Part shown: positions 1 to 64,000 of the stretch, in pieces
Layout of the letters: every line of letters begins with the position of its first letter
Numbering within the stretch: position 1 is the stretch's first letter
Assembly (NCBI GenBank): GCA_963921795.1
Contig: OY997656.1
Coordinates: 60,880,709-60,944,708 of the forward strand
DNA from: Nannobrachium achirus
Lineage: Eukaryota; Chordata; Actinopteri; Myctophiformes; Myctophidae
DNA: 64,000 bases
Reading direction: 5' to 3'
Position numbers and translations under genes: made by a program
Notes under the pieces: generated by a model
Told to the model about the DNA's origin: nothing
Seen by the model: only the letters and a program-made list of their open reading frames with translations
Database searches by the model: none

Positions 1-60
1 TAACCATAGAGTATATATATAAGATGCTAACACGGCTAACTTTACCTTTACCATGAAATG

Positions 61-559
61 GAATACCAGTAGAGTCGCCGAAATGAAGCTCGCCGAGAAA
101 CGGGGGGTGCGTTCGGAAATGCACACCGGGTGGGGCATCGGTGCGCTTTTTCAGTCTGAACTCTGAAGGTAAACTTTCTGAAAAGCAGCAGTTGCTAACC
201 TAACGTTGCTATTGATGTTTATAAACTAGGGTAAATTATAATAGAATATTAGAATATTAATTCATGTCGATACTGAGTACAATCACAGTCACAGGCATAC
301 TGTGATTGTGTGTCCTACTTTACATGTTTGTTGTTGCTAGCATTAACATTTATGATACTGTGAGATTAAGACTATAACCATAATTTATCCTAGTATATAA
401 ACATCAATAGCAACATTAGGTTAGCAACTGCTGCTTTTCAGAAAGTTTACCTTCAGAGTTCAGGCTGAAAAAGCGCACCGTTGCCACACCCGGTGTGCAT
501 TTCCGAATGCACCCCCCGTTTCTCGGCGAGCTTCATTTCGGCGACTCTACCTGTTACCC
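61..559. mobile_element. hAT-like foldback MITE with perfect 8-bp TSD
   Basis: A 499-bp element is flanked by the direct repeat ATGAAATG (53-60 and 560-567). Its ends are inverted copies over about 180 bp: the left arm from GAATACCAGTAGAGTCGCC matches the reverse complement of the right arm ending GGCGACTCTACCTGTTACCC. The 8-bp duplication and long inverted arms suggest a non-autonomous hAT-type foldback. It has no coding capacity. It shares GTGCGTTCGGAAATGC and GTCGCC motifs with foldback family G at 5355 and 10519. Confidence 0.8.
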
Positions 560-643
560 ATGAAATGCAGGCCAACAGACCCTTAAAATACCCTTAAAAT
601 ACCCTTAAAAGATTCTTAAAAGAGCCTTAATGACAAAGCAACA

Positions 644-1242
644 CACCTTGCAAGCCGCGGCAGAACCCTCTGAACAGAGGTAGCGCCGAAGAAATAAGCC
701 ATTTATTTACAAACATGTTTTAAAAAAACAAAGCCCACATGATAACAACACGTAATGGAGTGCTCGATACAGCGTGTATATTCATCCTGCAGAGGTCGGC
801 GATCTTACTTTGGCGAGGCGGAGGGGAGATCAATTCCATTCGTTTACGTGCGGCGAAGCAGGGAAAGGAGCGATTGAGAAGCGGCGCCCGAACGTGATTG
901 AGACCGCGATCCACGAACAGAGACAAAGACCAGCCATGTTGTGTGTCCTTCTTGTCGAGTTTCAACAACGTGGAGAGTAGGAGGCCACTCCTAGCCACCC
1001 ATCCATCCAGAATGTGAGTCAACGGCGCGGCCTGCTGGATACTACGAGTATCACACCCAGTCCCAGAAAATGATTGAGAGAGGATATTAACCATTTCAGA
1101 TGGCTCCAACAAGACACAGAGAAGAATGGCCGATGTTTTTTTTTTTTGATTATTATCATTTATATCAAAAGTCCGGGAATAGACGTGTGGCTGATTGGAC
1201 CAAGTAGGAAGTCCGAGGGAGTACGGCCAGGCTTAGAAGGTG
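644..1242 (-). mobile_element. TTAA-type element C, copy 1, with 130-aa ORF
   Basis: The ends are CACCTTGCAAGCC and the complement of CACCTTCTAAGCC, a 13-bp terminal inverted repeat with 2 mismatches. TTAA lies at the right end (1243-1246) but is not kept on the left. Its interior matches the inverted copy at 62034-63475. A 130-codon minus-strand ORF (720-1112) contains SLSLFVDRGLNHVRAPLLNR; I cannot assign it to a known domain. It interrupts family D. A piggyBac- or Kolobok-like non-autonomous element is plausible from the TTAA target and length only. Confidence 0.6.
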
Positions 1243-1534
1243 TTAAACAAACGTTTAGTTCTAAAACAGATGATTAGAGTTATAAAAGGTTGAATGTTTA
1301 CCTCGCTGTGCAGTCTGTTAGATCGGTGTCAGGCATATTCGCCTATAACATATTCGCCTACACGCATTTGGTCCTTTCGCCTGGCATTTTCGCCTTGGAG
1401 GAGAGTCTTTTCACATACCTGTCTGAGCCATTTCGCCTACCCTCAATTCTGCTGTCAGACTGTCCATGTTTTCATATTATCTCTTTGTCATTTAAATATT
1501 ATAGTGACTGTGACAGTGGTGTTACATGTCAAAC

Positions 1535-1829
1535 CTACACACGGCTATCCTATGCACTCCATAGTAATCACATAAATACAGAGCTATTGGAATCAGGTGT
1601 GCCCAAATAATTAATTAATCCATGTCCCGATACTATACATTCTTTGGTGCAGTATTGAACAGTATTGTAAAACTAGAAAAGAAAATTTCTAAGAAATTTT
1701 AAGTGTGCCTGCAGCTCACTAAGTCTGTGCAACCTTGTGTAGCGGTTGGTGTTAGCATTAGCGTTACATTTTTTAACATTAGCATTTTCTGCATAAGCTT
1801 TAACATTATGGTTCTTCATATGACACCAC
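1535..1829. repeat. Family F-associated segment
   Basis: From about 1690 to 1770 the sequence is the inverted counterpart of 14885-14975 (GCAACCTTGTGTAGCGGTTG and GTTAGCATTAGCG). The rest, about 1535-1690, shows nothing recognised. Confidence 0.45.
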
Positions 1830-2450
1830 CCACATGTCTGTACGACAAACAGATCACGAGATAAAGGGTCACTTCCTGTTTGGTGAGGGGCACTTCCTGT
1901 TTGGCGAAATAGGCCCCAATTAAGGTTAATGACTCTTAATCAAGTCATTTGATGACACCCACGCGTCTGTACGACAAACAATTCATGAGATATAGGGTGA
2001 CTTCCTGTTTGGTGAAGGGCACTTCCTGTTTGGCAAAATAGGCCCCAATTAAGGTTAAGGACTCTTAATCAAGTCATTTCACACCACCCGCGCGTCTGCA
2101 CGACAAACGGTTCACAAGATAAAGGGTCACTTCCTGTTTGTTAAGGGGCACTTCCTGTTTGGCGAAATAGGCCCTAATTAAGGTTAAGGACTCTTATTCT
2201 TGTCATTTGACGCAACCCGCGCATCTGTACGACAAATGGTTCACGAGATCAAGGGTCACTTCCTGTTTGGTGAGGGGCACTTCCTGTTTGGCGAAATAGG
2301 CCCCAATTAAGGTTAAGGACTCTTAATCAAGTCATTTGATGCCATCTACGCGTCTGTACGACAAACGGTTCACGAGGTAAAGGGTCACTTCCTGTTTGGT
2401 GAGGGGCACTTCCTGTTTGGCGAAATAGGCCCCAATTAAGGTCATGGGCG
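1830..2450. repeat. 129-bp tandem array, five units
   Basis: ACTTCCTGTTTGG recurs at 1871, 2000, 2129, 2258 and 2387, exactly 129 bp apart. Each unit holds this motif twice and also TTAAGGTTAAGGACTCTTAATC and CTGTACGACAAACGGTTCA-like segments. The same unit occurs singly in family F copies at 2945-3150, 14390-14500 and 60940-61080, so the array is an expansion of part of that repeat. Confidence 0.85.
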
Positions 2451-3200
2451 ATTAATGAATTAAAGCTGCAAGCAGCGATGACCGGGCCCTCGCAGCTCTA
2501 CCCACGTCATAAGGCCAGCAGCCAATCAGAAACCAAACAGGAAGTCAGCCATTTCGACTAATTAGTGGCGTTTTGGCACATTTTTGGCCGTTATCACGGG
2601 TCGCACTTTAACGACAGTTTTTTGAGAAAAAATTGTTTTGTGAGAAAAAAAAGGGTTTTGTGAGAAAAAAAAGAGTTTTTTGAGAAAAAAAAATTGAGAA
2701 AAAAAATTTTTTGAGAAAAAAAAAATTTGAGAAAAAAAAATTTTTTGAGAAAAAAAAATTTTGAGAAAAAAAAAGTTTTTTGAGAAAAAAAAAATTTTGA
2801 GAGAAAAAAAGTATTTTGAGAAAAAAAACATTTTTGAGAAAAAAACATTTTTTTGAGAAAAAAACATTTTTTGAGAAAAAAAAATTTTTGAGAAAAAAAA
2901 AATTTGAGAAAAAAAAATTTTTTGAGAAAAAAAAAATGTATGACACCAGCCGCGAGTCTGTACGACAAACGGTTCATGAGTTATAGAGGCACTTCCTGTT
3001 TGGTGAAGGGCACTTCCTGTTTGGCGAAGGAAGCGTCAATTAAGGTTAAGGACTCTTAATCAAGTCATATGATACCAGCCACAACTCTGTACGATAAACG
3101 GTTCATGAGATGTAGAGGCACTTCCTGTTTGGCAAAGGGCACTTCCTGTTATAGAGGGGGCGGGGCTTAATCAATTACAGCTCATCCCTATTGGCCGGAA
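2451..3200 (-). repeat. Family F interspersed repeat, reverse copy
   Basis: The sequence is the reverse complement of 60850-61658: the AGCTGCAAGCAGCGATGACC end, the GACTAATTAGTGGCGTTTTG segment, an A/T minisatellite (2617-2936) and the CACTTCCTGTTTGG unit, in matching order. The class is not resolved; I recognise it only as an abundant fish repeat. No ORF of note. Confidence 0.65.
2617..2936. repeat. A/T minisatellite, TTTTTTGAGAAAAAAAA unit
   Basis: About twenty degenerate 14-17 bp units of T-run, GAG, A-run. The apparent Phe/Lys/Ser-rich ORFs across it are artefacts of the repeat. The reverse-complement array lies at 61097-61500 in another family F copy. Confidence 0.85.
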
Positions 3201-3294
3201 AAAGACCAAAGTTGTGTATGCATTATAAAGTTTAAGTGACGTTGCTAGGCAAAAGTATGGCAGGGTTATGTGGCCACAAAGTTTGGTTTTTTTT

Positions 3295-3655
3295 CCCGGA
3301 GTCCCCCATTCAAAGTCAATGGGGGTTTTTGAGCGTAGTTTTTTACGAATTAAGTTGCCATGGTAACGCGGATCGGAAAGAAAAGTAATAGCACACCATT
3401 CCCGGCCGAGCCACACATTTTGATGTATATATTGCGGGGGTGGCGTAAATCTTGCGGCAGTTATTACGTGCGGAAATTTCCCCCATTCTAAGTCAATGGG
3501 GTTTTTGGGCGTCGTTTTTTGCGAATTACGTCGCCATGGTAACGCGGATCGGAAAGAAAAGTAATAGCAACCTATTCCCGGCCGAGCCGCACGTTTTGAT
3601 GTATATATTGCGTGGGTGGCGTAAATAGTGCGGCAGTTATTACGTGCAGAAATTT
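3295..3655. repeat. 177-bp tandem duplication
   Basis: Two direct copies about 177 bp apart, each with AGTCAATGGGG, GCCATGGTAACGCGGATCGG and TTTTGATGTATATATTGCG. They carry the usual small divergence of an old duplication. Non-coding. Confidence 0.8.
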
Positions 3656-3957
3656 GCAAGAACATTACCGACCGACCGACAGACCGACCGACTTAAGTAT
3701 GGCGGTTTACAATAAATGTTTTGCCATTGCATTGCATGGCAGGCACACTTAATGAACAGTATTGTAGGCCTATATTGTTTTAACATTAGGCTATACAAAA
3801 TATATATGTAGGCTATTAGCCTATATAGGTCTATATAAGATGCTACACCTAAATAGCCTATAGAATCAACCTTGCCTGTCAACAGGCATTAAAAAACTAT
3901 TTTGCCATTTTTTAGGAATAAAATGTGATGTAAATAATGTCAAATAAACTGTTAGAT
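3656..3957. other. No recognised feature
   Basis: A short (ACCG)n run at 3666-3690, then AT-rich unique-looking sequence with TAGGCCTA-type words common across the window. No gene is supported. Confidence 0.5.
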
Positions 3958-4177
3958 TCACTTGACACCACTGTCACAGTCACTATAATATTTAAATGAC
4001 ACAGAGATAATATGCAAACATGGACAGTCTGACAGCAGAATTGAGGGTTTGCGATTTGGCTCAGACAGGTAGGTGAAAAGACTCTCCTCCACGGCTAAAA
4101 TGCCAGGCGAAAGGACCAAATGCGTGTAGGCGAATATGTTATAGGCGAAAGTGCTGGTGACCCTGTATTCAGATTGA

Positions 4178-5278
4178 ATGCTAACGTGGCTAACTTGACT
4201 TTTACCATGAAATGCAGGCCAACATACCCTTAAAATACCCTTAAAAGAGTCTTAAAAGAGCCTTAATGACAAAGCAACACATTAAACAAACGTTTAGTTA
4301 TAAAACAGATGATTAGAGTTATAAAAGGTTGAGTGTTTACCTCTATGTGCAGTCTGTTAGATCTGTTTACGACAGACCAAAGACCAGGATGTGGGTTCAA
4401 TAAAGTTTGGTAGGGGAAAACCAATCACAGCATGCCACGTCATCTTCCAGACGACGTACGTCCAATCATATTGTGTATAATGTTTGACGTCAGTCGCAGG
4501 TGCAGAGGACCAACCAGGACCCCGGCTCGGATGCGTGTATCAAAACAACATCCCGGTTCCACCAATGGAAGCTTGTGATTGGCTGAACCGGAGGTAGGGA
4601 GCGCTCCGTTGTTTTCGCCTGGACCGCGCGGAGGTGGTTATCTAGGTAATATAATAGGCCTACATGCGATGTTTCATAACATATTTTTACACAAGAAATA
4701 ATCATAACACATTATTAACATTCTATATTTATAAGGTCAAGTATTCTACTTAATAATTGGGACTAATTGAGAACCATTATCATAGTTATAATAGGCCTAC
4801 ATTTACAGTAGTTTAGGCATTTTTGTTTGATAAGGTTGTGGGCAGAACAATTTGTCCTTGTTTGTTATTTGACTATTTTTACTTTAATTATAATTAAAGA
4901 CACTTCATAGTGAATTAGTGATTATAATAAATAGCCTATGTAATGATTGTTGTTATTGCTAGATCAGATTGTGTTTATAATATAACGCCGGCGCGCCTCC
5001 GTCATCTCCACCCAAAACAAGCGCTCCCCCGTTGTTCCATTGTAGGAACCGGGATGTTGTTTCTGGTCCTGGTCTGTCGTAAACAGATCTAACAGACTGC
5101 ACAGCGAGGTAAACATTCAACCTTTTATAACTCTAATCATCTGTTTTAGAACTAAACGTTTGTTTAATGTGTTGCTTTGTCATTAAGGCTCTTTTAAGAC
5201 TCTTTCAAGGGTATTTTAATAAGGGTCTGTTGGCCAGCATTTCATGGTAAAGGTAAAGTTAGCCGTGTTAGCATTAAA
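4178..5278. mobile_element. Foldback family D, copy 2 (complete)
   Basis: The ends are ATGCTAACGTGGCTAACTT and the complement of ATGCTAACACGGCTAACTT. The inverted arms run from 4178 to about 4640 and from about 4980 to 5278 with some unpaired parts. Arm landmarks are TTAAAAGAGCCTTAATGAC and AGATCTGTTTACGACAGACC. The central spacer, about 340 bp, is AT-rich. No ORF. A non-autonomous foldback DNA element is the best reading. Confidence 0.7.
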
Positions 5279-5945
5279 TCCGCCTGAATAGTAATACAGT
5301 ACATTAATCTGATGGGACATTTATTAAAGGAAACATAATTAGGCTATTCATTTAGGGTGCGTTCGGAAATGCGCACTCAACGCACTGGTGTGCCATGTTG
5401 TCGTTCGTTTATTCGGTGCACTTATTGGTGCGTTGTTGTTCGTAAATCCAGTGCGTGATGCACCGTGGTGTGCTGAGTGCACGGAATACCAGAAAAGTCG
5501 CCCTCTTTCAAAGTCGCCCCAGACTCGTTTCCCAACGGGTCTGTGGCCTTAAAGGTCCATGAAACACAAAATCAGTTTTTCTATAAATATATATTATATC
5601 AATGAGTCACTTGTGATAGGGAGCAGTGATATGGTTCAATTTGCCCATAGGCTTGGGGATTCAGAGCTTTCTGCTGTCTCTGTATCTATTTCTGTGTACT
5701 TCCAGTTTCTAGGTCGAAAATAAATATTTGGCGCCACTCATTAAATATTAGCTATCACTGTTCTATAGTGTAACGTGACGTAGGCATATCTAATTAATAT
5801 TAACGTTTGTTTTACAGAGTTGTATCAAGGGGGGGCGTGGTTTCACTGTATGCTTGTTTCAGCCAGAGAGAAGAGCAGGCGCTGTCGACAGACAGTTACA
5901 CTGTGTGGTGCCTGTGTTATTTTCTGTGTAGTGTAGCCTGTGTAG

Positions 5946-6063
<118 letters not shown>

Positions 6064-6105
6064 TCGTGACAGTGCACGCACACACACAACGTCCACACAC
6101 GAAAA

Positions 6106-6290
6106 ATAGCAGATCTACAAGCTCACAACGCGTCGCGAAATTGTGAGAGCCGAAACCAACGTGTTTACATGAGAAGCTGCTGCTGCAACGGCTGTTAGCT
6201 AGGCTACATAGCTACATAGCAGATATACAAGCTCACAACGCGTCGCGAAAGTGACGCCCCGCGACGCGTTGTGAGCTTGTAGATCTGCTA
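6106..6290. repeat. Family P hairpins P1 (half) and P2 (full)
   Basis: P1 at 6106-6137 has AGCAGATCTACAAGCTCACA and no right arm of its own. P2 at 6218-6290 has both arms (left with AGATATACAAG) around a GCGTCGCG-type tip. P1 also pairs with the right arm of P2, giving a larger foldback whose arms continue outwards into ACGAAAA and the CA/TG runs to about 5940 and 6365. Confidence 0.75.
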
Positions 6291-7019
6291 GTTTTCGTGT
6301 GTGTGGACGTTGTGTGTGCGCGCGCGCACTGTCACGACACACACTCACACACACACACTACACAGCAAATAGCTATAGCGTTAGCCTAGCGTCCATTCTT
6401 CACTGGTTCCGTGGTCCAGAGCTGGAGAAAGTGTGTCCATGGATAAAAGCTCAGACCGCTTGTTTGTAAAATACCTGCACATTTTAATTGGTTACAGAAC
6501 ATGGAGTTGCCGAATCTTTATACTTTTTACACCTCCAATGGCTGGTTTTAAAAAAGGTTTCCGAAATGGAAAAGCAACAAGTGCCCACTGCTGACAGCTT
6601 CGGTCTGTCTCTCTCTGATAGAAGATAGACGCATTACTCCGCCCCCTCCCCCCACAACGGCAGATAACCACACCTACATTTTAGAAATCTTTTCATGTTC
6701 TGAAATCCCATAAAACAAATTAGAGGCGGGGTTTCTTATCCCTTTAAGCTAGATGCAGATTAGACTAAAATCAAATCTGTGCTTCTGGGGGTCCCTGGAA
6801 CAAAAAAGTTTGCAATAGGGGTCCATCCATGGAACAAAATATTTTGAGATGGGGGTCCACGGCCAAAAACACATTTTGGGGGTCCTTAACCACTGATAGG
6901 CACATTCTACAAATGTCTTCTAAATCATAACAATTTTCTGAAAAAAACTTATGTTGCCATCAGTGTTTCTCAAACTTTGTCATGTGAAGGACCCCCAGAA
7001 TGGGGGACAGATTTCCATT

Positions 7020-7100
7020 TCGACCCCCCCCCCATTTCGACCCCCCCCCCAAATCTACCCAGCCCCCCCCCCCCCCACTTCGACTCCTCCCCATTTCGAC
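7020..7100. repeat. C-homopolymer tract cluster
   Basis: Several runs of 8-14 C interrupted by ATTTCGA. It terminates the family G copy. Proline-rich frames here are composition artefacts. Confidence 0.8.
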
Positions 7101-7954
7101 CTGGCATACAACCATTGCTCTACACAGAATGGAAAATGGAAATGACAGTTACCAGACTATACCAGTAACGACTCATCGAGAGAGGGAGAGGTTCATATAA
7201 TATATGAACTTTTGGCTATATCCTCTTTTGGCTGTATCCTCTAAAAGCGACCTGATCATTTAGTTGCAGCGCCATGCAGCCGTTAACTGCTGCTGCTTAT
7301 TTATTTAGGAAAAGAAACAAATGACAGAAAGAGAGAGAGTGAGAGAGCGATCGATCCACTCCCTGCCATGTGTGCTGCATATACATAAAGTTCAAGTTCA
7401 AATAGGCTGCCGCCTACATGTATATTCGTTTGTCCCCGAGGGGCGATTTGGTTGCAGCAATAGGCCTACATATTAACTTAAGAGCGCAAATGTGTGCGTG
7501 TGCGTGCGTGTGTGTCCAGAAACGTTTTGGAAACGCCACCTTAATTGTCTTCTTGGCTTGCGATCATAAATAGCCTACGAATAACGAAACCACCAGCAAA
7601 ATATCCTATATCCTTCATCAGATAAATTAAGGGGACTGGGGTAAAGGGATATAAGAAATTGTCCATTTTAGAAGTATTTAAGCCTTTTTGTTCGTTTAAT
7701 GCACTTGTACATGGAGCGATTGGAGTCTATTAGGCTATCTTATAGGCCTATGGGCCGTCAGGCGCGCAAATATGTATTGTTTATGTGATGATGATAATGA
7801 TATATACCGTAGGCCTAATGCAACAGCGCGACAGACAGACAGCGTCGTGCACAACTGTGCGCCTTGTCAGTAGCTATACTGTATATTCCATGTCCATCAG
7901 TTTTGGGCCGACGATATCATTTGATAACAAGACAGACCCCAGCCAAACTGCGAA
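7101..7954. other. No recognised gene
   Basis: Mixed sequence with a small palindrome TTCATATAATATATGAA near 7190, short GA and TG runs (7325-7350, 7490-7515) and an ACAGACAGACAG run near 7830. No coding signal is supported. Confidence 0.4.
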
Positions 7955-7960
7955 AAATTA

Positions 7961-8033
7961 CCGATCTACAAGCTCACAATGAGGTGTGTCTACAGACTAC
8001 ACAACATGCATGCTTGCGAGTTTGCAGATCTGG
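7961..8033. repeat. Family P hairpin P3 (decayed)
   Basis: The left arm has GATCTACAAGCTCACAA and the right arm GCGAGTTTGCAGATCTG. The arms still pair over most of their length but with mismatches, so this is among the more diverged copies. Confidence 0.6.
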
Positions 8034-8039
8034 TGAGCT

Positions 8040-8475
8040 ACCCAAAGGCATACTATTGATTGCGACCGTAGGTCGCATTTACTACCAAAACCTCCACAGG
8101 CTGTCCGTGGGTGAGTCAGTCCGTCCGTCCGTCCGTCACACTTTTGCCCTGCTCATATCTCCACAACCCTTGCCCCCATCCATGCCAAATTTTGCACACA
8201 CACTCCTTGACTGCCAAACTACAACCTCCAAGGACCCCTGGAGCCCCAGGGACCCCCAGGTCCCTGGGCGACCCCCAGATGTAAAAAATGACCAAATGTG
8301 GTCACACGTCACACTTTTTCCCTGCTCATATCTCCGCAACCGTTGACCCGATCCATGCCACATTTTGCACACACACTCCTTGCCTGCCAAACTACAACCT
8401 CCAAGGACCCCCCGAGCCCCAGGGACCCCCAGCTCCCTGGGGGACCCCCAAGTGTAAAAAATGACCAAATGTGCA
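8040..8475. repeat. GACCGTAGGTCGC repeat with 173-bp duplication
   Basis: GTCACACTTTT recurs at 8135 and 8308, opening two direct units, each with CTGCTCATATCTCC, TTTTGCACACACACTCCTTG and CCCCAGGGACCCCCAG. A (GTCC)n run precedes the array. The same GCCCTGCTCATATCTCC start and GTCC/GGAC run occur at both ends of 22686-23560, so the two belong to one repeat family. Confidence 0.7.
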
Positions 8476-8691
8476 AAAATGACCAAATGACCACCCCAAC
8501 GGGGCTGCTCACGGGGAATTCCCGGGGACCACCCACTCCTCGTGCTCCAGAACGGATGCAAAAGTGGTGACGCCCCCAGTGGAGGACCCCCTCCACTGCA
8601 GCTCACATAAAATGCCGCGGTCGCTTATCTCCCGATTAGGGAGTCTTACTGGTTAGATTTGATTAAATAAGCCATGTCACAGTGACCCATT
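8476..8691. repeat. Repeat remnant with CTAATCGGGAGA segment
   Basis: TCTCCCGATTAGGGAGTCTT at about 8624 is the complement of a segment at about 22510. I see no gene; it is a short interspersed fragment of unknown class. Confidence 0.4.
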
Positions 8692-8699
8692 GTAATTTG

Positions 8700-9118
8700 T
8701 AGAGATGTTACCGATCAATCGGCAATGGATCGGATCGGGCCGATCAAAGCGTGATCGGCGATAATCGGTGGTTTAGATCAAAAGGTAAATTCACCGATCC
8801 GATCGAATAGGTGCATCTGATCAACCAGCCGTTCAGTATGCCCACTTGAGGCCATTTTGGGGTATTGATTTCCACAGTGCTGAAGGAATAATTAGTTACT
8901 GCTATGATAATAAATACAATGTAATGTTGGTAAATAACTATAAGGCAAATATATAAATGAATTCATGAGTGAATGAATGAATTAAAGTTAAAACATTAAC
9001 ATTTAGAAAATATAAATAATAACTTGATCTGATCGGTGATTGATCGGGATCGGGTGATCAAACTTTTGTGATCGGTGCTCGGTGATCGGTTCCAAAAAAC
9101 CTGATCGGACCATCCCTA
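8700..9118. mobile_element. hAT-like MITE with perfect 8-bp TSD
   Basis: GTAATTTG flanks both sides (8692-8699 and 9119-9126). The ends are TAGAGATGTTACCGATC and GATCGGACCATCCCTA, imperfect inverted repeats of the TAGGGATG-NN-CCGATC type widespread in fish. GATCGG words are dense near both ends. It is 419 bp with no ORF. Confidence 0.85.
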
Positions 9119-9126
9119 GTAATTTG

Positions 9127-9480
9127 GCAACTTTCTTGAGCCTATTTATTGTTGAATCAAGTAGGCGTATAGACTATATTTATTGCTCCTAATAATTAAC
9201 AAATTAAGCCAGCAATATAGCCTACATTACAGCTACGTGATTTCATCTGTTCTGTAGGATATTATTCAATCATGACGTCGTTGCTGTCCGTGGTCCTGGA
9301 GGCAGGCTGGCCCAGGTGCCCACTGAACGGCGGGGGGACATGCGGTGGTCCGCGGGGCCCGGGGACCCCCGGGCTGCCTGGGTGTCGGCGCCGCCTCGGT
9401 TCAGTGTATATAAATGTTTTAATTGTCCCTCCATCAAACCATCAAGCTTGAAGTACAGAAATAATACTAGCCCGTTATAA
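9127..9480. other. No gene; GC-rich patch
   Basis: Contains a GC-rich stretch (about 9290-9400) with the small palindromic word CCGGGGACCCCCGG. No coding or RNA feature is supported. Confidence 0.4.
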
Positions 9481-9486
9481 GATTGC

Positions 9487-9487
<1 letters not shown>

Positions 9488-9548
<61 letters not shown>

Positions 9549-9662
9549 CAAGAGAAAGAGAGGGGAAGAGAGAGAGAGAGAGAGAGAAAGAGAAAGAGAG
9601 GGGAAGAGAGAGAGAGAGAGAGAAAGAGAGGGAGAGAGAGAAAGAAAGAAAGAGAGAGAGAT
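9488..9662. repeat. (GA)n microsatellite
   Basis: Imperfect AGAGAG runs with AAAG and GGGAAG interruptions. Ser/Leu and Arg/Glu repeat frames over it are artefacts. Confidence 0.95.
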
Positions 9663-9699
9663 GGGAGGAGATGCACATAAAACTATGTGCATTTATGAG

Positions 9700-10015
9700 C
9701 ACATAAACTCATTCCTTTTTTTTTTTCTTCTTCCACCCCTACTATGAACTGCCGCTCTACGCACAGTTGAATCGTTCGCTTATATAGAAGCAGCGGCCGC
9801 GCATAGAAGGGCTTTCCTAGGGTCGGAATGGTGATGTCTATAGCAAAACGGGGACACCCTGCCATTCCGACAGGTTTATTCGAAATGGCGGTATTTCTGA
9901 ACCGAGACGTTATAGGGTCGTAAAGGCGATGTGCATAGAAAAGAGGGAGCACCCCGCCATTTCGACCCATAGAAGTCAATGGTCGGAGTGGCAGGGCGTC
10001 GGTATGGCGGGGTGT
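9700..10015. repeat. Repeat fragment with GTCGGAATGG words
   Basis: GGTCGGAATGGTGATG, GCCATTCCGAC and ACCCATAGAAGTCAATGGTCGG recur in inverted or direct form here and resemble 63480-63600 (TTGACTTCAATGGGTCGGAA). It may be a diverged foldback remnant. No ORF of note. Confidence 0.4.
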
Positions 10016-10205
10016 AACCCCCAGAATGATATGTATTTGGCTACGGACCCCCATCACAAAATATTTTGTTCCAGGGACCCCAGAAGCAAATATTTGATTT
10101 TAGTCTATTCTGCATCTAGCTTAAGGCCACAGACCCATTGGGAAACGAGTTTGGGGGCGACTTTGAAAGAGGGCGACTTATCTGGCTACCAGTGTGAATA
10201 ACGCA
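10016..10205. mobile_element. Foldback family G, copy 2 (right arm)
   Basis: Reads CCCCCAGAATGATATG, then CTGCATCTAGC-TTAA-GGCCACAGACCC, then GGGAAACGAGTTTGGGGGCGAC. This is the complement of the left-arm order at 5510-5552 plus 6748-6800. Its uninterrupted TTAA (10121-10124) is an empty-site reference for the insertions at 5553 and 11009. Confidence 0.65.
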
Positions 10206-10518
10206 CTGACCAACCCTACTCAGAAGATGGGGTTTGGTGGTGTGGTGCGGCGGTGCAGTGTTTTGATTGGTTGATTTTCATGGCGGTGTCTCGCACTTGT
10301 CAGCTGTGAACAATGACGTAGGAAATGATAACAAAATGCACCATTTGCTGCTTTATTGGTCCTTTGGGCTTTATTGTTACACACGCATCAACGTGTAAAC
10401 TAACAGCAGGTAGGCCAATGTTATGAATTAAATTACCTATCAATAGCAACGTTACGTTAGCAACTGCTGCTTTTAAGAATGTTTTCCGACTGAAAAAGCA
10501 AACCATTGAATCTTATCT
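10206..10518. repeat. MITE remnant related to 61-559
   Basis: CTATCAATAGCAACGTTA and GTTAGCAACTGCTGCTTTT (10436-10475) match the arms of the hAT-like foldback at 61-559. No complete ends are seen. Confidence 0.45.
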
Positions 10519-11008
10519 GGTGTGCGTTCGGAAAAGCGCACTCAACGCACTGGTGTGCCATGTTGTCGTTTGTTTATTCGGTGGAATACAGGAAAAGTCG
10601 ACCTAAAACAAACAGCCCAAACTGGTTTCCCAACGGGTCTGTGGCCTTAAGCTAGATGCAGAATAGACCAAAATCAAATCTGTGCTTCTGGGGGTCCCTG
10701 GAACAAAATATTTTGCAATAGGGGTCCATCCGTGGAACAAAACATTTTGAGATGGGGGTCCGTGGACAAAAACACATTTTGGGGGTCCGTAACCACTGAT
10801 AGGCACATTCTACAAAATGTATTCTAAATCCTAACAATTTTCTGAAAAAAAAAAAACGTATGTTGCCATCAGTGTTTCTCAAACACTGTCATGTCAAGGA
10901 CCCCCAGAATGATATGTATTTGGCTACGGACCCCCATCGCAAAATATTTTGTTCCAGGGACCCCCAGAAGCAAAGATTAGATTTTGGTCTATTCTGCATC
11001 TAGCTTAA
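10519..11008. mobile_element. Foldback family G, copy 3
   Basis: A GTGCGTTCGG start and a CCAACGGGTCTGTGGCC segment are followed by an inverted core between TTAA at 10647-10650 and 11005-11008. The core arms begin GCTAGATGCAGAATAGACC and end in its complement, with three GGGGGTCC segments between. After TTAA 11005-11008 another element begins, and family G resumes at 11889 with TTAAGGCCACAGA. Confidence 0.7.
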
Positions 11009-11888
11009 AGGACCTACACCATGAATTTTCACTTTTTCTATTTTAAAACCTTTTTTTGGGGTCCCACTGGCACCTTCTATCCTCACAAAGTCCTATTTCT
11101 GACCATTGTGTCTTTCTCTGGTTTTGGGAAGACAGAGATGAAAAGCTTTCCACGGGTTCTCAGAACAGTGCTGTTCTGAGAGTTGATCCGTGTGACGTCA
11201 CACGGATTCCATTTTTTTTTTTTTTTTTCAAACTTTTTTTTTCAAAAACTTTTTTTTTCAAAAAACTTTTTTTTTCAAAACCTTTTTTTTTTCCAAAAAA
11301 GTTTTTTTTTCAAAAAAACTTTTTTTCAAAAAAACTTTTTTTTCAAAAAAAAATTTTTTTCAAAAACTTTTTTTTTCAAAACCTTTTTTTTTCAAAAAAC
11401 TTTTCTTTTTTTTCTCAAACACTTTTTTTTTCAAAACATTTTTTTTTATACATAAATACAATGCAGGTGGGGTTGATTGTCTAATGTAGATTAACTTTCT
11501 GTAATGTCTGGTCTAGCAACGGTCGTCCTGTGTCATTTGACAGTAGACCTATAACATACAACATAGGCCTACAGTAGGCTATAATCAGAGCTGCAACATT
11601 ATCCTATTTTTGTATTGGCCCAATATTAACATTATTTGTTGTCAACGTGGGGTCCGGGGAGGAGTGAAGAGGAGGGGAGGGGGGAGGGGTGGAAAAACCC
11701 CACTAGATGCGCCCCTGAGCAAACAGAGGCCGTTTTGGTATTGCAGCTGGAGAGCCTCATTATAGTAGAGCTAGAACAAACAAAAAGAATGGTCAGAGTG
11801 TTTGTTGAGGGTTAAAACCTGTCTAAGACTCAATTTTGAGCATATATTTATACAAAAAATATAGTTTTAAAAGCATGGTGTAGGCCCT
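11009..11888. mobile_element. TTAA MITE with 15-bp TIR
   Basis: TTAA flanks both ends (11005-11008, 11889-11892). The terminal repeats are AGGACCTACACCATG and the complement of AGGGCCTACACCATG, one mismatch in 15. It is 880 bp, holds an A/T minisatellite and no transposase. The target and TIR suit a Kolobok- or piggyBac-type non-autonomous element. The small palindrome CCGTGTGACGTCACACGG lies at about 11189. Confidence 0.8.
11208..11447. repeat. A/T minisatellite, TTTTTTTTCAAAAAAC unit
   Basis: About fifteen units of 13-17 bp inside the TTAA MITE. It resembles, but is not the same as, the TTTTTTTCTCAAAAA array of family F (61097-61500). Confidence 0.85.
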
Positions 11889-11902
11889 TTAAGGCCACAG
11901 AT

Positions 11903-12290
11903 AGGGCTGTCACGATATGACATTTTACATGACGATTAATTGTCACTCAAATAATTGGCGATTAACGATTTAATTGTGTTTTTGTCGTTGATAATTACAT
12001 TTCTTTTTGGCTTTTAGGCTTTGAAGTTGCACATGGTAGATATGACACTTAACCTAAATATACAAAGAAATTACTGACATATGTGTCCGAGGCTGGAGGA
12101 ACCGTCCAAATGTCGGCAATTTTAAAAGTCAGAAAACACGAAAACAAGAGTGATTTAGTTTTGTCTTTGTTTTTCGTTTTTTTGATATAAACACAGTTTG
12201 AATATATTAGAGGGTTTTCATTCCATAAGATATCTTTGTTAAGGTTGCCAAATGTTAACATTGGTGTAGTAAAGTTGCCTTACTTTGTGA
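11903..12290. mobile_element. hAT-like MITE left end (partial)
   Basis: TAGGGCTGTCACGATATGAC is a start typical of hAT-type MITEs, followed by CGATTAATTGTCACTC and CGATTAACG words. No matching right end was found, so it is a fragment that truncates family G copy 3. The remainder to 12290 is AT-rich with no gene. Confidence 0.45.
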
Positions 12291-12671
12291 GAGATTACAG
12301 ACCGTTTCTGGAGGCGGAAAAGTCAGCTCTTTAGATTTGCATAGCGTTTCGATTGGCCTACCGAATCCATTGTTCCTCAGGTTTCACTCGTGTTCACGCT
12401 CTGAGCACCGCCCCATACAGCATGGTGCATCTGGTTCTAGTGTGTAAACACTCTCTCAGTGACTAACTTCATCTCGCTAATGTTATTGGTTTGCAGAAGA
12501 CAGTATTCTGGAAGGATTTATTTTTTGATTTATACGTCGTGATCTGACTCTCTGAGTCGCTCTCGGGCACACAAAGAAAGACGCAGCAGCGATGATGTCT
12601 TCTCGTAATGGAACAGCCGGCGCTAACGCTAACGCTATACAGCGTATCTCACATCTCAGCCTCTCGTCTGT
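12291..12671. other. No recognised gene
   Basis: Includes GCTAACGCTAACGCTA short repeats near 12620 that recur at about 13143. It may be an outer part of the neighbouring inverted repeat. Confidence 0.3.
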
Positions 12672-13087
12672 GGTAAAAAATAAAGCCCCGCCGCTCACGA
12701 ACGCTTCTTACCTTTTGTGAACATTCTGTCCAAAAAGTAAAGGTCCTATACACTCCTCTCAACTGTTTACTTTTCAAGCGTGGAAGAAAATCCAATCAGC
12801 GTGTTGAAATAAAGAGTTTATATCGCTCATTTTGTCAGCCGGTGCATTATTTTCCCCTCTATTATTCGTTGTGTCTATACCACGTGACCAGGGGAGGTAG
12901 CATGTCTAAAAACAAAGGACCGGCTGACAAAATGAGCGATATAAACTTTATTTCAACAAGCTGATTCGATTTTCTTCCACGCTTATGAAGTAAACAGATG
13001 AGAGACCGGCATAGGACCTTTACTTTTTGGATATAATGTTCACAAAAGGCAAGAAGCGTTCGAGAACGGCGGGGCTTTGTTATACTA
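12672..13087. repeat. Foldback with about 170-bp arms
   Basis: The left arm 12672-12845 (AAGCCCCGCCGCTCACGAACG, then TTATATCGCTCATTTTGTCAG) is inverted at 12915-13087 (CTGACAAAATGAGCGATATAA, then GCGTTCGAGAACGGCGGGGC). The spacer is about 70 bp. No TSD was identified and there is no ORF. Outside it, to about 13224, GCTAGC-rich sequence shows nothing else. Confidence 0.75.
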
Positions 13088-13223
13088 CAGACTAGTGGCC
13101 GAGCTGCGAGTAGCTTCACGCAGTTAGCAGTGGCTAACGGCCAACGCTAACGTTAGCTAGCGCTAGCTGCAGGCAAACGCAGGCATCGTATACACAACTG
13201 GAATTGTTGCTCTATTGTTGCTC

Positions 13224-13243
13224 TTCTACAAGCTCACAACGCG
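13224..13243. repeat. Family P hairpin P4 (half copy)
   Basis: TTCTACAAGCTCACAACGCG lacks a partner arm nearby. A solitary half of the palindrome. Confidence 0.5.
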
Positions 13244-13527
13244 GGCGGTTAAGTCTGTCAGAACCGTCAGATTATCCTTCTGACTGAAGTTACACAAACT
13301 CTGATGATGTTACATGTATAGCACAGTTAGCCGGCGACCAATTTCGAGTTACGGTGTTGTTACGTGCATTCCCTTAGAGCAACGTGGACTGACGAAAACT
13401 GGTGCCCCATAGAACTTTGTGCCTTTGTGGTTAATGTATGTTTTGGACTATTAAAATCAAAATCTACAAAGCAACTAAAGTTTAAAACATACATAAACCA
13501 CTTTAGCCCTATGTTATACCAAGGCTA

Positions 13528-13606
13528 TTTGAAAATAGCCGATCTACAAGCTCACAACGCATTGCGGTGCGACGCGTTGTGAGCTTGTAGATCTGCTATT
13601 TTCAAA
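13528..13606. repeat. Family P hairpin P5 (full)
   Basis: The palindrome runs from TTTGAAAATAGCCGATCTAC to its complement ending GATCTGCTATTTTCAAA. The stem is over 30 bp with a tip of GCATTGCGGTGCGACGC. The stem includes the TTTGAAAA flank on both sides. Confidence 0.85.
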
Positions 13607-13983
13607 CATTTTGTACTTTTACTTTTGGTACTTTAAGTACATTTGGATACCAATACTTTTGTACTTTTACTCAAGTACATTTTTAATTCTGGACTTTTAC
13701 TTGTAACAGAGTGATTCTACATTGCAGTATTGATACTTTTACTTCATTATAAAATGTAGGTAATTTTGTAACACACTATTTTAGTGAAAAATAAAAACTA
13801 CAAAAAGAAGAAAATGACAGGATGAGCATATAAGGAGGGGAGGAGGTAGAAAAGACCACTGGCCACTATTTCTGACATGGCTGCAAGCACTATAGCACAA
13901 TATATTACCACAGGTCTACTACTAAATAGTAGTTTTAAATAATTGTAGTAAATAAAAGTACATTTGAAGTTGACAGCTACCAC
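13607..13983. repeat. ACTTTTACT-rich interspersed repeat
   Basis: Repeated TACTTTTACT, AAGTACATTT and CTCAAGTA words (13607-13740) form a repeat also seen in part at 27660-27740. The remainder is AT-rich without a gene. Confidence 0.45.
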
Positions 13984-14334
13984 TGTGAGTGTGGTTTGAC
14001 TTGGGGGAGTGATTTAGGGGTGTAGGTAAGTACCTATTGTCCCTCCCATTGTCACACCCACTTCTGGCGACCTAGAGGTGTAAAAATGTTCCTGGCATTC
14101 AAATGGCTTTTTAAGCACTTTGGGGTTTATGGTGCAACAAGTTTAAAATGTCCATAACTTCTTCAAATATGCTCCAATTCCAACAAATGATACATCATAT
14201 GAAAGCTTAGATTCTGTACTTGGATAATCTGTACAAAAAAGAAAAATGACCAGACATAAGGAACAAAGTACCAGACCTAGTCACATATTTGACAACTTAC
14301 TACTTAGCAACGTGATTTAAACTTTAAAATGCAC
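13984..14334. other. No recognised feature
   Basis: AT-rich, non-coding, no inverted or tandem structure noticed. Confidence 0.4.
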
Positions 14335-14990
14335 ACACAACTTTGGTCTTTTTCCGGCCAATCGGGATTAAGCCCCGCCCCCTCTGTAACAGGAAGTGCC
14401 CTTCGCCAAACAGGAAGTGCCTCTATATCTCATGAACCGTTTGTCGTACAGACATGTGGGTGGTGTCATATGACTTGATTAAGAGTCCTTAACCTTAATT
14501 GGTTTAACTTAGTCCCGCCCCCTCTTCTGATTGGCCGAAGCTTTATTTGGCAATAACTCCACTTCCTAACACGTTACTGGTCTCAAACTTGGTGGGTGGT
14601 CCCACGGCCCCCTAACCCCGCTTATGCTAACCGCTACTCCCACTAATGCTAAAGCTAAAAATGCTAATGGTAAAAATGCTAATACTAAAAAAAAAAAATA
14701 ATAACAAATGCTAATGCTAATATTTAACAAATGCTAGTGAATGCTAAAATAATGCTAATGCTAAAATGCTAATGCTAAAATTCAAAAAATGCTAAAGCTA
14801 ATGTTAATAAAAATTCAAAAATGGTTAATACTAAAAACGATAATGTTAAAGCTAATGCAAAAAATGCTAATGTAAAAAAATCTAACGCTAATGCTAACAC
14901 CAACCGCTACACAAGGTTGCACACACTTAGCGAGCTGCAGGCACACTTAGAAAATGTATTTTCTAGTTACAATTTACTGGTCACTTCGCC
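14335..14990 (+). repeat. Family F fragment with GCTAAT minisatellite
   Basis: AACAGGAAGTGCCCTTCGCC and GAACCGTTTGTCGTACAGAC match the 60316-61658 copy in the same orientation. From about 14625 to 14905 a degenerate AATGCTAA-type array follows, then GCACACTTAG sequence inverted relative to 1690-1770. Confidence 0.65.
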
Positions 14991-14999
14991 AAAAATCCA

Positions 15000-15230
15000 A
15001 CTTCGCCAAATCAACTTGCTAGTGTAGCATGACCGCGAGGCAACAACCAATCCTCCTGTATAGAAAGTCGATGGGAGCCCAACTTGATTTGGACGCTGTG
15101 GTGACCCCGAAGGTCGCTGACTCGGGCGCCCTAGCTAAATCATTAGAGCAGCCCTGGGCTACATCTGTGCAAAATGTGGCGCTTTTAGACTGATTTGAAC
15201 GAAATGAACGTTTTCTCCCCTTAAGGCCCT
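15000..15230. promoter_or_regulatory. Possible 5' region of the FLYWCH-C2H2 gene
   Basis: Non-repetitive sequence directly before the triplicated start segment. No clear TATA box or CpG island was seen; it is proposed only from position. Confidence 0.2.
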
Positions 15231-15359
15231 GAACTATTTGTGAAGGTCCAGCCATGGTGATGCCAACTGAAGTGAACTATTTGTGAAGGTCCAGCCATGG
15301 TGATGCCAACTGAAGTGAACTATTTGTGAAGGTCCAGCCATGGTGATGCCAACTGAAGT
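15231..15359 (+). repeat. 43-bp triplication carrying the start codon
   Basis: Three units (15231, 15274, 15317) of GAACTATTTGTGAAGGTCCA followed by GCCATGGTGATGCCAACTGA and AGT. Each has the strong context CCAGCCATGG. In units 1 and 2 the ATG (15254, 15297) reads MVMPTEVNYL then stop; in unit 3 (15340) it reads on into the FLYWCH exon as MVMPTEVRYK. Confidence 0.9.
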
Positions 15360-15591
15360 GCGTTACAAGGTAATAGAAGGAGGCTCACAACGCGGTGGCC
15401 CCCTGCTGGTGGACAGCGATGGATACTCTTACAACTACCAGCACACAGGAGCTTCTGGAAAGTTCTGGCGCTGCTCTCGGCGAGGAAAAGCTGACAAGAA
15501 ATGTTTTGCGACGGTGCAGCAAAGAGGCAATCTCTTCACGCGTGGACCTCAGGACCACAATCATACTTTGACTCCTGACACTGAAACCAAG
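15340..15591 (+). CDS. FLYWCH zinc-finger exon (exon 1 of FLYWCH-C2H2 gene)
   Basis: 84 codons from ATG to a good donor (AAACCAAG-GTATGT). Residues about 18-75 fit a FLYWCH finger: GGPLLVDSDGYSYNYQ, FWRCSRRGKADKKC (the two Cys) and DHNHT (the two His). FLYWCH fingers bind DNA or proteins in the nucleus. The exon ends in phase 0. A matching acceptor lies at 18020, and exons 15340-15591, 18020-18275, 19264-19449 and 20417-22332 sum to 2610 nt, exactly 870 codons with the stop. A fused FLYWCH plus C2H2 regulator of 869 residues is therefore my model. The join is inference; this exon could instead belong to a separate gene or a FLYWCH-bearing transposon. Confidence 0.65.
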
Positions 15592-15899
15592 GTATGTCTC
15601 TTCCTGTAGACACCAGTGTCTCTTTCTTACCATGTAGACAACTTGTATTTTGTTGAGATAACTCTTAACTCCCCATCTTTAAACCAATTCAGTGACTTTG
15701 ATTGGAGCAAGGCAAGCAAAATAGTGCAAATTCAATCCATAATAATAATAATCAATAATAATCAATAATCAATACTCTCTTTTCTTTTCATACCAATTTT
15801 GAAGGAGGTTAGGGATTTGCTCTCCTTTAAGGCTTGCGGAAGGGCGTTCCACATGTTGGTGGTATAGCAGAATTAGAGCCTTGTTTAGTGTTAAATTTA
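15592..15899. other. Intron sequence before the LINE
   Basis: AT-rich with an AATAATAATC short repeat at about 15740-15770. From about 15780 it already matches the 3' coding end of the minus-strand LINE that follows (compare 47840-47960). Confidence 0.4.
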
Positions 15900-15917
15900 A
15901 GTTGAACATGATTAGGG

Positions 15918-15948
<31 letters not shown>

Positions 15949-17430
15949 GACTTTATTAGAAGTGTGCATAGGAAAAGGTACAGTTTCATGATGGTACAGT
16001 TCACTGGTACAAGGTCTACTAAAAGGATATCCATGAAAAGACTACGCTTATTTCCACAGGAAACCATTAAAGTATCTCATATAACATTGAATGACAGACG
16101 AATAGACAAATAGATCTGCCTCTGGTGTTGTGATTGTGGACATCCTTGACCTTTAGGAAGTAGTTAGTCAGGTACATGGGTATCTTGGAGGTGTAGTGTA
16201 TCTTGTAGACCAGTATTTAGTCAGGTACATGGGTATCTTAGTGGTGTAGTGTATCTTGTAGACCAGTATTTAGTCAGGTACATGGGTATCTTAGTGGTGT
16301 TGTGTATCTTGTACACCAGTATTTAGTCAGGTACATGGGTATCTTAGTGGTGTAGTGTATCTTGTACACCAGTATTTAGTCAGGTACATGGGTATCTTAG
16401 TGGTGTAGTGTACCAGTAGTTAGTCAGGTACATGGGTATGTTAGTGGTGTAAGGTATCTTGTAGACCAGTATTTAGTCAGGTACATGGGTATCTTAGTGG
16501 TGTAGTGTATCTTGTAGACCAGTATCAGGAGGTGTAGTGTATCTTGTACACCAGTAGTTAGTCAGGTACATGGGTATCTTAGTGGTGTAGTGTATCTTGT
16601 ACACCAGTATTTAGTCAGGTACATGGGTATCTTAGTGGTGTAGTGTATCTTGTAGACCAGTATTTAGTCAGGTACATGGGTATCTTAGTGGTGTAGTGTA
16701 TCTTGTAGACCAGTATTTAGTCAGGTACATGGGTATCTTAGTGGTGTAAGGTATCTTGTAGACCAGTATTTAGTCAGGTACATGGGTATCTTAGTGGTGT
16801 AGTGTATCTTGTACACCAGTATTTAGTCAGGTACATGGGTATCTTAGTGGTGTAGTGTATCTTGTAGACCAGTATTTAGTCAGGTACATGGGTATCTTAG
16901 TGGTGTAAGGTATCTTGTAGACCAGTATTTAGTCAGGTACATGGGTATCTTAGTGGTGTAGTGTATCTTGTAGACCAGTATCAGGAGGTGTAGTGTATCT
17001 TGTACACCAGTAGTTAGTCAGGTACATGGGTATCTTAGTGGTGTAGTGTATCTTGTAGACCAGTATTTAGTCAGGTACATGGGTATCTTAGTGGTGTAGT
17101 GTATCTTGTACACCAGTATTTAGTCAGGTACATGGGTATCTTAGTGGTGTAGTGTATCTTGTACACCAGTATTTAGTCAGGTACATGGGTATCTTAGTGG
17201 TGTAGTGTATCTTGTACACCAGTATTTAGTCAGGTACATGGGTATCTTAGTGGTGTAGTGTATCTTGTACACCAGTATTTAGTCAGGTACATGAGTATCT
17301 TAGTGGTGTAGTGTATCTTGTACACCAGTATTTAGTCAGGTACATGGGTATCTTAGTGGTGTAGTGTATCTTGTACACCAGGCCCATTGCAAGATGCTGT
17401 ACTCTGTCAGATACTTTGAGCCACCCCACG
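15780..17430 (-). mobile_element. 5'-truncated LINE with internal VNTR, copy 1
   Basis: The 3' end on the minus strand is an (ATTGA)-type tail at about 15920-15948. The coding part reads VGWLKVSDRVQHLAMGLVYK at 17390-17430, matching the C-terminal part of the reverse transcriptase ORF at 25967-26714. The coding stretch YKIHYTTMITKYL is replaced by a long 53-bp tandem array. It lies in intron 1 of the FLYWCH-C2H2 model, antisense to it. Non-LTR clade unresolved, possibly I/Nimb-like. Inactive. Confidence 0.7.
16150..17385. repeat. 53-bp VNTR derived from LINE coding sequence
   Basis: About 23 units of TTAGTCAGGTACATGGGTAT, CTTAGTGGTGTAGTGTATCT and TGTAGACCAG; for example GTGGTGT recurs at 16741 and 16794. 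Two units are shortened (16500-16560, 16970-17010). The unit is the complement of LINE codons for about YKIHYTTMITKYLSKY. The same array with about 7 units is at 48050-48415. Confidence 0.9.
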
Positions 17431-17690
17431 CTTTTGTGGTGATGAACGGTAAGCTGGGCCAGAGGAGGAAGACCAAGCATTACATGAATAATCATCCAGG
17501 AAGGATAAACTGTGTGCACTCATTGAGAGCAGCAGTAAAGATGAGCCTCAGCAAGCGACGAAAAGTCGACTTATTTGTGTCAATATCTTTCGTCTGGTGA
17601 TTACTATACACCAACCTCACCAAGTCAAGTGTACTTCTATGTGCAAGACTGTGTAAATAAACATCGTTTAATAATGAAATCAGACAGGAC
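17431..17690 (+). other. Unassigned segment with short ORF and AATAAA
   Basis: A plus-strand frame reads MNNHPGRINCVHSLRAAVKM then SLSKRRKVDLFV before a stop at 17598-17600, followed by AATAAA at about 17657. This could be an alternative 3' exon or part of a retrocopy. I do not recognise the protein. The SKRRKV stretch is basic. Confidence 0.25.
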
Positions 17691-17815
17691 TTTTCTGTGT
17701 GGATGTTTGGGCTGTCAAGACCAGAAAGTAGTTTTCTGTGTGGATGTTTGGGCTGTCAAGACCAGAAAGTAGTTTTCTGTGTGGATGTTTGGGCTGTCAA
17801 GGCCAGAAAGTAGTT
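17691..17815. repeat. 41-bp tandem array, three units
   Basis: Units of TTTTCTGTGTGGATGTTTGG, GCTGTCAAGACCAGAAAGTA and G. Intronic in the FLYWCH-C2H2 model. Confidence 0.9.
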
Positions 17816-18019
17816 TTTTGCCACTCAGTAGGCGTTCCCGCTTAACTCCCGAGTCCCGTGACATCATCATGATGTCACGTGCATATCCTCTATACAGCAT
17901 TCTTATTCTTACGTGATTCTCCAAATAGATTCTTAATCTAATTAATCTAATCTAACTCTAATCGTTGCTTTGTGCACATCTCCTTTTTTTTTTTTTTCTT
18001 CTTCTTTTTTTGCATACAG

Positions 18020-18275
18020 AGGAACATGGACAAAGCAACCTGGGCGGCGGTGGAAACAATGTCTCCACAGAGAAGCGAGATGGAGGCTGTTAGGATCTCT
18101 ATTAATGAACACATGACGTCAGTGGGTGAGGAGATAGTGGAGATACTGTGTGTTTTACAACAACAACACAACGTCAAGGTGTTTGTGTTGGAGCGCCTCA
18201 GTGTGGCCGCTCAGTGGATGTGCAGCCTCTTCCAGAGAGAGATGGAGAAACTACACAGCAAACTACACACTGCAG
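18020..18275 (+). CDS. Second coding exon of FLYWCH-C2H2 gene
   Basis: A long T/C tract and TGCATACAG precede AGGAACATGGAC, a strong 3' splice site. The exon reads RNMDKATWAAVETMSPQRSE, then ISINEHMTSVGEEIVEILCV and WMCSLFQREMEKLHSKLHTA. This resembles the helical, leucine-rich first exon of fish C2H2 genes that precedes the acidic exon. An ATG at 18026 could also serve as an alternative start. It ends CACTGCAG-GTTGGT in phase 1, which fits exon 3 or exon 4. The same donor is repeated 12 times in the array that starts here. Confidence 0.65.
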
Positions 18276-18668
18276 GTTGGTACAACTACACACCAAAACT
18301 ACACACTGCAGGTTGGTACAACTACACACCAAACTACACACTGCAGGTTGGTACAACTACACACCAAACTACACACTGCAGGTTGGTACAACTACACACC
18401 AAACTACACACTGCAGGTTGGTACAACTACACACCAAACTACACACTGCAGGTTGGTACAACTACACACTGCAGGTTGGTACAACTACACACCAAACTAC
18501 ACACTGCAGGTTGGTACAACTACACACCAAACTACACACTGCAGGTTGGTACAACTACACACCAAACTACACACTGCAGGTTGGTACAACTACACACCAA
18601 ACTACACACTGCAGGTTGGTACAACTACACACCAAACTACCCACTGCAGGTTGGTACAACTACACACC
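18255..18668 (+). repeat. 35-bp array repeating the 5' splice site
   Basis: Twelve copies of CACTGCAGGTTGGTACAACT within a 35-bp unit that also has ACACACCAAACTA; one copy (about 18460) is shortened. The first copy is the exon end itself, so every unit offers an identical CAG-GTTGGT donor. All three plus frames are open across the array. Confidence 0.9.
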
Positions 18669-19263
18669 ATTTTGATTGAAATCTTGCTCTTTCCAACGAC
18701 CATCATTTCGACAAAGGAGCGTCGGGAGGGTTAGCGACTCACCCCACGGAGGTTAGGTTCAGGGTAAGGGTTAGAGTAGGGAGGGTTAGCGACTCACCCC
18801 ACGGAGGTTAGGTTTAGGGTAAGGGTTAGAGTTGGGTGTCGAAAAGATGACACGCAGTAACAGCGACACGCTCCCTTTGATTTCAAGTGGCTAAATATGT
18901 CTTTTTAGACACAATAAGCCAATGATTTCTTTATTAATATTTACAGAAACACTACAAGTCAAATCTGCCCATGAAAGATTGCAGTTCATCTCTGGAGTGG
19001 GTTTATTGTGACTATAAAGACATATTTAGCCACTTGTACGCATGTCCCAACCAGCTGAAATCATAATTGTTAAACCATAGAATGCTGTAAATGAAAACAT
19101 TTGAACACTAAAATGTTATCTTCCCTAATTACAATCTATGAAAAAATATCAACCCTTGTTGTAAAAAAATAAAATAAAACAAAAAGTCCTTCGTTAGCAG
19201 CTATCTTCACCTCAATAACCGTGACATGTATTCTTCACATCGTCATATTCCTTATTTCTACAG
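18669..19263. other. Intron 2
   Basis: Contains a near-identical duplication (GGAGGGTTAGCGACTCACCC at about 18724 and 18780) and a MITE-like inverted pair AGTGGCTAAATATGTCTTTT (18889) against AAGACATATTTAGCCACTTG (19017). No coding exon is seen. Confidence 0.5.
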
Positions 19264-19449
19264 AGAAGTCCAAGCAGAAGAAGACATCCTTAAGGTCTAC
19301 AGCGTCCAGAGGGAAGAAGACCACATCCTTAAGGCAGAAGAAGAAGACGGCCTCCAAAAGACGTCCAACATCACCAGAGGAACCGCCAGAGATGGACGAC
19401 GGACGGTTTGACGCCAGGATGCAACCTGTGGTGAAGTTGAACAGAACAG
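19264..19449 (+). CDS. Basic third exon of FLYWCH-C2H2 gene
   Basis: It follows TTATTTCTACAG and ends GAACAG-GTATCT. It is 186 nt, phase 1 at both ends, so it can be included or skipped without changing frame. It encodes a Lys/Arg/Ser-rich stretch (KSKQKKTSLRSTASRGKKTT, then KKKTASKRRPTSPEEPPEMD), likely a nuclear-localisation or linker region. The donor segment (GTGAAGTTGAACAG) is duplicated at about 19532 without its acceptor. Less certain than the flanking exons. Confidence 0.5.
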
Positions 19450-19499
19450 GTATCTACCCTTTATCTAGCTTTGATCCAAAAGCTTTACATCACATTGTA

Positions 19500-19970
19500 C
19501 ATTACATTCACCCATTCATTACATTCACCCATGGTGAAGTTGAACAGGACAGGTATCTACCCTTTATCTAGCTTTGATCCAAAAGCTTTACACCACATTG
19601 TACATTACATTCACCGATTTATTACATTCACCCATTCATTACATTTACCCATTCATTACATTCACACATTCATTACATTCATTACATTCACCCATTCACC
19701 CATTCATTACATTCACCCATTCATTATATTCACCCATTCATTATATTCACCCATTTATTACATTCACCCATTTATTACATTCACACATTCATTACGTTCA
19801 TTACATTCATTACATTCACCCATTCACCCATTCATTACATACACCCATTCACCCATTCATTACATTCACCCATTCATTATATTCACCCATTCATTATATT
19901 CACCCATTTATTACATTCACCCATTTATTACATTCACACATTCATTACATTCACCCATTCATACGCACAC
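19500..19970. repeat. ATTCACCCATTCATTAC minisatellite
   Basis: Many units of CATTCACCCATTCATTA with ATATTC and CACACATTC variants, and a larger internal duplication (about 19690-19790 and 19830-19940). Long Ile/Thr/His/Phe frames here are repeat artefacts. Intronic. Confidence 0.9.
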
Positions 19971-20416
19971 CAATGCAGTGATGTTGCTAGGTTTTCAACG
20001 TAATGGGTCCCGGGACCCACAGATGGACTACAATTATTTGAAACTTTAGTTACTTTGGAAAGCATACATTAACCACATCAGCCATGGATATTTTCAAAGG
20101 ACTTTTTATACATTTGGAAACATGTGAAACAGGCTATTATGGATGAATCACATGAAAATAAACAAACAATGAAACGGTTAAACAAAACATAGACCACAGA
20201 AATGTAAAATACTCTCTGGTGGGGGCCAGTTTAATTACAGTCCACACGTGTGGAAATAAATGACTGAATGAATGATGCACTAAGGAAAGAACAGACTTGG
20301 TTTGAGCCAGCAGCCTCAGATGATAACAGCTGGATCTAGAAGACATTGTCTGTCTGGGTCCATTGTACAATTCAACATGTTTAATGTGTTTTTCTCTCAT
20401 TGTACTTTTACACTAG
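19971..20416. other. Intron 3, end
   Basis: Apparently unique sequence ending in TTTTTCTCTCATTGTAC and TTTTACACTAG, a good 3' splice site for the finger exon at 20417. Confidence 0.5.
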
Positions 20417-22332
20417 ACTTCCTGCATCTCTCCGGGTGTGAAGAGGAGTTTCCTGAAGATCAGCAGGAGAGGAGCTCCAGTCTGCTCCAGGAGGAACCAG
20501 AGCCTCCTCTAGAGGAGAGGAGCTCCAGGCTGCTCCAGGAGGAACCAGAGCCTCTGCAGATCAAAGAGGAACAGGAGGAGCTCCTTCAGAGAGCAGAGGA
20601 GTCTGGCGGGACAACGATTACAGTAGTAGTGGTGAGTGGAGACGAGGAGCCTGCAGCCAGCACCTCAGCTGACGTAGAGGACTGTGGGGGGAAACCCCGT
20701 CCGCTGGGAAAACCCTTTATTTGTACGGTCTGTGGCAAAGGATTCCGTCGAAAGGTGCAGCTAGAGAGTCACTTAAGGACACATACAGGAGAAAAACCCT
20801 TTAAATGTACGGTTTGTTCCAGAGGCTTTGCTCACGCGTGTGATCTCAAAAGACACACAATGACTCACACCGGGGAGAAGCCTTTCACTTGTACGGTTTG
20901 TGGTAAAGGCTGCGGTCGAGGGCACGACCTCAAAAAACACATGAGGACTCATGCGAAAAAAAGGGAAAAGCCTTTTAGTTGTTCATTTTGTGGCAAAGCC
21001 TTTGGTGTGAGGGATACTCTAAACGAACACATGTTGACCCATACAGGGGAAAAGCCCTTTAGTTGTTCATTTTGTGGCAAAGCCTTTGGTGCGAGGGGTA
21101 TTCTAAACAAACACATGTTGACCCACACAAGGGAAAAGCCCTTCAATTGTTCAGTTTGTGGAGAAACCTTTGGTTTTCGGGCTCGTCTAGACAGACACAT
21201 GAGCACTCATGAAGGGGTAAAGCCCTTTACTTGTACAGTTTGTGGCAAAGGATACCGTCAAAAGAGTGGGCTAGAGTGTCACGCAAGGTCACATACGGGA
21301 GAGAAACCCTACCGGTGTACAGTTTGTGACAAAAGCTTTGGCGACCCGAGCGTTCTGATTAGACATGCTAAGAGTCACACAGGGAAAAAGCCCTTTAGTT
21401 GCAAAGTCTGTAGAAAAGCCTTCAGTGAGAGATACATGCTAGACAATCACTCAAGGACTCATACAGGGGAAAGACCCTTTCTGTGTACAGTTTGTGGCAA
21501 AACCTTTGGCTATATGTCTGTTCTAAGAGGCCACATGTTGATCCATACTGGGGGAGGAAACTGCATCTATACATGTTCAGTTTGTGAGAGAGGCTTCAGT
21601 GCTCGCACCTCTTTAAAAATGCACATGATGACACACACAGGAGAAATGCCCTTTATTTGTACGTTCTGTGGCAAACAGTTCCGTCAGAAGTGTAACCTAG
21701 AAAGTCACTTAAGGACACATACAGGAGAGAAACCCTATAAATGCAAAGTCTGTTTCCGAGGCTTTGCGTACAACGATCTAAAAAGACACGAGATGACTCA
21801 TACCGGGGAGAAACCTTTCACTTGTACGGTTTGTGGTAAAGGCTGCAGTCGACGGAACGACCTAAAAAAACACATGAAGATGCATACGGGGGAGAAGCCT
21901 TTCAGTTGTACAATTTGTGGCAAAGCCTTCGCTGAGAGAGGTCAAGTAAACGTGCACATGAAGACTCACACAGGAGAGAAGCCTTTTAGTTGTACGGTTT
22001 GTATCAAAGCCTTCGGTGCGAGAAGTACTCTAAAGAAACACATGAGAACTCATACAGGGGAAAAGCCCCATGTGAGGGAAAAGCCCTTGCTTTGTACGGT
22101 GTGTGGCAAAAAGTACAGCTTCTACAATTCTCTGCAAATGCACATGAGGACGCATCATACAGGGGAAACACCCTTTAATTGCTCAGTTTGTGGCGAAGGC
22201 TTTGGTCAAAGGCTTGAGCTGAAAAAGCATATGAGGACACATCCTGAGGGGAAGCCATTTAAATGTGCAGAATGTGGCAAAGCTTTTAGCCATAGACACC
22301 ATCTCAAACGACACATGACCACTCATGCATAG
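20417..22332 (+). CDS. C2H2 zinc-finger protein, acidic and 19-finger terminal exon
   Basis: The exon starts in phase 1 after CACTAG; the split codon gives D, then FLHLSGCEEEFPEDQQE. An acidic region with RSSxLLQEEPEP repeats and IKEEQEEL follows (first about 95 residues). Then come 19 tandem C2H2 fingers, the first FICTVCGKGFRRKVQLESH, joined by TGEKPF linkers: a sequence-specific DNA-binding array acting in the nucleus. The 13th finger (YKCKVCFRGFAYNDLKRH) is one residue short. Two linkers are longer than usual (about 20950, 22070). The TAG stop at 22330-22332 falls where a linker would be, and one more finger continues in frame after it. Probably a lineage-expanded fish zinc-finger regulator; target unknown. 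Confidence 0.88.
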
Positions 22333-22500
22333 GGGAAACCCTTTAGCTGCACAGTTTGTGGCAAAGGCTACTGTGAAATGTGTGACTTAAAAACACACAT
22401 GAGACCCCACACAGAATATCTTCAGACAAGAGGATTCATAGTGTTAGGTATTTACAATTACCGTTTAGGCATTTAGTAGACACTTTTAATCCAAAGCGAT
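22333..22500 (+). other. In-frame finger remnant after the stop
   Basis: Directly after the TAG the same frame reads GKPFSCTVCGKGYCEMCDLK then THMRPHT, a 20th finger with both Cys and both His, and stays open to about 22477. Either the stop removed a former last finger or this is now 3' UTR. Confidence 0.7.
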
Positions 22501-22685
22501 TTACAACCAGTAAGACTCCCTAATCGGGAGATTAGGGAGATTCCACAAATAGGCCAAAAGTTTGTTTTACAAATAGGCCAAAAGTTTGTTTTACCAATTA
22601 TTACAATCTATGTGAACATTTACATCAACAAATCCCAAGTACTGGTTTTTAGGGGTGCTGAGTGTGGCGCAGCAGCGTGTTATGC
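22500..22685. repeat. Repeat fragments with conserved TTTAATCCAAAGCGA tail
   Basis: GTTTAGGCATTTAGTAGACA followed by TCCAAAGCGATTTACAA at about 22463-22506 also occurs near 39160 and resembles a conserved SINE/LINE tail of fish. AGTTTGTTTTAC repeats follow. Class uncertain. Confidence 0.4.
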
Positions 22686-23560
22686 ATTTTCTGCAGGGCC
22701 TTGTCACACCTTTGCCCTGCTCATATCTCCGCATCAGTATGACATCACACTGCTGACATCAGTTTGACATCACACCGTACACAAATGACCCTTATATAAG
22801 ACCGGCATTATCTACCGACAGATTAGTAACAAGATGTCAAAATCGTTGAAGGTTGAATCTCCAGATATGGAGATAACCAACACATCCCTCCATATATGGA
22901 GATAACCGACGAATCTCACTAAGTCTGACCTCACAAGCCCCATATTTGGACACGAACAACATATAACTCCATATATAGAGACATAGCTGCTGACATCAGT
23001 ATGACATCACACTGCTGACATCAGTATGACATCACACCGTACACAAATTACCCTTATATAAGACCGGCATTATCTACCGACAGATTAGTAACAAGATGTC
23101 AAAATCGTTGAAGGTTGAATCTCCAGATATGGAGATAACCAACACATCCCTCCATATATGGAGATAACCGACGAATCTCACTAAGTCTGACCTCACAAGC
23201 CCCATATTTGGACACGAACAACATATAACTCCATATATAGAGACATAGCTGCTGACATCAGTATGACATCACACTGCTGACATCAGTATGACATCACACC
23301 GTACACAAATGACCCTTATATAAGACCGGCATTATCTACCGACAGATTAGTAACAAGATGTCAAAATCGTTGAAGGTTGAATCTCCAGATATGGAGATAA
23401 CCAACACATCCCTCCATATATGGTGTGATGTCATACTGATGTCAGCAGTGTGATGTCATACTGATGCGGAGATATGAGCAGGGCAAAGGTGTGACGTGTG
23501 ACGGACGGACGGACGGACGGACGGACGGCCGGTGGAGGTTTTGATACTAAACTGCGACCT
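22686..23560. repeat. Inverted-ended repeat with 262-bp tandem units
   Basis: Starts GTCACACCTTTGCCCTGCTC and ends with its complement GAGCAGGGCAAAGGTGTGAC, then a (GGAC)n run. Between lie about 2.6 direct units of 262 bp: CGTACACAAAT recurs at 22776, 23038 and 23300. Units contain TCCAGATATGGAGATAAC and TCCATATATGGAG palindromic words. Same family as 8040-8475. It lies in the presumed 3' UTR or flank of the zinc-finger gene. Confidence 0.8.
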
Positions 23561-23603
23561 GACGGTCGCAATAAGCAGGTAATACATCACTATAATAAGC
23601 AAG

Positions 23604-23838
23604 ATAATGTTCTAATGGAAGCTAGGGAGTGAGTCTGTAGTTCTAACGGAAGTTAGGGAGTGAGTCTGTAGTTCTAACGGAAGCTAGGGAGTGAGTCTGT
23701 TACTTCTAACGGAAGCTAGGGAGTGAGTCTGTTACTTCTAATGGAAGCTAGGGAGTGAGTCTGTTACTTCTAATGGAAGCTAGGGAGTGAGTCTGATACT
23801 TCTAATGGAAGCTAGGGAGTGAGTCTGTAGTTCTAGGT
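23604..23838. repeat. 31-32 bp tandem array, about seven units
   Basis: Units of TTCTAATGGAAGCTAGGGAG and TGAGTCTGTTAC, with AACGG and TAG variants. Confidence 0.9.
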
Positions 23839-24211
23839 GTGACAGGGAGTTTATTCCTCACTTGCGGGGCCAGGGGAACCCTTTGGGAACAAATCCTGTT
23901 TTCAATGAAACCATCTGAGTTGACACATGACAGACAAAGAAACATGTTGTATTATTATTATGACTGTCTCATATATATTGATTATCTTCTTTGTGGAAAT
24001 GTATTTCCATTATTTTTTTTATTTTCTTTATAGTGTATGTTTCCCCTCTAATCATGACTTGTAGTCTCCACATGTGAATGCATAGAATTACCATGATGCA
24101 GTTCCAAATGCTTGTTATTTTTTTCATGACTTAAAAAGGCACGGTTAATGTATTGTACAGTAAGATATGAAATGGATGTCGTAATCCTTAATTTGATTTC
24201 TTAAAGTTTCA

Positions 24212-24217
24212 AATAAA
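24212..24217 (+). terminator. Candidate poly(A) signal AATAAA
   Basis: TTTCAAATAAAAGCTTTC followed about 20 bp on by a T-rich stretch and a TGTTGTGT element. It is the first convincing signal I noticed downstream of the finger exon, giving a 3' UTR near 1.9 kb. Assignment to this gene is inference. Confidence 0.4.
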
Positions 24218-24336
24218 AGCTTTCTGCAGCATCTTGTTTTTTTGTTGTGTCACTGGTAAGGACTGAATCTGGGCTTTTTTTTAAGCCCTGATACAAGTAG
24301 TAGATTTTATTTTGTTGCATATTTGGTTACCTAGAT

Positions 24337-24745
24337 CAGTGTTTCTCAACCTTTTTTCTGCATGGTCACACTTTTCATGTCCCAAGAATCCATGGTCACA
24401 CCAACATAATACGGGGGTGTAAATATCGTCACTGTCGGGAAGAAACCTCACATCTCCAAGTTTCAAATGTGTACGTTTCTTCGCAAAGTAAAGCCCTGCT
24501 TCATCGTACAAGGCTGTCGCACAACAGTAGTGAAAACAGCAGATCTACAAGCACACAACGCCTCGCACCGCGAGGCGTTGTGTGCTTGTAGATCGGCTGT
24601 TTTCACTAGTTTAAATCTCTTTTTTTTGTTTTTTTTTCCCCAAATGATAAATACAATACTGGCTTTCAAGCAGTTTCAAGGGGCACACTTGACCCTTCTC
24701 AGGGGCACACCAAAGGTCCCCAGGCACAGTGGTTGAGAAACACTG
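24337..24745. mobile_element. hAT-like MITE carrying hairpin P6
   Basis: The ends are CAGTGTTTCTCAACC and GGTTGAGAAACACTG, a perfect 15-bp inverted repeat. The flanks ACCTAGAT and CTCTAGAA agree only partly as a TSD. Internally AGCCCTGCTTCATCGTACAA precedes the family P hairpin at 24528-24610. 409 bp, non-coding. Confidence 0.75.
24528..24610. repeat. Family P hairpin P6 (full)
   Basis: A near-perfect palindrome TAGTGAAAACAGCAGATCTA through GCCTCGCACCGCGAGGC to GATCGGCTGTTTTCACTA. The outer TAGTGAAAAC belongs to the host MITE on one side, since it is also present in the paralogue at 24863. Confidence 0.9.
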
Positions 24746-25049
24746 CTCTAGAAAAGCAGTAGACCCATTTTCTGAGCAGAAACCTTGTATCTCCAAGTTT
24801 AAAATTTGTAATTGTTTTCGGAAAGCAAAGCCCTGCTTCATCATACAAGGCCGTCGCACAAAAGTAGTGAAAACAGCAGATCTACAATCTACAATCATTT
24901 GTAAAATGATAAATACAAAACAAACGGTTTTGGACATACAAGGTTTCCACCCGACAACGACAAAATATAACTCATGTAATTGGCCCACTGGCTTGTCACT
25001 TGTCATGATCTGAAATGGCAAATCTTTGAGTAGCAGATCTCTCTCTCTC
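24746..25049. repeat. Second partial MITE copy with collapsed hairpin P7
   Basis: 24780-24925 repeats 24440-24660 (CATCTCCAAGTTT-like start, then AGCCCTGCTTCATCATACAA, then AATGATAAATACAA). The hairpin is reduced to GTGAAAACAGCAGATCTACA followed by ATCTACAATCATTTG, so the right arm and tip are missing. Confidence 0.65.
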
Positions 25050-25835
25050 GGGGTAAACTGAGACACTTTTTAAATTTTCTCCCCTATAGGCGAACTAAAA
25101 GATATATCAGTAAAAAATGACACATTTCCCAGTAATTTGGGATGTTTCCTAACAATGGAAGTTATCAGAACGTATTCAAGACAAAAGGCAGTGAAAATAT
25201 GATTGTTTAAAAAAAGTGGTCTTGTGTCTCAGTTTACCCCAGGACCGGGGTAAACTGAGACAGACCAGTGAAATCAACGGGGTAAAGTGATCCACTCACT
25301 TTTTTCACTTTAAAACTACCATAAAAACACAAAAACCCGGTTAACGAGGTTAAATAATGCACAGGGTTAACACAAAAATGTACATGGCAGAAAGTCTTTT
25401 AAAAGGGTTTGTCCTGTCATTTCCACCCATGTGTCAAATGGGCAGAAAGAAAAAACCAAAAACCCTATAAAGAAATTGATATAAGGGTTTACCAAACTTT
25501 CCAGCCACATTTTGGGAAAGGGGATATCTTTTATCAATTCAGGGTAATCTTCAGCTTGCATCTGTCACATGGATTTATAAGTTCGTAGTTCATCAACATG
25601 TATGATATAAAATGTTGTCCCTAGCAATTTTCTTTGACACAACAGCTGATTATGTTGACAGCAAGAAACTTTACTTTTACATGCAAAAAACATTTTTTGT
25701 GAAAAAAGCATGTTTTCTACAGCACTATCAGGTCTCTTCATGGCAAGTGGGACATTCAAGGGGCTTGAAAATAATGGTCACATGACCACAAATGTGTTCC
25801 ATCGCCAAGATACAGGGGGTGTCTCAGTTTACCCC
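25050..25835. mobile_element. MITE with 17-bp perfect TIR
   Basis: The ends are GGGGTAAACTGAGACAC and its complement GTGTCTCAGTTTACCCC. The same word occurs in both orientations inside (25231-25262). Possible 8-bp TSD TCTCTCTC/GCTCTCCC, 6 of 8 matching. About 790 bp. Short frames on the minus strand are not convincing genes. Confidence 0.7.
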
Positions 25836-25945
25836 GCTCTCCCCCTATAGCGCACAATGAGCCTCTCCAACTCTTTTTCCCGGGCTGAATCAGGGGCCCA
25901 GCACGTCCCTGAACACGTTACATCTTGAAAGGACTAGATATACTA

Positions 25946-25966
25946 ACCCTAACCCTAACCCTACAA
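25946..25966. repeat. Telomere-like CCCTAA run at LINE 5' junction
   Basis: Three CTAACC units (ACTAACCCTAACCCTAACCC) sit immediately before LINE coding sequence starts. Interstitial and short. Confidence 0.8.
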
Positions 25967-26975
25967 CAAATTATCAATTCACTTGGGAAAAACTGAGTCC
26001 ATCCTCTTTGGATCAAATCATAACCTCAAAAAAGTCGATAACTTCACAATCAAAGTGGGTGACAAGGTCATAACACGAAAAAACAAAATCTCTTACTTAG
26101 GATGTATCCTTGAAGCTAATCTTTCCAGCGAAAAGATGACTTCTAAAGTAATAAATAAAATCAACCAACGAACTCGCTTCCTACAGAGGATCGCCCCAAT
26201 GGTCAATTTCAACACACTGAAGACCATAGCTGGTGCAATAATCCAGCCCCTATTTGACTACGGAGTTCACATATGGTATCGTGACGCCCCACAAGCCCTA
26301 AAAACAAAACTCCAAACAGCCCAAAATAAACTAATTAGGGTCCTGCTTAACCTTCCCTATCAGACTCACCTCACCGCTACTCACCAGTTAAGAGTGGGGT
26401 GGCTCAGAGTAGATGACAGAGTACAGCAACTTGCAATGGGCCTGGTGTACAAGATACACTACACCACTATGATAACCAAGTACCTGTCAAAATACTTTAT
26501 AAACATTAATGTCCATAATTACAACACCAGAGGCAACGCCACAGATCACTTCCAACCCAGAGTCAAAACCAACAAAGGGTCAAACTCGTTTTTCTGCTAT
26601 ACCACCAAAATGTGGAAAGCCTTACCGAAGGTCATAAAGGAGTGTGGATCACTAGCATCCTTTAAAATTGCCCTGAAAAACCACTTACAGGCAGCAGCCG
26701 TTCGCAACTGGTAAAAAAAACGAACCTAGCCCAACCCTACCCTCCCCTGCCCCTTCTTTGTATATACTGTTTGTTTAGACTTACTGTTTTCTTTTTTCTT
26801 TTTCTTTACATATCTACTGCATAGTACTGTGTTCTATTTGTCTGTCATTCAATGACATACTTAAATGGTTTCCTGTGGAAATAAGCTTAGTCTTTTCATG
26901 GATCTCCTTTTAGTAGACCTTGTTCCTTTTCCTATGCAAACGTCTAATAAAGTCTTCAATCAATCAATCAAACTC
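25967..26975 (+). mobile_element. 5'-truncated LINE, RT C-terminal part
   Basis: One open frame from the junction reads YNKLSIHLGKTESILFGS, then ISYLGCILEANLSS and QRIAPMVNFNTLKTIAGAII to NHLQAAAVRNW and stop (26714). This is the end of reverse transcriptase plus the C-terminal region of a non-LTR ORF2; the YADD catalytic part is missing. About 250 bp of 3' UTR follows, ending CAATCAATCAATCAA, a typical short-repeat LINE tail. Clade uncertain (I/Nimb-like). Copies with an internal VNTR are at 15780-17430 and 47770-48440. Confidence 0.8.
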
Positions 26976-27000
26976 TTGGGGACAAACTTTCACATTTTGA

Positions 27001-27376
27001 TAAAGTATGGTCACCTCTCATAGCATACCTGGCATCAGTAAAGTATGGTCACCTCTCATAGCATACCTGGCATCAGTAAAGTATGGTCACCTCTCATAGC
27101 ATACCTGGCATCAGTAACACAAAGTATGGTCACCTCTCATAGCATACCTGGCATCAGTAACACAAAGTATGGTCACCTCTCATAGCATACCTGGCATCAG
27201 TAACACAGTATGGTCACCTCTCATAGCATACCTGGCATCAGTAACACAGATAAAGTATGGTCACCTCTCATAGCATACCTGGCATCAGTATAAAGTATGG
27301 TCACCTCTCATAGCATACCTGGCATCAGTATAAAGTATGGTCACCTCTCATAGCATACCTGGCATCAGTAACACAG
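27001..27376. repeat. Tandem array, nine units of 36-46 bp
   Basis: AAGTATGGTCACCTCTCATA and GCATACCTGGCATCAGTA repeat nine times. Spacers vary between none, TA, ACAC and ACACAGAT, so unit length varies. Confidence 0.9.
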
Positions 27377-27379
27377 GCT

Positions 27380-27737
27380 ATACTTGGATGGTCGGGTGTC
27401 GATGACAGTGGAGTAGGGACGGGTGGGGAGGGGATGGGACTTTCAGAGATACTACTTACTTAGGATCATGACTTGTATGTTTTCTATTGTTTGTATGTAT
27501 ATGTATTATTTATTTATGTTCATTGTGTGTTTTTTGTAAATGTATAACTTTAGATTTTGTGTGGAAAAAAATGAGGAAAAAAAGAGCATGCATTGTTGCA
27601 TTTATCTCTGACTTAATGTAATTTGCTTGAATAAAAACATTTGAAACTAAGTAACTAGTAGCCTACATTTACTGAAGTGCGGTACAATTTTAGTATTTGT
27701 ACTTTACTTGAGTATTTCCCATTTTCAATAATGTTAC
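27380..27737. other. Retroelement-like 3' end, unassigned
   Basis: A T-rich tract then GCTTGAATAAAAACATTTGA at about 27626 looks like the 3' end of a LINE or transcript. From 27660 the ACTTTACTTGAGTA repeat also seen at 13607 begins. No coding frame. Confidence 0.3.
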
Positions 27738-27745
27738 TTCTACTC

Positions 27746-28114
27746 CAGTGGTTCTCAACCTTTTCAGGCTGCGACCCCCAAAATAATCATATCATTATTT
27801 TAATAACCCAAAATAACCAAAATAGCAGATCTACATGCTCACAGAGCATGTATATCTGCTATTTTCACAATTTCTTCCTCTAATATTTGACAATTTGGCC
27901 ACTGTTTAATTTGCCATTTTAGATGAAATTAAAAGTCCTTAAATTGTCACTTTATAAATGTGCAGATACCCTCTATACACTTAAACGTTATGTTGGTTTG
28001 TTTACTGTTGAGTGAGAAAACAATATTTCACATTAAGTTAATATCATCTGGGGACCCTCCGAAATAATTTGGGGACCCCCCTGGGGGTCCCGACCCACAG
28101 GTTGAGAACCACTG
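27746..28114. mobile_element. hAT-like MITE with perfect TSD and hairpin P8
   Basis: TTCTACTC flanks both sides (27738-27745, 28115-28122). The ends are CAGTGGTTCTCAACC and GGTTGAGAACCACTG, a perfect 15-bp inverted repeat. Hairpin P8 (27819-27867) has AATAGCAGATCTACATGCTC and a very short AGAG tip. 369 bp, non-coding; inserted in the ACTTTTACT repeat. Confidence 0.92.
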
Positions 28115-28122
28115 TTCTACTC

Positions 28123-28789
28123 CACCGCTGGCTGCTGTTCACAGCGCAGAAAGGACAGCAGCGCCCTCTACAGGGAGCACCAGGAAATGGGTCTATAGGT
28201 CTGAGACATTATTCTATTGTTATTGTTTAAGAAGAGCCAGCTAGTCTTCCAGCTCCTCCACACCTGTTGAATTCATCACTGATCAAAGATCTCTAACTGC
28301 TCAGTTTAGTGGCCTGGGAGGTCTGTAAAATGGGACCCAATAGAGTAAGTTTGATGTCATTTACACATCCTAGCTGGTTCACATTTTTTATCAGTAGCAT
28401 TGGTGAGGACCCGTTTAAATATGATGGTAGGTTGACAGTATTCAAAATCTTATATTAATCTGGGGGTCCTTTTACCATATTAATCTGGAGTCCTAACATA
28501 ATGAGAATCACTGCTTTAATAACTGAAGACATTTTGTCTTCTCATTTCTGACCAAAGCATTGATACAATAAAGAGGCGTTCTGATGGATCGGACACTCAT
28601 TGAAATCAACTTTCAATTGAGAAAATCACATTTTCTCATTTTGTGATCTGCAGTTTTTGGGGGAAAAAAATACTTTATTATGACAGTGCTGTACATCTTT
28701 AAGTTATGTCATTAATTAATCAACTCAATTCAATACAGGTCAATCATCAAGTTATATGAGACACATGATGGTCGCTTGTTTCACTGGAA
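28123..28789. other. No recognised gene
   Basis: Mixed sequence with a CAGCAGCGCCCTCTACAGGG segment near 28153 and a GGGGTCC remnant at about 28462. Nothing else is supported. Confidence 0.35.
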
Positions 28790-28900
28790 TAATAAGCCCT
28801 TCTACAGGGCCAAACCAGGCCAAACCAGACCTAAGCCCCTTCTACAGGGCCAAACCAGGCCAAACCAGACCTAAGCCCCTTCTACAGGGTCAAACCAGAC
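28790..28900. repeat. 42-63 bp direct repeats
   Basis: GCCCCTTCTACAGGGCCAAA and CCAGGCCAAACCAGACCTAA repeat about two and a half times. CCGGGGACCC after it is inverted at about 36888. Confidence 0.75.
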
Positions 28901-28977
28901 CTAATAGCCGGGGACCCAGTCACCAAAATGGGAGAGGACCTGTGATTTTCTGCCATACTTTTTATTTCTGTTTTATC

Positions 28978-29797
28978 TATTAGTTTGGTCATTAAGGTCC
29001 ACAGAATGAGAGGCCTGCTCTGCCGGAAACATTGCGAAAACAAGTTATGGCCATTTGTATATTCACTGTACTGTCCCATTGACAAAAGAAGGCTAGAAAC
29101 ACAACCACCCTAAGGACTACAAACCATGGATTGACATCTAGACCTACTGCACATACAGTATGAAACATCTAGACCTACTGCACATACAGTATGAAACAGA
29201 GCTGATACCTTTAAATGCATTTTGAGGAAAATAATGCTGTTATTTATACCCTGTATATAAAATGTCACAATGCGACATAGCTCTGTTTACTCAATGCTGT
29301 ACCCCCTCCAACTGTATTATGTTCCCCATTTTCAATTGTTTTTATTGTATTTGTGATACTTGCTTTGGCAATGTAAACGTATGTTTTCTCATGCCAATAA
29401 AGCTCCTTTGAATTGAAATTGAATTGAAAATTGACTCCACTAGAAATATTTAAAAAAAAGAAAAAAAGTCTGCTTTAATTAGCATGTGAGGGGTCAAACT
29501 ATAGGCATTTTTCATGATTTCCACTTTTCACAGTTTTGGGCTGCCGAAAGTTAACCCAAGGAATGTTTTTTTCATGCAAAACAAATGCTTGCAATGGATT
29601 CAGAATCATGAAGAACTCCTAGTTTGACCCCTCACATGCTACTTAAAGCAGATTTTAATTTAATTTTATTTATTTTTAATATTTCTAGTGGAGTCAATGG
29701 GACAGTGCATATACAAATGGCCTTAACTTTGTTTTGCGATGTTTCCGGCAAAGCAGGTCTCTCATTCTGTGGACCTTAATGACCAAACTCAGGTGGG
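28978..29797. repeat. Long foldback interrupted by a LINE tail
   Basis: Outer arms 28978-29085 and 29697-29797 are inverted (TTTGGTCATTAAGGTCCACA against its complement). Inner arms meet at about 29430-29500 and 29625-29700 (TTGACTCCACTAGAAATATT against its complement). A LINE 3' fragment (about 29100-29429) sits in the left arm. The outer flank continues into a piece inverted at 36790-36900. Confidence 0.75.
29100..29429 (+). mobile_element. LINE 3' end fragment
   Basis: Non-coding sequence ending CCAATAAAGCTCCTTTGAAT and the tail TTGAAATTGAATTGAAAA, typical of a 5'-truncated non-LTR retroelement. A 36-bp piece is duplicated at 29138-29197 (ACATCTAGACCTACTGCACA). Confidence 0.6.
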
Positions 29798-29912
29798 TCA
29801 CTCACAGGGTCTTAGATAGTGGGGGGGATGATTGAAATATTGCGTTTTTGAGGGTTTTTATTGCGGTTTCGGGCAATTTTCATTGGGGTTTTGGGTGATT
29901 TTTCCCCACACA

Positions 29913-29958
<46 letters not shown>

Positions 29959-30264
29959 CAAAGATTGTTCTGTTCCCACGTTAGATTCAATAGGCTATTA
30001 CCGACAGAAAAAAAATGCACGGCGGTTTTGCAAATAAGTCATGCTTTTTGCATACTCAGCGGCGGCATTGTAAGAAATATATGTCTCCAAGGAGGAAGGA
30101 GGGAGAGACCTTTTTAAAACCCCCCTTTATCCGATCAGTTTAATTGTATGTTTGTTTAAGTCAACATATATTTGTTGAAGTTTATGTGTTGTTGATTTTT
30201 AGCTAAACAAATTATCACAATGACTAATTAGTGTAAAGTTGACATAAGAGGAATGTTTGATTAC
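29798..30264. other. No gene; (CA)n microsatellite
   Basis: A (CA)n run at 29918-29956 and surrounding AT-rich sequence. No ORF or recognised repeat end. Confidence 0.5.
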
Positions 30265-30268
30265 TTAA

Positions 30269-30768
30269 AGCCATACTGTGTAAGTTGCCCAACTAGTGGT
30301 CATTAGCCCTATAGCAAACCGCGGTCGCGTCCGCGTCTTTCGTCCGTTTTTCGTACCTTCAGACCCCCGCGTCTGCCTCCACCTCGCTGAGATCTATCTT
30401 TTAAGGGGTCCCTTGTTCCTGTGCGTTCAGTAATTCCAGAGATACGGACTCCTTCACCCTGCCTGGTAGGCGAAATTACCTAGAGAAGGGATGGTACAAA
30501 CGGGCGACAACAAATATGGCTGCCATAGCGACCCCACTTCAAGATGCGCTGTGATTGGCCGGCAGTTGTATAACCCTCGCTGTGATTGGCCGGTAGTGTG
30601 ATGACGCAATTTTGGCGCGAGATCCGGTCCACGGCAAGGATCTCAGTTTACATATAGAGAAGGCTTTACAGGCTGAAATTCACGGCGCGGATCTTCTAAA
30701 ACTTTTGTGATTTAATAGTTAGGAGAATTTTAAGATTTGTTTTATAAAAAAAGTTACATAGTACAACT
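30269..30768. mobile_element. TTAA MITE, 500 bp
   Basis: TTAA at 30265-30268 and 30769-30772. The ends are AGCCATACTGTGTAAGTT and the complement of AGTTGTACTATGTAACTT. Internally a GTGATTGGCCGG segment occurs twice (30550-30600). No ORF. Kolobok- or piggyBac-type non-autonomous element is plausible. Confidence 0.8.
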
Positions 30769-30964
30769 TTAACTAAAGAATGTAATTTGAACGACTGTGT
30801 CAACTGAGGTATATTTGCCATGAGTATTCCAACTAATAATTAGTTGACAGCCTGTACTGATTAGTCATTCATTTTCAGTCTAATTCGTCTCAAAATAAAC
30901 AACATGGGCAAGGAGGTTGGGAGCGCTTGGCTGTAGTTTCGGTAACGAGAGGTTGCGTTTGTGT

Positions 30965-31945
30965 TCAATTCAATTCAATTCAATTCAATTTTATTAAAGT
31001 GTCAAATCATAACAAGTTATCTCAAGACACTTTACAAAGGCTAAAGAGCCATGAGAGAGAGAGAGGAGAGAGGGAGAAACAAGGGAGAGACAAGGGAAAG
31101 ACAACAAGGGGCACACGCACACACATACACAGGTCCCGCATGCGTATGTACAAGAACGAACGAACGAACGCACACACACACACACAGGCGCTGCATGCGC
31201 ACGCGCGTGTAGGGGGAGGGGAAGGGGAGGGGAGGGGGAGGTAAGGGTAGGGGGGGTGGGGGGAGGAGAGAGAGAACCCGAGCAGAACCTGTACCTGTGA
31301 GGTACCCCCCCGAGAGAACTCGAGTGGATACCTCACAGGCCCGGGGCCCCCACCCTGAGCAAGCAATTTGCTACAATGGTAACGAAAAACCCCCTCTTAA
31401 GGAGGAGGAAACGTCAGGCAGATCCTGACTCTGGGGTGAACAGCCGTGCTGCCTCGACCGAGTCGGGGGGACAGTAAGGAACAAAGAGAGAACAAGAGAT
31501 AGACACAGAGAGATCCAGGCAGGTCCACAGGTGTGCTTCATGGAGGCCTGGTCCGGGGTCACACTCTTGGTCTGCAGCTGAGTAGTCGGGTTTTAGTAGC
31601 AATCCCAGCAGCTGAGTTGTCGAGTTTTAGGTATTTAGGTTGTCGAGTTTCCAGGAACTGGAACTGCGGAGTGGGAGACAGAAAAGAAACTCCGGGGATG
31701 ATCCCCGGAGTTCGAATTAGTGGCAGGCCTTATAATGGCAGGCACAGTGCTAGTTACAATTGCAATGATGTGACACAAACCCACACAACCAAAAGGGGGA
31801 GGAGAGGGAGGAGGGTTCCCCCTCCCCTCTGACCCATTATTCAGCCCAACCCAGTGACTTTGTAGGTTGGGATTAGGAGTGACTGTACGCTGTCTCACAG
31901 AGCCACGGCCTTTTGTCAGCCCGGCCACTGGTCCCAACATGCACC
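30965..31945 (-). mobile_element. L2-clade LINE 3' part, tail and UTR
   Basis: The minus strand ends in AATAAAATTGAATTGAATTG, a pentamer-tailed LINE 3' end. Going upstream there is a non-coding 3' region and then, at 31880-31945, GLTKGRGSVRQR, which matches residues near [12 protein letters not shown] of the full ORF2. It is therefore either a separate internally deleted copy lying next to the full one, or a rearranged 3' end of the same element. Confidence 0.6.
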
Positions 31946-31969
31946 CGGACAGCCTGAGGGAGGTAATTT

Positions 31970-32294
31970 AGTCAGCAACGAACGAACGAACAAACGAATG
32001 AACGAACGAACGAAGCAACGAACGAACGAACGAACGAACGAACGAACGAAGCAGCGAACGAACGAAGCAACGAACAAGCGAAGCAACGAACGAACGAACG
32101 AACGAACGAGGCGACGAACGAACGAACGAAGCAACGGTCTGTACTTAAGGGGACGAAGGCTCCGGAGAGCCTGCGACGCCCCAGCCGCGGAGGAGCGAGT
32201 CCTCCGAATTGATCGACACAAAGCAACGAACGAACGAACGAAGCAGCGAACGAACAAGCGACGAACGAACGCACGAACGAACGAACGAACGAAC
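31970..32294. repeat. (AACG)n arrays around an 85-bp island
   Basis: ACGAACGAACGA runs at 31976-32130 and 32221-32294 with GCAACGA and GCAGCGA interruptions. The island between (ACTTAAGGGGACGAAGGCTC onward) has no match in the window. Located right after the ORF2 stop of the minus-strand LINE. Arg/Ser/Phe/Val frames here are artefacts. Confidence 0.85.
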
Positions 32295-35200
32295 CTAATT
32301 ATAGGCTTTATCATAGAGAAACGTTTTTAATCTAGTCTTAAAAACACAAAGTGTGTCTGCCACACGGACAGAGACTGGGAGGAGGTTCCACAACTGAGGT
32401 GCCTGATACTTAAAAGCTCTGGCTCCTGTTCTGGCCTTAGGTATTTTTTTGGGAATGACAAGCATGTTTTCATATTGTGGACGCACCGGTCTAGCAGTAC
32501 TGCGAGGCTCAATGAGCTCTTCGAGGTACTGCGGTGCCAGACCGTGATATGCTTTGTATGTGAGGAGGAGAATTTTAAATTCAATTCTGTATTTAACCGG
32601 GAGCCAGTGTAGAGATGCCAGGGAAGGAGTGATATGATCACTTCTTCTGGCTCCTGTCAATACACGAGCGGCAGCATTCTGGACTAGCTGTAGGCTGTTC
32701 AGAGACTTACTTGGGCAGCCTGATAGTACTGAGTTGCAGTAGTCCAGCCTAGAGGTAACAAATGCATGGACTAGTTTTTCTGCATCACTTTGAGACAGGA
32801 TGCGCCTCACTTTAGCAATGTTACGCAGATGGAAGAAGGCAATCTTTGAGGTTTGCTTGATGTGAGAATGAAAAGACATATCTTGATCAAACATAACCCC
32901 CAGATTCTTCACAGCGGCCTTAGAGGCCACGGTAATGCCATCCAGAGCAAAGTTCCTATCTGCCAGTTTGTCCCTTAGGTGCTTAGGGCCCAGGACGATA
33001 ACTTCTGTTTTGTCAGAGTTGAGGAGTAGGTAGTTACTGGTCATCCAACTCTTTATGTCTTTGAGACATGCTTGCAGATTAGCCAGTTGATCCGTTTCAT
33101 CTGGCTTCATTGACAGATATAATTGAGTGTCATCTGCATAGCAATGGAAGTGTATAGAATGTTTTCTAATGATTTCACCCAGAGGAAGCATATATAGGGT
33201 GAATAGTATTGGTCCAAGCACAGAGCCTTGTGGGACTCCGTATCTGACCTTTTCACGTAATGAGGATGTATCATTAACGTTTACAAACTGAGATCTGTCC
33301 GACAGATAGGACTCGAACCATCCCAGTGCGGTACCCCTAATACCAACCAGGTGCTCTAGTCGTTGTAACAGAATATGGTGGTCGATAGTGTCAAAAGCGG
33401 CACTAAGATCCAGCAAAACTAACACGGAGAGGAGTCCATTATCCAGCGCGATCAGGATATCATTTGTTACTTTCACAAGTGCTGTCTCAGTGCTATGGTG
33501 TGCTCTGAAACCTGACTGGAAAGTCTCAAATAAATTGTTGTGTTGTAAAAAGTCACACAACTGCTTGGCAACTGCCTTCTCAAGGACCTTAGAGAGGAAC
33601 GGGAGATTCGATATAGGTCTATAGTTAGCTAAAAGACATGGATCGAGAGTAGGCTTTTTGAGAAGAGGTTTGATTACTGCTACCTTAAAGGACTGTGGCA
33701 CATAGCCTGTCACAAGAGAGATATTTATCATATTGAGTAAGGAAGGACCGATCTGGGTCAGGACCTCCTTAAGTAATCTAGTGGGGACTGGATCGAGGAG
33801 ACAGGTCGTTGACTTGGAGGAAGTGATAATCGAGGTGAATTCAGAGAGCTCGATTTGGGAGAGACTGTCCAAGTACACACTAGGCTGCAAAGCAACTCCC
33901 GAGGCCACATGTGGACCAGTAGGAGACAAAAGCAGTAGATCATCGATTTGATCTCTGATTTTCTTGATTTTATCATTAAAAAATCCCATGAAGTCATTAC
34001 TACTGAGAGTTAGCGGAATACGCTGTTTCACAGAGTCACGGCCTTTTGTCAGCCCGGCTATGGTGTCAAAAAGGAACTTGGGATTGTTTTTATTTTCCTC
34101 TATTAGGGATGAATAGTAGGCAGTTCGGGCATTGCAAAGGGCCCTTCTATATAGCTTAAGGCTATTCTGCCATGCTATACAGGATTCGTCCCGTTTGGCT
34201 GAACGCCATATTTTTTCCAGTTTGCGCGAGGCTCGCTTAAGGCTTCTGGTTTCATTGTTATACCAAGGGGCTAACCTCTGTTGCTTTATTACCTTCTTTT
34301 TAAGAGGAGCAACAGAATCAAGTGTCGTAAGAAGCGAGCTTGTGACACTGTCAACAAGGTGATCAGTCTGAGAGGGACTATAAGTATACATATCTTCAAC
34401 TTGGTTGGAGCATATTGGACTAATGGCTAATGGCAATTTTTCCTTGAATTTATTTATAGCTTTATCGGATAGACTTCTACCAAGGACATGTGTGTCCAAT
34501 GGTGGGTAGTCCAGTAGTGTGAACTCAAAAGTGATCAAATAGTGATCGGAGAGTTCCTTATCATGTGGGAAGACCATGAGATGTTCGATTTCAATGCCAT
34601 ACACCAAAACAAGGTCAAGGGTGTGGTTGGCAATGTGTGTAGGTTTATCTACACACTGGGAGAAACCGATAGAGTCGATTAATGAACTGAATGCCTTACC
34701 AAGGCTATCAGTTTCTACATCAATGTGTACGTTCAGATCCCCATTTACAATAATCTTATTAGAGGCGAGGACCAGACTTGACAGGAATTCTGAGAATTCA
34801 GATAGAAATAGAGTGTAGGCGCCAGGTGGGCGGTACACTGTGACAAATAATAGTGGCTGTGATGATTTCCAGCTTGGATGTGAAAGATTAAGAACTAGGC
34901 TTTCAAATGACTTGTAGGTAGGTTTGGCTCCTGGACTAATAGCCAAACTGGAGCTGAAAATGGCTGCAACTCCACCTCCTGTCCGTCCTGTGTCACGAGG
35001 AATATGTGTATTAGTGTGACTTGGCGGGGTGGCTGTATTGAGACTGACATAATCGAGCTCACTCAGCCATGTCTCCGTAAGACAGCAAACATCAAGGTGA
35101 TTGTCCGATATGATTTCATTTACTGTTACACCTTTTTTGCCTAAAGATCTAATGTTCAGGAGCCCACACTTAATATTTATATTTACTGGCATTACTGCGT

Positions 35201-35321
35201 TGGTTTTGATCTGTACTAGGTTTGTTTGCACAGATCCTTGTCCAGCTGGTATATTACGCCTAACTGGTCGAACAGTTATAATTGTTTTAATTTGGGTAGG
35301 TGGCTGCTCTGGTGGAAGCAC
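32295..35321 (-). CDS. L2-clade LINE ORF2: endonuclease and reverse transcriptase
   Basis: 1008 residues without interruption. An APE-type endonuclease spans residues about 50-270: [32 protein letters not shown] and SDHYLI. Reverse transcriptase spans about 480-760: [57 protein letters not shown] and the catalytic [11 protein letters not shown]. The C-terminal region includes [24 protein letters not shown] and [11 protein letters not shown]. It nicks DNA and copies its own RNA at the nick. ORF1 ends 51 nt upstream. The open frame and full domain set suggest a young, possibly competent copy, though its 3' end looks rearranged. Confidence 0.92.
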
Positions 35322-35372
35322 AGAGAAGTGTGTAAGACTGCAACTCTGCTTTCTGGTCCCAACTCTGGTTGG

Positions 35373-36338
35373 TCATAGATTCTTGATAAAGTCATCCATG
35401 TTTTTGGAGATAGTCTGCGCACCATCCCAAGTTGGATGTATGCCGTCTCTCCCCATCAGACCAGATTTCCCCTGGAAGGTTTGCCACTGATCAATAAAGC
35501 CCACGTTATTATCTGGGCACCAACCTGACAACCAGCGGTTGAATGAAGCCATACGACTGTACATTTCATCATTAGTCATATCTGGCAGGGGACCAGAGAA
35601 AATTACGGAGTCCGACATTGTCTTTGCATATGTGCACACTGACTCAACATTTATCTTAGTGATCTCCGATCTTTTGCGTCGTGTGTCATTTCCACCGCAG
35701 TGGATTATAATCTTATCATAGCGTTTAAATGTTTTACCTTTAGCAATTATTTTTAGGTTTGATTCAATGTCGCCCGCTCTGGCCCCGGGGATGCATTTAA
35801 CTATGGTCCCTGGTGTCACTAGTTTCACGTTTCTCATTATAGAACTACCAATAACCAGAGTTGTATTCTTAATGACAGGTTTAGCCTGCTTAGAGGCTTT
35901 GTCATTGATCGGAGGTGGAGATATGTTCTCACTGACATGCTCAATGGGTGTATCAGTGAGTGGGGAAAATCTGTTTGAAACGTGAGGTGGTTGGTGTCCC
36001 GCGTGCTTTTGTTTTCGTTTACGCTTTCCACCAGTAACATCCACCCAGCCGTTCATGGGTTGTTTTTGGGAGCCACGGCCGGCCGCCGTCGGTGACCGAA
36101 AGTGACCCCCCGTTCCCGGCCGCCCGTTAGCATATTGCGGGCTAAAAGCACCGCTAGCTATGCTAGCTTCCAACTCAAAGAGCCTCGCTTCCAGCGCTGC
36201 AAGCACAGTGCACCGGTCACAAACATCCGAGTCAACAAAGGAGTCGGGGTTGTAACTGTACATGAGACATACAGAGCAGGAGCGATGCCCCGAGCGATAC
36301 TGGAACCGGGGGCCGGGGGGGTAGGGGTGAAAAGCCAT
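35373..36338 (-). CDS. L2-clade LINE ORF1 with SGNH esterase domain
   Basis: 321 residues. The N-terminus has a CSVC and CDRC pair (possible zinc site) then the short helix [16 protein letters not shown] basic middle with KRKRKQK follows. The C-terminal half is an SGNH-type esterase: [12 protein letters not shown] (block I serine), [13 protein letters not shown] (block III) and [11 protein letters not shown] (Asp and His of block V). ORF1 esterases are known from L2, CR1 and related clades and are thought to help bind RNA or lipids; the role is not settled. Upstream on the minus strand a 5' UTR reaches about 36780. Confidence 0.88.
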
Positions 36339-36788
36339 CGCCCGGCAGACAGGTTAGCTGCTAGGCTAAGGCTAAACGCTAGGCTAAGTTGCCTAGCCGA
36401 CAGTATGGACCTCTGAACAGCAGAACGTCAAGCTAGGTAGTCGAGCCCAGGTAGCGATAGGTCGCCACAGGGTACAGGGATAGTTTAGTTTAGTAGTTAG
36501 CAGTGATAATGTGTGCTTAGGTCACAACAGCACAACAAGATAGGCGTTTAGCAACAGAGCAGCTCCGTAGCAGCTCCGATTGCAGGACGCAAAACAGGAA
36601 GTGACGTGACAGGCTTACCGTCAAAGGGTCCGTGTAGCAACTGCAATCATGTTGATGAGAGAGCCAGTTTGCAGTGTAGGAAAAAAAAAAAAAAGAAAAG
36701 TAGCTCGGCCGGCAAAAAAGTGGGGGGGATGAGTTCACGTTTTTATGAAAGTGGGGGTGTTCCGTCGTACTCACAATGAATGGTGGTG
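36339..36788 (-). mobile_element. 5' UTR of the L2-clade LINE
   Basis: Sequence between ORF1 and the boundary with the inverted flank at 36789. It contains GCTAGGCTAAGGCTAAACGC and an A-run at 36680. A promoter is expected here from the biology of the family but no motif is certain. Confidence 0.45.
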
Positions 36789-36960
36789 ACGCCCCTGACC
36801 AAACTAATAGATGAAACAGAAATAAAAAGTACGGCAGAAAATCACTGGTCCTACGCTATTCCTTGAGCTTTTGGGCTTGTGGGTCCCCGGCTATAAGCCC
36901 CTTCTCCCCTCCAGGGCGACATTGTATTCCTAGAGGGTCAATTGGGTATGGCAGGGGTAT
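36789..36960. repeat. Inverted partner of 28880-28986
   Basis: TGACCAAACTAATAGATGAA and CAGAAATAAAAAGTACGGCA are the complement of 28940-28986, and GGGTCCCCGGCTATAAGCCC matches the complement of about 28900. The LINE lies between the two inverted pieces. Confidence 0.65.
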
Positions 36961-37314
36961 GCAGCTGCCATACCCTGGGTCCAGGTGGAAAAATAAAAGT
37001 TACTTTTAAATTTAAATCCATGAATGTCTCTTTGTCTATCTGTGCTGGTTATTATGTTGTTCAATTACAGTAAAATAACTACAAATGCAAAATGTAACAA
37101 AATGGTCACTTTAACAAGATATTATAATTATATTCTCCACATCTTGACAGAATGGTGTATTCCCAGGTTCTGTAGGTCAGCTGAACAGGTGTAATTCATG
37201 TGGCACGTTTACTAACATCAGCTGTACTTGAACAACCGTTCCAGACTGCCATATCCAGCCCAAGAAACCGTATGAACCTGTGTAAGAAACTGACAAAACT
37301 CATTTTTTTCAGCC
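36961..37314. other. No recognised gene
   Basis: AT-rich non-coding sequence without clear repeat ends. Confidence 0.35.
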
Positions 37315-37386
37315 ATTGTGAAAATAGCAGATCTACATGCTCACAACGCCTCGCTATTGAGCATGTAGATCTGCTATTTTCACAAT
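37315..37386. repeat. Family P hairpin P9 (full)
   Basis: ATTGTGAAAATAGCAGATCT and its complement AGATCTGCTATTTTCACAAT surround ACATGCTC arms and a CAACGCCTCGCTATT tip. It shares the ATGCTC stem variant and the ATTGTGAAAA outer arm with P11. Confidence 0.88.
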
Positions 37387-37439
37387 AGAACCGTGTTATC
37401 CAAAATGTAATGCCTCTTTTCCATGAGGAATCCCATCTT

Positions 37440-37740
37440 TGCCAGGGCTGTATTAACCATTGGGCCGGTAGGGCCGTTGCCAAGGGCCCTTGGGGGAACT
37501 GGGCTGCGTGGTCATTGACAACTTACTAAAATAAAATGTATATTAATTCAAAATCAAATGTGTGGGGCCCTCCTCTGTTGTATACAGGTGCTTTCTTGGC
37601 CCACAGATGATCATCATGGCTTCATCATGGGTAGTGCGCGTCGGGAGGGAGGGGGGGGTTATTGTTGGGGGTGGGGGCTAAAAAGTGTATAGGCCAGGGG
37701 CCCTCGCGGGGGTTAATCCATCCATGATCTTTGCCATACC
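37440..37740. repeat. Probable MITE with GGGCC-rich ends
   Basis: AGGGCTGTATTAACCATTGG at the left and GGGGTTAATCCATCCATG at the right are imperfect inverted partners; GGGCCCTTGGG and CCAGGGGCCC lie just inside. G-rich run at 37650. No TSD confirmed. Confidence 0.4.
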
Positions 37741-37914
37741 CTAGTTTTTGCTGAACTGACGCCACTGGGTTCTTTTGCCAGAGTCGTATATATATTTATG
37801 TTGGGGGTATTTCCAGTGGTTTACCGTAGACTGCGGGAGTGACGCGACACTTGTCTGAATATTTTTCACACAACAGGTTTCTGAACAAAATAAACATCCT
37901 TTCTACCGGTATGT

Positions 37915-38060
37915 CAGTGGTGCTCAAAAAAGGAACCCCAAGATATGTATTTGGCCGCGGACCCCCATTTCAAAATAGTTTGTTCCAGGGACCCCCCCCC
38001 CCCCCCCAGAAGCATTAAAGTTACACCTTTTTCAGAAAATAGCAGATCTACAATCTTGCA
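37915..38060. repeat. MITE fragment with partial hairpin P10
   Basis: CAGTGGTGCTCAAAAAAGGA then GATATGTATTTGGCCGCGGA and a C-run match the family G core (compare 10885-10960). It ends with GAAAATAGCAGATCTACAAT, a half P hairpin without right arm. Confidence 0.55.
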
Positions 38061-38566
38061 GCAGCCAGTGAGTGACTGTCGATTTTAAAGGTCACGATTA
38101 AATGTTTTGGATTTCTTTTAACAGCACTGATGCCATTATATGATTATCAGGCTGTTCTTCATTTGTAAAGACAGAAAACTTTCCTCAATTACGTTTCTCA
38201 ATTTGTTAACTTATATTTGAATATAATTATAAACAACAAACGAGAATCTAGGATAGGATTTTAATATATTAATAATATAAACGTTGGGTTTCAACAAAGA
38301 GGATGAGAAGTTTAACATTCTTTGAAAAGATTTACAGGATATCCCACCCGGCCTGGCGGAGACTCACCAAATATTTGAATATTTGAATATCAAAGTCACT
38401 ATTCGACGTTGTTCACCGAATTCGGATATTCGCTTATTTCTTTTTTCTTTCTTTTATCTTCTTTTTTTTATAGTTTATAAAGCTTGGCTAGATAGGAAGT
38501 CATAAGAATGAGTTGTCAATGCCCCTGGTGGATGAATTTGTTAATGTATTTGTTAATGTTCTATAC
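38061..38566. other. No gene; TATTCGAAT-rich MITE-like segment
   Basis: AATATTTGAATATTTGAATA and CACTATTCGACG at 38370-38430 are echoed in inverted form at 38810-38880 (GAATACTTTGAGG, AAATCGCTATTCG), so the next element appears inserted into a hAT-like MITE. Confidence 0.4.
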
Positions 38567-38805
38567 CAGGGGTTCTCAAACCTTTTTAGGCCATGACCCC
38601 CAAAATAAACATATTTGAACTGGGGACCCCCACCCTGACAAGCACTTGGAATTGTAGGAATTACATTTAATGTGACTCGGTTCCACAGATAAATATTGTG
38701 AAAATAGCAGATCTACATGCTCGCAAAGCGAGGCGTTGTGAGCATGTAGATCGGCTATTTTCACAATGTTCGCCTCTTGCTTACTTAATATTTGCCAGTT
38801 TGGTC
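38567..38805. mobile_element. hAT-like MITE with hairpin P11
   Basis: Begins CAGGGGTTCTCAAACC with GCCATGACCCCCAAAATAAA, matching 27746-27810. After the hairpin the right flank TATTTGCCAGTTTGG matches 27880-27900. The right end is missing. P11 at 38694-38767 is full, with outer arm ATTGTGAAAA and tip GCAAAGCGAGGC. Confidence 0.65.
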
Positions 38806-39480
38806 AGTCCTGTTGAATATTCGACAATTCGAATACTTTGAGGTCGAATAATTCGAATACTAAAAATCGCTATTCGTGAATGCCCTAGCTTGTAGATTGG
38901 CAAAGATATGTTTTTGTCAAAGAGATTTGGTAGAGTGAAGTGGTCCGTTTTAAATGGTACTGGATATGCAGCTCGGCAAATAAAAGGTGAATTGATCCCA
39001 GTGCATGACGGAGGACGATATCATGATAAATTAAATCTCGTGAGTGTTTTTATCAGGATAAACCATATTAATGATTATCATCCCATCACTGATGGCTCTT
39101 CCCTTCAGCAACTCTTCTCCTGCCATCACAGACCTCCATTCAGAAACAGTTTACAGTTTAGGCATTTAGCAGACGCTTTTAATCCAAAGCGACTTACAAA
39201 AAAAGAAACACCCCCACTTAGAAACATCCCCATTCAGAAATACCCCCACTGAGGTTAGGGTTAGGGTTTAGGTTAGATTTAGGTGACACCTCCATTTAGA
39301 ATAATGGAAGTCAATCTTCTGAATGGCAATGTTTCTGCGTCGTAAGGTGGTTTCTGGAACGCAGAGTAACCGTTTAAATCCAGCGATCTCCACCACTGAA
39401 AAGGATCGCATGTTGCGTTCCGACCGCACCGGGCGTTTCTTGAGCTGTTGGTGGCTGTCGTCCTTTTCCGTCCGGATAGG
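38806..39480. repeat. MITE remnants and conserved TTTAATCCAAAGCGAC tail
   Basis: The first 80 bp are the TATTCG-rich element. CAGTTTAGGCATTTAGCAGA with TCCAAAGCGACTTACA at 39156-39200 is the same conserved tail as at 22463. Then AACACCCCCACTTAG repeats and GGTTAGGGTTAGGG at about 39245. No gene is supported. Confidence 0.45.
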
Positions 39481-40561
39481 GAAATGAAAGGTGCTGCAGC
39501 CTCGGACGCTACGATGAAACACTGGAGAGGAAAAACACGGTTTATCTCTGCAAACTCATCGGTCGGCCTGCCTTCTTTCAACCTGAAGAAAAGTAAGCCT
39601 GCTGCACGAAATGACAACAACATGAAATAACTGGCGATACGGCTTGGAATTTCAATAACGGTATTGAACATCGATTTCAATTGAATTGGGATACATACAG
39701 TATGGATACATTTACTGTACACACCCCTGTATCTTTAAAACTAAGAGCATCGTAGTGAGGTGTCGAAAGTTCTAAATGCTCCTGTAGAACCCCCGAGTAT
39801 GTATGCAATCACTCTAGTTTTAGTAAAAAAAACGTTTTAATCAAGATTGCACGGAGAAGAACTGCATTACCCATACCCATAGTGCTAAAAATGTACATCC
39901 GGTGAAATCGACGTCTGTGATTGGTCTAGCTTCTTCTTTCATGTATCTTGCGGTTACCGCAGATTATTGCACTTCAGCAGAAATCCGTGAGCGAGCGTCT
40001 TTCTTTTACAAATATGATGCACTATGTTAAGGATGACGATAAGAGCGTCCACAGAGATGACAATCACTACATTTCAGGCCATATGCTGGCCTGGATAACT
40101 AAACTGAGCGTGATTTAAGGGATATATTTCAGGAAACAAGTGTCATTCGCAATGCATTCTGGGAGTGTAGTTTCCGTATTTTTTTAAATAATGATGTACA
40201 CAGTCTTGTACCCTGCCCTTTTTTCAGCTTTCTAATTAATCGTTGCATTAAACAAAAATGAATATTGTCATGATTCCTCACCAGTCGAGGTGGCTTTGTC
40301 AGTATAGACGTTAAATAAATACTTTATGAAATGTCTATGGAAGAAATGAATGGGGAAAACGGTTCCGACACTACGCTCTATTTAGTGCAGTCACTACATA
40401 TGAAAAAACCTAGAACAAATTGCAATAGTAGCAAACTCAACTGATTCTGTATCCTCATTATGTCCAGGACCACACATTCACCCACGTTTTGCCCACCAAT
40501 GTGAGAACAATTAACATATAAGCAAACAAACAAAAAAAACAACCACTTCAATGTTTTGTCC
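39481..40561. other. No recognised gene
   Basis: Apparently single-copy AT-rich sequence downstream of the minus-strand zinc-finger gene. The word GCAATGCATTCTGGGAGTGT (about 40150) is MITE-like. No exon is visible. Confidence 0.35.
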
Positions 40562-40620
40562 TAAAATAGCCCGTCTACAAGCTCCCAACACATTGTGAGC
40601 TTGTAGATCTGCCATTTTGT
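40562..40620. repeat. Family P hairpin P12 (short tip)
   Basis: AAAATAGCCCGTCTACAAGC pairs with GCTTGTAGATCTGCCATTTT around an ACACATTGT tip; two mismatches in the stem. On the minus strand ATTAAA just beyond (about 40622) might serve the zinc-finger gene 3' end. Confidence 0.8.
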
Positions 40621-40805
40621 TTTAATACTTTGTCACACATTTGTTTTATACATATTGTTTTACCCATAGTGATTGAGGACACATCGACTGCATAATTGTG
40701 AATACTATTCACAATTAAATTCACGTTAAATAACACCGTTACATCGGCCCGTTACGGATACTTCTGTCAGGCTCTAATTTGGACCAAAGCTTTTGGCACT
40801 AAGCT

Positions 40806-41866
40806 CTAAAGCTCCCCCTCCACGGTGTGAGCCCTCTTCATGTGCGTTTTTAGATTCCCCAGTTGACCGAAACCTTTGCCACAAACCGAACAAGTGAAGG
40901 GTTTCTCTTTGGTATGAGTGGTCATGTGTGCGGTCACGTGAGCCGTCTGGCTGAAGCCTTTTCCACAGACCGTGCAGTTAAAGGGTTTCTCCCCCGTATG
41001 AGTCCTCATGTGGTTCTTCAGGTCGTCAATGCGACCGCAGCCTTTCCCGCAGAGCGCGCACGTGTAGGGTTTCTCCCCCGTGTGCGTCCTCATGTGCTTC
41101 CTCAGGTTGCTCATGTGACCGCAGCCTTTCCCGCACACCGTACAAGTGAAGGGCTTCTCCCCGGTGTGAGTCATCATGTGTGACTTCAGGTTGCCCCGCT
41201 GGCCGTAGCTTTTGCCACAAACGGTGCAGTTAAAGGGTTTCTCTCCCGTGTGCGTCATGGCGTGCCGGTCCAGGTGAGACTTCCGGTCGAACGTTTTGTC
41301 GCACTCCGTGCAGCCGAAGGTTTTCTTGGGCGACTTCAGGGCGTCCAGCGCGGCCGACTCGTATTCCATGGCCGTCTCCTCCCACGCACCGCCGTTGTCC
41401 TCGGCGTCGGATTCAGAGCGGCGTGGAGACAGGAGGAGCTGCTGGTTGTCTCCAGTCGCCTGCTGCGATGCGACCCAGTACTTTATATAAGCTGCTGTTT
41501 TCATGTGTTCACTGGAGGAGCCGGCGAGAGGCTCTGCCGTCTCTCTGTTCTCATCTTCATCTTCATCTTCTTCACCTGTCAACACTGAGCCTTCAGCCTG
41601 CTCTGATGTTTCAAGGAGATCCTCCGGTTCCTCTTTGATCCGTAGAGGAGGCTCTGGTTCCTCCTGGAGCAGCCTGGAGCTCCTCTCCTCAGGTTGTGGT
41701 TCCTCCTGGAGCAGCCTGGAGCTCCTCTCTTCAGGTTGTGGAGGCTGAGGTTCCTCCTGGATCAGCCTGGAGCTCCTCTCCTCAGGTTGTGGTTCCTCTT
41801 GGAGCAGCCTGGAGCTCCTCTCTTCGGGGGAAACCCTCTCCTCGCGCACAGGGAGGAGCCGGAAGT
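40806..41866 (-). CDS. C2H2 zinc-finger protein, acidic and six-finger terminal exon
   Basis: The minus-strand exon starts after TTTCTCTTTGGTCCAG in phase 1 and has 353 codons to the stop. It begins (D)FRLLPVREERVSPEER, then five RSSRLxQEEPQP-type repeats, IKEEPEDLLE, an Asp/Glu run, and six C2H2 fingers (FGCTECDKTFDRKSHLDRH to FTCSVCGKGFGQLGNLKTH). It ends VEGEL. It is a nuclear DNA-binding regulator of the same fish family as the gene at 20417. The upstream exon(s) were not found: a BEL/Pao element lies 118 bp beyond the 3' splice site, and the sequence past it holds no recognisable leading exon. Shorter finger array than its paralogue. Confidence 0.85.
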
Positions 41867-41984
41867 CTGGACCAAAGAGAAAATGAGAGAAGAACAAATA
41901 AAGTTGATGCAACACACTGTAGGCTTGTAGAGCCCCTTGGGACCCCAAAAGTAGAAAAACTTTCAAGTAACACTGCTTAGTTTC

Positions 41985-42370
41985 TGTTGGAGCCAAAATA
42001 CAATTGTTTATTTGTTTATTATTTTTATTCATCACAGAGGTGTGGTACTGTCTGTCGCCATGGCAACCGCCACAGGGGGGTGGGTACTGCCACAGGGGGT
42101 GGTTACATTTAACCTTGACAATGGCCGTGGCAACTCAGGTGTGCAAAGGGGAAAACGCCAAACAGTTTTAGACCGTGTCGTGTGTCGCCACGCAGGTTTT
42201 GTTGGCTTTCAATACATTTTTTGGATCACTGTATGTCTTAACTTTATGCAAAATAAAAGGATTGTAATATCCAAACTGAGACAACTTTTTGGACATTGAA
42301 TTTCACGCACGCGTCCTACTAAGGCAACCCGATGCCCCTCGCTGTAGGTCTACAGGTAAAGGCTTCTACA
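41985..42370 (+). repeat. Left LTR of the BEL/Pao element
   Basis: 386 bp, TG...CA ends, GTTTC target copy directly before it. Contains an AATAAAAGG word near 42252. Confidence 0.92.
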
Positions 42371-45300
42371 TTGTCTAAAACTAGGCTTTTCATTTGAAGT
42401 GGACATTTGAAAGTTATTTTTTGGAAGACGGCTTTAAGCGCTGGTCATTGGGACCGCGTTGATCGGCGACAGTGAAAATATACATTGGCCTATGGATTTT
42501 TGCACGTTTTTGATTACCGTTTCGCGTTGAAACAAGAACCGACTGGATCAGTACACGGACCTGTTGCTCGGCCCGGCGTACCCGGCACCGTTTGGACGGA
42601 GTCACGGAGAGGAGCGGCCCGCCTGCACTGGGAGTTGATAGCGGGGTTCGGCCCGGCGTTTGGAAGAAGAGGACAGCGCGTCACAGCGGAGCTGCCCGGC
42701 CTGCACCCGGAGTTAATCGCGGAGTCCGGTCCAGCAACCCGGCGTTCGGCCAGGGCAACGAACGCAGCACCGTGGGACCGAGTGGAGCTTCCCGCCTGCA
42801 TTAGGAGGAGGTGATCGCGGCGTTTGGACAACGATCCGGCGGCGAACTACGCCGTTTTGCACCGACAAGGAGCAGCCGCTTGCACCAGTGGAGTTGATAA
42901 AACTCGAAGCTTTTTTGAAGTTTAAAGTCACGGTCACGGGCCCGTCAGCACACAGACAAAGAAAAGAAAGAGGTATGTAGCGCGCTACAAGGGTACTCTG
43001 GCCATGAAACAATTGTGTGCACACAGGTCTTTTACAAACCCAATGCATTGGTGGTTTACATTTTATGATTGCAATTTAACCTGTTCGTGGGTTCATGCTT
43101 GATGCTTCACTGTTTCATTTTATTCATTTTATGGTTGCAACCCGTTCGTGGGTCTTTTTTGAAGGTTTGAGGTTCTTATTGTTGGTTTTGCGCAGTTTTC
43201 CGATTTCACTGAAGGCACTGTTTTATCGTTGAACTGCTGGTATTATATTGCATTGCTGTTATTATGTCTGATGGTGTGAATCCAAATGAGTTATTCATGC
43301 ATGTTGAACAGCCCGCCACGGCTGAAACACCTACTGACGCAATGGGCGAACGTGAACTTGAATCTGCGCAGATTGAATCAGACACGCTGTCTGCAAAGCA
43401 TCCACAGCCCCCAGCGGCTGAAAATACAGGTCAAACCACTCCGAATGTCGAAACTGAGACCCATGTTACAAAACGAAAAAGCATACTGACACATAAAGCA
43501 CTGCTGGATAAACTGGAGACGTTGCAAAAGGAGAGAAAATCCAAGTTGAATAAGGCATCTAACCAACAAAAAAGCATTTTGGAGTGGATGCAAACTGGTC
43601 CCAAACATGAGGTACAATGCTTGTTTATGAAATATTTAAACATAATCAAGGAAGCAGGATGTGCCCAGAAGGCTCTGTTGCAAATATTGCCCCCAGAGGA
43701 GAAAGCAAAACACGATCTGTGGTTCAATGCAAAAATGATTAATGTCAATGATTTTGTTGATGAAGTGAATGCTTGGACCCAAAATGCAAAGGCTGTTGAA
43801 GATGATGATGATGATGATGATGATGACGACATGGAAAATCTAATTAAACCATCGGATAGCATTTCAAATGTGGAGAGTAAAACTGCTTCTAAAAGTCAGA
43901 CAAGGTCTGGAATCAGCAGGAACAGCAGCAGATCTTCCACAGCATCAGCTTGCCTACAGGCAGAGGCAGAGAGAGCTGCACTAGTGATCAAAACCGCTGC
44001 ATTAAAGGAGAAGTACGCTCTGGAGGAGCAGGAGAAAATTCTGTAAAGGAACAGAGAAATGATGGAGGAGCAGGAAGAAATGTTAAAAAGGAAAAAGGAA
44101 ATGATGGAGCTTGACGCTCAACTGAGGGCTACTGATGCCAAAATTGCAGTGTTAAACTCCCCCAGTCGCCAAGCCCTTTCCCTCACCCTTTCAGATGGAA
44201 TGGAATCTTATCACAGGAAAGGAACCATGTTAAAAGAACCCACAACTACAGTCAATCCTCAAGCTAAAGAGTTTATTCAAACTTTCACTCAGTTACCTCC
44301 ACAGCAACAGATAATTCAACTTCCTACGCAGCTATCTCTAATACCACAGCAACAGTCTATTCAACCACCACACCAGCAACAACCTGCTCAACAACCTGTG
44401 GTCCAACAACAACCATCGCTATGGCAAACACATTCTGTTCAACAACCTACACACCTGGAACAACAGCCAACACCCATTCAAATACAACCACCAACTGTTC
44501 AAAGAACACGTGTATCTTGGGATGCATTGCAGGGCAGTACTCAGGACACTTCAATATACGGGGGCCCTTCTGTTCAGCAAACAAACACAGCTACAACTCC
44601 CCAAAACAACGACACTTCCGCTATATGCAACCTGCTACAGAGACAAAATGACATAACGGCAATGCTAGTGGAGCAGCAAACCACTCATTTATTACCACCA
44701 AGAGAGATCCCTTGGTTTGATGGAGACCCCCTGCAATATAGGACCTTTATTCGGGCATTTGAACATTGTGTAGAGAAGAACACAAAAAATAGAGGTGATT
44801 GTTTGTATTTCTTGGAAAAATACACCAGGGGTCAGCCCAAGGAGCTTGTGCGTAGCTGTCAGCACATGGCACCAGATAGAGGCTACGACATGGCAAAATG
44901 CTTACTTGAACAACACTTCGGCGACGAATACAAAATCACAGCAGCTTACATGGAGAAGATGCTCAACTGGCCGTTGGTGAAGTCTGAAGACGCAAAATCT
45001 CTTCAAGCCTATGCTCTTTTCCTTCGGGAATGCTGTAATGCAATGGAGAATGTGTTGTATATGAGAGAACTCGATATGCCAGCGAACATGAAGATATTGG
45101 TTTCGAAACTCCCATTTAAGCTAAGAGAGAATTGGAGAGTCTCTGCATGTTCGATAATGGAAAGGCATCATCGAAGACCACAATTTACAGACATTGTCAC
45201 ATTCATCGAGCGGCAAGTCAAGATCATTTCAGATCCGGTCTTTGGAGACATCCAAAGTACACCACAGAATGCAGGAGGTAATAGGATGAAAACACAAATC

Positions 45301-47107
45301 AAACCCCGGTTCCAAGGAGACATGGTCCAAAGAAGACAAAGTTTTGCAACCACAGTTACCATTGACACCCCTATTACAGAAGACCAAGAAAGCTCTAACC
45401 CAGTTCAAAGGCAAGGTACTGTGGCCACTCAAAATCCAGTTTGTTTATGCTGCTCTGAAAATCACTCTCTGGACAGATGTCCTCAGATTGAAAAGAGAAC
45501 GCACAGGGACAAGATTACTTTTATGAGGAAAAAAGGAATCTGTTTTGGCTGTCTCCACATTGGACATCTTAGCAGGAATTGTAAGAAGCGTTTGACCTGC
45601 AATGTCTGCAACCAAAACCATCCCAGCATTCTACACATTAATTTTCAAGCGGAGACCGCAAGCAACACAAACCCAAACCAACCAAGAAACCCAGCAGTAA
45701 GTAATGCGCTTGTCTCTTTGCAAGCATATGGGCAAACAGGGGCCGGAGAGAGCAATGGCATTCTCTCCATCTTACCTGTACAGGTGAAGTCCATCGAGGG
45801 AGACAAAATTATTCAAACATACGCCTTCTTGGATCCAGGTAGCACCGATACATTTTGTTCAGAAGCCCTCATGAGAAAGCTGAACCTTAAAGGCAAGCAA
45901 ACACAAATCAGCTTATTGACTATGGGACCAAAGGCATCCGTCCCCAGCTACATACTTACCAACTTGGAGATTGCAAGCCTCACTGGTAATCAGTTTTATG
46001 AACTGCCTAAAGTCTACACCCAGAAGAGAATGCCAGTAAGTCCACATAACATCATCAAAGACAAAGAACTGTCTAAGTGGCAATACTTGGATGGTATTTC
46101 TGTCCCTCATATTCAGGCTCCTGTAGAGTTGTTGATAGGTACCAATGCCTCTAAACTGCTTGAGCCCAGGGGAGTGGTGAACAGCCGTGGCAATGGGCCA
46201 TACGCCATTAAGACCCTACTGGGGTGGGTCATTAATGGTCCCCCACCAAAAGACATTGAGGAGCGTAACAGTGGCTACCCAGCTGCTGCCAACAGGACCT
46301 CCATAATAAATATGGAGGAATTGCCCCACAAAGATTGTGGTGGTGTTGATAGGCAACACACTGGGCTAAGAACGCTGAAAAGGAATGATGACAAACTGAA
46401 CCCCATTCTGAAGGATGGGCTCCTAAGATTTGGCAGGAGGTTGAGTAGGGCAGAAATGTCTGAGGAACCCAAAATTCACCTCGCGAAAGACCTCCGTATT
46501 GCCAATCAAATCCGAAAGCCCACAAACAGATTTGGAAGGAGGTTGAGTAGGGCAGAGATGTCTGAGGAAGCCAAATTTCACCTCGCGAAAGACCTCCATG
46601 TTTCAAATCCAATCCTAAAGACCATCAACGAACACGTGGGACATGGTGGGACAAACCATGTTCACTCCAGAATAAGGAGAAACGACTGGAACATCGCTGC
46701 CAATGCAGCAACCAGAAAATGGTGTCCAACTCTCTTCTACAGGCACCACGGAAGGCCTCCTCAAAAGGAGATGAAGATGAGTCGAATGCATCTTGGACCG
46801 TTAATGGAAACCCTGGCTGATAAGAAGACCTGCCACTGCTATGGTAGCAGCAGAGGAAAAATATGGAGGGACAGCAGACCTCTCACAGACAAACAGGTTT
46901 CCTGCAAGAGTCCTGGTGACCTATGCCGACAGGACAGGACTGGAGCATTAGGCACTAACGTGGACTAAAATGAGTTCACTGGTTTGCCCAGCCACAGTTA
47001 TGATTTTGATTGATTTTGTTTTTGTTTTGTATATTGTTTTGGCTCCATTATTTGAATATTGTTTGAATTGTTCCTGGCCTCCTGCCATCCTCAATTAGGG
47101 GCCGGAG

Positions 47108-47485
47108 TGTTGGAGCCAAAATACAATTGTTTATTATTTTTATTCATCACAGAGGTGTGGTACTGTCTGTCGCCATGGCAACCGCCACAGGGGGGTGGGT
47201 ACTGCCACAGGGGGTGGTTACATTTAACCTTGACAATGGCCGTGGCAACTCAGGTGTGCAAAGGGGAAAACGCCAAACAGTTTTAGACCGTGTCGTGTGT
47301 CGCCACGCAGGTTTTGTTGGCTTTCAATAATTTTTTTGGATCACTGTATGTCTTAACTTTATGCAAAATAAAAGGATTGTAATATCCAAACTGAGACAAC
47401 TTTTTGGACATTGAATTTCACGCACGCGTCCTACTAAGGCAACCCGATGCCCCTCGCTGTAGGTCTACAGGTAAAGGCTTCTACA
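47108..47485 (+). repeat. Right LTR of the BEL/Pao element
   Basis: 378 bp, nearly identical to the left LTR, followed by the second GTTTC. Confidence 0.92.
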
Positions 47486-47765
47486 GTTTCTGTGCAACAA
47501 CTGTAAACATGCTTTCATGTTTAGAAGCCTTCTGTAGCTTACATCACACACTAGTGATGGCCATGGCTTTGATGCCATCTTAGATTAGATGTCGACCTGT
47601 TTGACACTGCAGAAATATAATTGCCTTCTTAGATGCATTAACGAGCATCAACTAGCATCACCTGGTCACAGAAACAAAAACCTCCACTCTGCAGTGCTCT
47701 AAATTATTTTTCTTCTTTTTTTTTGTAATTGTCTGAGGGCCACTCCAACTTCATTGGCGGGCCTC
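47486..47765. other. Flank of the BEL/Pao element
   Basis: Presumed continuation of the zinc-finger gene intron. No exon is recognised. Confidence 0.4.
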
Positions 47766-47769
47766 CAGT

Positions 47770-48440
47770 TGAATATTGATTGACTTTATTAGAAGTTTGC
47801 ATGGAAAAAGGTACAGTTTCATGACGGTACAGTTCACTGGTACAAGGCCAACTTTTCAGGGCGATTTTAAAGGATGCTAGTGATCCACACTCCTTTAAGG
47901 CCTTCGGTAGGGCGTTCCACATGTTGGTTGTATAGCAGAAGAACGAATTTGACCCTTTGTTTGAGTTGACTTTGGGTTGAATGTGATCTGTGGCGCTGCC
48001 TCTGGTGTTGTAATTGTGGACGTCCTTAACGTTTATAAAGTATTTTGACAGGTACATGGGTATCATAGTGGTGTAGTGTATCTTGTACACCAGTATTTAG
48101 TCAGGTACATGGGTATCTTAGTGGTGTAGTGTATCTTGTAGACCAGTATTTAGTCAGGTACATGGGTATCTTAGTGGTGTAGTGTATCTTGTAGACCAGT
48201 ATTTAGTCAGGTACATGGGTATCTTAGTGGTGTAGTGTATCTTGTAGACCAGTATTTAGTCAGGTACATGGGTATCTCAGTGGTGTAGTGTATCTTGTAG
48301 ACCAGTATTTAGTCAGGTACATGGGTATCTTAGTGGTGTAGTGTATCTTGTACACCAGTATTTAGTCAGGTACATGGGTATCTTAGTGGTGTAGTGTATC
48401 TTGTACACCAGGCCCATTGCAAGTTGCTGTACTCTGTCAT
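47770..48440 (-). mobile_element. 5'-truncated LINE with internal VNTR, copy 2
   Basis: Minus strand; GATTGACTTTATTAGAAGTT at the 3' end, then coding sequence for SNSFFCYTTNMWNALPKALK and VHNYNTRGSATDHIQPKV, close to the ORF at 25967-26714. About seven 53-bp units (48050-48415) replace the YKIHYTT region, after which AMGL-type sequence resumes. Same structure as copy 1 at 15780-17430. Confidence 0.75.
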
Positions 48441-48452
48441 CTACTCTGAACA

Positions 48453-48515
48453 CGCACCCAGCCCCCACTGTCATAATATTTAATCAAATTAAATAGTATG
48501 ACAGTGTGGGTGTGT
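48453..48515. repeat. Hairpin, 25-bp stem with CAA loop
   Basis: CCCACTGTCATAATATTTAAT and ATTAAATAGTATGACAGTG pair almost fully around CAA, extended by GCACCCAG/GGGTGTG. It abuts the truncated LINE. Might be a small foldback element or a structured RNA. Confidence 0.7.
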
Positions 48516-49560
48516 CCCTCAGCTAAAAGCATAATGCAGCATTCACTCGTCCAGGCCAGGCAGGAAGCCATGCCTACATGTAAACTCTGCTTCTGTATTG
48601 TATGAGCTTTGTTCACTGTATATGTTAGGGGTGTAACGATACATTTTTATAGTGATTCAATACATATCACGATACATGGTTGACGATACGATACATGGAC
48701 GATATTGGTTCATGCTGTGAATAGTGGCACTAAGGAGCCATGCTACATGTTGCGACGATTTATTCCATTGAAAATGGTTTTGAATAAAGTTTAGAGCTCC
48801 CCCAAAAAAACTCTATTTTTGCAAGACGTATTAAGGTTTACAAAAACCGAACATTTTCGGTTCCTTTAATAAAATGAATTAAATAATCGGAGGCCTCAAC
48901 GAAGCCCCGTTCTAGCCCTGGATCCAAGCCGCCTACCAAGCTCTCTTTCCACCGGCCCGTAATCGGGTAACGTCGCTGAAACGCGCCGCCCAATCCAATA
49001 CAAAGTCACATCTTTAGAGGATATTTTCTCTGAACTGTGTTCCTAGTGCAGTGGAAACGTTTTTTTTTGCGGCTGAATAGCTTCAGATCGGTCTTCTAAA
49101 AAATAAAACAGCCGATTGCTAACTGTTAGCTCTCGGCCTCCATTTCACGTTCATAACACTGTCTGCAGAAAAAACACAAGCCACTTCTTCGTGGTTAACC
49201 GGATGTTACTATGAAGCCTTATGGAGGAATGGCTGGCACTCTAGCGGCCACTTGTGGCCCCTGGCAGTCATCGTGTTAAAAAACACTCCAAAAAAGAAAG
49301 GAAACCTTGGAAAACCCACATACCAGTAATGACAAACAGAACTCCTTCGGTAGCAGATGATTAGATGATAGCCAAGCACAGACTCACTCTAGACTCTCAG
49401 ACTCTTCGCCCAGCAGCAGATCCACTAAGATCCTGAAGATCCTCAAGGACCAAGAGGCAGGACGGGACAGTCTCAGCCCAGAGTGACCTCTGATGATAAC
49501 AACCAACCTTCTTCACAGTGTAGATTAAGGATCTCAGAGAGTTGAAAGATGCTGTCAAAC
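48516..49560. repeat. hAT-like MITE left end and unassigned sequence
   Basis: TAGGGGTGTAACGATACATT at about 48628 with repeated ACGATACATGG words is a common hAT-type MITE start; no right end was found. The rest to 49560 has no recognisable gene. Confidence 0.4.
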
Positions 49561-49564
49561 GGGG

Positions 49565-49765
49565 GGTCCCGTGTCCTCTAATGCACATCAGACTGAGGGG
49601 TCCTCTAATGCACATCAGACTGAGGGGTCCTCTAATGCACATCAGACTGAGGGGTCCTCTAATGCACATCAGACTGAGGGGTCCTCTAATGCACATCAGA
49701 CTGAGGGGTCCTCTAATGCACATCAGACTGAGGGGTCCTCTAATGCACATCAAACTAAGGGGTCC
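49565..49765. repeat. 27-bp tandem array, about seven units
   Basis: Units of GGGGTCCTCTAATGCACATC and AGACTGA. The length is a multiple of three so frames stay open on both strands (for example RGPLMHIRL), which is not evidence of coding. Confidence 0.9.
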
Positions 49766-50219
49766 TTGGCATTCAAACGGTTGAGAAGGGATAGCATCCA
49801 TGTTCCGCGCTTACCCGACCCCAGAGCCATTTAAGGAGAGTTGCGTCACCTCCGTTCACTTCATCAGAGTGAGTCTACATAGACCTCTATTGGTGAATGG
49901 TGACAAAGCTCCGAAACGGAAGTTAACAGAGTTAATTGCAGTTCATTGGAGCGACCGTAGAAACAGAGGGACTTCTGCCAGTCATAGTGACTACCTTTTC
50001 CATCCAGTTTTTAGAGGCTGTGTACGTGGAGGCGATACCTTTCTATGTCTATGATTTGGAGTTACAAGAACCACGTGACCGGCGCTGTTCTCTGACATCG
50101 TCAATGGTGCAACTCTCCAACAGATGGCTCTGCCTGAACCTAAACATAAACCTAGGGAACAGAGAACGGGGGGAACATAGAACCAGGGGAACATGGGCCT
50201 GACCGCGGCTTCTACTCCA
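49766..50219. other. No recognised gene
   Basis: Non-repetitive except for the CTCCAACAGATGGCTCTGCC segment (50116), repeated near 50728. Confidence 0.35.
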
Positions 50220-50967
50220 TCTGATCTTCTACTCCAAGGCCTGTATGAGTCTCTTCAGCTGGTCCAGCCTCTCCAGCAGAAGAAGAAAGCCTAACCCTAA
50301 ACCTGGGGAACAGAGAACATGGGGAACAGAGAACCAGGGGAACATAGAACCAGGGGAACACAGAACCAGGGGAACATGGGCCTGACCACGGCTTCTACTC
50401 CAGCAGATCTTCTACTCCAAGGCTAGTCTGGTAGGATTCACCTTGAAACATGGGCTGCATATTGTTGTAGTGTTTTTGGTTGGTTTCTGTTCTGGATGTT
50501 TTGAAGGTTTGCACAGGGCTCTACTTCCTGTATTGTCCCAGCTCAGATTCTGAGCCTGGGACAACTTCCTGCCCAGGAATATCATAGTTTTGGCCCAGAG
50601 GTTCTTCTCGCCCCCCTAGTGGTGAGAAAAAAACCTCACTCAGATTGCTCCAAGGCCTGTATGAGCCTCTTCAGCTGGTCCAGCCTCTCCAGCAGAAGAA
50701 GAAAGAGACCTCCATGTTTCAACACAACTCTCCAACAGATGGCTCTGCCTAACCCTAAACGTAAACCTGGGGAACAGAGAACCAGGAGAACATGGGCCTG
50801 ACCACGGCTTCTACTCCAGCAGATCTTCTACTCCAAGGCCTGTATGAGCCTCTTCAGTTGGTCCAGCCTCTCCAGCAGAAGAAGAAAGCCTAACCCTAAA
50901 CGAGAACATGGGGAACATAGAACCAGGGGAACACAGAACCAGGAGAACATGGGCCTGACCACGGCTT
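50220..50967 (-). repeat. Reiterated 3' end of the coiled-coil ORF
   Basis: AAGGCCTGTATGAGTCTCTT and CAGCTGGTCCAGCCTCTCCA, the complement of the last codons of the 50968-52047 ORF, recur at about 50236, 50651 and 50838, separated by AACAGAGAACCAGGGGAACA segments. These are partial duplications downstream of the ORF. Confidence 0.8.
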
Positions 50968-52047
50968 CTACTCCAAGGCCTGTATGAGTCTCTTCAGCTG
51001 GTCCAGCCTCTCCAGCATCTCCTCCTTGGCTTGGCGGCCCTGCTCCGCCAGGCTGTGCAGGCGCTCCTGCATGGTCCGCCGGGCCTCCATGGCGAGCACC
51101 GCCTTCTCCTCCAGCTCCTCCACCTGCTCGTCCTTCTCCTGCGCTGCCTCCTCCATCACGCGGACCAGGCCCTCCTGGTGCGCCGGGGCGTCCCGCGCCG
51201 CCGCCAGCCTCCGCTCCCCCATGGCCCGCGCCAGCCTCTCCTGCGCCGCGCGTCGCTCCTCCATGGCACGCGAGAGGCTCTCCAGCGCCGCCCGCTCCTC
51301 GTCCATGCTCTGCGCCAGCCGCGCCTGCGCCGTGCCGCGCTCCTCCATGGCCCGCGACAGCCGCTCCTGCGCCGCGCGCCGCGCCTCCGTGGTGACCGCC
51401 AGACGCTCCATGGCGAGCCGCCGCAGCTCCATGGCGTGCGCCAGACGCTTCCGCGCCGCCCGGCGCTCCTTCATGGCCGTGGCCACGCGGTCCTCCTCCA
51501 TGGCCTGCACCAGGCGCTCCTGGATCAGACGCTCCTCCATCACCTGGGCCGTCCTCCGCTCCTCCAGCGCCTCCAAGCGGTCCTCCATCAGCCGCGACAG
51601 CTTCTCCTCCAGGGCCGCCAGCGCCGGGCCCTCGCCGCCCGGCGTGGCCCTCGACATCCTCTCATCCAGGACCCGCGCCAGCCTTTCATCCATGATCTGT
51701 TCCATGCGCTCTTCCATCATCTGCTCCATCCGCTCTTCCATCATCTGTTCCATTCTTTCTTCCATCATCTGTTCCATCCTCTCTTCGATGACCTGTGCCA
51801 TCCTCTCCTCCATGGCCTTTGCCGTCCTCTCTTCCATGGCCGCCGTCGTCTCTTCTTCGGTCTCTTCCACGACCTGTGCCGTCCTCTCTTCTTCTGCCCT
51901 TGCCATGCTCTCTTCCACAGTCTGAGCCAGACTTCCCTTCATGGCCTGTGCTGGACTTGTGCATGTAGCTTGCAGCATATTCTCGTCTTCCGTGTCCTTC
52001 TGCGTACTCCCGTCTTCCGTGTCCTGTGGTGGACTCTGGTCCCCCAT
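50968..52047 (-). CDS. Glu/Arg/Met-rich coiled-coil protein, uncharacterised
   Basis: 359 residues from a good start context (GCGGCCATGG). After an acidic, Gln-rich head (MGDQSPPQDTEDGSTQKDTE), nearly all the rest is helix-forming repeats: MEERMEQM runs, then LEERRTAQVMEERL, AMEERRAAQERLARAMGER and a final LLERLDQLKRLIQALE-like segment (EEMLERLDQLKRLIQALE). No Pro breaks from about residue 140 on. This suggests one long coiled coil, as in trichohyalin- or filament-like proteins. Codons are far more GC-rich than the surroundings. Opposite-strand frames are also open, so coding is probable but not proven. No family can be named. Confidence 0.5.
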   Translation of the reverse strand: MGDQSPPQDTEDGSTQKDTEDENMLQATCTSPAQAMKGSLAQTVEESMARAEEERTAQVVEETEEETTAAMEERTAKAMEERMAQVIEERMEQMMEERMEQMMEERMEQMMEERMEQIMDERLARVLDERMSRATPGGEGPALAALEEKLSRLMEDRLEALEERRTAQVMEERLIQERLVQAMEEDRVATAMKERRAARKRLAHAMELRRLAMERLAVTTEARRAAQERLSRAMEERGTAQARLAQSMDEERAALESLSRAMEERRAAQERLARAMGERRLAAARDAPAHQEGLVRVMEEAAQEKDEQVEELEEKAVLAMEARRTMQERLHSLAEQGRQAKEEMLERLDQLKRLIQALE

Positions 52048-52300
52048 GGCCGCTGGCAGCCCGAGAGGATGTCACTAAGCTGCTGCTACGCTTTCTGTCT
52101 CGACGGGCTGCCTTGCTTAACAACCGAGTGAAAGCTGATCTCTGCGCTCTTCCTGAGATTTAAGTATGGGCCGGACCCTTCGCTATCCAGTCGTGGATAA
52201 CGTCACGTGATGTCACTAGACTATCATCTGGTGACGTCACACCACCCTCCACCTGTCCAACCATTCATACAACTCAACAAATACCACGCTGTCACTGTAC
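52048..52300 (-). promoter_or_regulatory. Possible promoter region of the coiled-coil ORF
   Basis: On the minus strand an E-box-like word with an adjacent CRE half-site (ATCACGTGACGTTATCC, about 52195-52211) lies about 150 bp above the ATG, followed by ACTTAAATCTC. Proposed from motif and position only. Confidence 0.25.
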
Positions 52301-52430
52301 TGGCTCCATCGCCTGAAGAAGAGTAGGACACTGTGGGCCCTATTCTTGTCACTGCCTTACCTGGTAGCCTTACCCTCTACCCACAAATTATGGGCAAGGC
52401 AGCTGGTACTGTCCCTAAACGGTATCTTGG

Positions 52431-52618
52431 GGACACTATACCCGCTATGCATTATGGGGACGCTATACCCGCTATGCATTATGGGGACGCTATACCCGCT
52501 ATGCATTCTGGGGATGCTATACCCGCTATGCATTATGGGGACGCTATACCCACTATGCATTATGGGGACGCTATACCCGCTATGCATTATGGGGACGCTA
52601 TACCCGCTATGCATTATG
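52431..52618. repeat. 27-bp tandem array, seven units
   Basis: Units of GGGGACGCTATACCCGCTAT and GCATTAT. TACCCGCTATGC is shared with variants of the adjacent satellite. Confidence 0.92.
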
Positions 52619-52690
52619 CTGACTCTGTTATTTGCCCATGGAGGTTAAATTGCTATTTTGGCCGCCACGCAGGTTTAGGAAAGCACAGCG

Positions 52691-55600
52691 GATTCTAAAA
52701 CCACCTGCTATGCCCAATGTGTTTGGTAGATTCTAAAACCACCTGCTATGCCCAATGTGTTTGGTAGAGGATTCTAAAACCACCTGCTATGCCCAATGTG
52801 TTTGGTAGATTCTAAAACCACCTGCTATGCCCAATGTGTTTGGTAGATTCTAAAACCACCTGCTATGCCCAATGTATTTGGTAGAGGATTCTAAAACAAC
52901 CTGCTATGCCCAATGTGTTTGGTAGAGGATTCTAAAACCACCTGCTATGCCCAATGTGTTTGGTAGATTCTAAAACCACCTGCTATGCCCAATGTGTTTG
53001 GTAGAGGATTCTAAAACCACCTGCTATGCCCAATGTGTTTGGTAGAGGATTCTAAAACCACCTGCTATGCCCAATGTGTTTGGTAGAGGATTCTAAAACC
53101 ACCTGCTATGCCCAATGTGTTTGGTAGATTCTAAAACCACCCGCTATGCCCAATGTGTTTGGTAGATTCTAAAACCACCTGCTATGCCCAATGTGTTTGG
53201 TAGAGGATTCTAAAACCACCTGCTATGCCCAATGTGTTTGGTAGATTCTAAAACCACCTGCTATGCCCAATGTGTTTGGTAGAGGATTCTAAAACCACCC
53301 GCTATGCCCAATGTGTTTGGTAGAGTAGATTCTAAAACCACCTGCTATGCCCAATGTGTTTGGTAGATTCTAAAACCACCTGCTATGCCCAATGTGTTTG
53401 GTAGAGGATTCTAAAACCACCCGCTATGCCCAATGTGTTTGGTAGAGTAGATTCTAAAACCACCTGCTATGCCCAATGTGTTTGGTAGATTCTAAAACCA
53501 CCTGCTATGCCCAATGTGTTTGGTAGATTCTAAAACTGCCCGCTATGCCCAATGTGTTTGGTAGAGGATTCTAAAACTACCCACTATGCCCAATGTGTTT
53601 GGTAGATTCTAAAACTACCCGCTATGCCCAATGTGTTTGGTAGATTCTAAAACTACCCGCTATGCCCAATGTGTTTGGTAGATTCTAAAACTACCCGCTA
53701 TGCCCAATGTGTTTGGTAGATTCTAAAACCACCTGCTATGCCCAATGTGTTTGGTAGAGGATTCTAAAACCACCCGCTATGCCCAATGTGTTTGGTAGAG
53801 GATTCTAAAACTACCCGCTATGCCCAATGTGTTTGGTAGAGGATTCTAAAACCACCCGCTATGCCCAATGTTTTTGGTAGAGGATTCTAAAACCACCTGC
53901 TATGCCCAATGTGTTTGGTAGATTCTAAAACCACCCACTATGCCCAATGTGTTTGGTAGAGGATTCTAAAACCACCTACTATGCCCAATGTGTTTGGTAG
54001 ATTCTAAAACCACCCGCTATGCCCAATGTGTTTGGTAGAGGATTCTAAAACCACCTGCTATGCCCAATGTGTTTGGTAGATTCTAAAACCACCTGCTATG
54101 CCCAATGTGTTTGGTAGAGGATTCTAAAACCACCCGCTATGCCCAATGTGTTTGGTAGAGTAGATTCTAAAACCACCTGCTATGCCCAATGTGTTTGGTA
54201 GATTCTAAAACCACCTGCTATGCCCAATGTGTTTGGTAGATTCTAAAACTGCCCGCTATGCCCAATGTGTTTGGTAGAGGATTCTAAAACTACCCACTAT
54301 GCCCAATGTGTTTGGTAGATTCTAAAACTACCCGCTATGCCCAATGTGTTTGGTAGAGGATTCTAAAACCACCTGCTATGCCCAATGTGTTTGGTAGATT
54401 CTAAAACCACCCGCTATGCCCAATGTGTTTGGTAGAGGATTCTAAAACCACCTGCTATGCCCAATGTGTTTGGTAGATTCTAAAACCACCTGCTATGCCC
54501 AATGTGTTTGGTAGATTCTAAAACTGCCCGCTATGCCCAATGTGTTTGGTAGAGGATTCTAAAACTACCCACTATGCCCAATGTGTTTGGTAGATTCTAA
54601 AACTACCCGCTATGCCCAATGTGTTTGGTAGAGGATTCTAAAACCACCTGCTATGCCCAATGTGTTTGGTAGATTCTAAAACCACCCGCTATGCCCAATG
54701 TGTTTGGTAGAGGATTCTAAAACCACCTGCTATGCCCAATGTGTTTGGTAGATTCTAAAACCACCTGCTATGCCCAATGTGTTTGGTAGAGGATTCTAAA
54801 ACCACCCGCTATGCCCAATGTGTTTGGTAGAGTAGATTCTAAAACCACCTGCTATGCCCAATGTGTTTGGTAGATTCTAAAACCACCTGCTATGCCCAAT
54901 GTGTTTGGTAGAGGATTCTAAAACCACCCGCTATGCCCAATGTGTTTGGTAGAGTAGATTCTAAAACCACCTGCTATGCCCAATGTGTTTGGTAGATTCT
55001 AAAACCACCTGCTATGCCCAATGTGTTTGGTAGATTCTAAAACTGCCCGCTATGCCCAATGTGTTTGGTAGAGGATTCTAAAACTACCCACTATGCCCAA
55101 TGTGTTTGGTAGATTCTAAAACTACCCGCTATGCCCAATGTGTTTGGTAGATTCTAAAACTACCCGCTATGCCCAATGTGTTTGGTAGATTCTAAAACTA
55201 CCCGCTATGCCCAATGTGTTTGGTAGATTCTAAAACCACCTGCTATGCCCAATGTGTTTGGTAGAGGATTCTAAAACCACCCGCTATGCCCAATGTGTTT
55301 GGTAGAGGATTCTAAAACTACCCGCTATGCCCAATGTGTTTGGTAGAGGATTCTAAAACCACCCGCTATGCCCAATGTTTTTGGTAGAGGATTCTAAAAC
55401 CACCTGCTATGCCCAATGTGTTTGGTAGATTCTAAAACCACCCACTATGCCCAATGTGTTTGGTAGAGGATTCTAAAACCACCTACTATGCCCAATGTGT
55501 TTGGTAGATTCTAAAACCACCTGCTATGCCCAATGTGTTTGGTAGAGGATTCTAAAACCACCCGCTATGCCCAATGTGTTTGGTAGATTCTAAAACCACC

Positions 55601-56268
55601 CGCTATGCCCAATGTGTTTGGTAGAGGATTCTAAAACCACCCGCTATGCCCAATGTGTTTGGTAGATTCTAAAACCACCCGCTATGCCCAATGTGTTTGG
55701 TAGATTCTAAAACCACCCGCTATGCCCAATGTGTTTGGTAGATTCTAAAACCACCCGCTATGCCCAATGTGTTTGGTAGATTCTAAAACCACCCGCTATG
55801 CCCAATGTGTTTGGTAGATTTCTAAAACCACCCACTATGCCCAATGTGTTTGGTAGATTCTAAAACCACCTGCTATGCCCAATGTGTTTGGTAGATTCTA
55901 AAACCACCCACTATGCCCAATGTGTTTGGTAGATTCTAAAACCACCTGCTATGCCCAATGTGTTTGGTAGATTCTAAAACCACCCGCTATGCCCAATGTG
56001 TTTGGTAGATTCTAAAACCACCTGCTATGCCCAATGTGTTTGGTAGAGGATTCTAAAACCTCCTGCTATGCCCAATGTGTTTGGTAGAGGATTCTAAAAC
56101 CACCTGCTATGCCCAATGTGTTTGGTAGAGGATTCTAAAACCACCCGCTATGCCCAATGTTTTGCTATGCCCAATGTGTTTGGTAGAGTAGATTCTAAAA
56201 CCACCTGCTATGCCAATGTGTTTGGTAGATTCTAAAACCACCTGCTATGCTCAATGTGTTTGGTAGAG
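52691..56268. repeat. 38-43 bp satellite block, about 90 units
   Basis: Unit GATTCTAAAACCACCTGCTA then TGCCCAATGTGTTTGGTA, with optional GAG or GAGTA linkers giving 38, 41 or 43 bp. Variants include ACCACCCGC, ACTACCCGC and ACTGCCCGC. A block of at least 730 bp (53281-54012) recurs 1507 bp later (54788-55519) with its rare variants in register. Non-coding. Confidence 0.95.
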
Positions 56269-56797
56269 CGCGCCTGCTAACCTGACACTCAACGCAGACC
56301 ATGAAAAGTAGCACAGAGCCTAGAGGGAAATGGGATACATACTGAATAATAAAGCTCCCTACAGACAGACTGCCGTTAACTCTTTTACCGCTTCGAACGT
56401 TAACGCTCGTCCCAATTCTGAACGCGGCTCAAAGCCAATACGAACGCTTGTTCTTTTACCTTGTCTGAGCACTGTAAGCTGATGAGGGGTCGCGCGGGTT
56501 TGTACAGTAAAAACATCTCCCGTAATGCTGCTTTCAAATCTCTACCACACGTTAACATCAATGATGTCCAATTCACTTCCTGGCTGTTCTCTGTGGACCT
56601 CATCTAGATTATGCATTTCTACGCTCTGAACAACGGAAAAAGGGAGGGCCATTTCACATCCATTGATTGCATAAGGCAGCCCCCTGCCGTCAGTTTGGCT
56701 ACAGTACACATATATGTGTCCACTGAAAACGATTATGTTTGGAAATCATCCATAGATAATTTTCTATAACATCGCAAAGGTAAGCTACTTTGATGGC
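56269..56797. other. No recognised gene
   Basis: Single-copy looking sequence between arrays; an AATAAAGC word at about 56347. No ORF with support. Confidence 0.4.
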
Positions 56798-57075
56798 ACC
56801 AGCACAAATAAAATAAACAAATAAATAATACATATGGCAGTAGAACTGTTTTTAATAACTAAGTACAAACTTCTTAAAATGTGACTTTTTTTATGAAACA
56901 CTGAACTCAACGGAGAGTTGTTGAGACAGACGGCACCAGCACAAATATAATAAACAAATAAATAATAAATATGGCAGTAGAACTGTTTTTAATAATAACT
57001 AAGTACAAACTTCTTAAAATGTGACTTTTTTTTATGAAACACTGAACTCAACGGAGAGTTGTTGAGACAGACGGC
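56798..57075. repeat. Tandem duplication, about 138 bp
   Basis: GGCACCAGCACAAATAAAAT and GGCACCAGCACAAATATAAT open two direct copies, each ending CAACGGAGAGTTGTTGAGAC. Confidence 0.85.
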
Positions 57076-57097
57076 AGAGAAATGCAGATTGCAGACT

Positions 57098-57405
57098 GAA
57101 GAATGCATTGCAGGGTGTGAACAAGATGAGGATATGGACTAAACATAACACTAGCAGACAGAAGAATGCATTGCAGGGTGTGAACAAGATGAGGATAAGG
57201 ACTAAACATAACACTAGCAGACAGAAGAATGCATTGCAGGGTGTGAACAAGATGAGGATAAGGACTAAACATAACACTAGCAGACAGAAGAATGCATTGC
57301 AGGGTGTGAACAAGATGAGGATAAGGACTAAACATAACACTAGCAGACAGAAGAATGCATTGCAGGTTGTGAACAAGATGAGGATAAGGACTAAACATAA
57401 CGCTA
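57098..57405. repeat. 63-bp tandem array, five units
   Basis: Units of GCAGACAGAAGAATGCATTG, CAGGGTGTGAACAAGATGAG and GATAAGGACTAAACATAACA plus CTA. 63 is a multiple of three, so both strands show long repeat frames (such as NKMRIRTKHNTSRQKNALQ). Confidence 0.92.
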
Positions 57406-57443
57406 ACATTGGAAAGGTAATCTCTCACTCTCTCAGTCTCTAC

Positions 57444-57940
57444 CAGGGGTGTCACACCAAATTCTGGGCCCTGGGTACAAGGATTCACTGTGGGCCCCCC
57501 ATGAATGTTAACTATTGAAAAATAGCAGATCTACAAGCTCACAGCACTGAGCACTGCACTGAGTGCCGCGCTGTGAGCTTGTAGATCTGCTATTTTTGAA
57601 AAATCTTGAAAATGTGTGCAAGAAACCTATATGTCAAGGACCCCCAAGATGATATGTATTTGGCCACGGACCCCGATGTCAAAATATTTAGTTCCAGGGA
57701 CCCCCAGAAGCAAAATTTGAGTTAAAAATGTTCGCTTAAAAAATACATATATTCAAAGATTTTCACACATTTTCACAACTTTTCAAAAATAGCAGATCTA
57801 CAAGCTCGCAGCGCGGCACTCGGTGCCGCGCTGTGAGCTTGTATATCTGTTATTTTTCAATAGATAAAGTTACTATAGGGCCCCTCCACCTTGGGCCCCG
57901 GTAACTCAGTCCCACTTTCCTACCCCTTGTGATGCCCCTG
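57444..57940. mobile_element. hAT-like MITE with perfect TSD, composite interior
   Basis: GTCTCTAC flanks both sides (57436-57443, 57941-57948). The ends are CAGGGGTGTCACA and the complement of CAGGGGCATCACA. The interior holds two family P hairpins and, between them, a fragment of the GGACCCCC core of family G (57640-57715). Non-coding. Confidence 0.88.
57512..57863. repeat. Family P hairpins P13 and P14 in inverted arrangement
   Basis: P13 (57512-57600) and P14 (57778-57863) are each complete palindromes (tips GCACTGAGCACTGCAC and GCGGCACTCGGTGCCGC). Their flanks pair with each other: CTATTGAAAAAT with ATTTTTCAATAG outside, and GAAAATGTGTG with CACACATTTTC inside, so the pair forms a larger palindrome. 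Confidence 0.85.
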
Positions 57941-57948
57941 GTCTCTAC

Positions 57949-58280
57949 TACGACTCCGCTATATAATTTGAAGGGAACCACATGGCATGCTCACCGCTGT
58001 GGCAGTGTAGCGCCGCCTGGAGGCTTTTTAGGGCTTCGGGCCTAAAATGATGATACTTGTTAGGCCCGGGCCGAGCCTCTACACGGCCCAGTCGGGCCCA
58101 GTTTGGGTAGGGCCTTAATTTTCGGGCCCGTTGAGAACTCTACAACCGACCCCCATTTAATGACATTTATATCGCTGGGAACAGTGTTTCTGACCCAATA
58201 TCACTTGAGCAGAGCATTGTTATTGTTAGAGTAATATTAATACATGATTTGTCATTTTCCTTTCTTTATTATGTTTATAC
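57949..58280. other. GGGCCCGGGCC-type repeat remnant
   Basis: TTAGGCCCGGGCCGAGCC and CGGCCCAGTCGGGCCCAG at 58060-58100 form a GC-rich, hairpin-prone piece typical of fish hAT-type MITEs; ends not defined. No gene. Confidence 0.35.
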
Positions 58281-58573
58281 CTGAGTCAGTGTTGAACCTC
58301 ATCCTCCTGTGTAGTAAGACGTCAGCCTCGTCTTCTGGTTCCTCTTTAATCTGTGGAGGCTGTGGTTCCTCCTGGAGCAGCCTGGAGCTCCTCTCCTCTA
58401 GAGGAGGCTCTGGTTCCTCCTGGAGCCGCCTGGAGCTCCTCTCCTCATGTGGAGGCTCTGGTTCCTCCTGGAGTCGCCTGGAGCTCCTCTCCTCACGCTG
58501 TGGAGGTAGACTGGAGCTCCTCTCCTCACGTTGTGGAGGTAGACTGGAGCTCCTCTCCTTGTGTGGTGAAGGC
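58281..58573 (-). pseudogene. Orphan acidic exon of a zinc-finger gene
   Basis: Minus strand after CTCCTCCTTCTGTCAG. The frame reads PSPHKERSSSLPPQREERSS, then RSSRRLQEEPEPP repeats and RSSRLLQEEPQPPQIKEEPE, like the acidic parts of the genes at 20417 and 40806. It ends at a possible donor CTCAG-GTATAA. No finger exon follows on the minus strand before the satellite. Either an exon of a gene reaching far outside or, more likely, a relic of a duplicated gene. Confidence 0.6.
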
Positions 58574-58639
58574 CCTGACAGAAGGAGGAGAAAGAAGAGG
58601 TAAGCATCAGCACCAAACTGACAGAATACTTCCTACACA

Positions 58640-59310
58640 TTAAGGATGTCCACAATTACAACACAGCGGCAGCGGCACAGACCATGTCTGGCCTTACACG
58701 CTTTTATCTCATGGAGGCTGGATTTCTGTAATTATGTACACATGGGTATTGAAAAGTCAGCACTCAGGCGCCTGCAGTTGGTGCAAAATGCTGCTGCTGC
58801 TGCCCGCCTCCTCACAGGCACTAAAAAAAGAGTGAGCACATTACGCCGGTCCTGGCTGCCCTGTGATTGGCTCCCTGTTTGTTTTAGAATTCATTTTAAT
58901 TATTTATGTATTTATGCTTTTACAACTTTACACAGGCTGGCCCCTCCCTACATAGCTGAACTGATTAGTCGCTACTCCCCAGTCAGGGCTCTGAGGTCTG
59001 CTGACAAATCGCTCCTGGAGGTTGTCACAACTAACCTACGGTCCAGTCACTCCTGGAGGTTCTCACAACTAACCTACGGTCCAGGGGGCGACCGGGCCTT
59101 CTCTGCTGCTGCCCCTACTGTCAGGAATAACCTCCCTTTAAATATTCAATGTGCTCAGTCAACTGGGGTTTTTAAATCTCTCTTAAAGACCCATTTATTC
59201 ACTGTAGCTTATAATGTTGTTCATTTTTTCTTTTTTTATCTCGCCTTATTTGTTTATATGTTCTTCCTTATGCCCTGCGATTGTTACACAATATCTGAAG
59301 CTCAATACTG
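58640..59310 (+). mobile_element. LINE fragment, ORF2 C-terminal end
   Basis: The frame contains [60 protein letters not shown] and FKSLLKTHLF, the same region as residues about 880-1000 of the L2-clade ORF2 at 32295-35321 but from a different subfamily. A short internal duplication of TCACTCCTGGAGGTT-like sequence is present (59005-59065). 5'-truncated and inactive. Confidence 0.75.
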
Positions 59311-59329
59311 TGTGACGGCTGCTAGGGAG

Positions 59330-60170
59330 GATTGGGTGAATCACTGGATCCTCCATAGGAGCCCCACAGTGTCTGAATCACTGGATCCTCCCATAGGAGC
59401 CCCACAGTGTCTGAATCACTGGATCCTCCCATAGGAGCCCCACAGTGTCTGAATCACTGATTCTCCCATAGGAGCCCCACAGCGTCTGAATCACTGATCC
59501 TCCATAGGAGCCCCACAGTGTCTGAATCACTGATTGTCCCATAGGAGCCCCACAGCGTCTGAATCACTGGATCCTCCATAGGAGCCCCACAGCGTCTGAA
59601 TCACTGATTCTCCCATAGGAGCCCCACAGTGTCTGAATCACTGGATCCTCCCATAGGAGCCCCACAGTGTCTGAATCACTGATTGTCCCATAGGAGCCCC
59701 ACAGCGTCTGAATCACTGGATCCTCCATAGGAGCCCCACAGCGTCTGAATCACTGATTCTCCCATAGGAGCCCCACAGTGTCTGAATCACTGATTCTCCC
59801 ATAGGAGCCCCACAGTGTCTGAATCACTGATTGTCCCATAGGAGCCCCACAGCGTCTGAATCACTGGATCCTCCATAGGAGCCCCACAGCGTCTGAATCA
59901 CTGATTCTCCCATAGGAGCCCCACAGTGTCTGAATCACTGATTCTCCCATAGGAGCCCCACAGTGTCTGAATCACTGATCCTCCCATAGGAGCCCCACAG
60001 TGTCTGAATCACGGATTCTCCCATAGGAGCCCCAAAGCGTCTGAATCACTGATCCTCCCATAGGAGCCCCACAGTGTCTGAATCACTGATTCTCCCATAG
60101 GAGCCCCACAGTGTCTGAATCACTGATCCTCCCATAGGAGCCCCACCGCGTCTGAATCACTGGATCCTGA
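59330..60170. repeat. 36-41 bp tandem array, about 22 units
   Basis: Units of CCATAGGAGCCCCACAGTGT and CTGAATCACTGATTCTC, with CACAGCG, GGATCC and GATTGT variants alternating in larger groups. Confidence 0.93.
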
Positions 60171-60315
60171 AAGCCAGTCAGAAGGCTCTTGGTGTGGAAG
60201 ATCACACGCTGCAAAGCTATATATATATTTAAACTCACCTCTTCAGGATTGCATATCCCAGCCGAGGTCTGGCAAATTATGCCTCCCTAGTCCTTGACCT
60301 ACTTTTAACTCTTTA
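60171..60315. other. No recognised feature
   Basis: Short spacer between the array and family F; nothing seen. Confidence 0.4.
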
Positions 60316-61658
60316 TTAGTGCCCGAGCACACACAGTGTGTGAGGACCCTATTGTAATCGTAAAGATTCTTCTTCTTCTTCTTATTATTCCCCCGAATAA
60401 ATCGTGTTTTTGAGCCGCAAAACGTACTCCAAAAGTTGCGCAACTTTGCACACACATCACAAGTGGCGAAAATTTTCGTATTTAAAAAAAATCAAAAGGG
60501 GGCGTGGCCTAATGGCTCAATAGCGCCCCCTACAAAACTTCGTGCCTCAAGCCCCACCATACGGTTTCACCTACATGTATGAAAATCGGTACACACCTGT
60601 ATCATGTCAGGACTCACAAAAAAGTCTCTTGGCGCCATGTCCGAAACCAAATAGGAAGTCAGCCATTTTGACTAATTAGTGGCGTTTTGGCCCAATTTTG
60701 GCCGTTTTCACAGGTCGCACTCGAACTCCTCCTAGGGGGTTAATCGGATCAACTTCAAGTTCGCTCGGCATACTCAAGACACCTTAACGATGAAAAGTTG
60801 TGCGAATCGTGAGTTTTCGTAAAACGGCGTGCCCGTGGCGAAGGGTCAAACTTCCTTCACCAAACAGGAAGTGCCCCCTCTTCTGATTGGTCCTTACTTG
60901 ATTGTTCCTTTTTTTGGCTGTTACTCATCAACCGTTTATCGTACAGAGTTGTGGGTGGTATCATATGACTTGATTAAGAGTCCTTAACCTTAATTGACGC
61001 TTCCTTCGCCAAACAGGAAGTGCCCTTCACCAAACAGGAAGTGCCTCTATAACTCATGAACCGTTTGTCGTACAGACTCGCGGCTGGTGTCATAATTTTT
61101 TTTTTCTCAAACATTTTTTTTTCTCAAAATTTATTTTTTTCTCAAAAAAAAATTTTTTTTTTATTTTTTTTTCTCAAAAAAATTTTTTTTCTCAAATTTT
61201 TTTTTTCTCAAAAATTTTTTTCTCAATTTTTTTTTCTCAACTTTTTTTTTCCTGAATTTCTTTTTCTCAATTTTTTTTTTCTCAAAACATTTTTTTTCTA
61301 AATTTTTTTTTTCTCAAAAAAATTTTTTCTCAAAATTTTTTTTTCTCAAAAAACGTTTTTTCTCAAAAAACTTTTTTTTTCTCAAAAAACTTTTTTTTTC
61401 TCAAAAAACTTTTTTTTCTCAAAAAACTTTTTTTTTCTCAAAAAACCTTTTTTCTCACAAAACTATTTTTCTCACAAAACTATTTTTTCTCAAAAAACTA
61501 TCGTTAAAGTGCGACCCGTGATAATGGCCAAAAATGCGCCAAAACGCCACTAATTAGTCGAAATGGCTGACTTCCTGTTTGGTTTCTGATTGGCTGCTGG
61601 CCTTGTGACGTGGGTAGAGCTGCGAGGGCCCGGTCATCGCTTGCTTGCAGCTTTAATT
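60316..61658 (+). repeat. Family F interspersed repeat, full-looking copy
   Basis: Starts GCCCGAGCACACACAGTGTG with TGAGGACCCTATTGTAATCG and ends GGGCCCGGTCATCGCTTGCT with TGCAGCTTTAATTA. GACTAATTAGTGGCGTTTTG appears near 60680 and in inverted form near 61540, so the two halves are partly inverted. Interior has the CAAACAGGAAGTGC unit and an A/T minisatellite. No ORF. Confidence 0.7.
61097..61500. repeat. A/T minisatellite, TTTTTTTCTCAAAAA unit
   Basis: About 27 units of T-run, CTC, A-run. Reverse-complement counterpart of 2617-2936 in the other family F copy. Confidence 0.88.
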
Positions 61659-62033
61659 AGGGCCCGAGCACACACAGTGTGAGGACCCTATTGTAAATGT
61701 AAAAAAGAATCGCGTTTTTGAGGCACAAAACGTACTCCAAAAGTTGCACAACTTTGCACGCACATCACAAGTGGCGAAAAATTACTTATTTAAAAAAAAT
61801 TAAAAGGGGGCGTGGCCTAATGGCTCAATAGCGCCTCCTACAAAACTTCGTGCCTCAAGCCCCACCATGCGGTTTCACCCACAAGTACGAAAATCGGTAC
61901 ACATCTGTATCGTGTCCGGACTCACAAAAAAGTCTCTCGGCGCCACGTCCGAAACCAAACAGGAAGTCAGCCATTTTGACTAATTAGTGGCGTTTTGGTG
62001 TATTTTTGGCCGTTTTCACTTGTCACACTTTAA
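61659..62033 (+). repeat. Family F copy 2, cut by element C
   Basis: AGGGCCCGAGCACACACAGT starts right where the previous copy ends, and the sequence follows 60316-60710 closely until TTAA at 62030-62033, where element C begins. In the sister sequence (complement of 61500-61515) the TTAA continues uninterrupted. Confidence 0.75.
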
Positions 62034-63475
62034 CACCTTCTCAGCCTGGCCGTACTTGCTCGGACTTCCTAATTGGTCCAATCAGCCGGTCGTCTTTTCC
62101 GGGTACACACCTCCATTCCGAAACCCCACCATTCCGAAGATTGACTTCCATTATTCGGAATGGTGGGGTTTCCCATTGTTCTATAAGACCCCACCATTCC
62201 GAAAATCAGAAACACCACCATTCCGAATATGCAGTTTCATTTTCACCCACCTCCATCCACCCCCACCAACCTCCACCCACTTTCAAACACCTCCACCCAC
62301 CCCCACCCCCACCCACTCTCAACCTCCACCCAATTTCACCCAACTCCACCCATCTCCACCCACTTCCACCCACCTCTACCCACTTTCACCTACCCCACCC
62401 ACCCACCTCCATCCACCCCACCAACCTCCACCCCACCTGTACCCACATCCACCAAGTTTCACCCAGCCCCACCCACCTCCACTAACTTTCACCTACCTCC
62501 ATCCAGATCCCTCCACCCACCCCACCCATCTTCACCCGCTTTCACCCACATCCACACACCTCCACCTACTTTCACTCACATCCACCCATTTTGGGTGTAG
62601 GTGGGGGGCCAAAGTGGGTGGATGTGGGAGAAAGTGGGTGGAGTTGGGTGAAAGTGGGTAGAGGTGGGTGGGGGGGTAAAAGTGGGTGGAGGTGTGTGAA
62701 ATTGGGTAGAGGTGGCTGGGTTAAAGTTGGTGGAGGTGGGTGGGTGGAGGTGAGTGAAAGTGGGTGGAGGTGGGAGGAAGTGAGTGGAGGAGCCTCTTCG
62801 GAGATGAGTAAGCCTGGCTACGCGAGGCTAGTGGAGGAGGGGGTAAGTGGTTGGAGGTGGGTGGGGGGGTGAACGTGGGTGAGGTAAAGTGGGTGGAGGT
62901 GGGTGAAAGTTAAAATAATTTAAATTTCGGAATGGTGGGGTTTCGGAATGATGGTGTTTCGGAATGGTGGGGTTTCGGAATGGTGGTGTTTCGGAATGGA
63001 GGCCCGTCCCCGTCTTTTCCCGTACATTCCCGTACTTTTGATATAAATGATAATAATCAAAAAAAAAACGATCGGCCATTCTTCTCTGTGTCTTTTTGGA
63101 GCCATCTGAAACGGTTAAGATCCTCTCTCAATCATTTTCTGGGAGTGGGTGTGATACTCGTAGCATCCAGCAGGCCGCGCCGTTGACTAACATTCTGGAT
63201 GGATGGTTGGCTCAAGAGCCACTCCTACCCTCCACGTTGTTGAAACTCGACAAGAAGCTCAAACAACATGGCTGGATTACAAGCGTCTTTGTCTCTGTTC
63301 GTGGATCGCGGTCTCAATGACGTTCGGGCGCCGCTTCTCTATCGCTCCTTTCCCTGCTTCGCCGCACGTAAACGAATGGAAGAGATCTCCCCTCCGCGTC
63401 GCCAAAGTAAGATCGCCGACCTCTGCAGCATGAATATACACGCTGGACCGAGCACTCCATTACGTGTTGTTATCA
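62034..63475 (+). mobile_element. TTAA-type element C, copy 2 (interrupted)
   Basis: Starts CACCTTCTCAGCCTGGCCGT after TTAA and matches the complement of 644-1242, split by the foldback at 62105-63002. Plus-strand frames from 63096 contain SQSFSGSGCDTRSIQQAAPL and, in another frame, SLSLFVDRGLNDVRAPLLYR, so the ORF of copy 1 is broken by a frameshift here. The far end of the element is missing after 63475. Confidence 0.65.
62105..63002. repeat. Long inverted repeat, pyrimidine arm and purine arm
   Basis: Outer arms CCATTCCGAAACCCCACCAT and its complement near 62980. Inside, 62245-62595 is CCACCCACCTCCACC-type and 62600-62920 is its GGTGGGTGGAGG-type complement, meeting near 62597. No TSD found. 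Pro/Thr/His and Gly/Trp/Val frames are artefacts. Confidence 0.85.
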
Positions 63476-63820
63476 TGGGTTACACGTCGGCAGTCCGACG
63501 TGGCGGGATTCCGACCATTGACTTCAATGGGTCGGAATGCAGGGGTGCACCCACTTTTCTATAGACACCGGCACTCCGAATTGGTGACACGTCGCCTCTC
63601 CGACACGTCGGCTTTTCGACAATATTGACTTCACCTTAATTAATTATGCATTAATAATGTTTTACCAATTTATATATACGCACCATCCGTCACCCCATGC
63701 ATCTTCCATCTGTCGAAGTATGCCTATTAATATTTCCTTGTATTCCCAGAAATGCATTGGTTTAGCCTACAGACTGTATGTTTGTCTTTTTTCTGCTGCA
63801 GTGCGCTGATGCAGTCAGAC
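63476..63820. other. GTCGGAATG repeat remnant, then no feature
   Basis: 63480-63620 has ACACGTCGG three times and TTGACTTCAATGGGTCGGAA, related to 9950-10010. The rest is AT-rich without a gene. Confidence 0.4.
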
Positions 63821-63825
63821 ACTCA

Positions 63826-63857
63826 CAGAGAGAGAGAGCGAGTGAGAGCGAGAGAGA

Positions 63858-63928
<71 letters not shown>
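63826..63928. repeat. Compound (GA)n(CA)n microsatellite
   Basis: GAGAGA runs to 63896, then CACACA to 63927. Confidence 0.95.
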
Positions 63929-64000
63929 CTTGTTAGTCTTGCTAGGCCTACTTGCTGCTTTGCACGTGCCTATGCACGTAGGATCTATGAAAGAGATTAA

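Follow-up and report, generated by a model that had tools for sequence, protein, structure and literature searches.

Short palindromes scattered through a genome may be mobile elements in their own right, parts of larger elements or structures kept by selection. The window analysed here, a 64-kb stretch of DNA of Nannobrachium achirus, raises this question for a hairpin repeat, P, together with the question of how the two arms of P have stayed paired.

Copy number and fold of the repeat

Within the window the 20-mer of P is matched 19 times with up to three mismatches, with 0 matches expected and 0 found in 100 shuffles. In the 1.66-Gb genome the exact 20-mer occurs 68,398 times and the reversed word not once, and these counts rule out chance or low complexity as the source of the repeat. 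A profile search of 185 kb of arbitrary sequence revealed 71 P hairpins, from which a total of 0.4-0.6 million copies per genome is estimated. P is thus a distinct repeat.

The same profile search yielded 11 P loci in the window at E<=1e-3 (Table 1). At each of the approximately 14 sites proposed from the sequence, the motif or a weakened version lies at most 13 bases from the assigned start, and weak arms were also recovered at 13219, 24875 and 40568. When 10 window loci were folded as DNA, nine surpassed all of 200 shuffles (z -6.3 to -15.7) and the locus at 7950-8044 folded weakly (z -1.6, with 14 of 200 shuffles equally good). The copies listed at 6106, 13224, 24864 and 38037 are single arms or fragments.

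The form of the hairpin was determined from 66 two-armed copies, taken from the window, 20 arbitrary stretches and targeted loci after removal of repeats. The most frequent form, accounting for 30 of the 66, is a palindrome of 61 bp whose loop measures 3 nt; the spacer between its two 20-mers is exactly 21 nt, compared with a shorter spacer in 26 copies and a longer one in 10. Since 21 nt correspond to nine additional pairs plus the 3-nt loop, the tip is paired. Of the postulated constant stem with a free tip, the stem was confirmed, whereas the tip in the commonest form is itself a covarying stem. Every core of exactly 61 bp among 35 hairpins was collected in set A1 (22 rows).

Table 1 Copies of P and P-carrying elements in the window
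Feature	Position	Strand	Basis
Single left P arm, partial duplicate of the next copy	6102..6144		20-mer matches, profile
P hairpin, longer tip	6214..6296		20-mer, profile, flank cluster 23, folding
Degenerate P hairpin, fold non-significant	7952..8032		profile, folding
Fragment, one P arm	13219..13238	+	weaker-arm search
P hairpin, paired extension TTTGAAAAT/ATTTTCAAA	13529..13605		profile, flank clusters 3/6, folding
P hairpin, covarying variants CACACA/TGTGTG and GCCTCGC/GCGAGGC, paired extension TAGTGAAAAC/GTTTTCACTA	24530..24606		profile, cluster 5, folding
Deleted P copy, second element of the host family of 24530..24606	24875..24893	+	weaker-arm search, joined-flank test
hAT-like MITE, ends CAGTGGTTCTCA, exact 8-bp duplication TTCTACTC	27746..28114		carries P at 27818-27867
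P hairpin, short tip, ATGC/GCAT stem variant	27818..27867		profile, folding
P hairpin, ATGC/GCAT variant, extension ATTGTGAAAAT/ATTTTCACAAT	37318..37383		profile, cluster 12, folding
Fragment, one P arm	38041..38060	+	20-mer matches
P hairpin, ATGC/GCAT variant, short tip	38698..38764		profile, folding
P hairpin, degenerate, short tip	40561..40619		profile, folding
hAT-like MITE, ends CAGGGGTGTCAC/CAGGGGCATCAC, exact 8-bp duplication GTCTCTAC; one P hairpin per end region; bases 180-426 common to TTAA-ended elements	57444..57940		end search
Left P hairpin of this MITE	57517..57599		profile, folding
Right P hairpin of this MITE, AGCGCGGCAC/GTGCCGCGCT tip type	57783..57858		profile, folding

The outer flanks of the two neighbouring copies at 6102..6144 and 6214..6296 are inverted repeats of each other. 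The sequence adjoining the hairpin at 13529..13605 is one that we take to be Tol2-like; the ends of such an element were not found at that locus.

At gathering thresholds, Rfam gave no match at any P copy of the window, the only match being UnaL2 at 39156-39210, so that for the window a curated RNA family, microRNA included, is ruled out. The UnaL2 match and the Tol2-like sequence agree with a fish genome. A prokaryotic or viral source is likewise ruled out: the exact 20-mer is absent from viral contigs and occurs once in bacterial and archaeal genome contigs, where about 0.5 matches are estimated by chance. In a literature collection that holds a minority of the subscription journals, no title or abstract opening pointed to the P hairpin. 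A 12-letter piece of the arm matched text in an article on a microalga.

Flanks, carriers and carrier ends

The 158 flank sides of P fall into 24 recurrent clusters and 66 single sides, numbers that overcount the families because the clusters are partly interrelated; L003 and L007, which overlap L002 and L006, were left out of the flank and end counts. P is accordingly not confined to one MITE with constant flanks, a possibility ruled out by these clusters and by the pairing of the flanks. At outward positions 7-9, 49% of the bases pair compared with 26% for shuffled flanks (47 distinct flank combinations; none of 500 cross-family shuffles exceeded 40%). Further out, at positions 10-12, the values are 37% and 31% (highest 41% in the same shuffles), and no clear excess is seen from position 10. 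The predicted pairing into copy-specific flanks is thus real and family-specific. Single copies of P pair beyond outward position 9. Between families, identity stops approximately 5 bp beyond the P core, pairing continues for a few more bases, and the outer stem pairs vary among the flank families.

P was found within elements of six hAT-like end types with 8-bp duplications. Matching ends with such duplications surround nine of 95 hairpins (in eight elements, among them L001 and L004, which were retrieved because they contain the 20-mer) versus 13 of 1500 control places. The carriers of these nine hairpins, and L025, possess the terminal inverted repeats and target-site duplications that define MITEs. 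In L025, TAGGGCTGTCAC ends occur with TTGGTGAA; ends of the TAGGGC type are present there, are weaker in L013 and were not found at L041, L042, L046 and L016. Around the remaining 86 of the 95 hairpins, matching ends with an 8-bp duplication were not found within 700 bp, and most P copies are thus not placed in a whole element. Of the claim that many copies lie in hAT-like MITEs, it holds that some do, three of them in the window.

Other carriers, L009 8708-9292 and, by eye, L008, have TTAA-type ends, with a TTAA duplication beside CC-ended terminal repeats, and may be of the piggyBac-like or CMITE kind. Two 9-letter TTAA ends, picked after inspection, point outward in 14 of the 158 flank sides and inward in none; in a looser test TTAA ends surrounded seven of 95 hairpins versus 79 of 1500 control places, so that enrichment is not clear. 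One P-bearing core is 85-90% identical over approximately 250 bp between the hAT-ended element 57444..57940 and two TTAA-ended elements, the ends of which do not match. P therefore lies inside carriers of several end types, and one P-bearing core lies behind two kinds of ends. A swap of ends is demonstrated for this one core only. At L019 8397-8540 the same hAT left end was seen by eye to run directly into a TTTAACCCATTTAG end, the arrangement that a nested TTAA element would give, and TTAA-type ends also flank hairpins within CAGGGGTCTTCA hosts. No nested TTAA element was seen in flank families 11/12, 17/20 and 5/18. The nesting at L019 and the missing ends of most hairpins pull in opposite directions.

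These data are best explained by a model in which P is an internal palindromic module of MITEs that was probably spread by nesting or end replacement and by the transposases of its hosts, its pairing being kept by foldback copying or selection. P-bearing MITEs would insert into other MITEs or gain new ends from them, and P would be multiplied by its hosts' transposases rather than by one of its own. That P was present before the host families multiplied is supported but not proved. Because one internal module occurs behind different transposon ends, copy numbers taken from internal sequence mislead annotation.

The genome contains numerous hAT dimerisation domains (of 1,653 candidates, 150 were scored). 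At eight of 12 hAT transposase loci no P hairpin was detected at E<=0.01. Hairpins near hAT transposase open reading frames were examined at L029, L034-L035, L047 and L048; the L047 region holds many closely spaced hairpins, and ends linking them to one autonomous element were not found.

Copies lacking the hairpin

Rather than being carried, P might itself be mobile, a palindrome of 61-80 bp that inserts alone, with small palindromes in other transposons as frequent insertion sites. The many different flanks of P speak for this explanation, as do the identity that ends about 5 bp off the core while pairing continues, as if P had landed in small palindromes, and the scarcity of copies with a larger element around them. 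Arguing against it are the copies without the hairpin. In 64 joined-flank tests on the sample, from which spanning alignments with a gap of at least 30 near the junction (copies with the hairpin) were set aside, two copies clearly lacked P. One of them, L025:338-626, also misses approximately 10 and 24 bp of flank, and the other, L019:8397-8512, is a different, TTAA-type sequence with 75% identity.

Among 16 short copies of the ATTGTG family more than 10 different junctions were counted; several copies retain pieces of an arm, and three share nearly one common junction. In both this family and the Tol2-like family, junctions vary widely among the short copies and frequently fall at short direct repeats. 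Six of 10 short copies of the Tol2-like family share one junction (GTTTGAAAATAGCC, one copy with a substitution), which could be read as the pre-insertion site, that is, as an empty site with a 7-bp duplication, and would favour mobility of P. Neither the joined-flank tests nor the ATTGTG short copies revealed a constant duplication belonging to P, and together with the Tol2-like short copies they established no precise empty site of its own. On balance, we consider independent mobility of P rather improbable.

Maintenance of pairing

In the stem, 20 of 39 pairs are altered on both arms, a value reached in none of 500 shuffles, although covariation between subfamilies counts inherited changes repeatedly. 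At one inner pair 3,422 and 25,927 copies are matched (29,349) as opposed to 142 mixed copies. The paired stem changes on which recognition of a distinct element was to depend are hence abundant.

Such changes could also be the legacy of a few founder subfamilies, P being the remnant of one very successful old MITE nested in others. The few states at each covarying pair, the few mixed copies at the counted pair, the TTAA-type ends around hairpins in CAGGGGTCTTCA hosts and the nested arrangement of L019 are all in accord with this view. However, the founders themselves required changes on both arms at many pairs, and the variation of the outer pairs by flank family is unexplained by a single founder. 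We regard such hitchhiking as a lesser possibility, but the strongest of the alternatives.

Selection on structure is a further explanation, whether P is a cis part that aids hAT-like or piggyBac-like transposases on its carrier or a structured RNA. Strong covariation, the symmetric placement of two hairpins in the end regions of 57444..57940, the association of one module with ends of different kinds and the wealth of hAT dimerisation domains agree with it, but the position of P is not constant among families, near the centre in L001 and near both ends in 57444..57940. The lack of an Rfam match in the window and the frequent mismatch at arm position 4 also count against it; the hairpin-less copies do so too, but say little about whether they moved. 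Selection as the main cause is considered unlikely.

That mismatch, A/C, is found in 23 of the 66 hairpins, and in several host families the C arm keeps one constant side. P was thus in most cases transferred entire rather than rebuilt from a single arm at each move, and foldback copying leaves some sites uncorrected. Copying by foldback, as originally suggested, fits the paired changes. In the model of a carried module, foldback copying of the DNA, through template switching or hairpin-guided repair, would renew the pairing of the stem and of the first few flank bases, and the paired stem may also be favoured if the hairpin aids its carriers. A more far-reaching proposal makes P a structure-dependent parasite of transposons, devoid of its own transposase, that uses foldback-primed template switching to move among hAT-like and piggyBac-like elements and rewrites its flanks to lengthen the stem, the same reaction synchronizing the arms. 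We hold this proposal to be rather improbable.

The closest known analogues of P are Angel and the coral CMITEs. In the accessible portions of the sources, Angel denotes zebrafish elements and also the internal inverted repeat of medaka Tol2; one Angel lies within a hAT element, and compensatory changes are reported in two copies internal to lncRNAs (PMC3636048, PMC8151067). By these descriptions the name Angel stands for a single DNA-transposon family; P, in contrast, is a core of 61 bp found behind many end types, and its paired changes distinguish whole flank families from one another. CMITEs of Acropora corals, as far as the excerpted report describes them, are piggyBac-like, form TTAA duplications and tandem arrays and gave rise to a new element via insertion; all six families retain TTAA duplications and the end motif CC[C/T]T, and approximately 1,600 copies are estimated (PMC2872659). 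As in CMITEs, families of P carriers resemble each other more in their internal region than at their ends. The available text on CMITEs mentions no palindrome, whereas P is a palindrome, lies also behind hAT-like ends and is far more numerous (PMC2872659). Template switching, in the part of the source at hand, is a DNA-level process that makes reverse-complement copies and restores both arms at once; the hairpins it describes are those of RNA genes, whereas P, as a repeat family, would supply a very large number of replicates (PMC8794818).

It has long been asked whether a long stem evolves through two single mutations, with a mismatched intermediate, or through a single templated event. With ~4-6 x 10^5 copies, P makes this question countable pair by pair and constitutes a large natural data set on the spread of hairpins and the maintenance of their pairing. 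The REP sequences and REPINs of bacteria are tied to dedicated RAYT transposases. Like P, these palindromes are very short and dispersed, and their arm is conserved (PMC3116915).

Abundance of P in the window and in the genome

The 20-mer by which the P arm is recognised (AGCAGATCTACAAGCTCACA) matched the window 19 times, both strands considered and with up to three mismatches, and was not found in 100 shuffles. In the whole genome (1.66 Gb in 564 contigs; the window is close to one end of a 61.7-Mb contig) the exact word occurs 34,519 times in the forward and 33,879 times in the reverse orientation, and the reversed word has no exact match. A background check revealed no exact match in viral contigs and one match in bacterial and archaeal genome contigs. 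P is a real, very abundant module.

Copy number was estimated from a sample of twenty 10-kb stretches, one from each of 20 contigs and placed at arbitrary round coordinates (185,158 unmasked bases). A loose word search of this sample yielded 81 P loci, the reversed word 3 arms. A profile built from 34 hairpins, partly taken from the same 20 stretches that were later scanned, identified at E<=1e-3 71 loci in the sample (2.3% of its bases), 11 in the window and none in reversed sequence. Extrapolation results in 6.4 x 10^5 P copies per genome (4.3-8.7 x 10^5 in a bootstrap over stretches); since the sample contained 13 exact 20-mers, compared with 7.6 expected from the whole-genome count, the calibrated estimate is 3.7 x 10^5. 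With 11 loci in 64 kb, the window is not enriched. The arm extended by AGTGGAAAT occurs exactly 2,218 + 2,042 times in the whole genome, so this flank family alone comprises thousands of copies.

Hairpin structure and paired changes

Among 66 two-armed hairpins, the spacer between the 20-mers is exactly 21 nt in 30, shorter in 26 and longer in 10; a 21-nt spacer gives a 61-bp unit in which arms of 29 bp enclose a loop of 3 nt. Several types of tip occur, each matched between the arms. When folded as DNA, nine of ten window copies scored better than all 200 of their shuffles, the exception being the copy at 7950-8044.

The original prediction named paired stem changes as support for a distinct element, and such changes were found. 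Among 22 copies whose core is 61 bp long, 89.3% of the cells are paired, compared with 31-45% when the partner is slid by 1-3 columns. Both sides were altered in 20 of 39 pairs; the mean of shuffles, which ignore relatedness among copies, was 11.4, and none of 500 reached the observed value. At one inner stem pair, 3,422 copies in the genome have G:C, 25,927 C:G and 81 + 61 are mixed, where by our own arithmetic free mixing predicts about a fifth mixed; these counts sample the least changed copies because exact matches to 22 fixed bases were required.

Arm position 4 departs from this pattern: A is present in both arms of 27 of the 66 hairpins and A faces C in 23. Within one flank family, the arm with C is mostly found on the same side. 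AGCC was found in 5/6 members of flank cluster 1, C or T in 4/4 of cluster 6 and GCC in 3/3 of cluster 17, the partner arms being mostly AGCA; the side is less constant in cluster 11 (2/4) and mixed in cluster 18. Since the same asymmetry recurs in hosts with different flanks, the whole hairpin was usually handed on rather than rebuilt from one arm.

Pairing may be kept by templated events or by selection, and either could act. Each flank family has its own outer pairs, which fade past about position 9; this suits a reaction that copies locally. For RNA hairpins, template switching has been put forward as a process that both creates and maintains them (PMC8794818). How the pairing is kept is a question that can be tested on P.

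Host elements, their ends and copies that lack the hairpin

The 158 flank sides of P fell into 24 clusters of at least two members and 66 single sides, an overcount of families because the clusters are partly related to one another. Matching 12-bp ends (<=2 mismatches) with 8-bp duplications (<=1 mismatch) enclose 9 of 95 hairpins, in 8 elements, versus 13 of 1500 control places; for 86 of the 95 no such combination was found. This search revealed hAT-like ends of the types CAGTGGTTCTCA, CAGGGGTGTCAC, CAGGGGTTTTCA/CAGGGGTCTTCA, CAGTGGTGTAAA and CAGGCACGTGCA. The host ending in CAGTGGTGTAAA is presumably Tol2-like, as judged from its ACTTTTACTT body. A separate search for TAGGGCTGTCAC ends identified L025, with the exact duplication TTGGTGAA, and more weakly L013; four other places were negative. 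TTAA-type elements are present in L009 (8708-9292, TTAACCCATTTAGGCC) and, by eye, in L008. A loose TTAA test was positive for 7/95 hairpins versus 79/1500 control places, not a clear enrichment. The 9-mers AGTGGTTAA or ATGGGTTAA, picked after inspection, were oriented outward on 14 of the 158 flank sides and inward on none; for the plain hexamer the figures are 18 outward and 5 inward. We take the hosts to be putatively hAT-like or piggyBac-like from their end letters and duplication lengths, as matched to the traits of these families.

One core occurs with hAT-like as well as TTAA-type ends. In the hAT-ended window element 57444-57940, bases 180-426, which include a P hairpin, are 90% identical to the TTAA-ended element of L008 and 85% to that of L009; neither has a match to bases 1-58 or 427-497. 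By eye, the same hAT left end (CAGGGGCGTCGCACCAAAT...) in L019 (8397-8540) directly abuts TTTAACCCATTTAG..., followed by inner TTAA-family sequence, as would be expected after nesting of a TTAA element in a hAT-like one. The shared core and this junction are direct evidence for a change of ends in P-bearing cores.

Where P lies in a visibly complete element, its copy number is most simply accounted for by amplification through host transposases, and we infer this for most P copies. hAT dimerisation domains are numerous in the genome (150 scored of 1,653 candidates), some with long open frames; L048 contains two open frames with a DNA-binding domain of the Hermes type and a dimerisation domain.

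Two copies that plainly lack the hairpin emerged from a joined-flank search in the sample with 64 hairpins: L025:338-626, which in addition lacks flank sequence of about 10 and 24 bp, and L019:8397-8512, the TTAA-type sequence of the nested arrangement. Genome-wide, at least 49 matches were listed for the ATTGTG host family and at least 50 for the Tol2-like family; in each case the search scored the best 40 candidates (of 151 and of 456) and short ones were picked, so that the following counts are not proportions. The 16 ATTGTG pieces examined have 4-36 nt between two fixed flank words and more than 10 kinds of junction; several still contain part of an arm, three are nearly alike (GTGAAAATAGCACAAT, two exact and one with a single change) and L062 and L064 are identical. 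Six of ten Tol2-like copies share GTTTGAAAATAGCC or a single substitution of it, two have TTTGCAAATAGCC or TTTTCAAATAGCC, one keeps part of an arm and one differs. Slippage between the AAATAGC direct repeats (7 bp) flanking the hairpin would be expected to give the common junction, which could also be read as a pre-insertion site, P having duplicated AAATAGC upon insertion.

Compared by published descriptions, P behaves like a mixture of two known systems. In zebrafish, the DNA transposon Angel is present in high copy number and forms a stable stem-loop, and two of its copies in lncRNAs show compensatory changes (PMC3636048); according to a figure legend, Tol2 contains an Angel element (PMC8151067). 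The CMITEs of corals carry TTAA duplications and an internal region of 75 bp that is better conserved than their ends (PMC2872659).

Other features of the window and the sampled loci

Further features of the window, with the basis of their assignment
Feature	Position	Strand	Basis
C2H2 zinc-finger ORF	20302-22332	+	by eye
Two long ORFs, LINE-like (endonuclease and reverse transcriptase; upstream ORF)	32295-36338	-	by eye
UnaL2 LINE 3' element	39156-39210	-	sole Rfam match in the window
C2H2 zinc-finger ORF	40806-42035	-	by eye
Two ORFs, BEL/Pao-type retrotransposon protein-like; 102-bp internal repeat	43264-46968	+	by eye
Satellite, 38/79-bp unit, ~88 short units	52691-56164		

The P copies 6108 and 6289 (window 6030-6370) have outer flanks that are mutual inverted repeats and extend into CA/TG repeats (cluster 23). 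In L014 (5815-6055) a P hairpin lies, by eye, within an element whose inverted ends resemble TCGTCGTTGTCGGGTGGAAA. A tandem array in L006 (2139-2712) contains 14 arm matches, each consisting of half a P arm and AAGTTACCAGGGC or a longer piece; it is a satellite seeded by a P hairpin.
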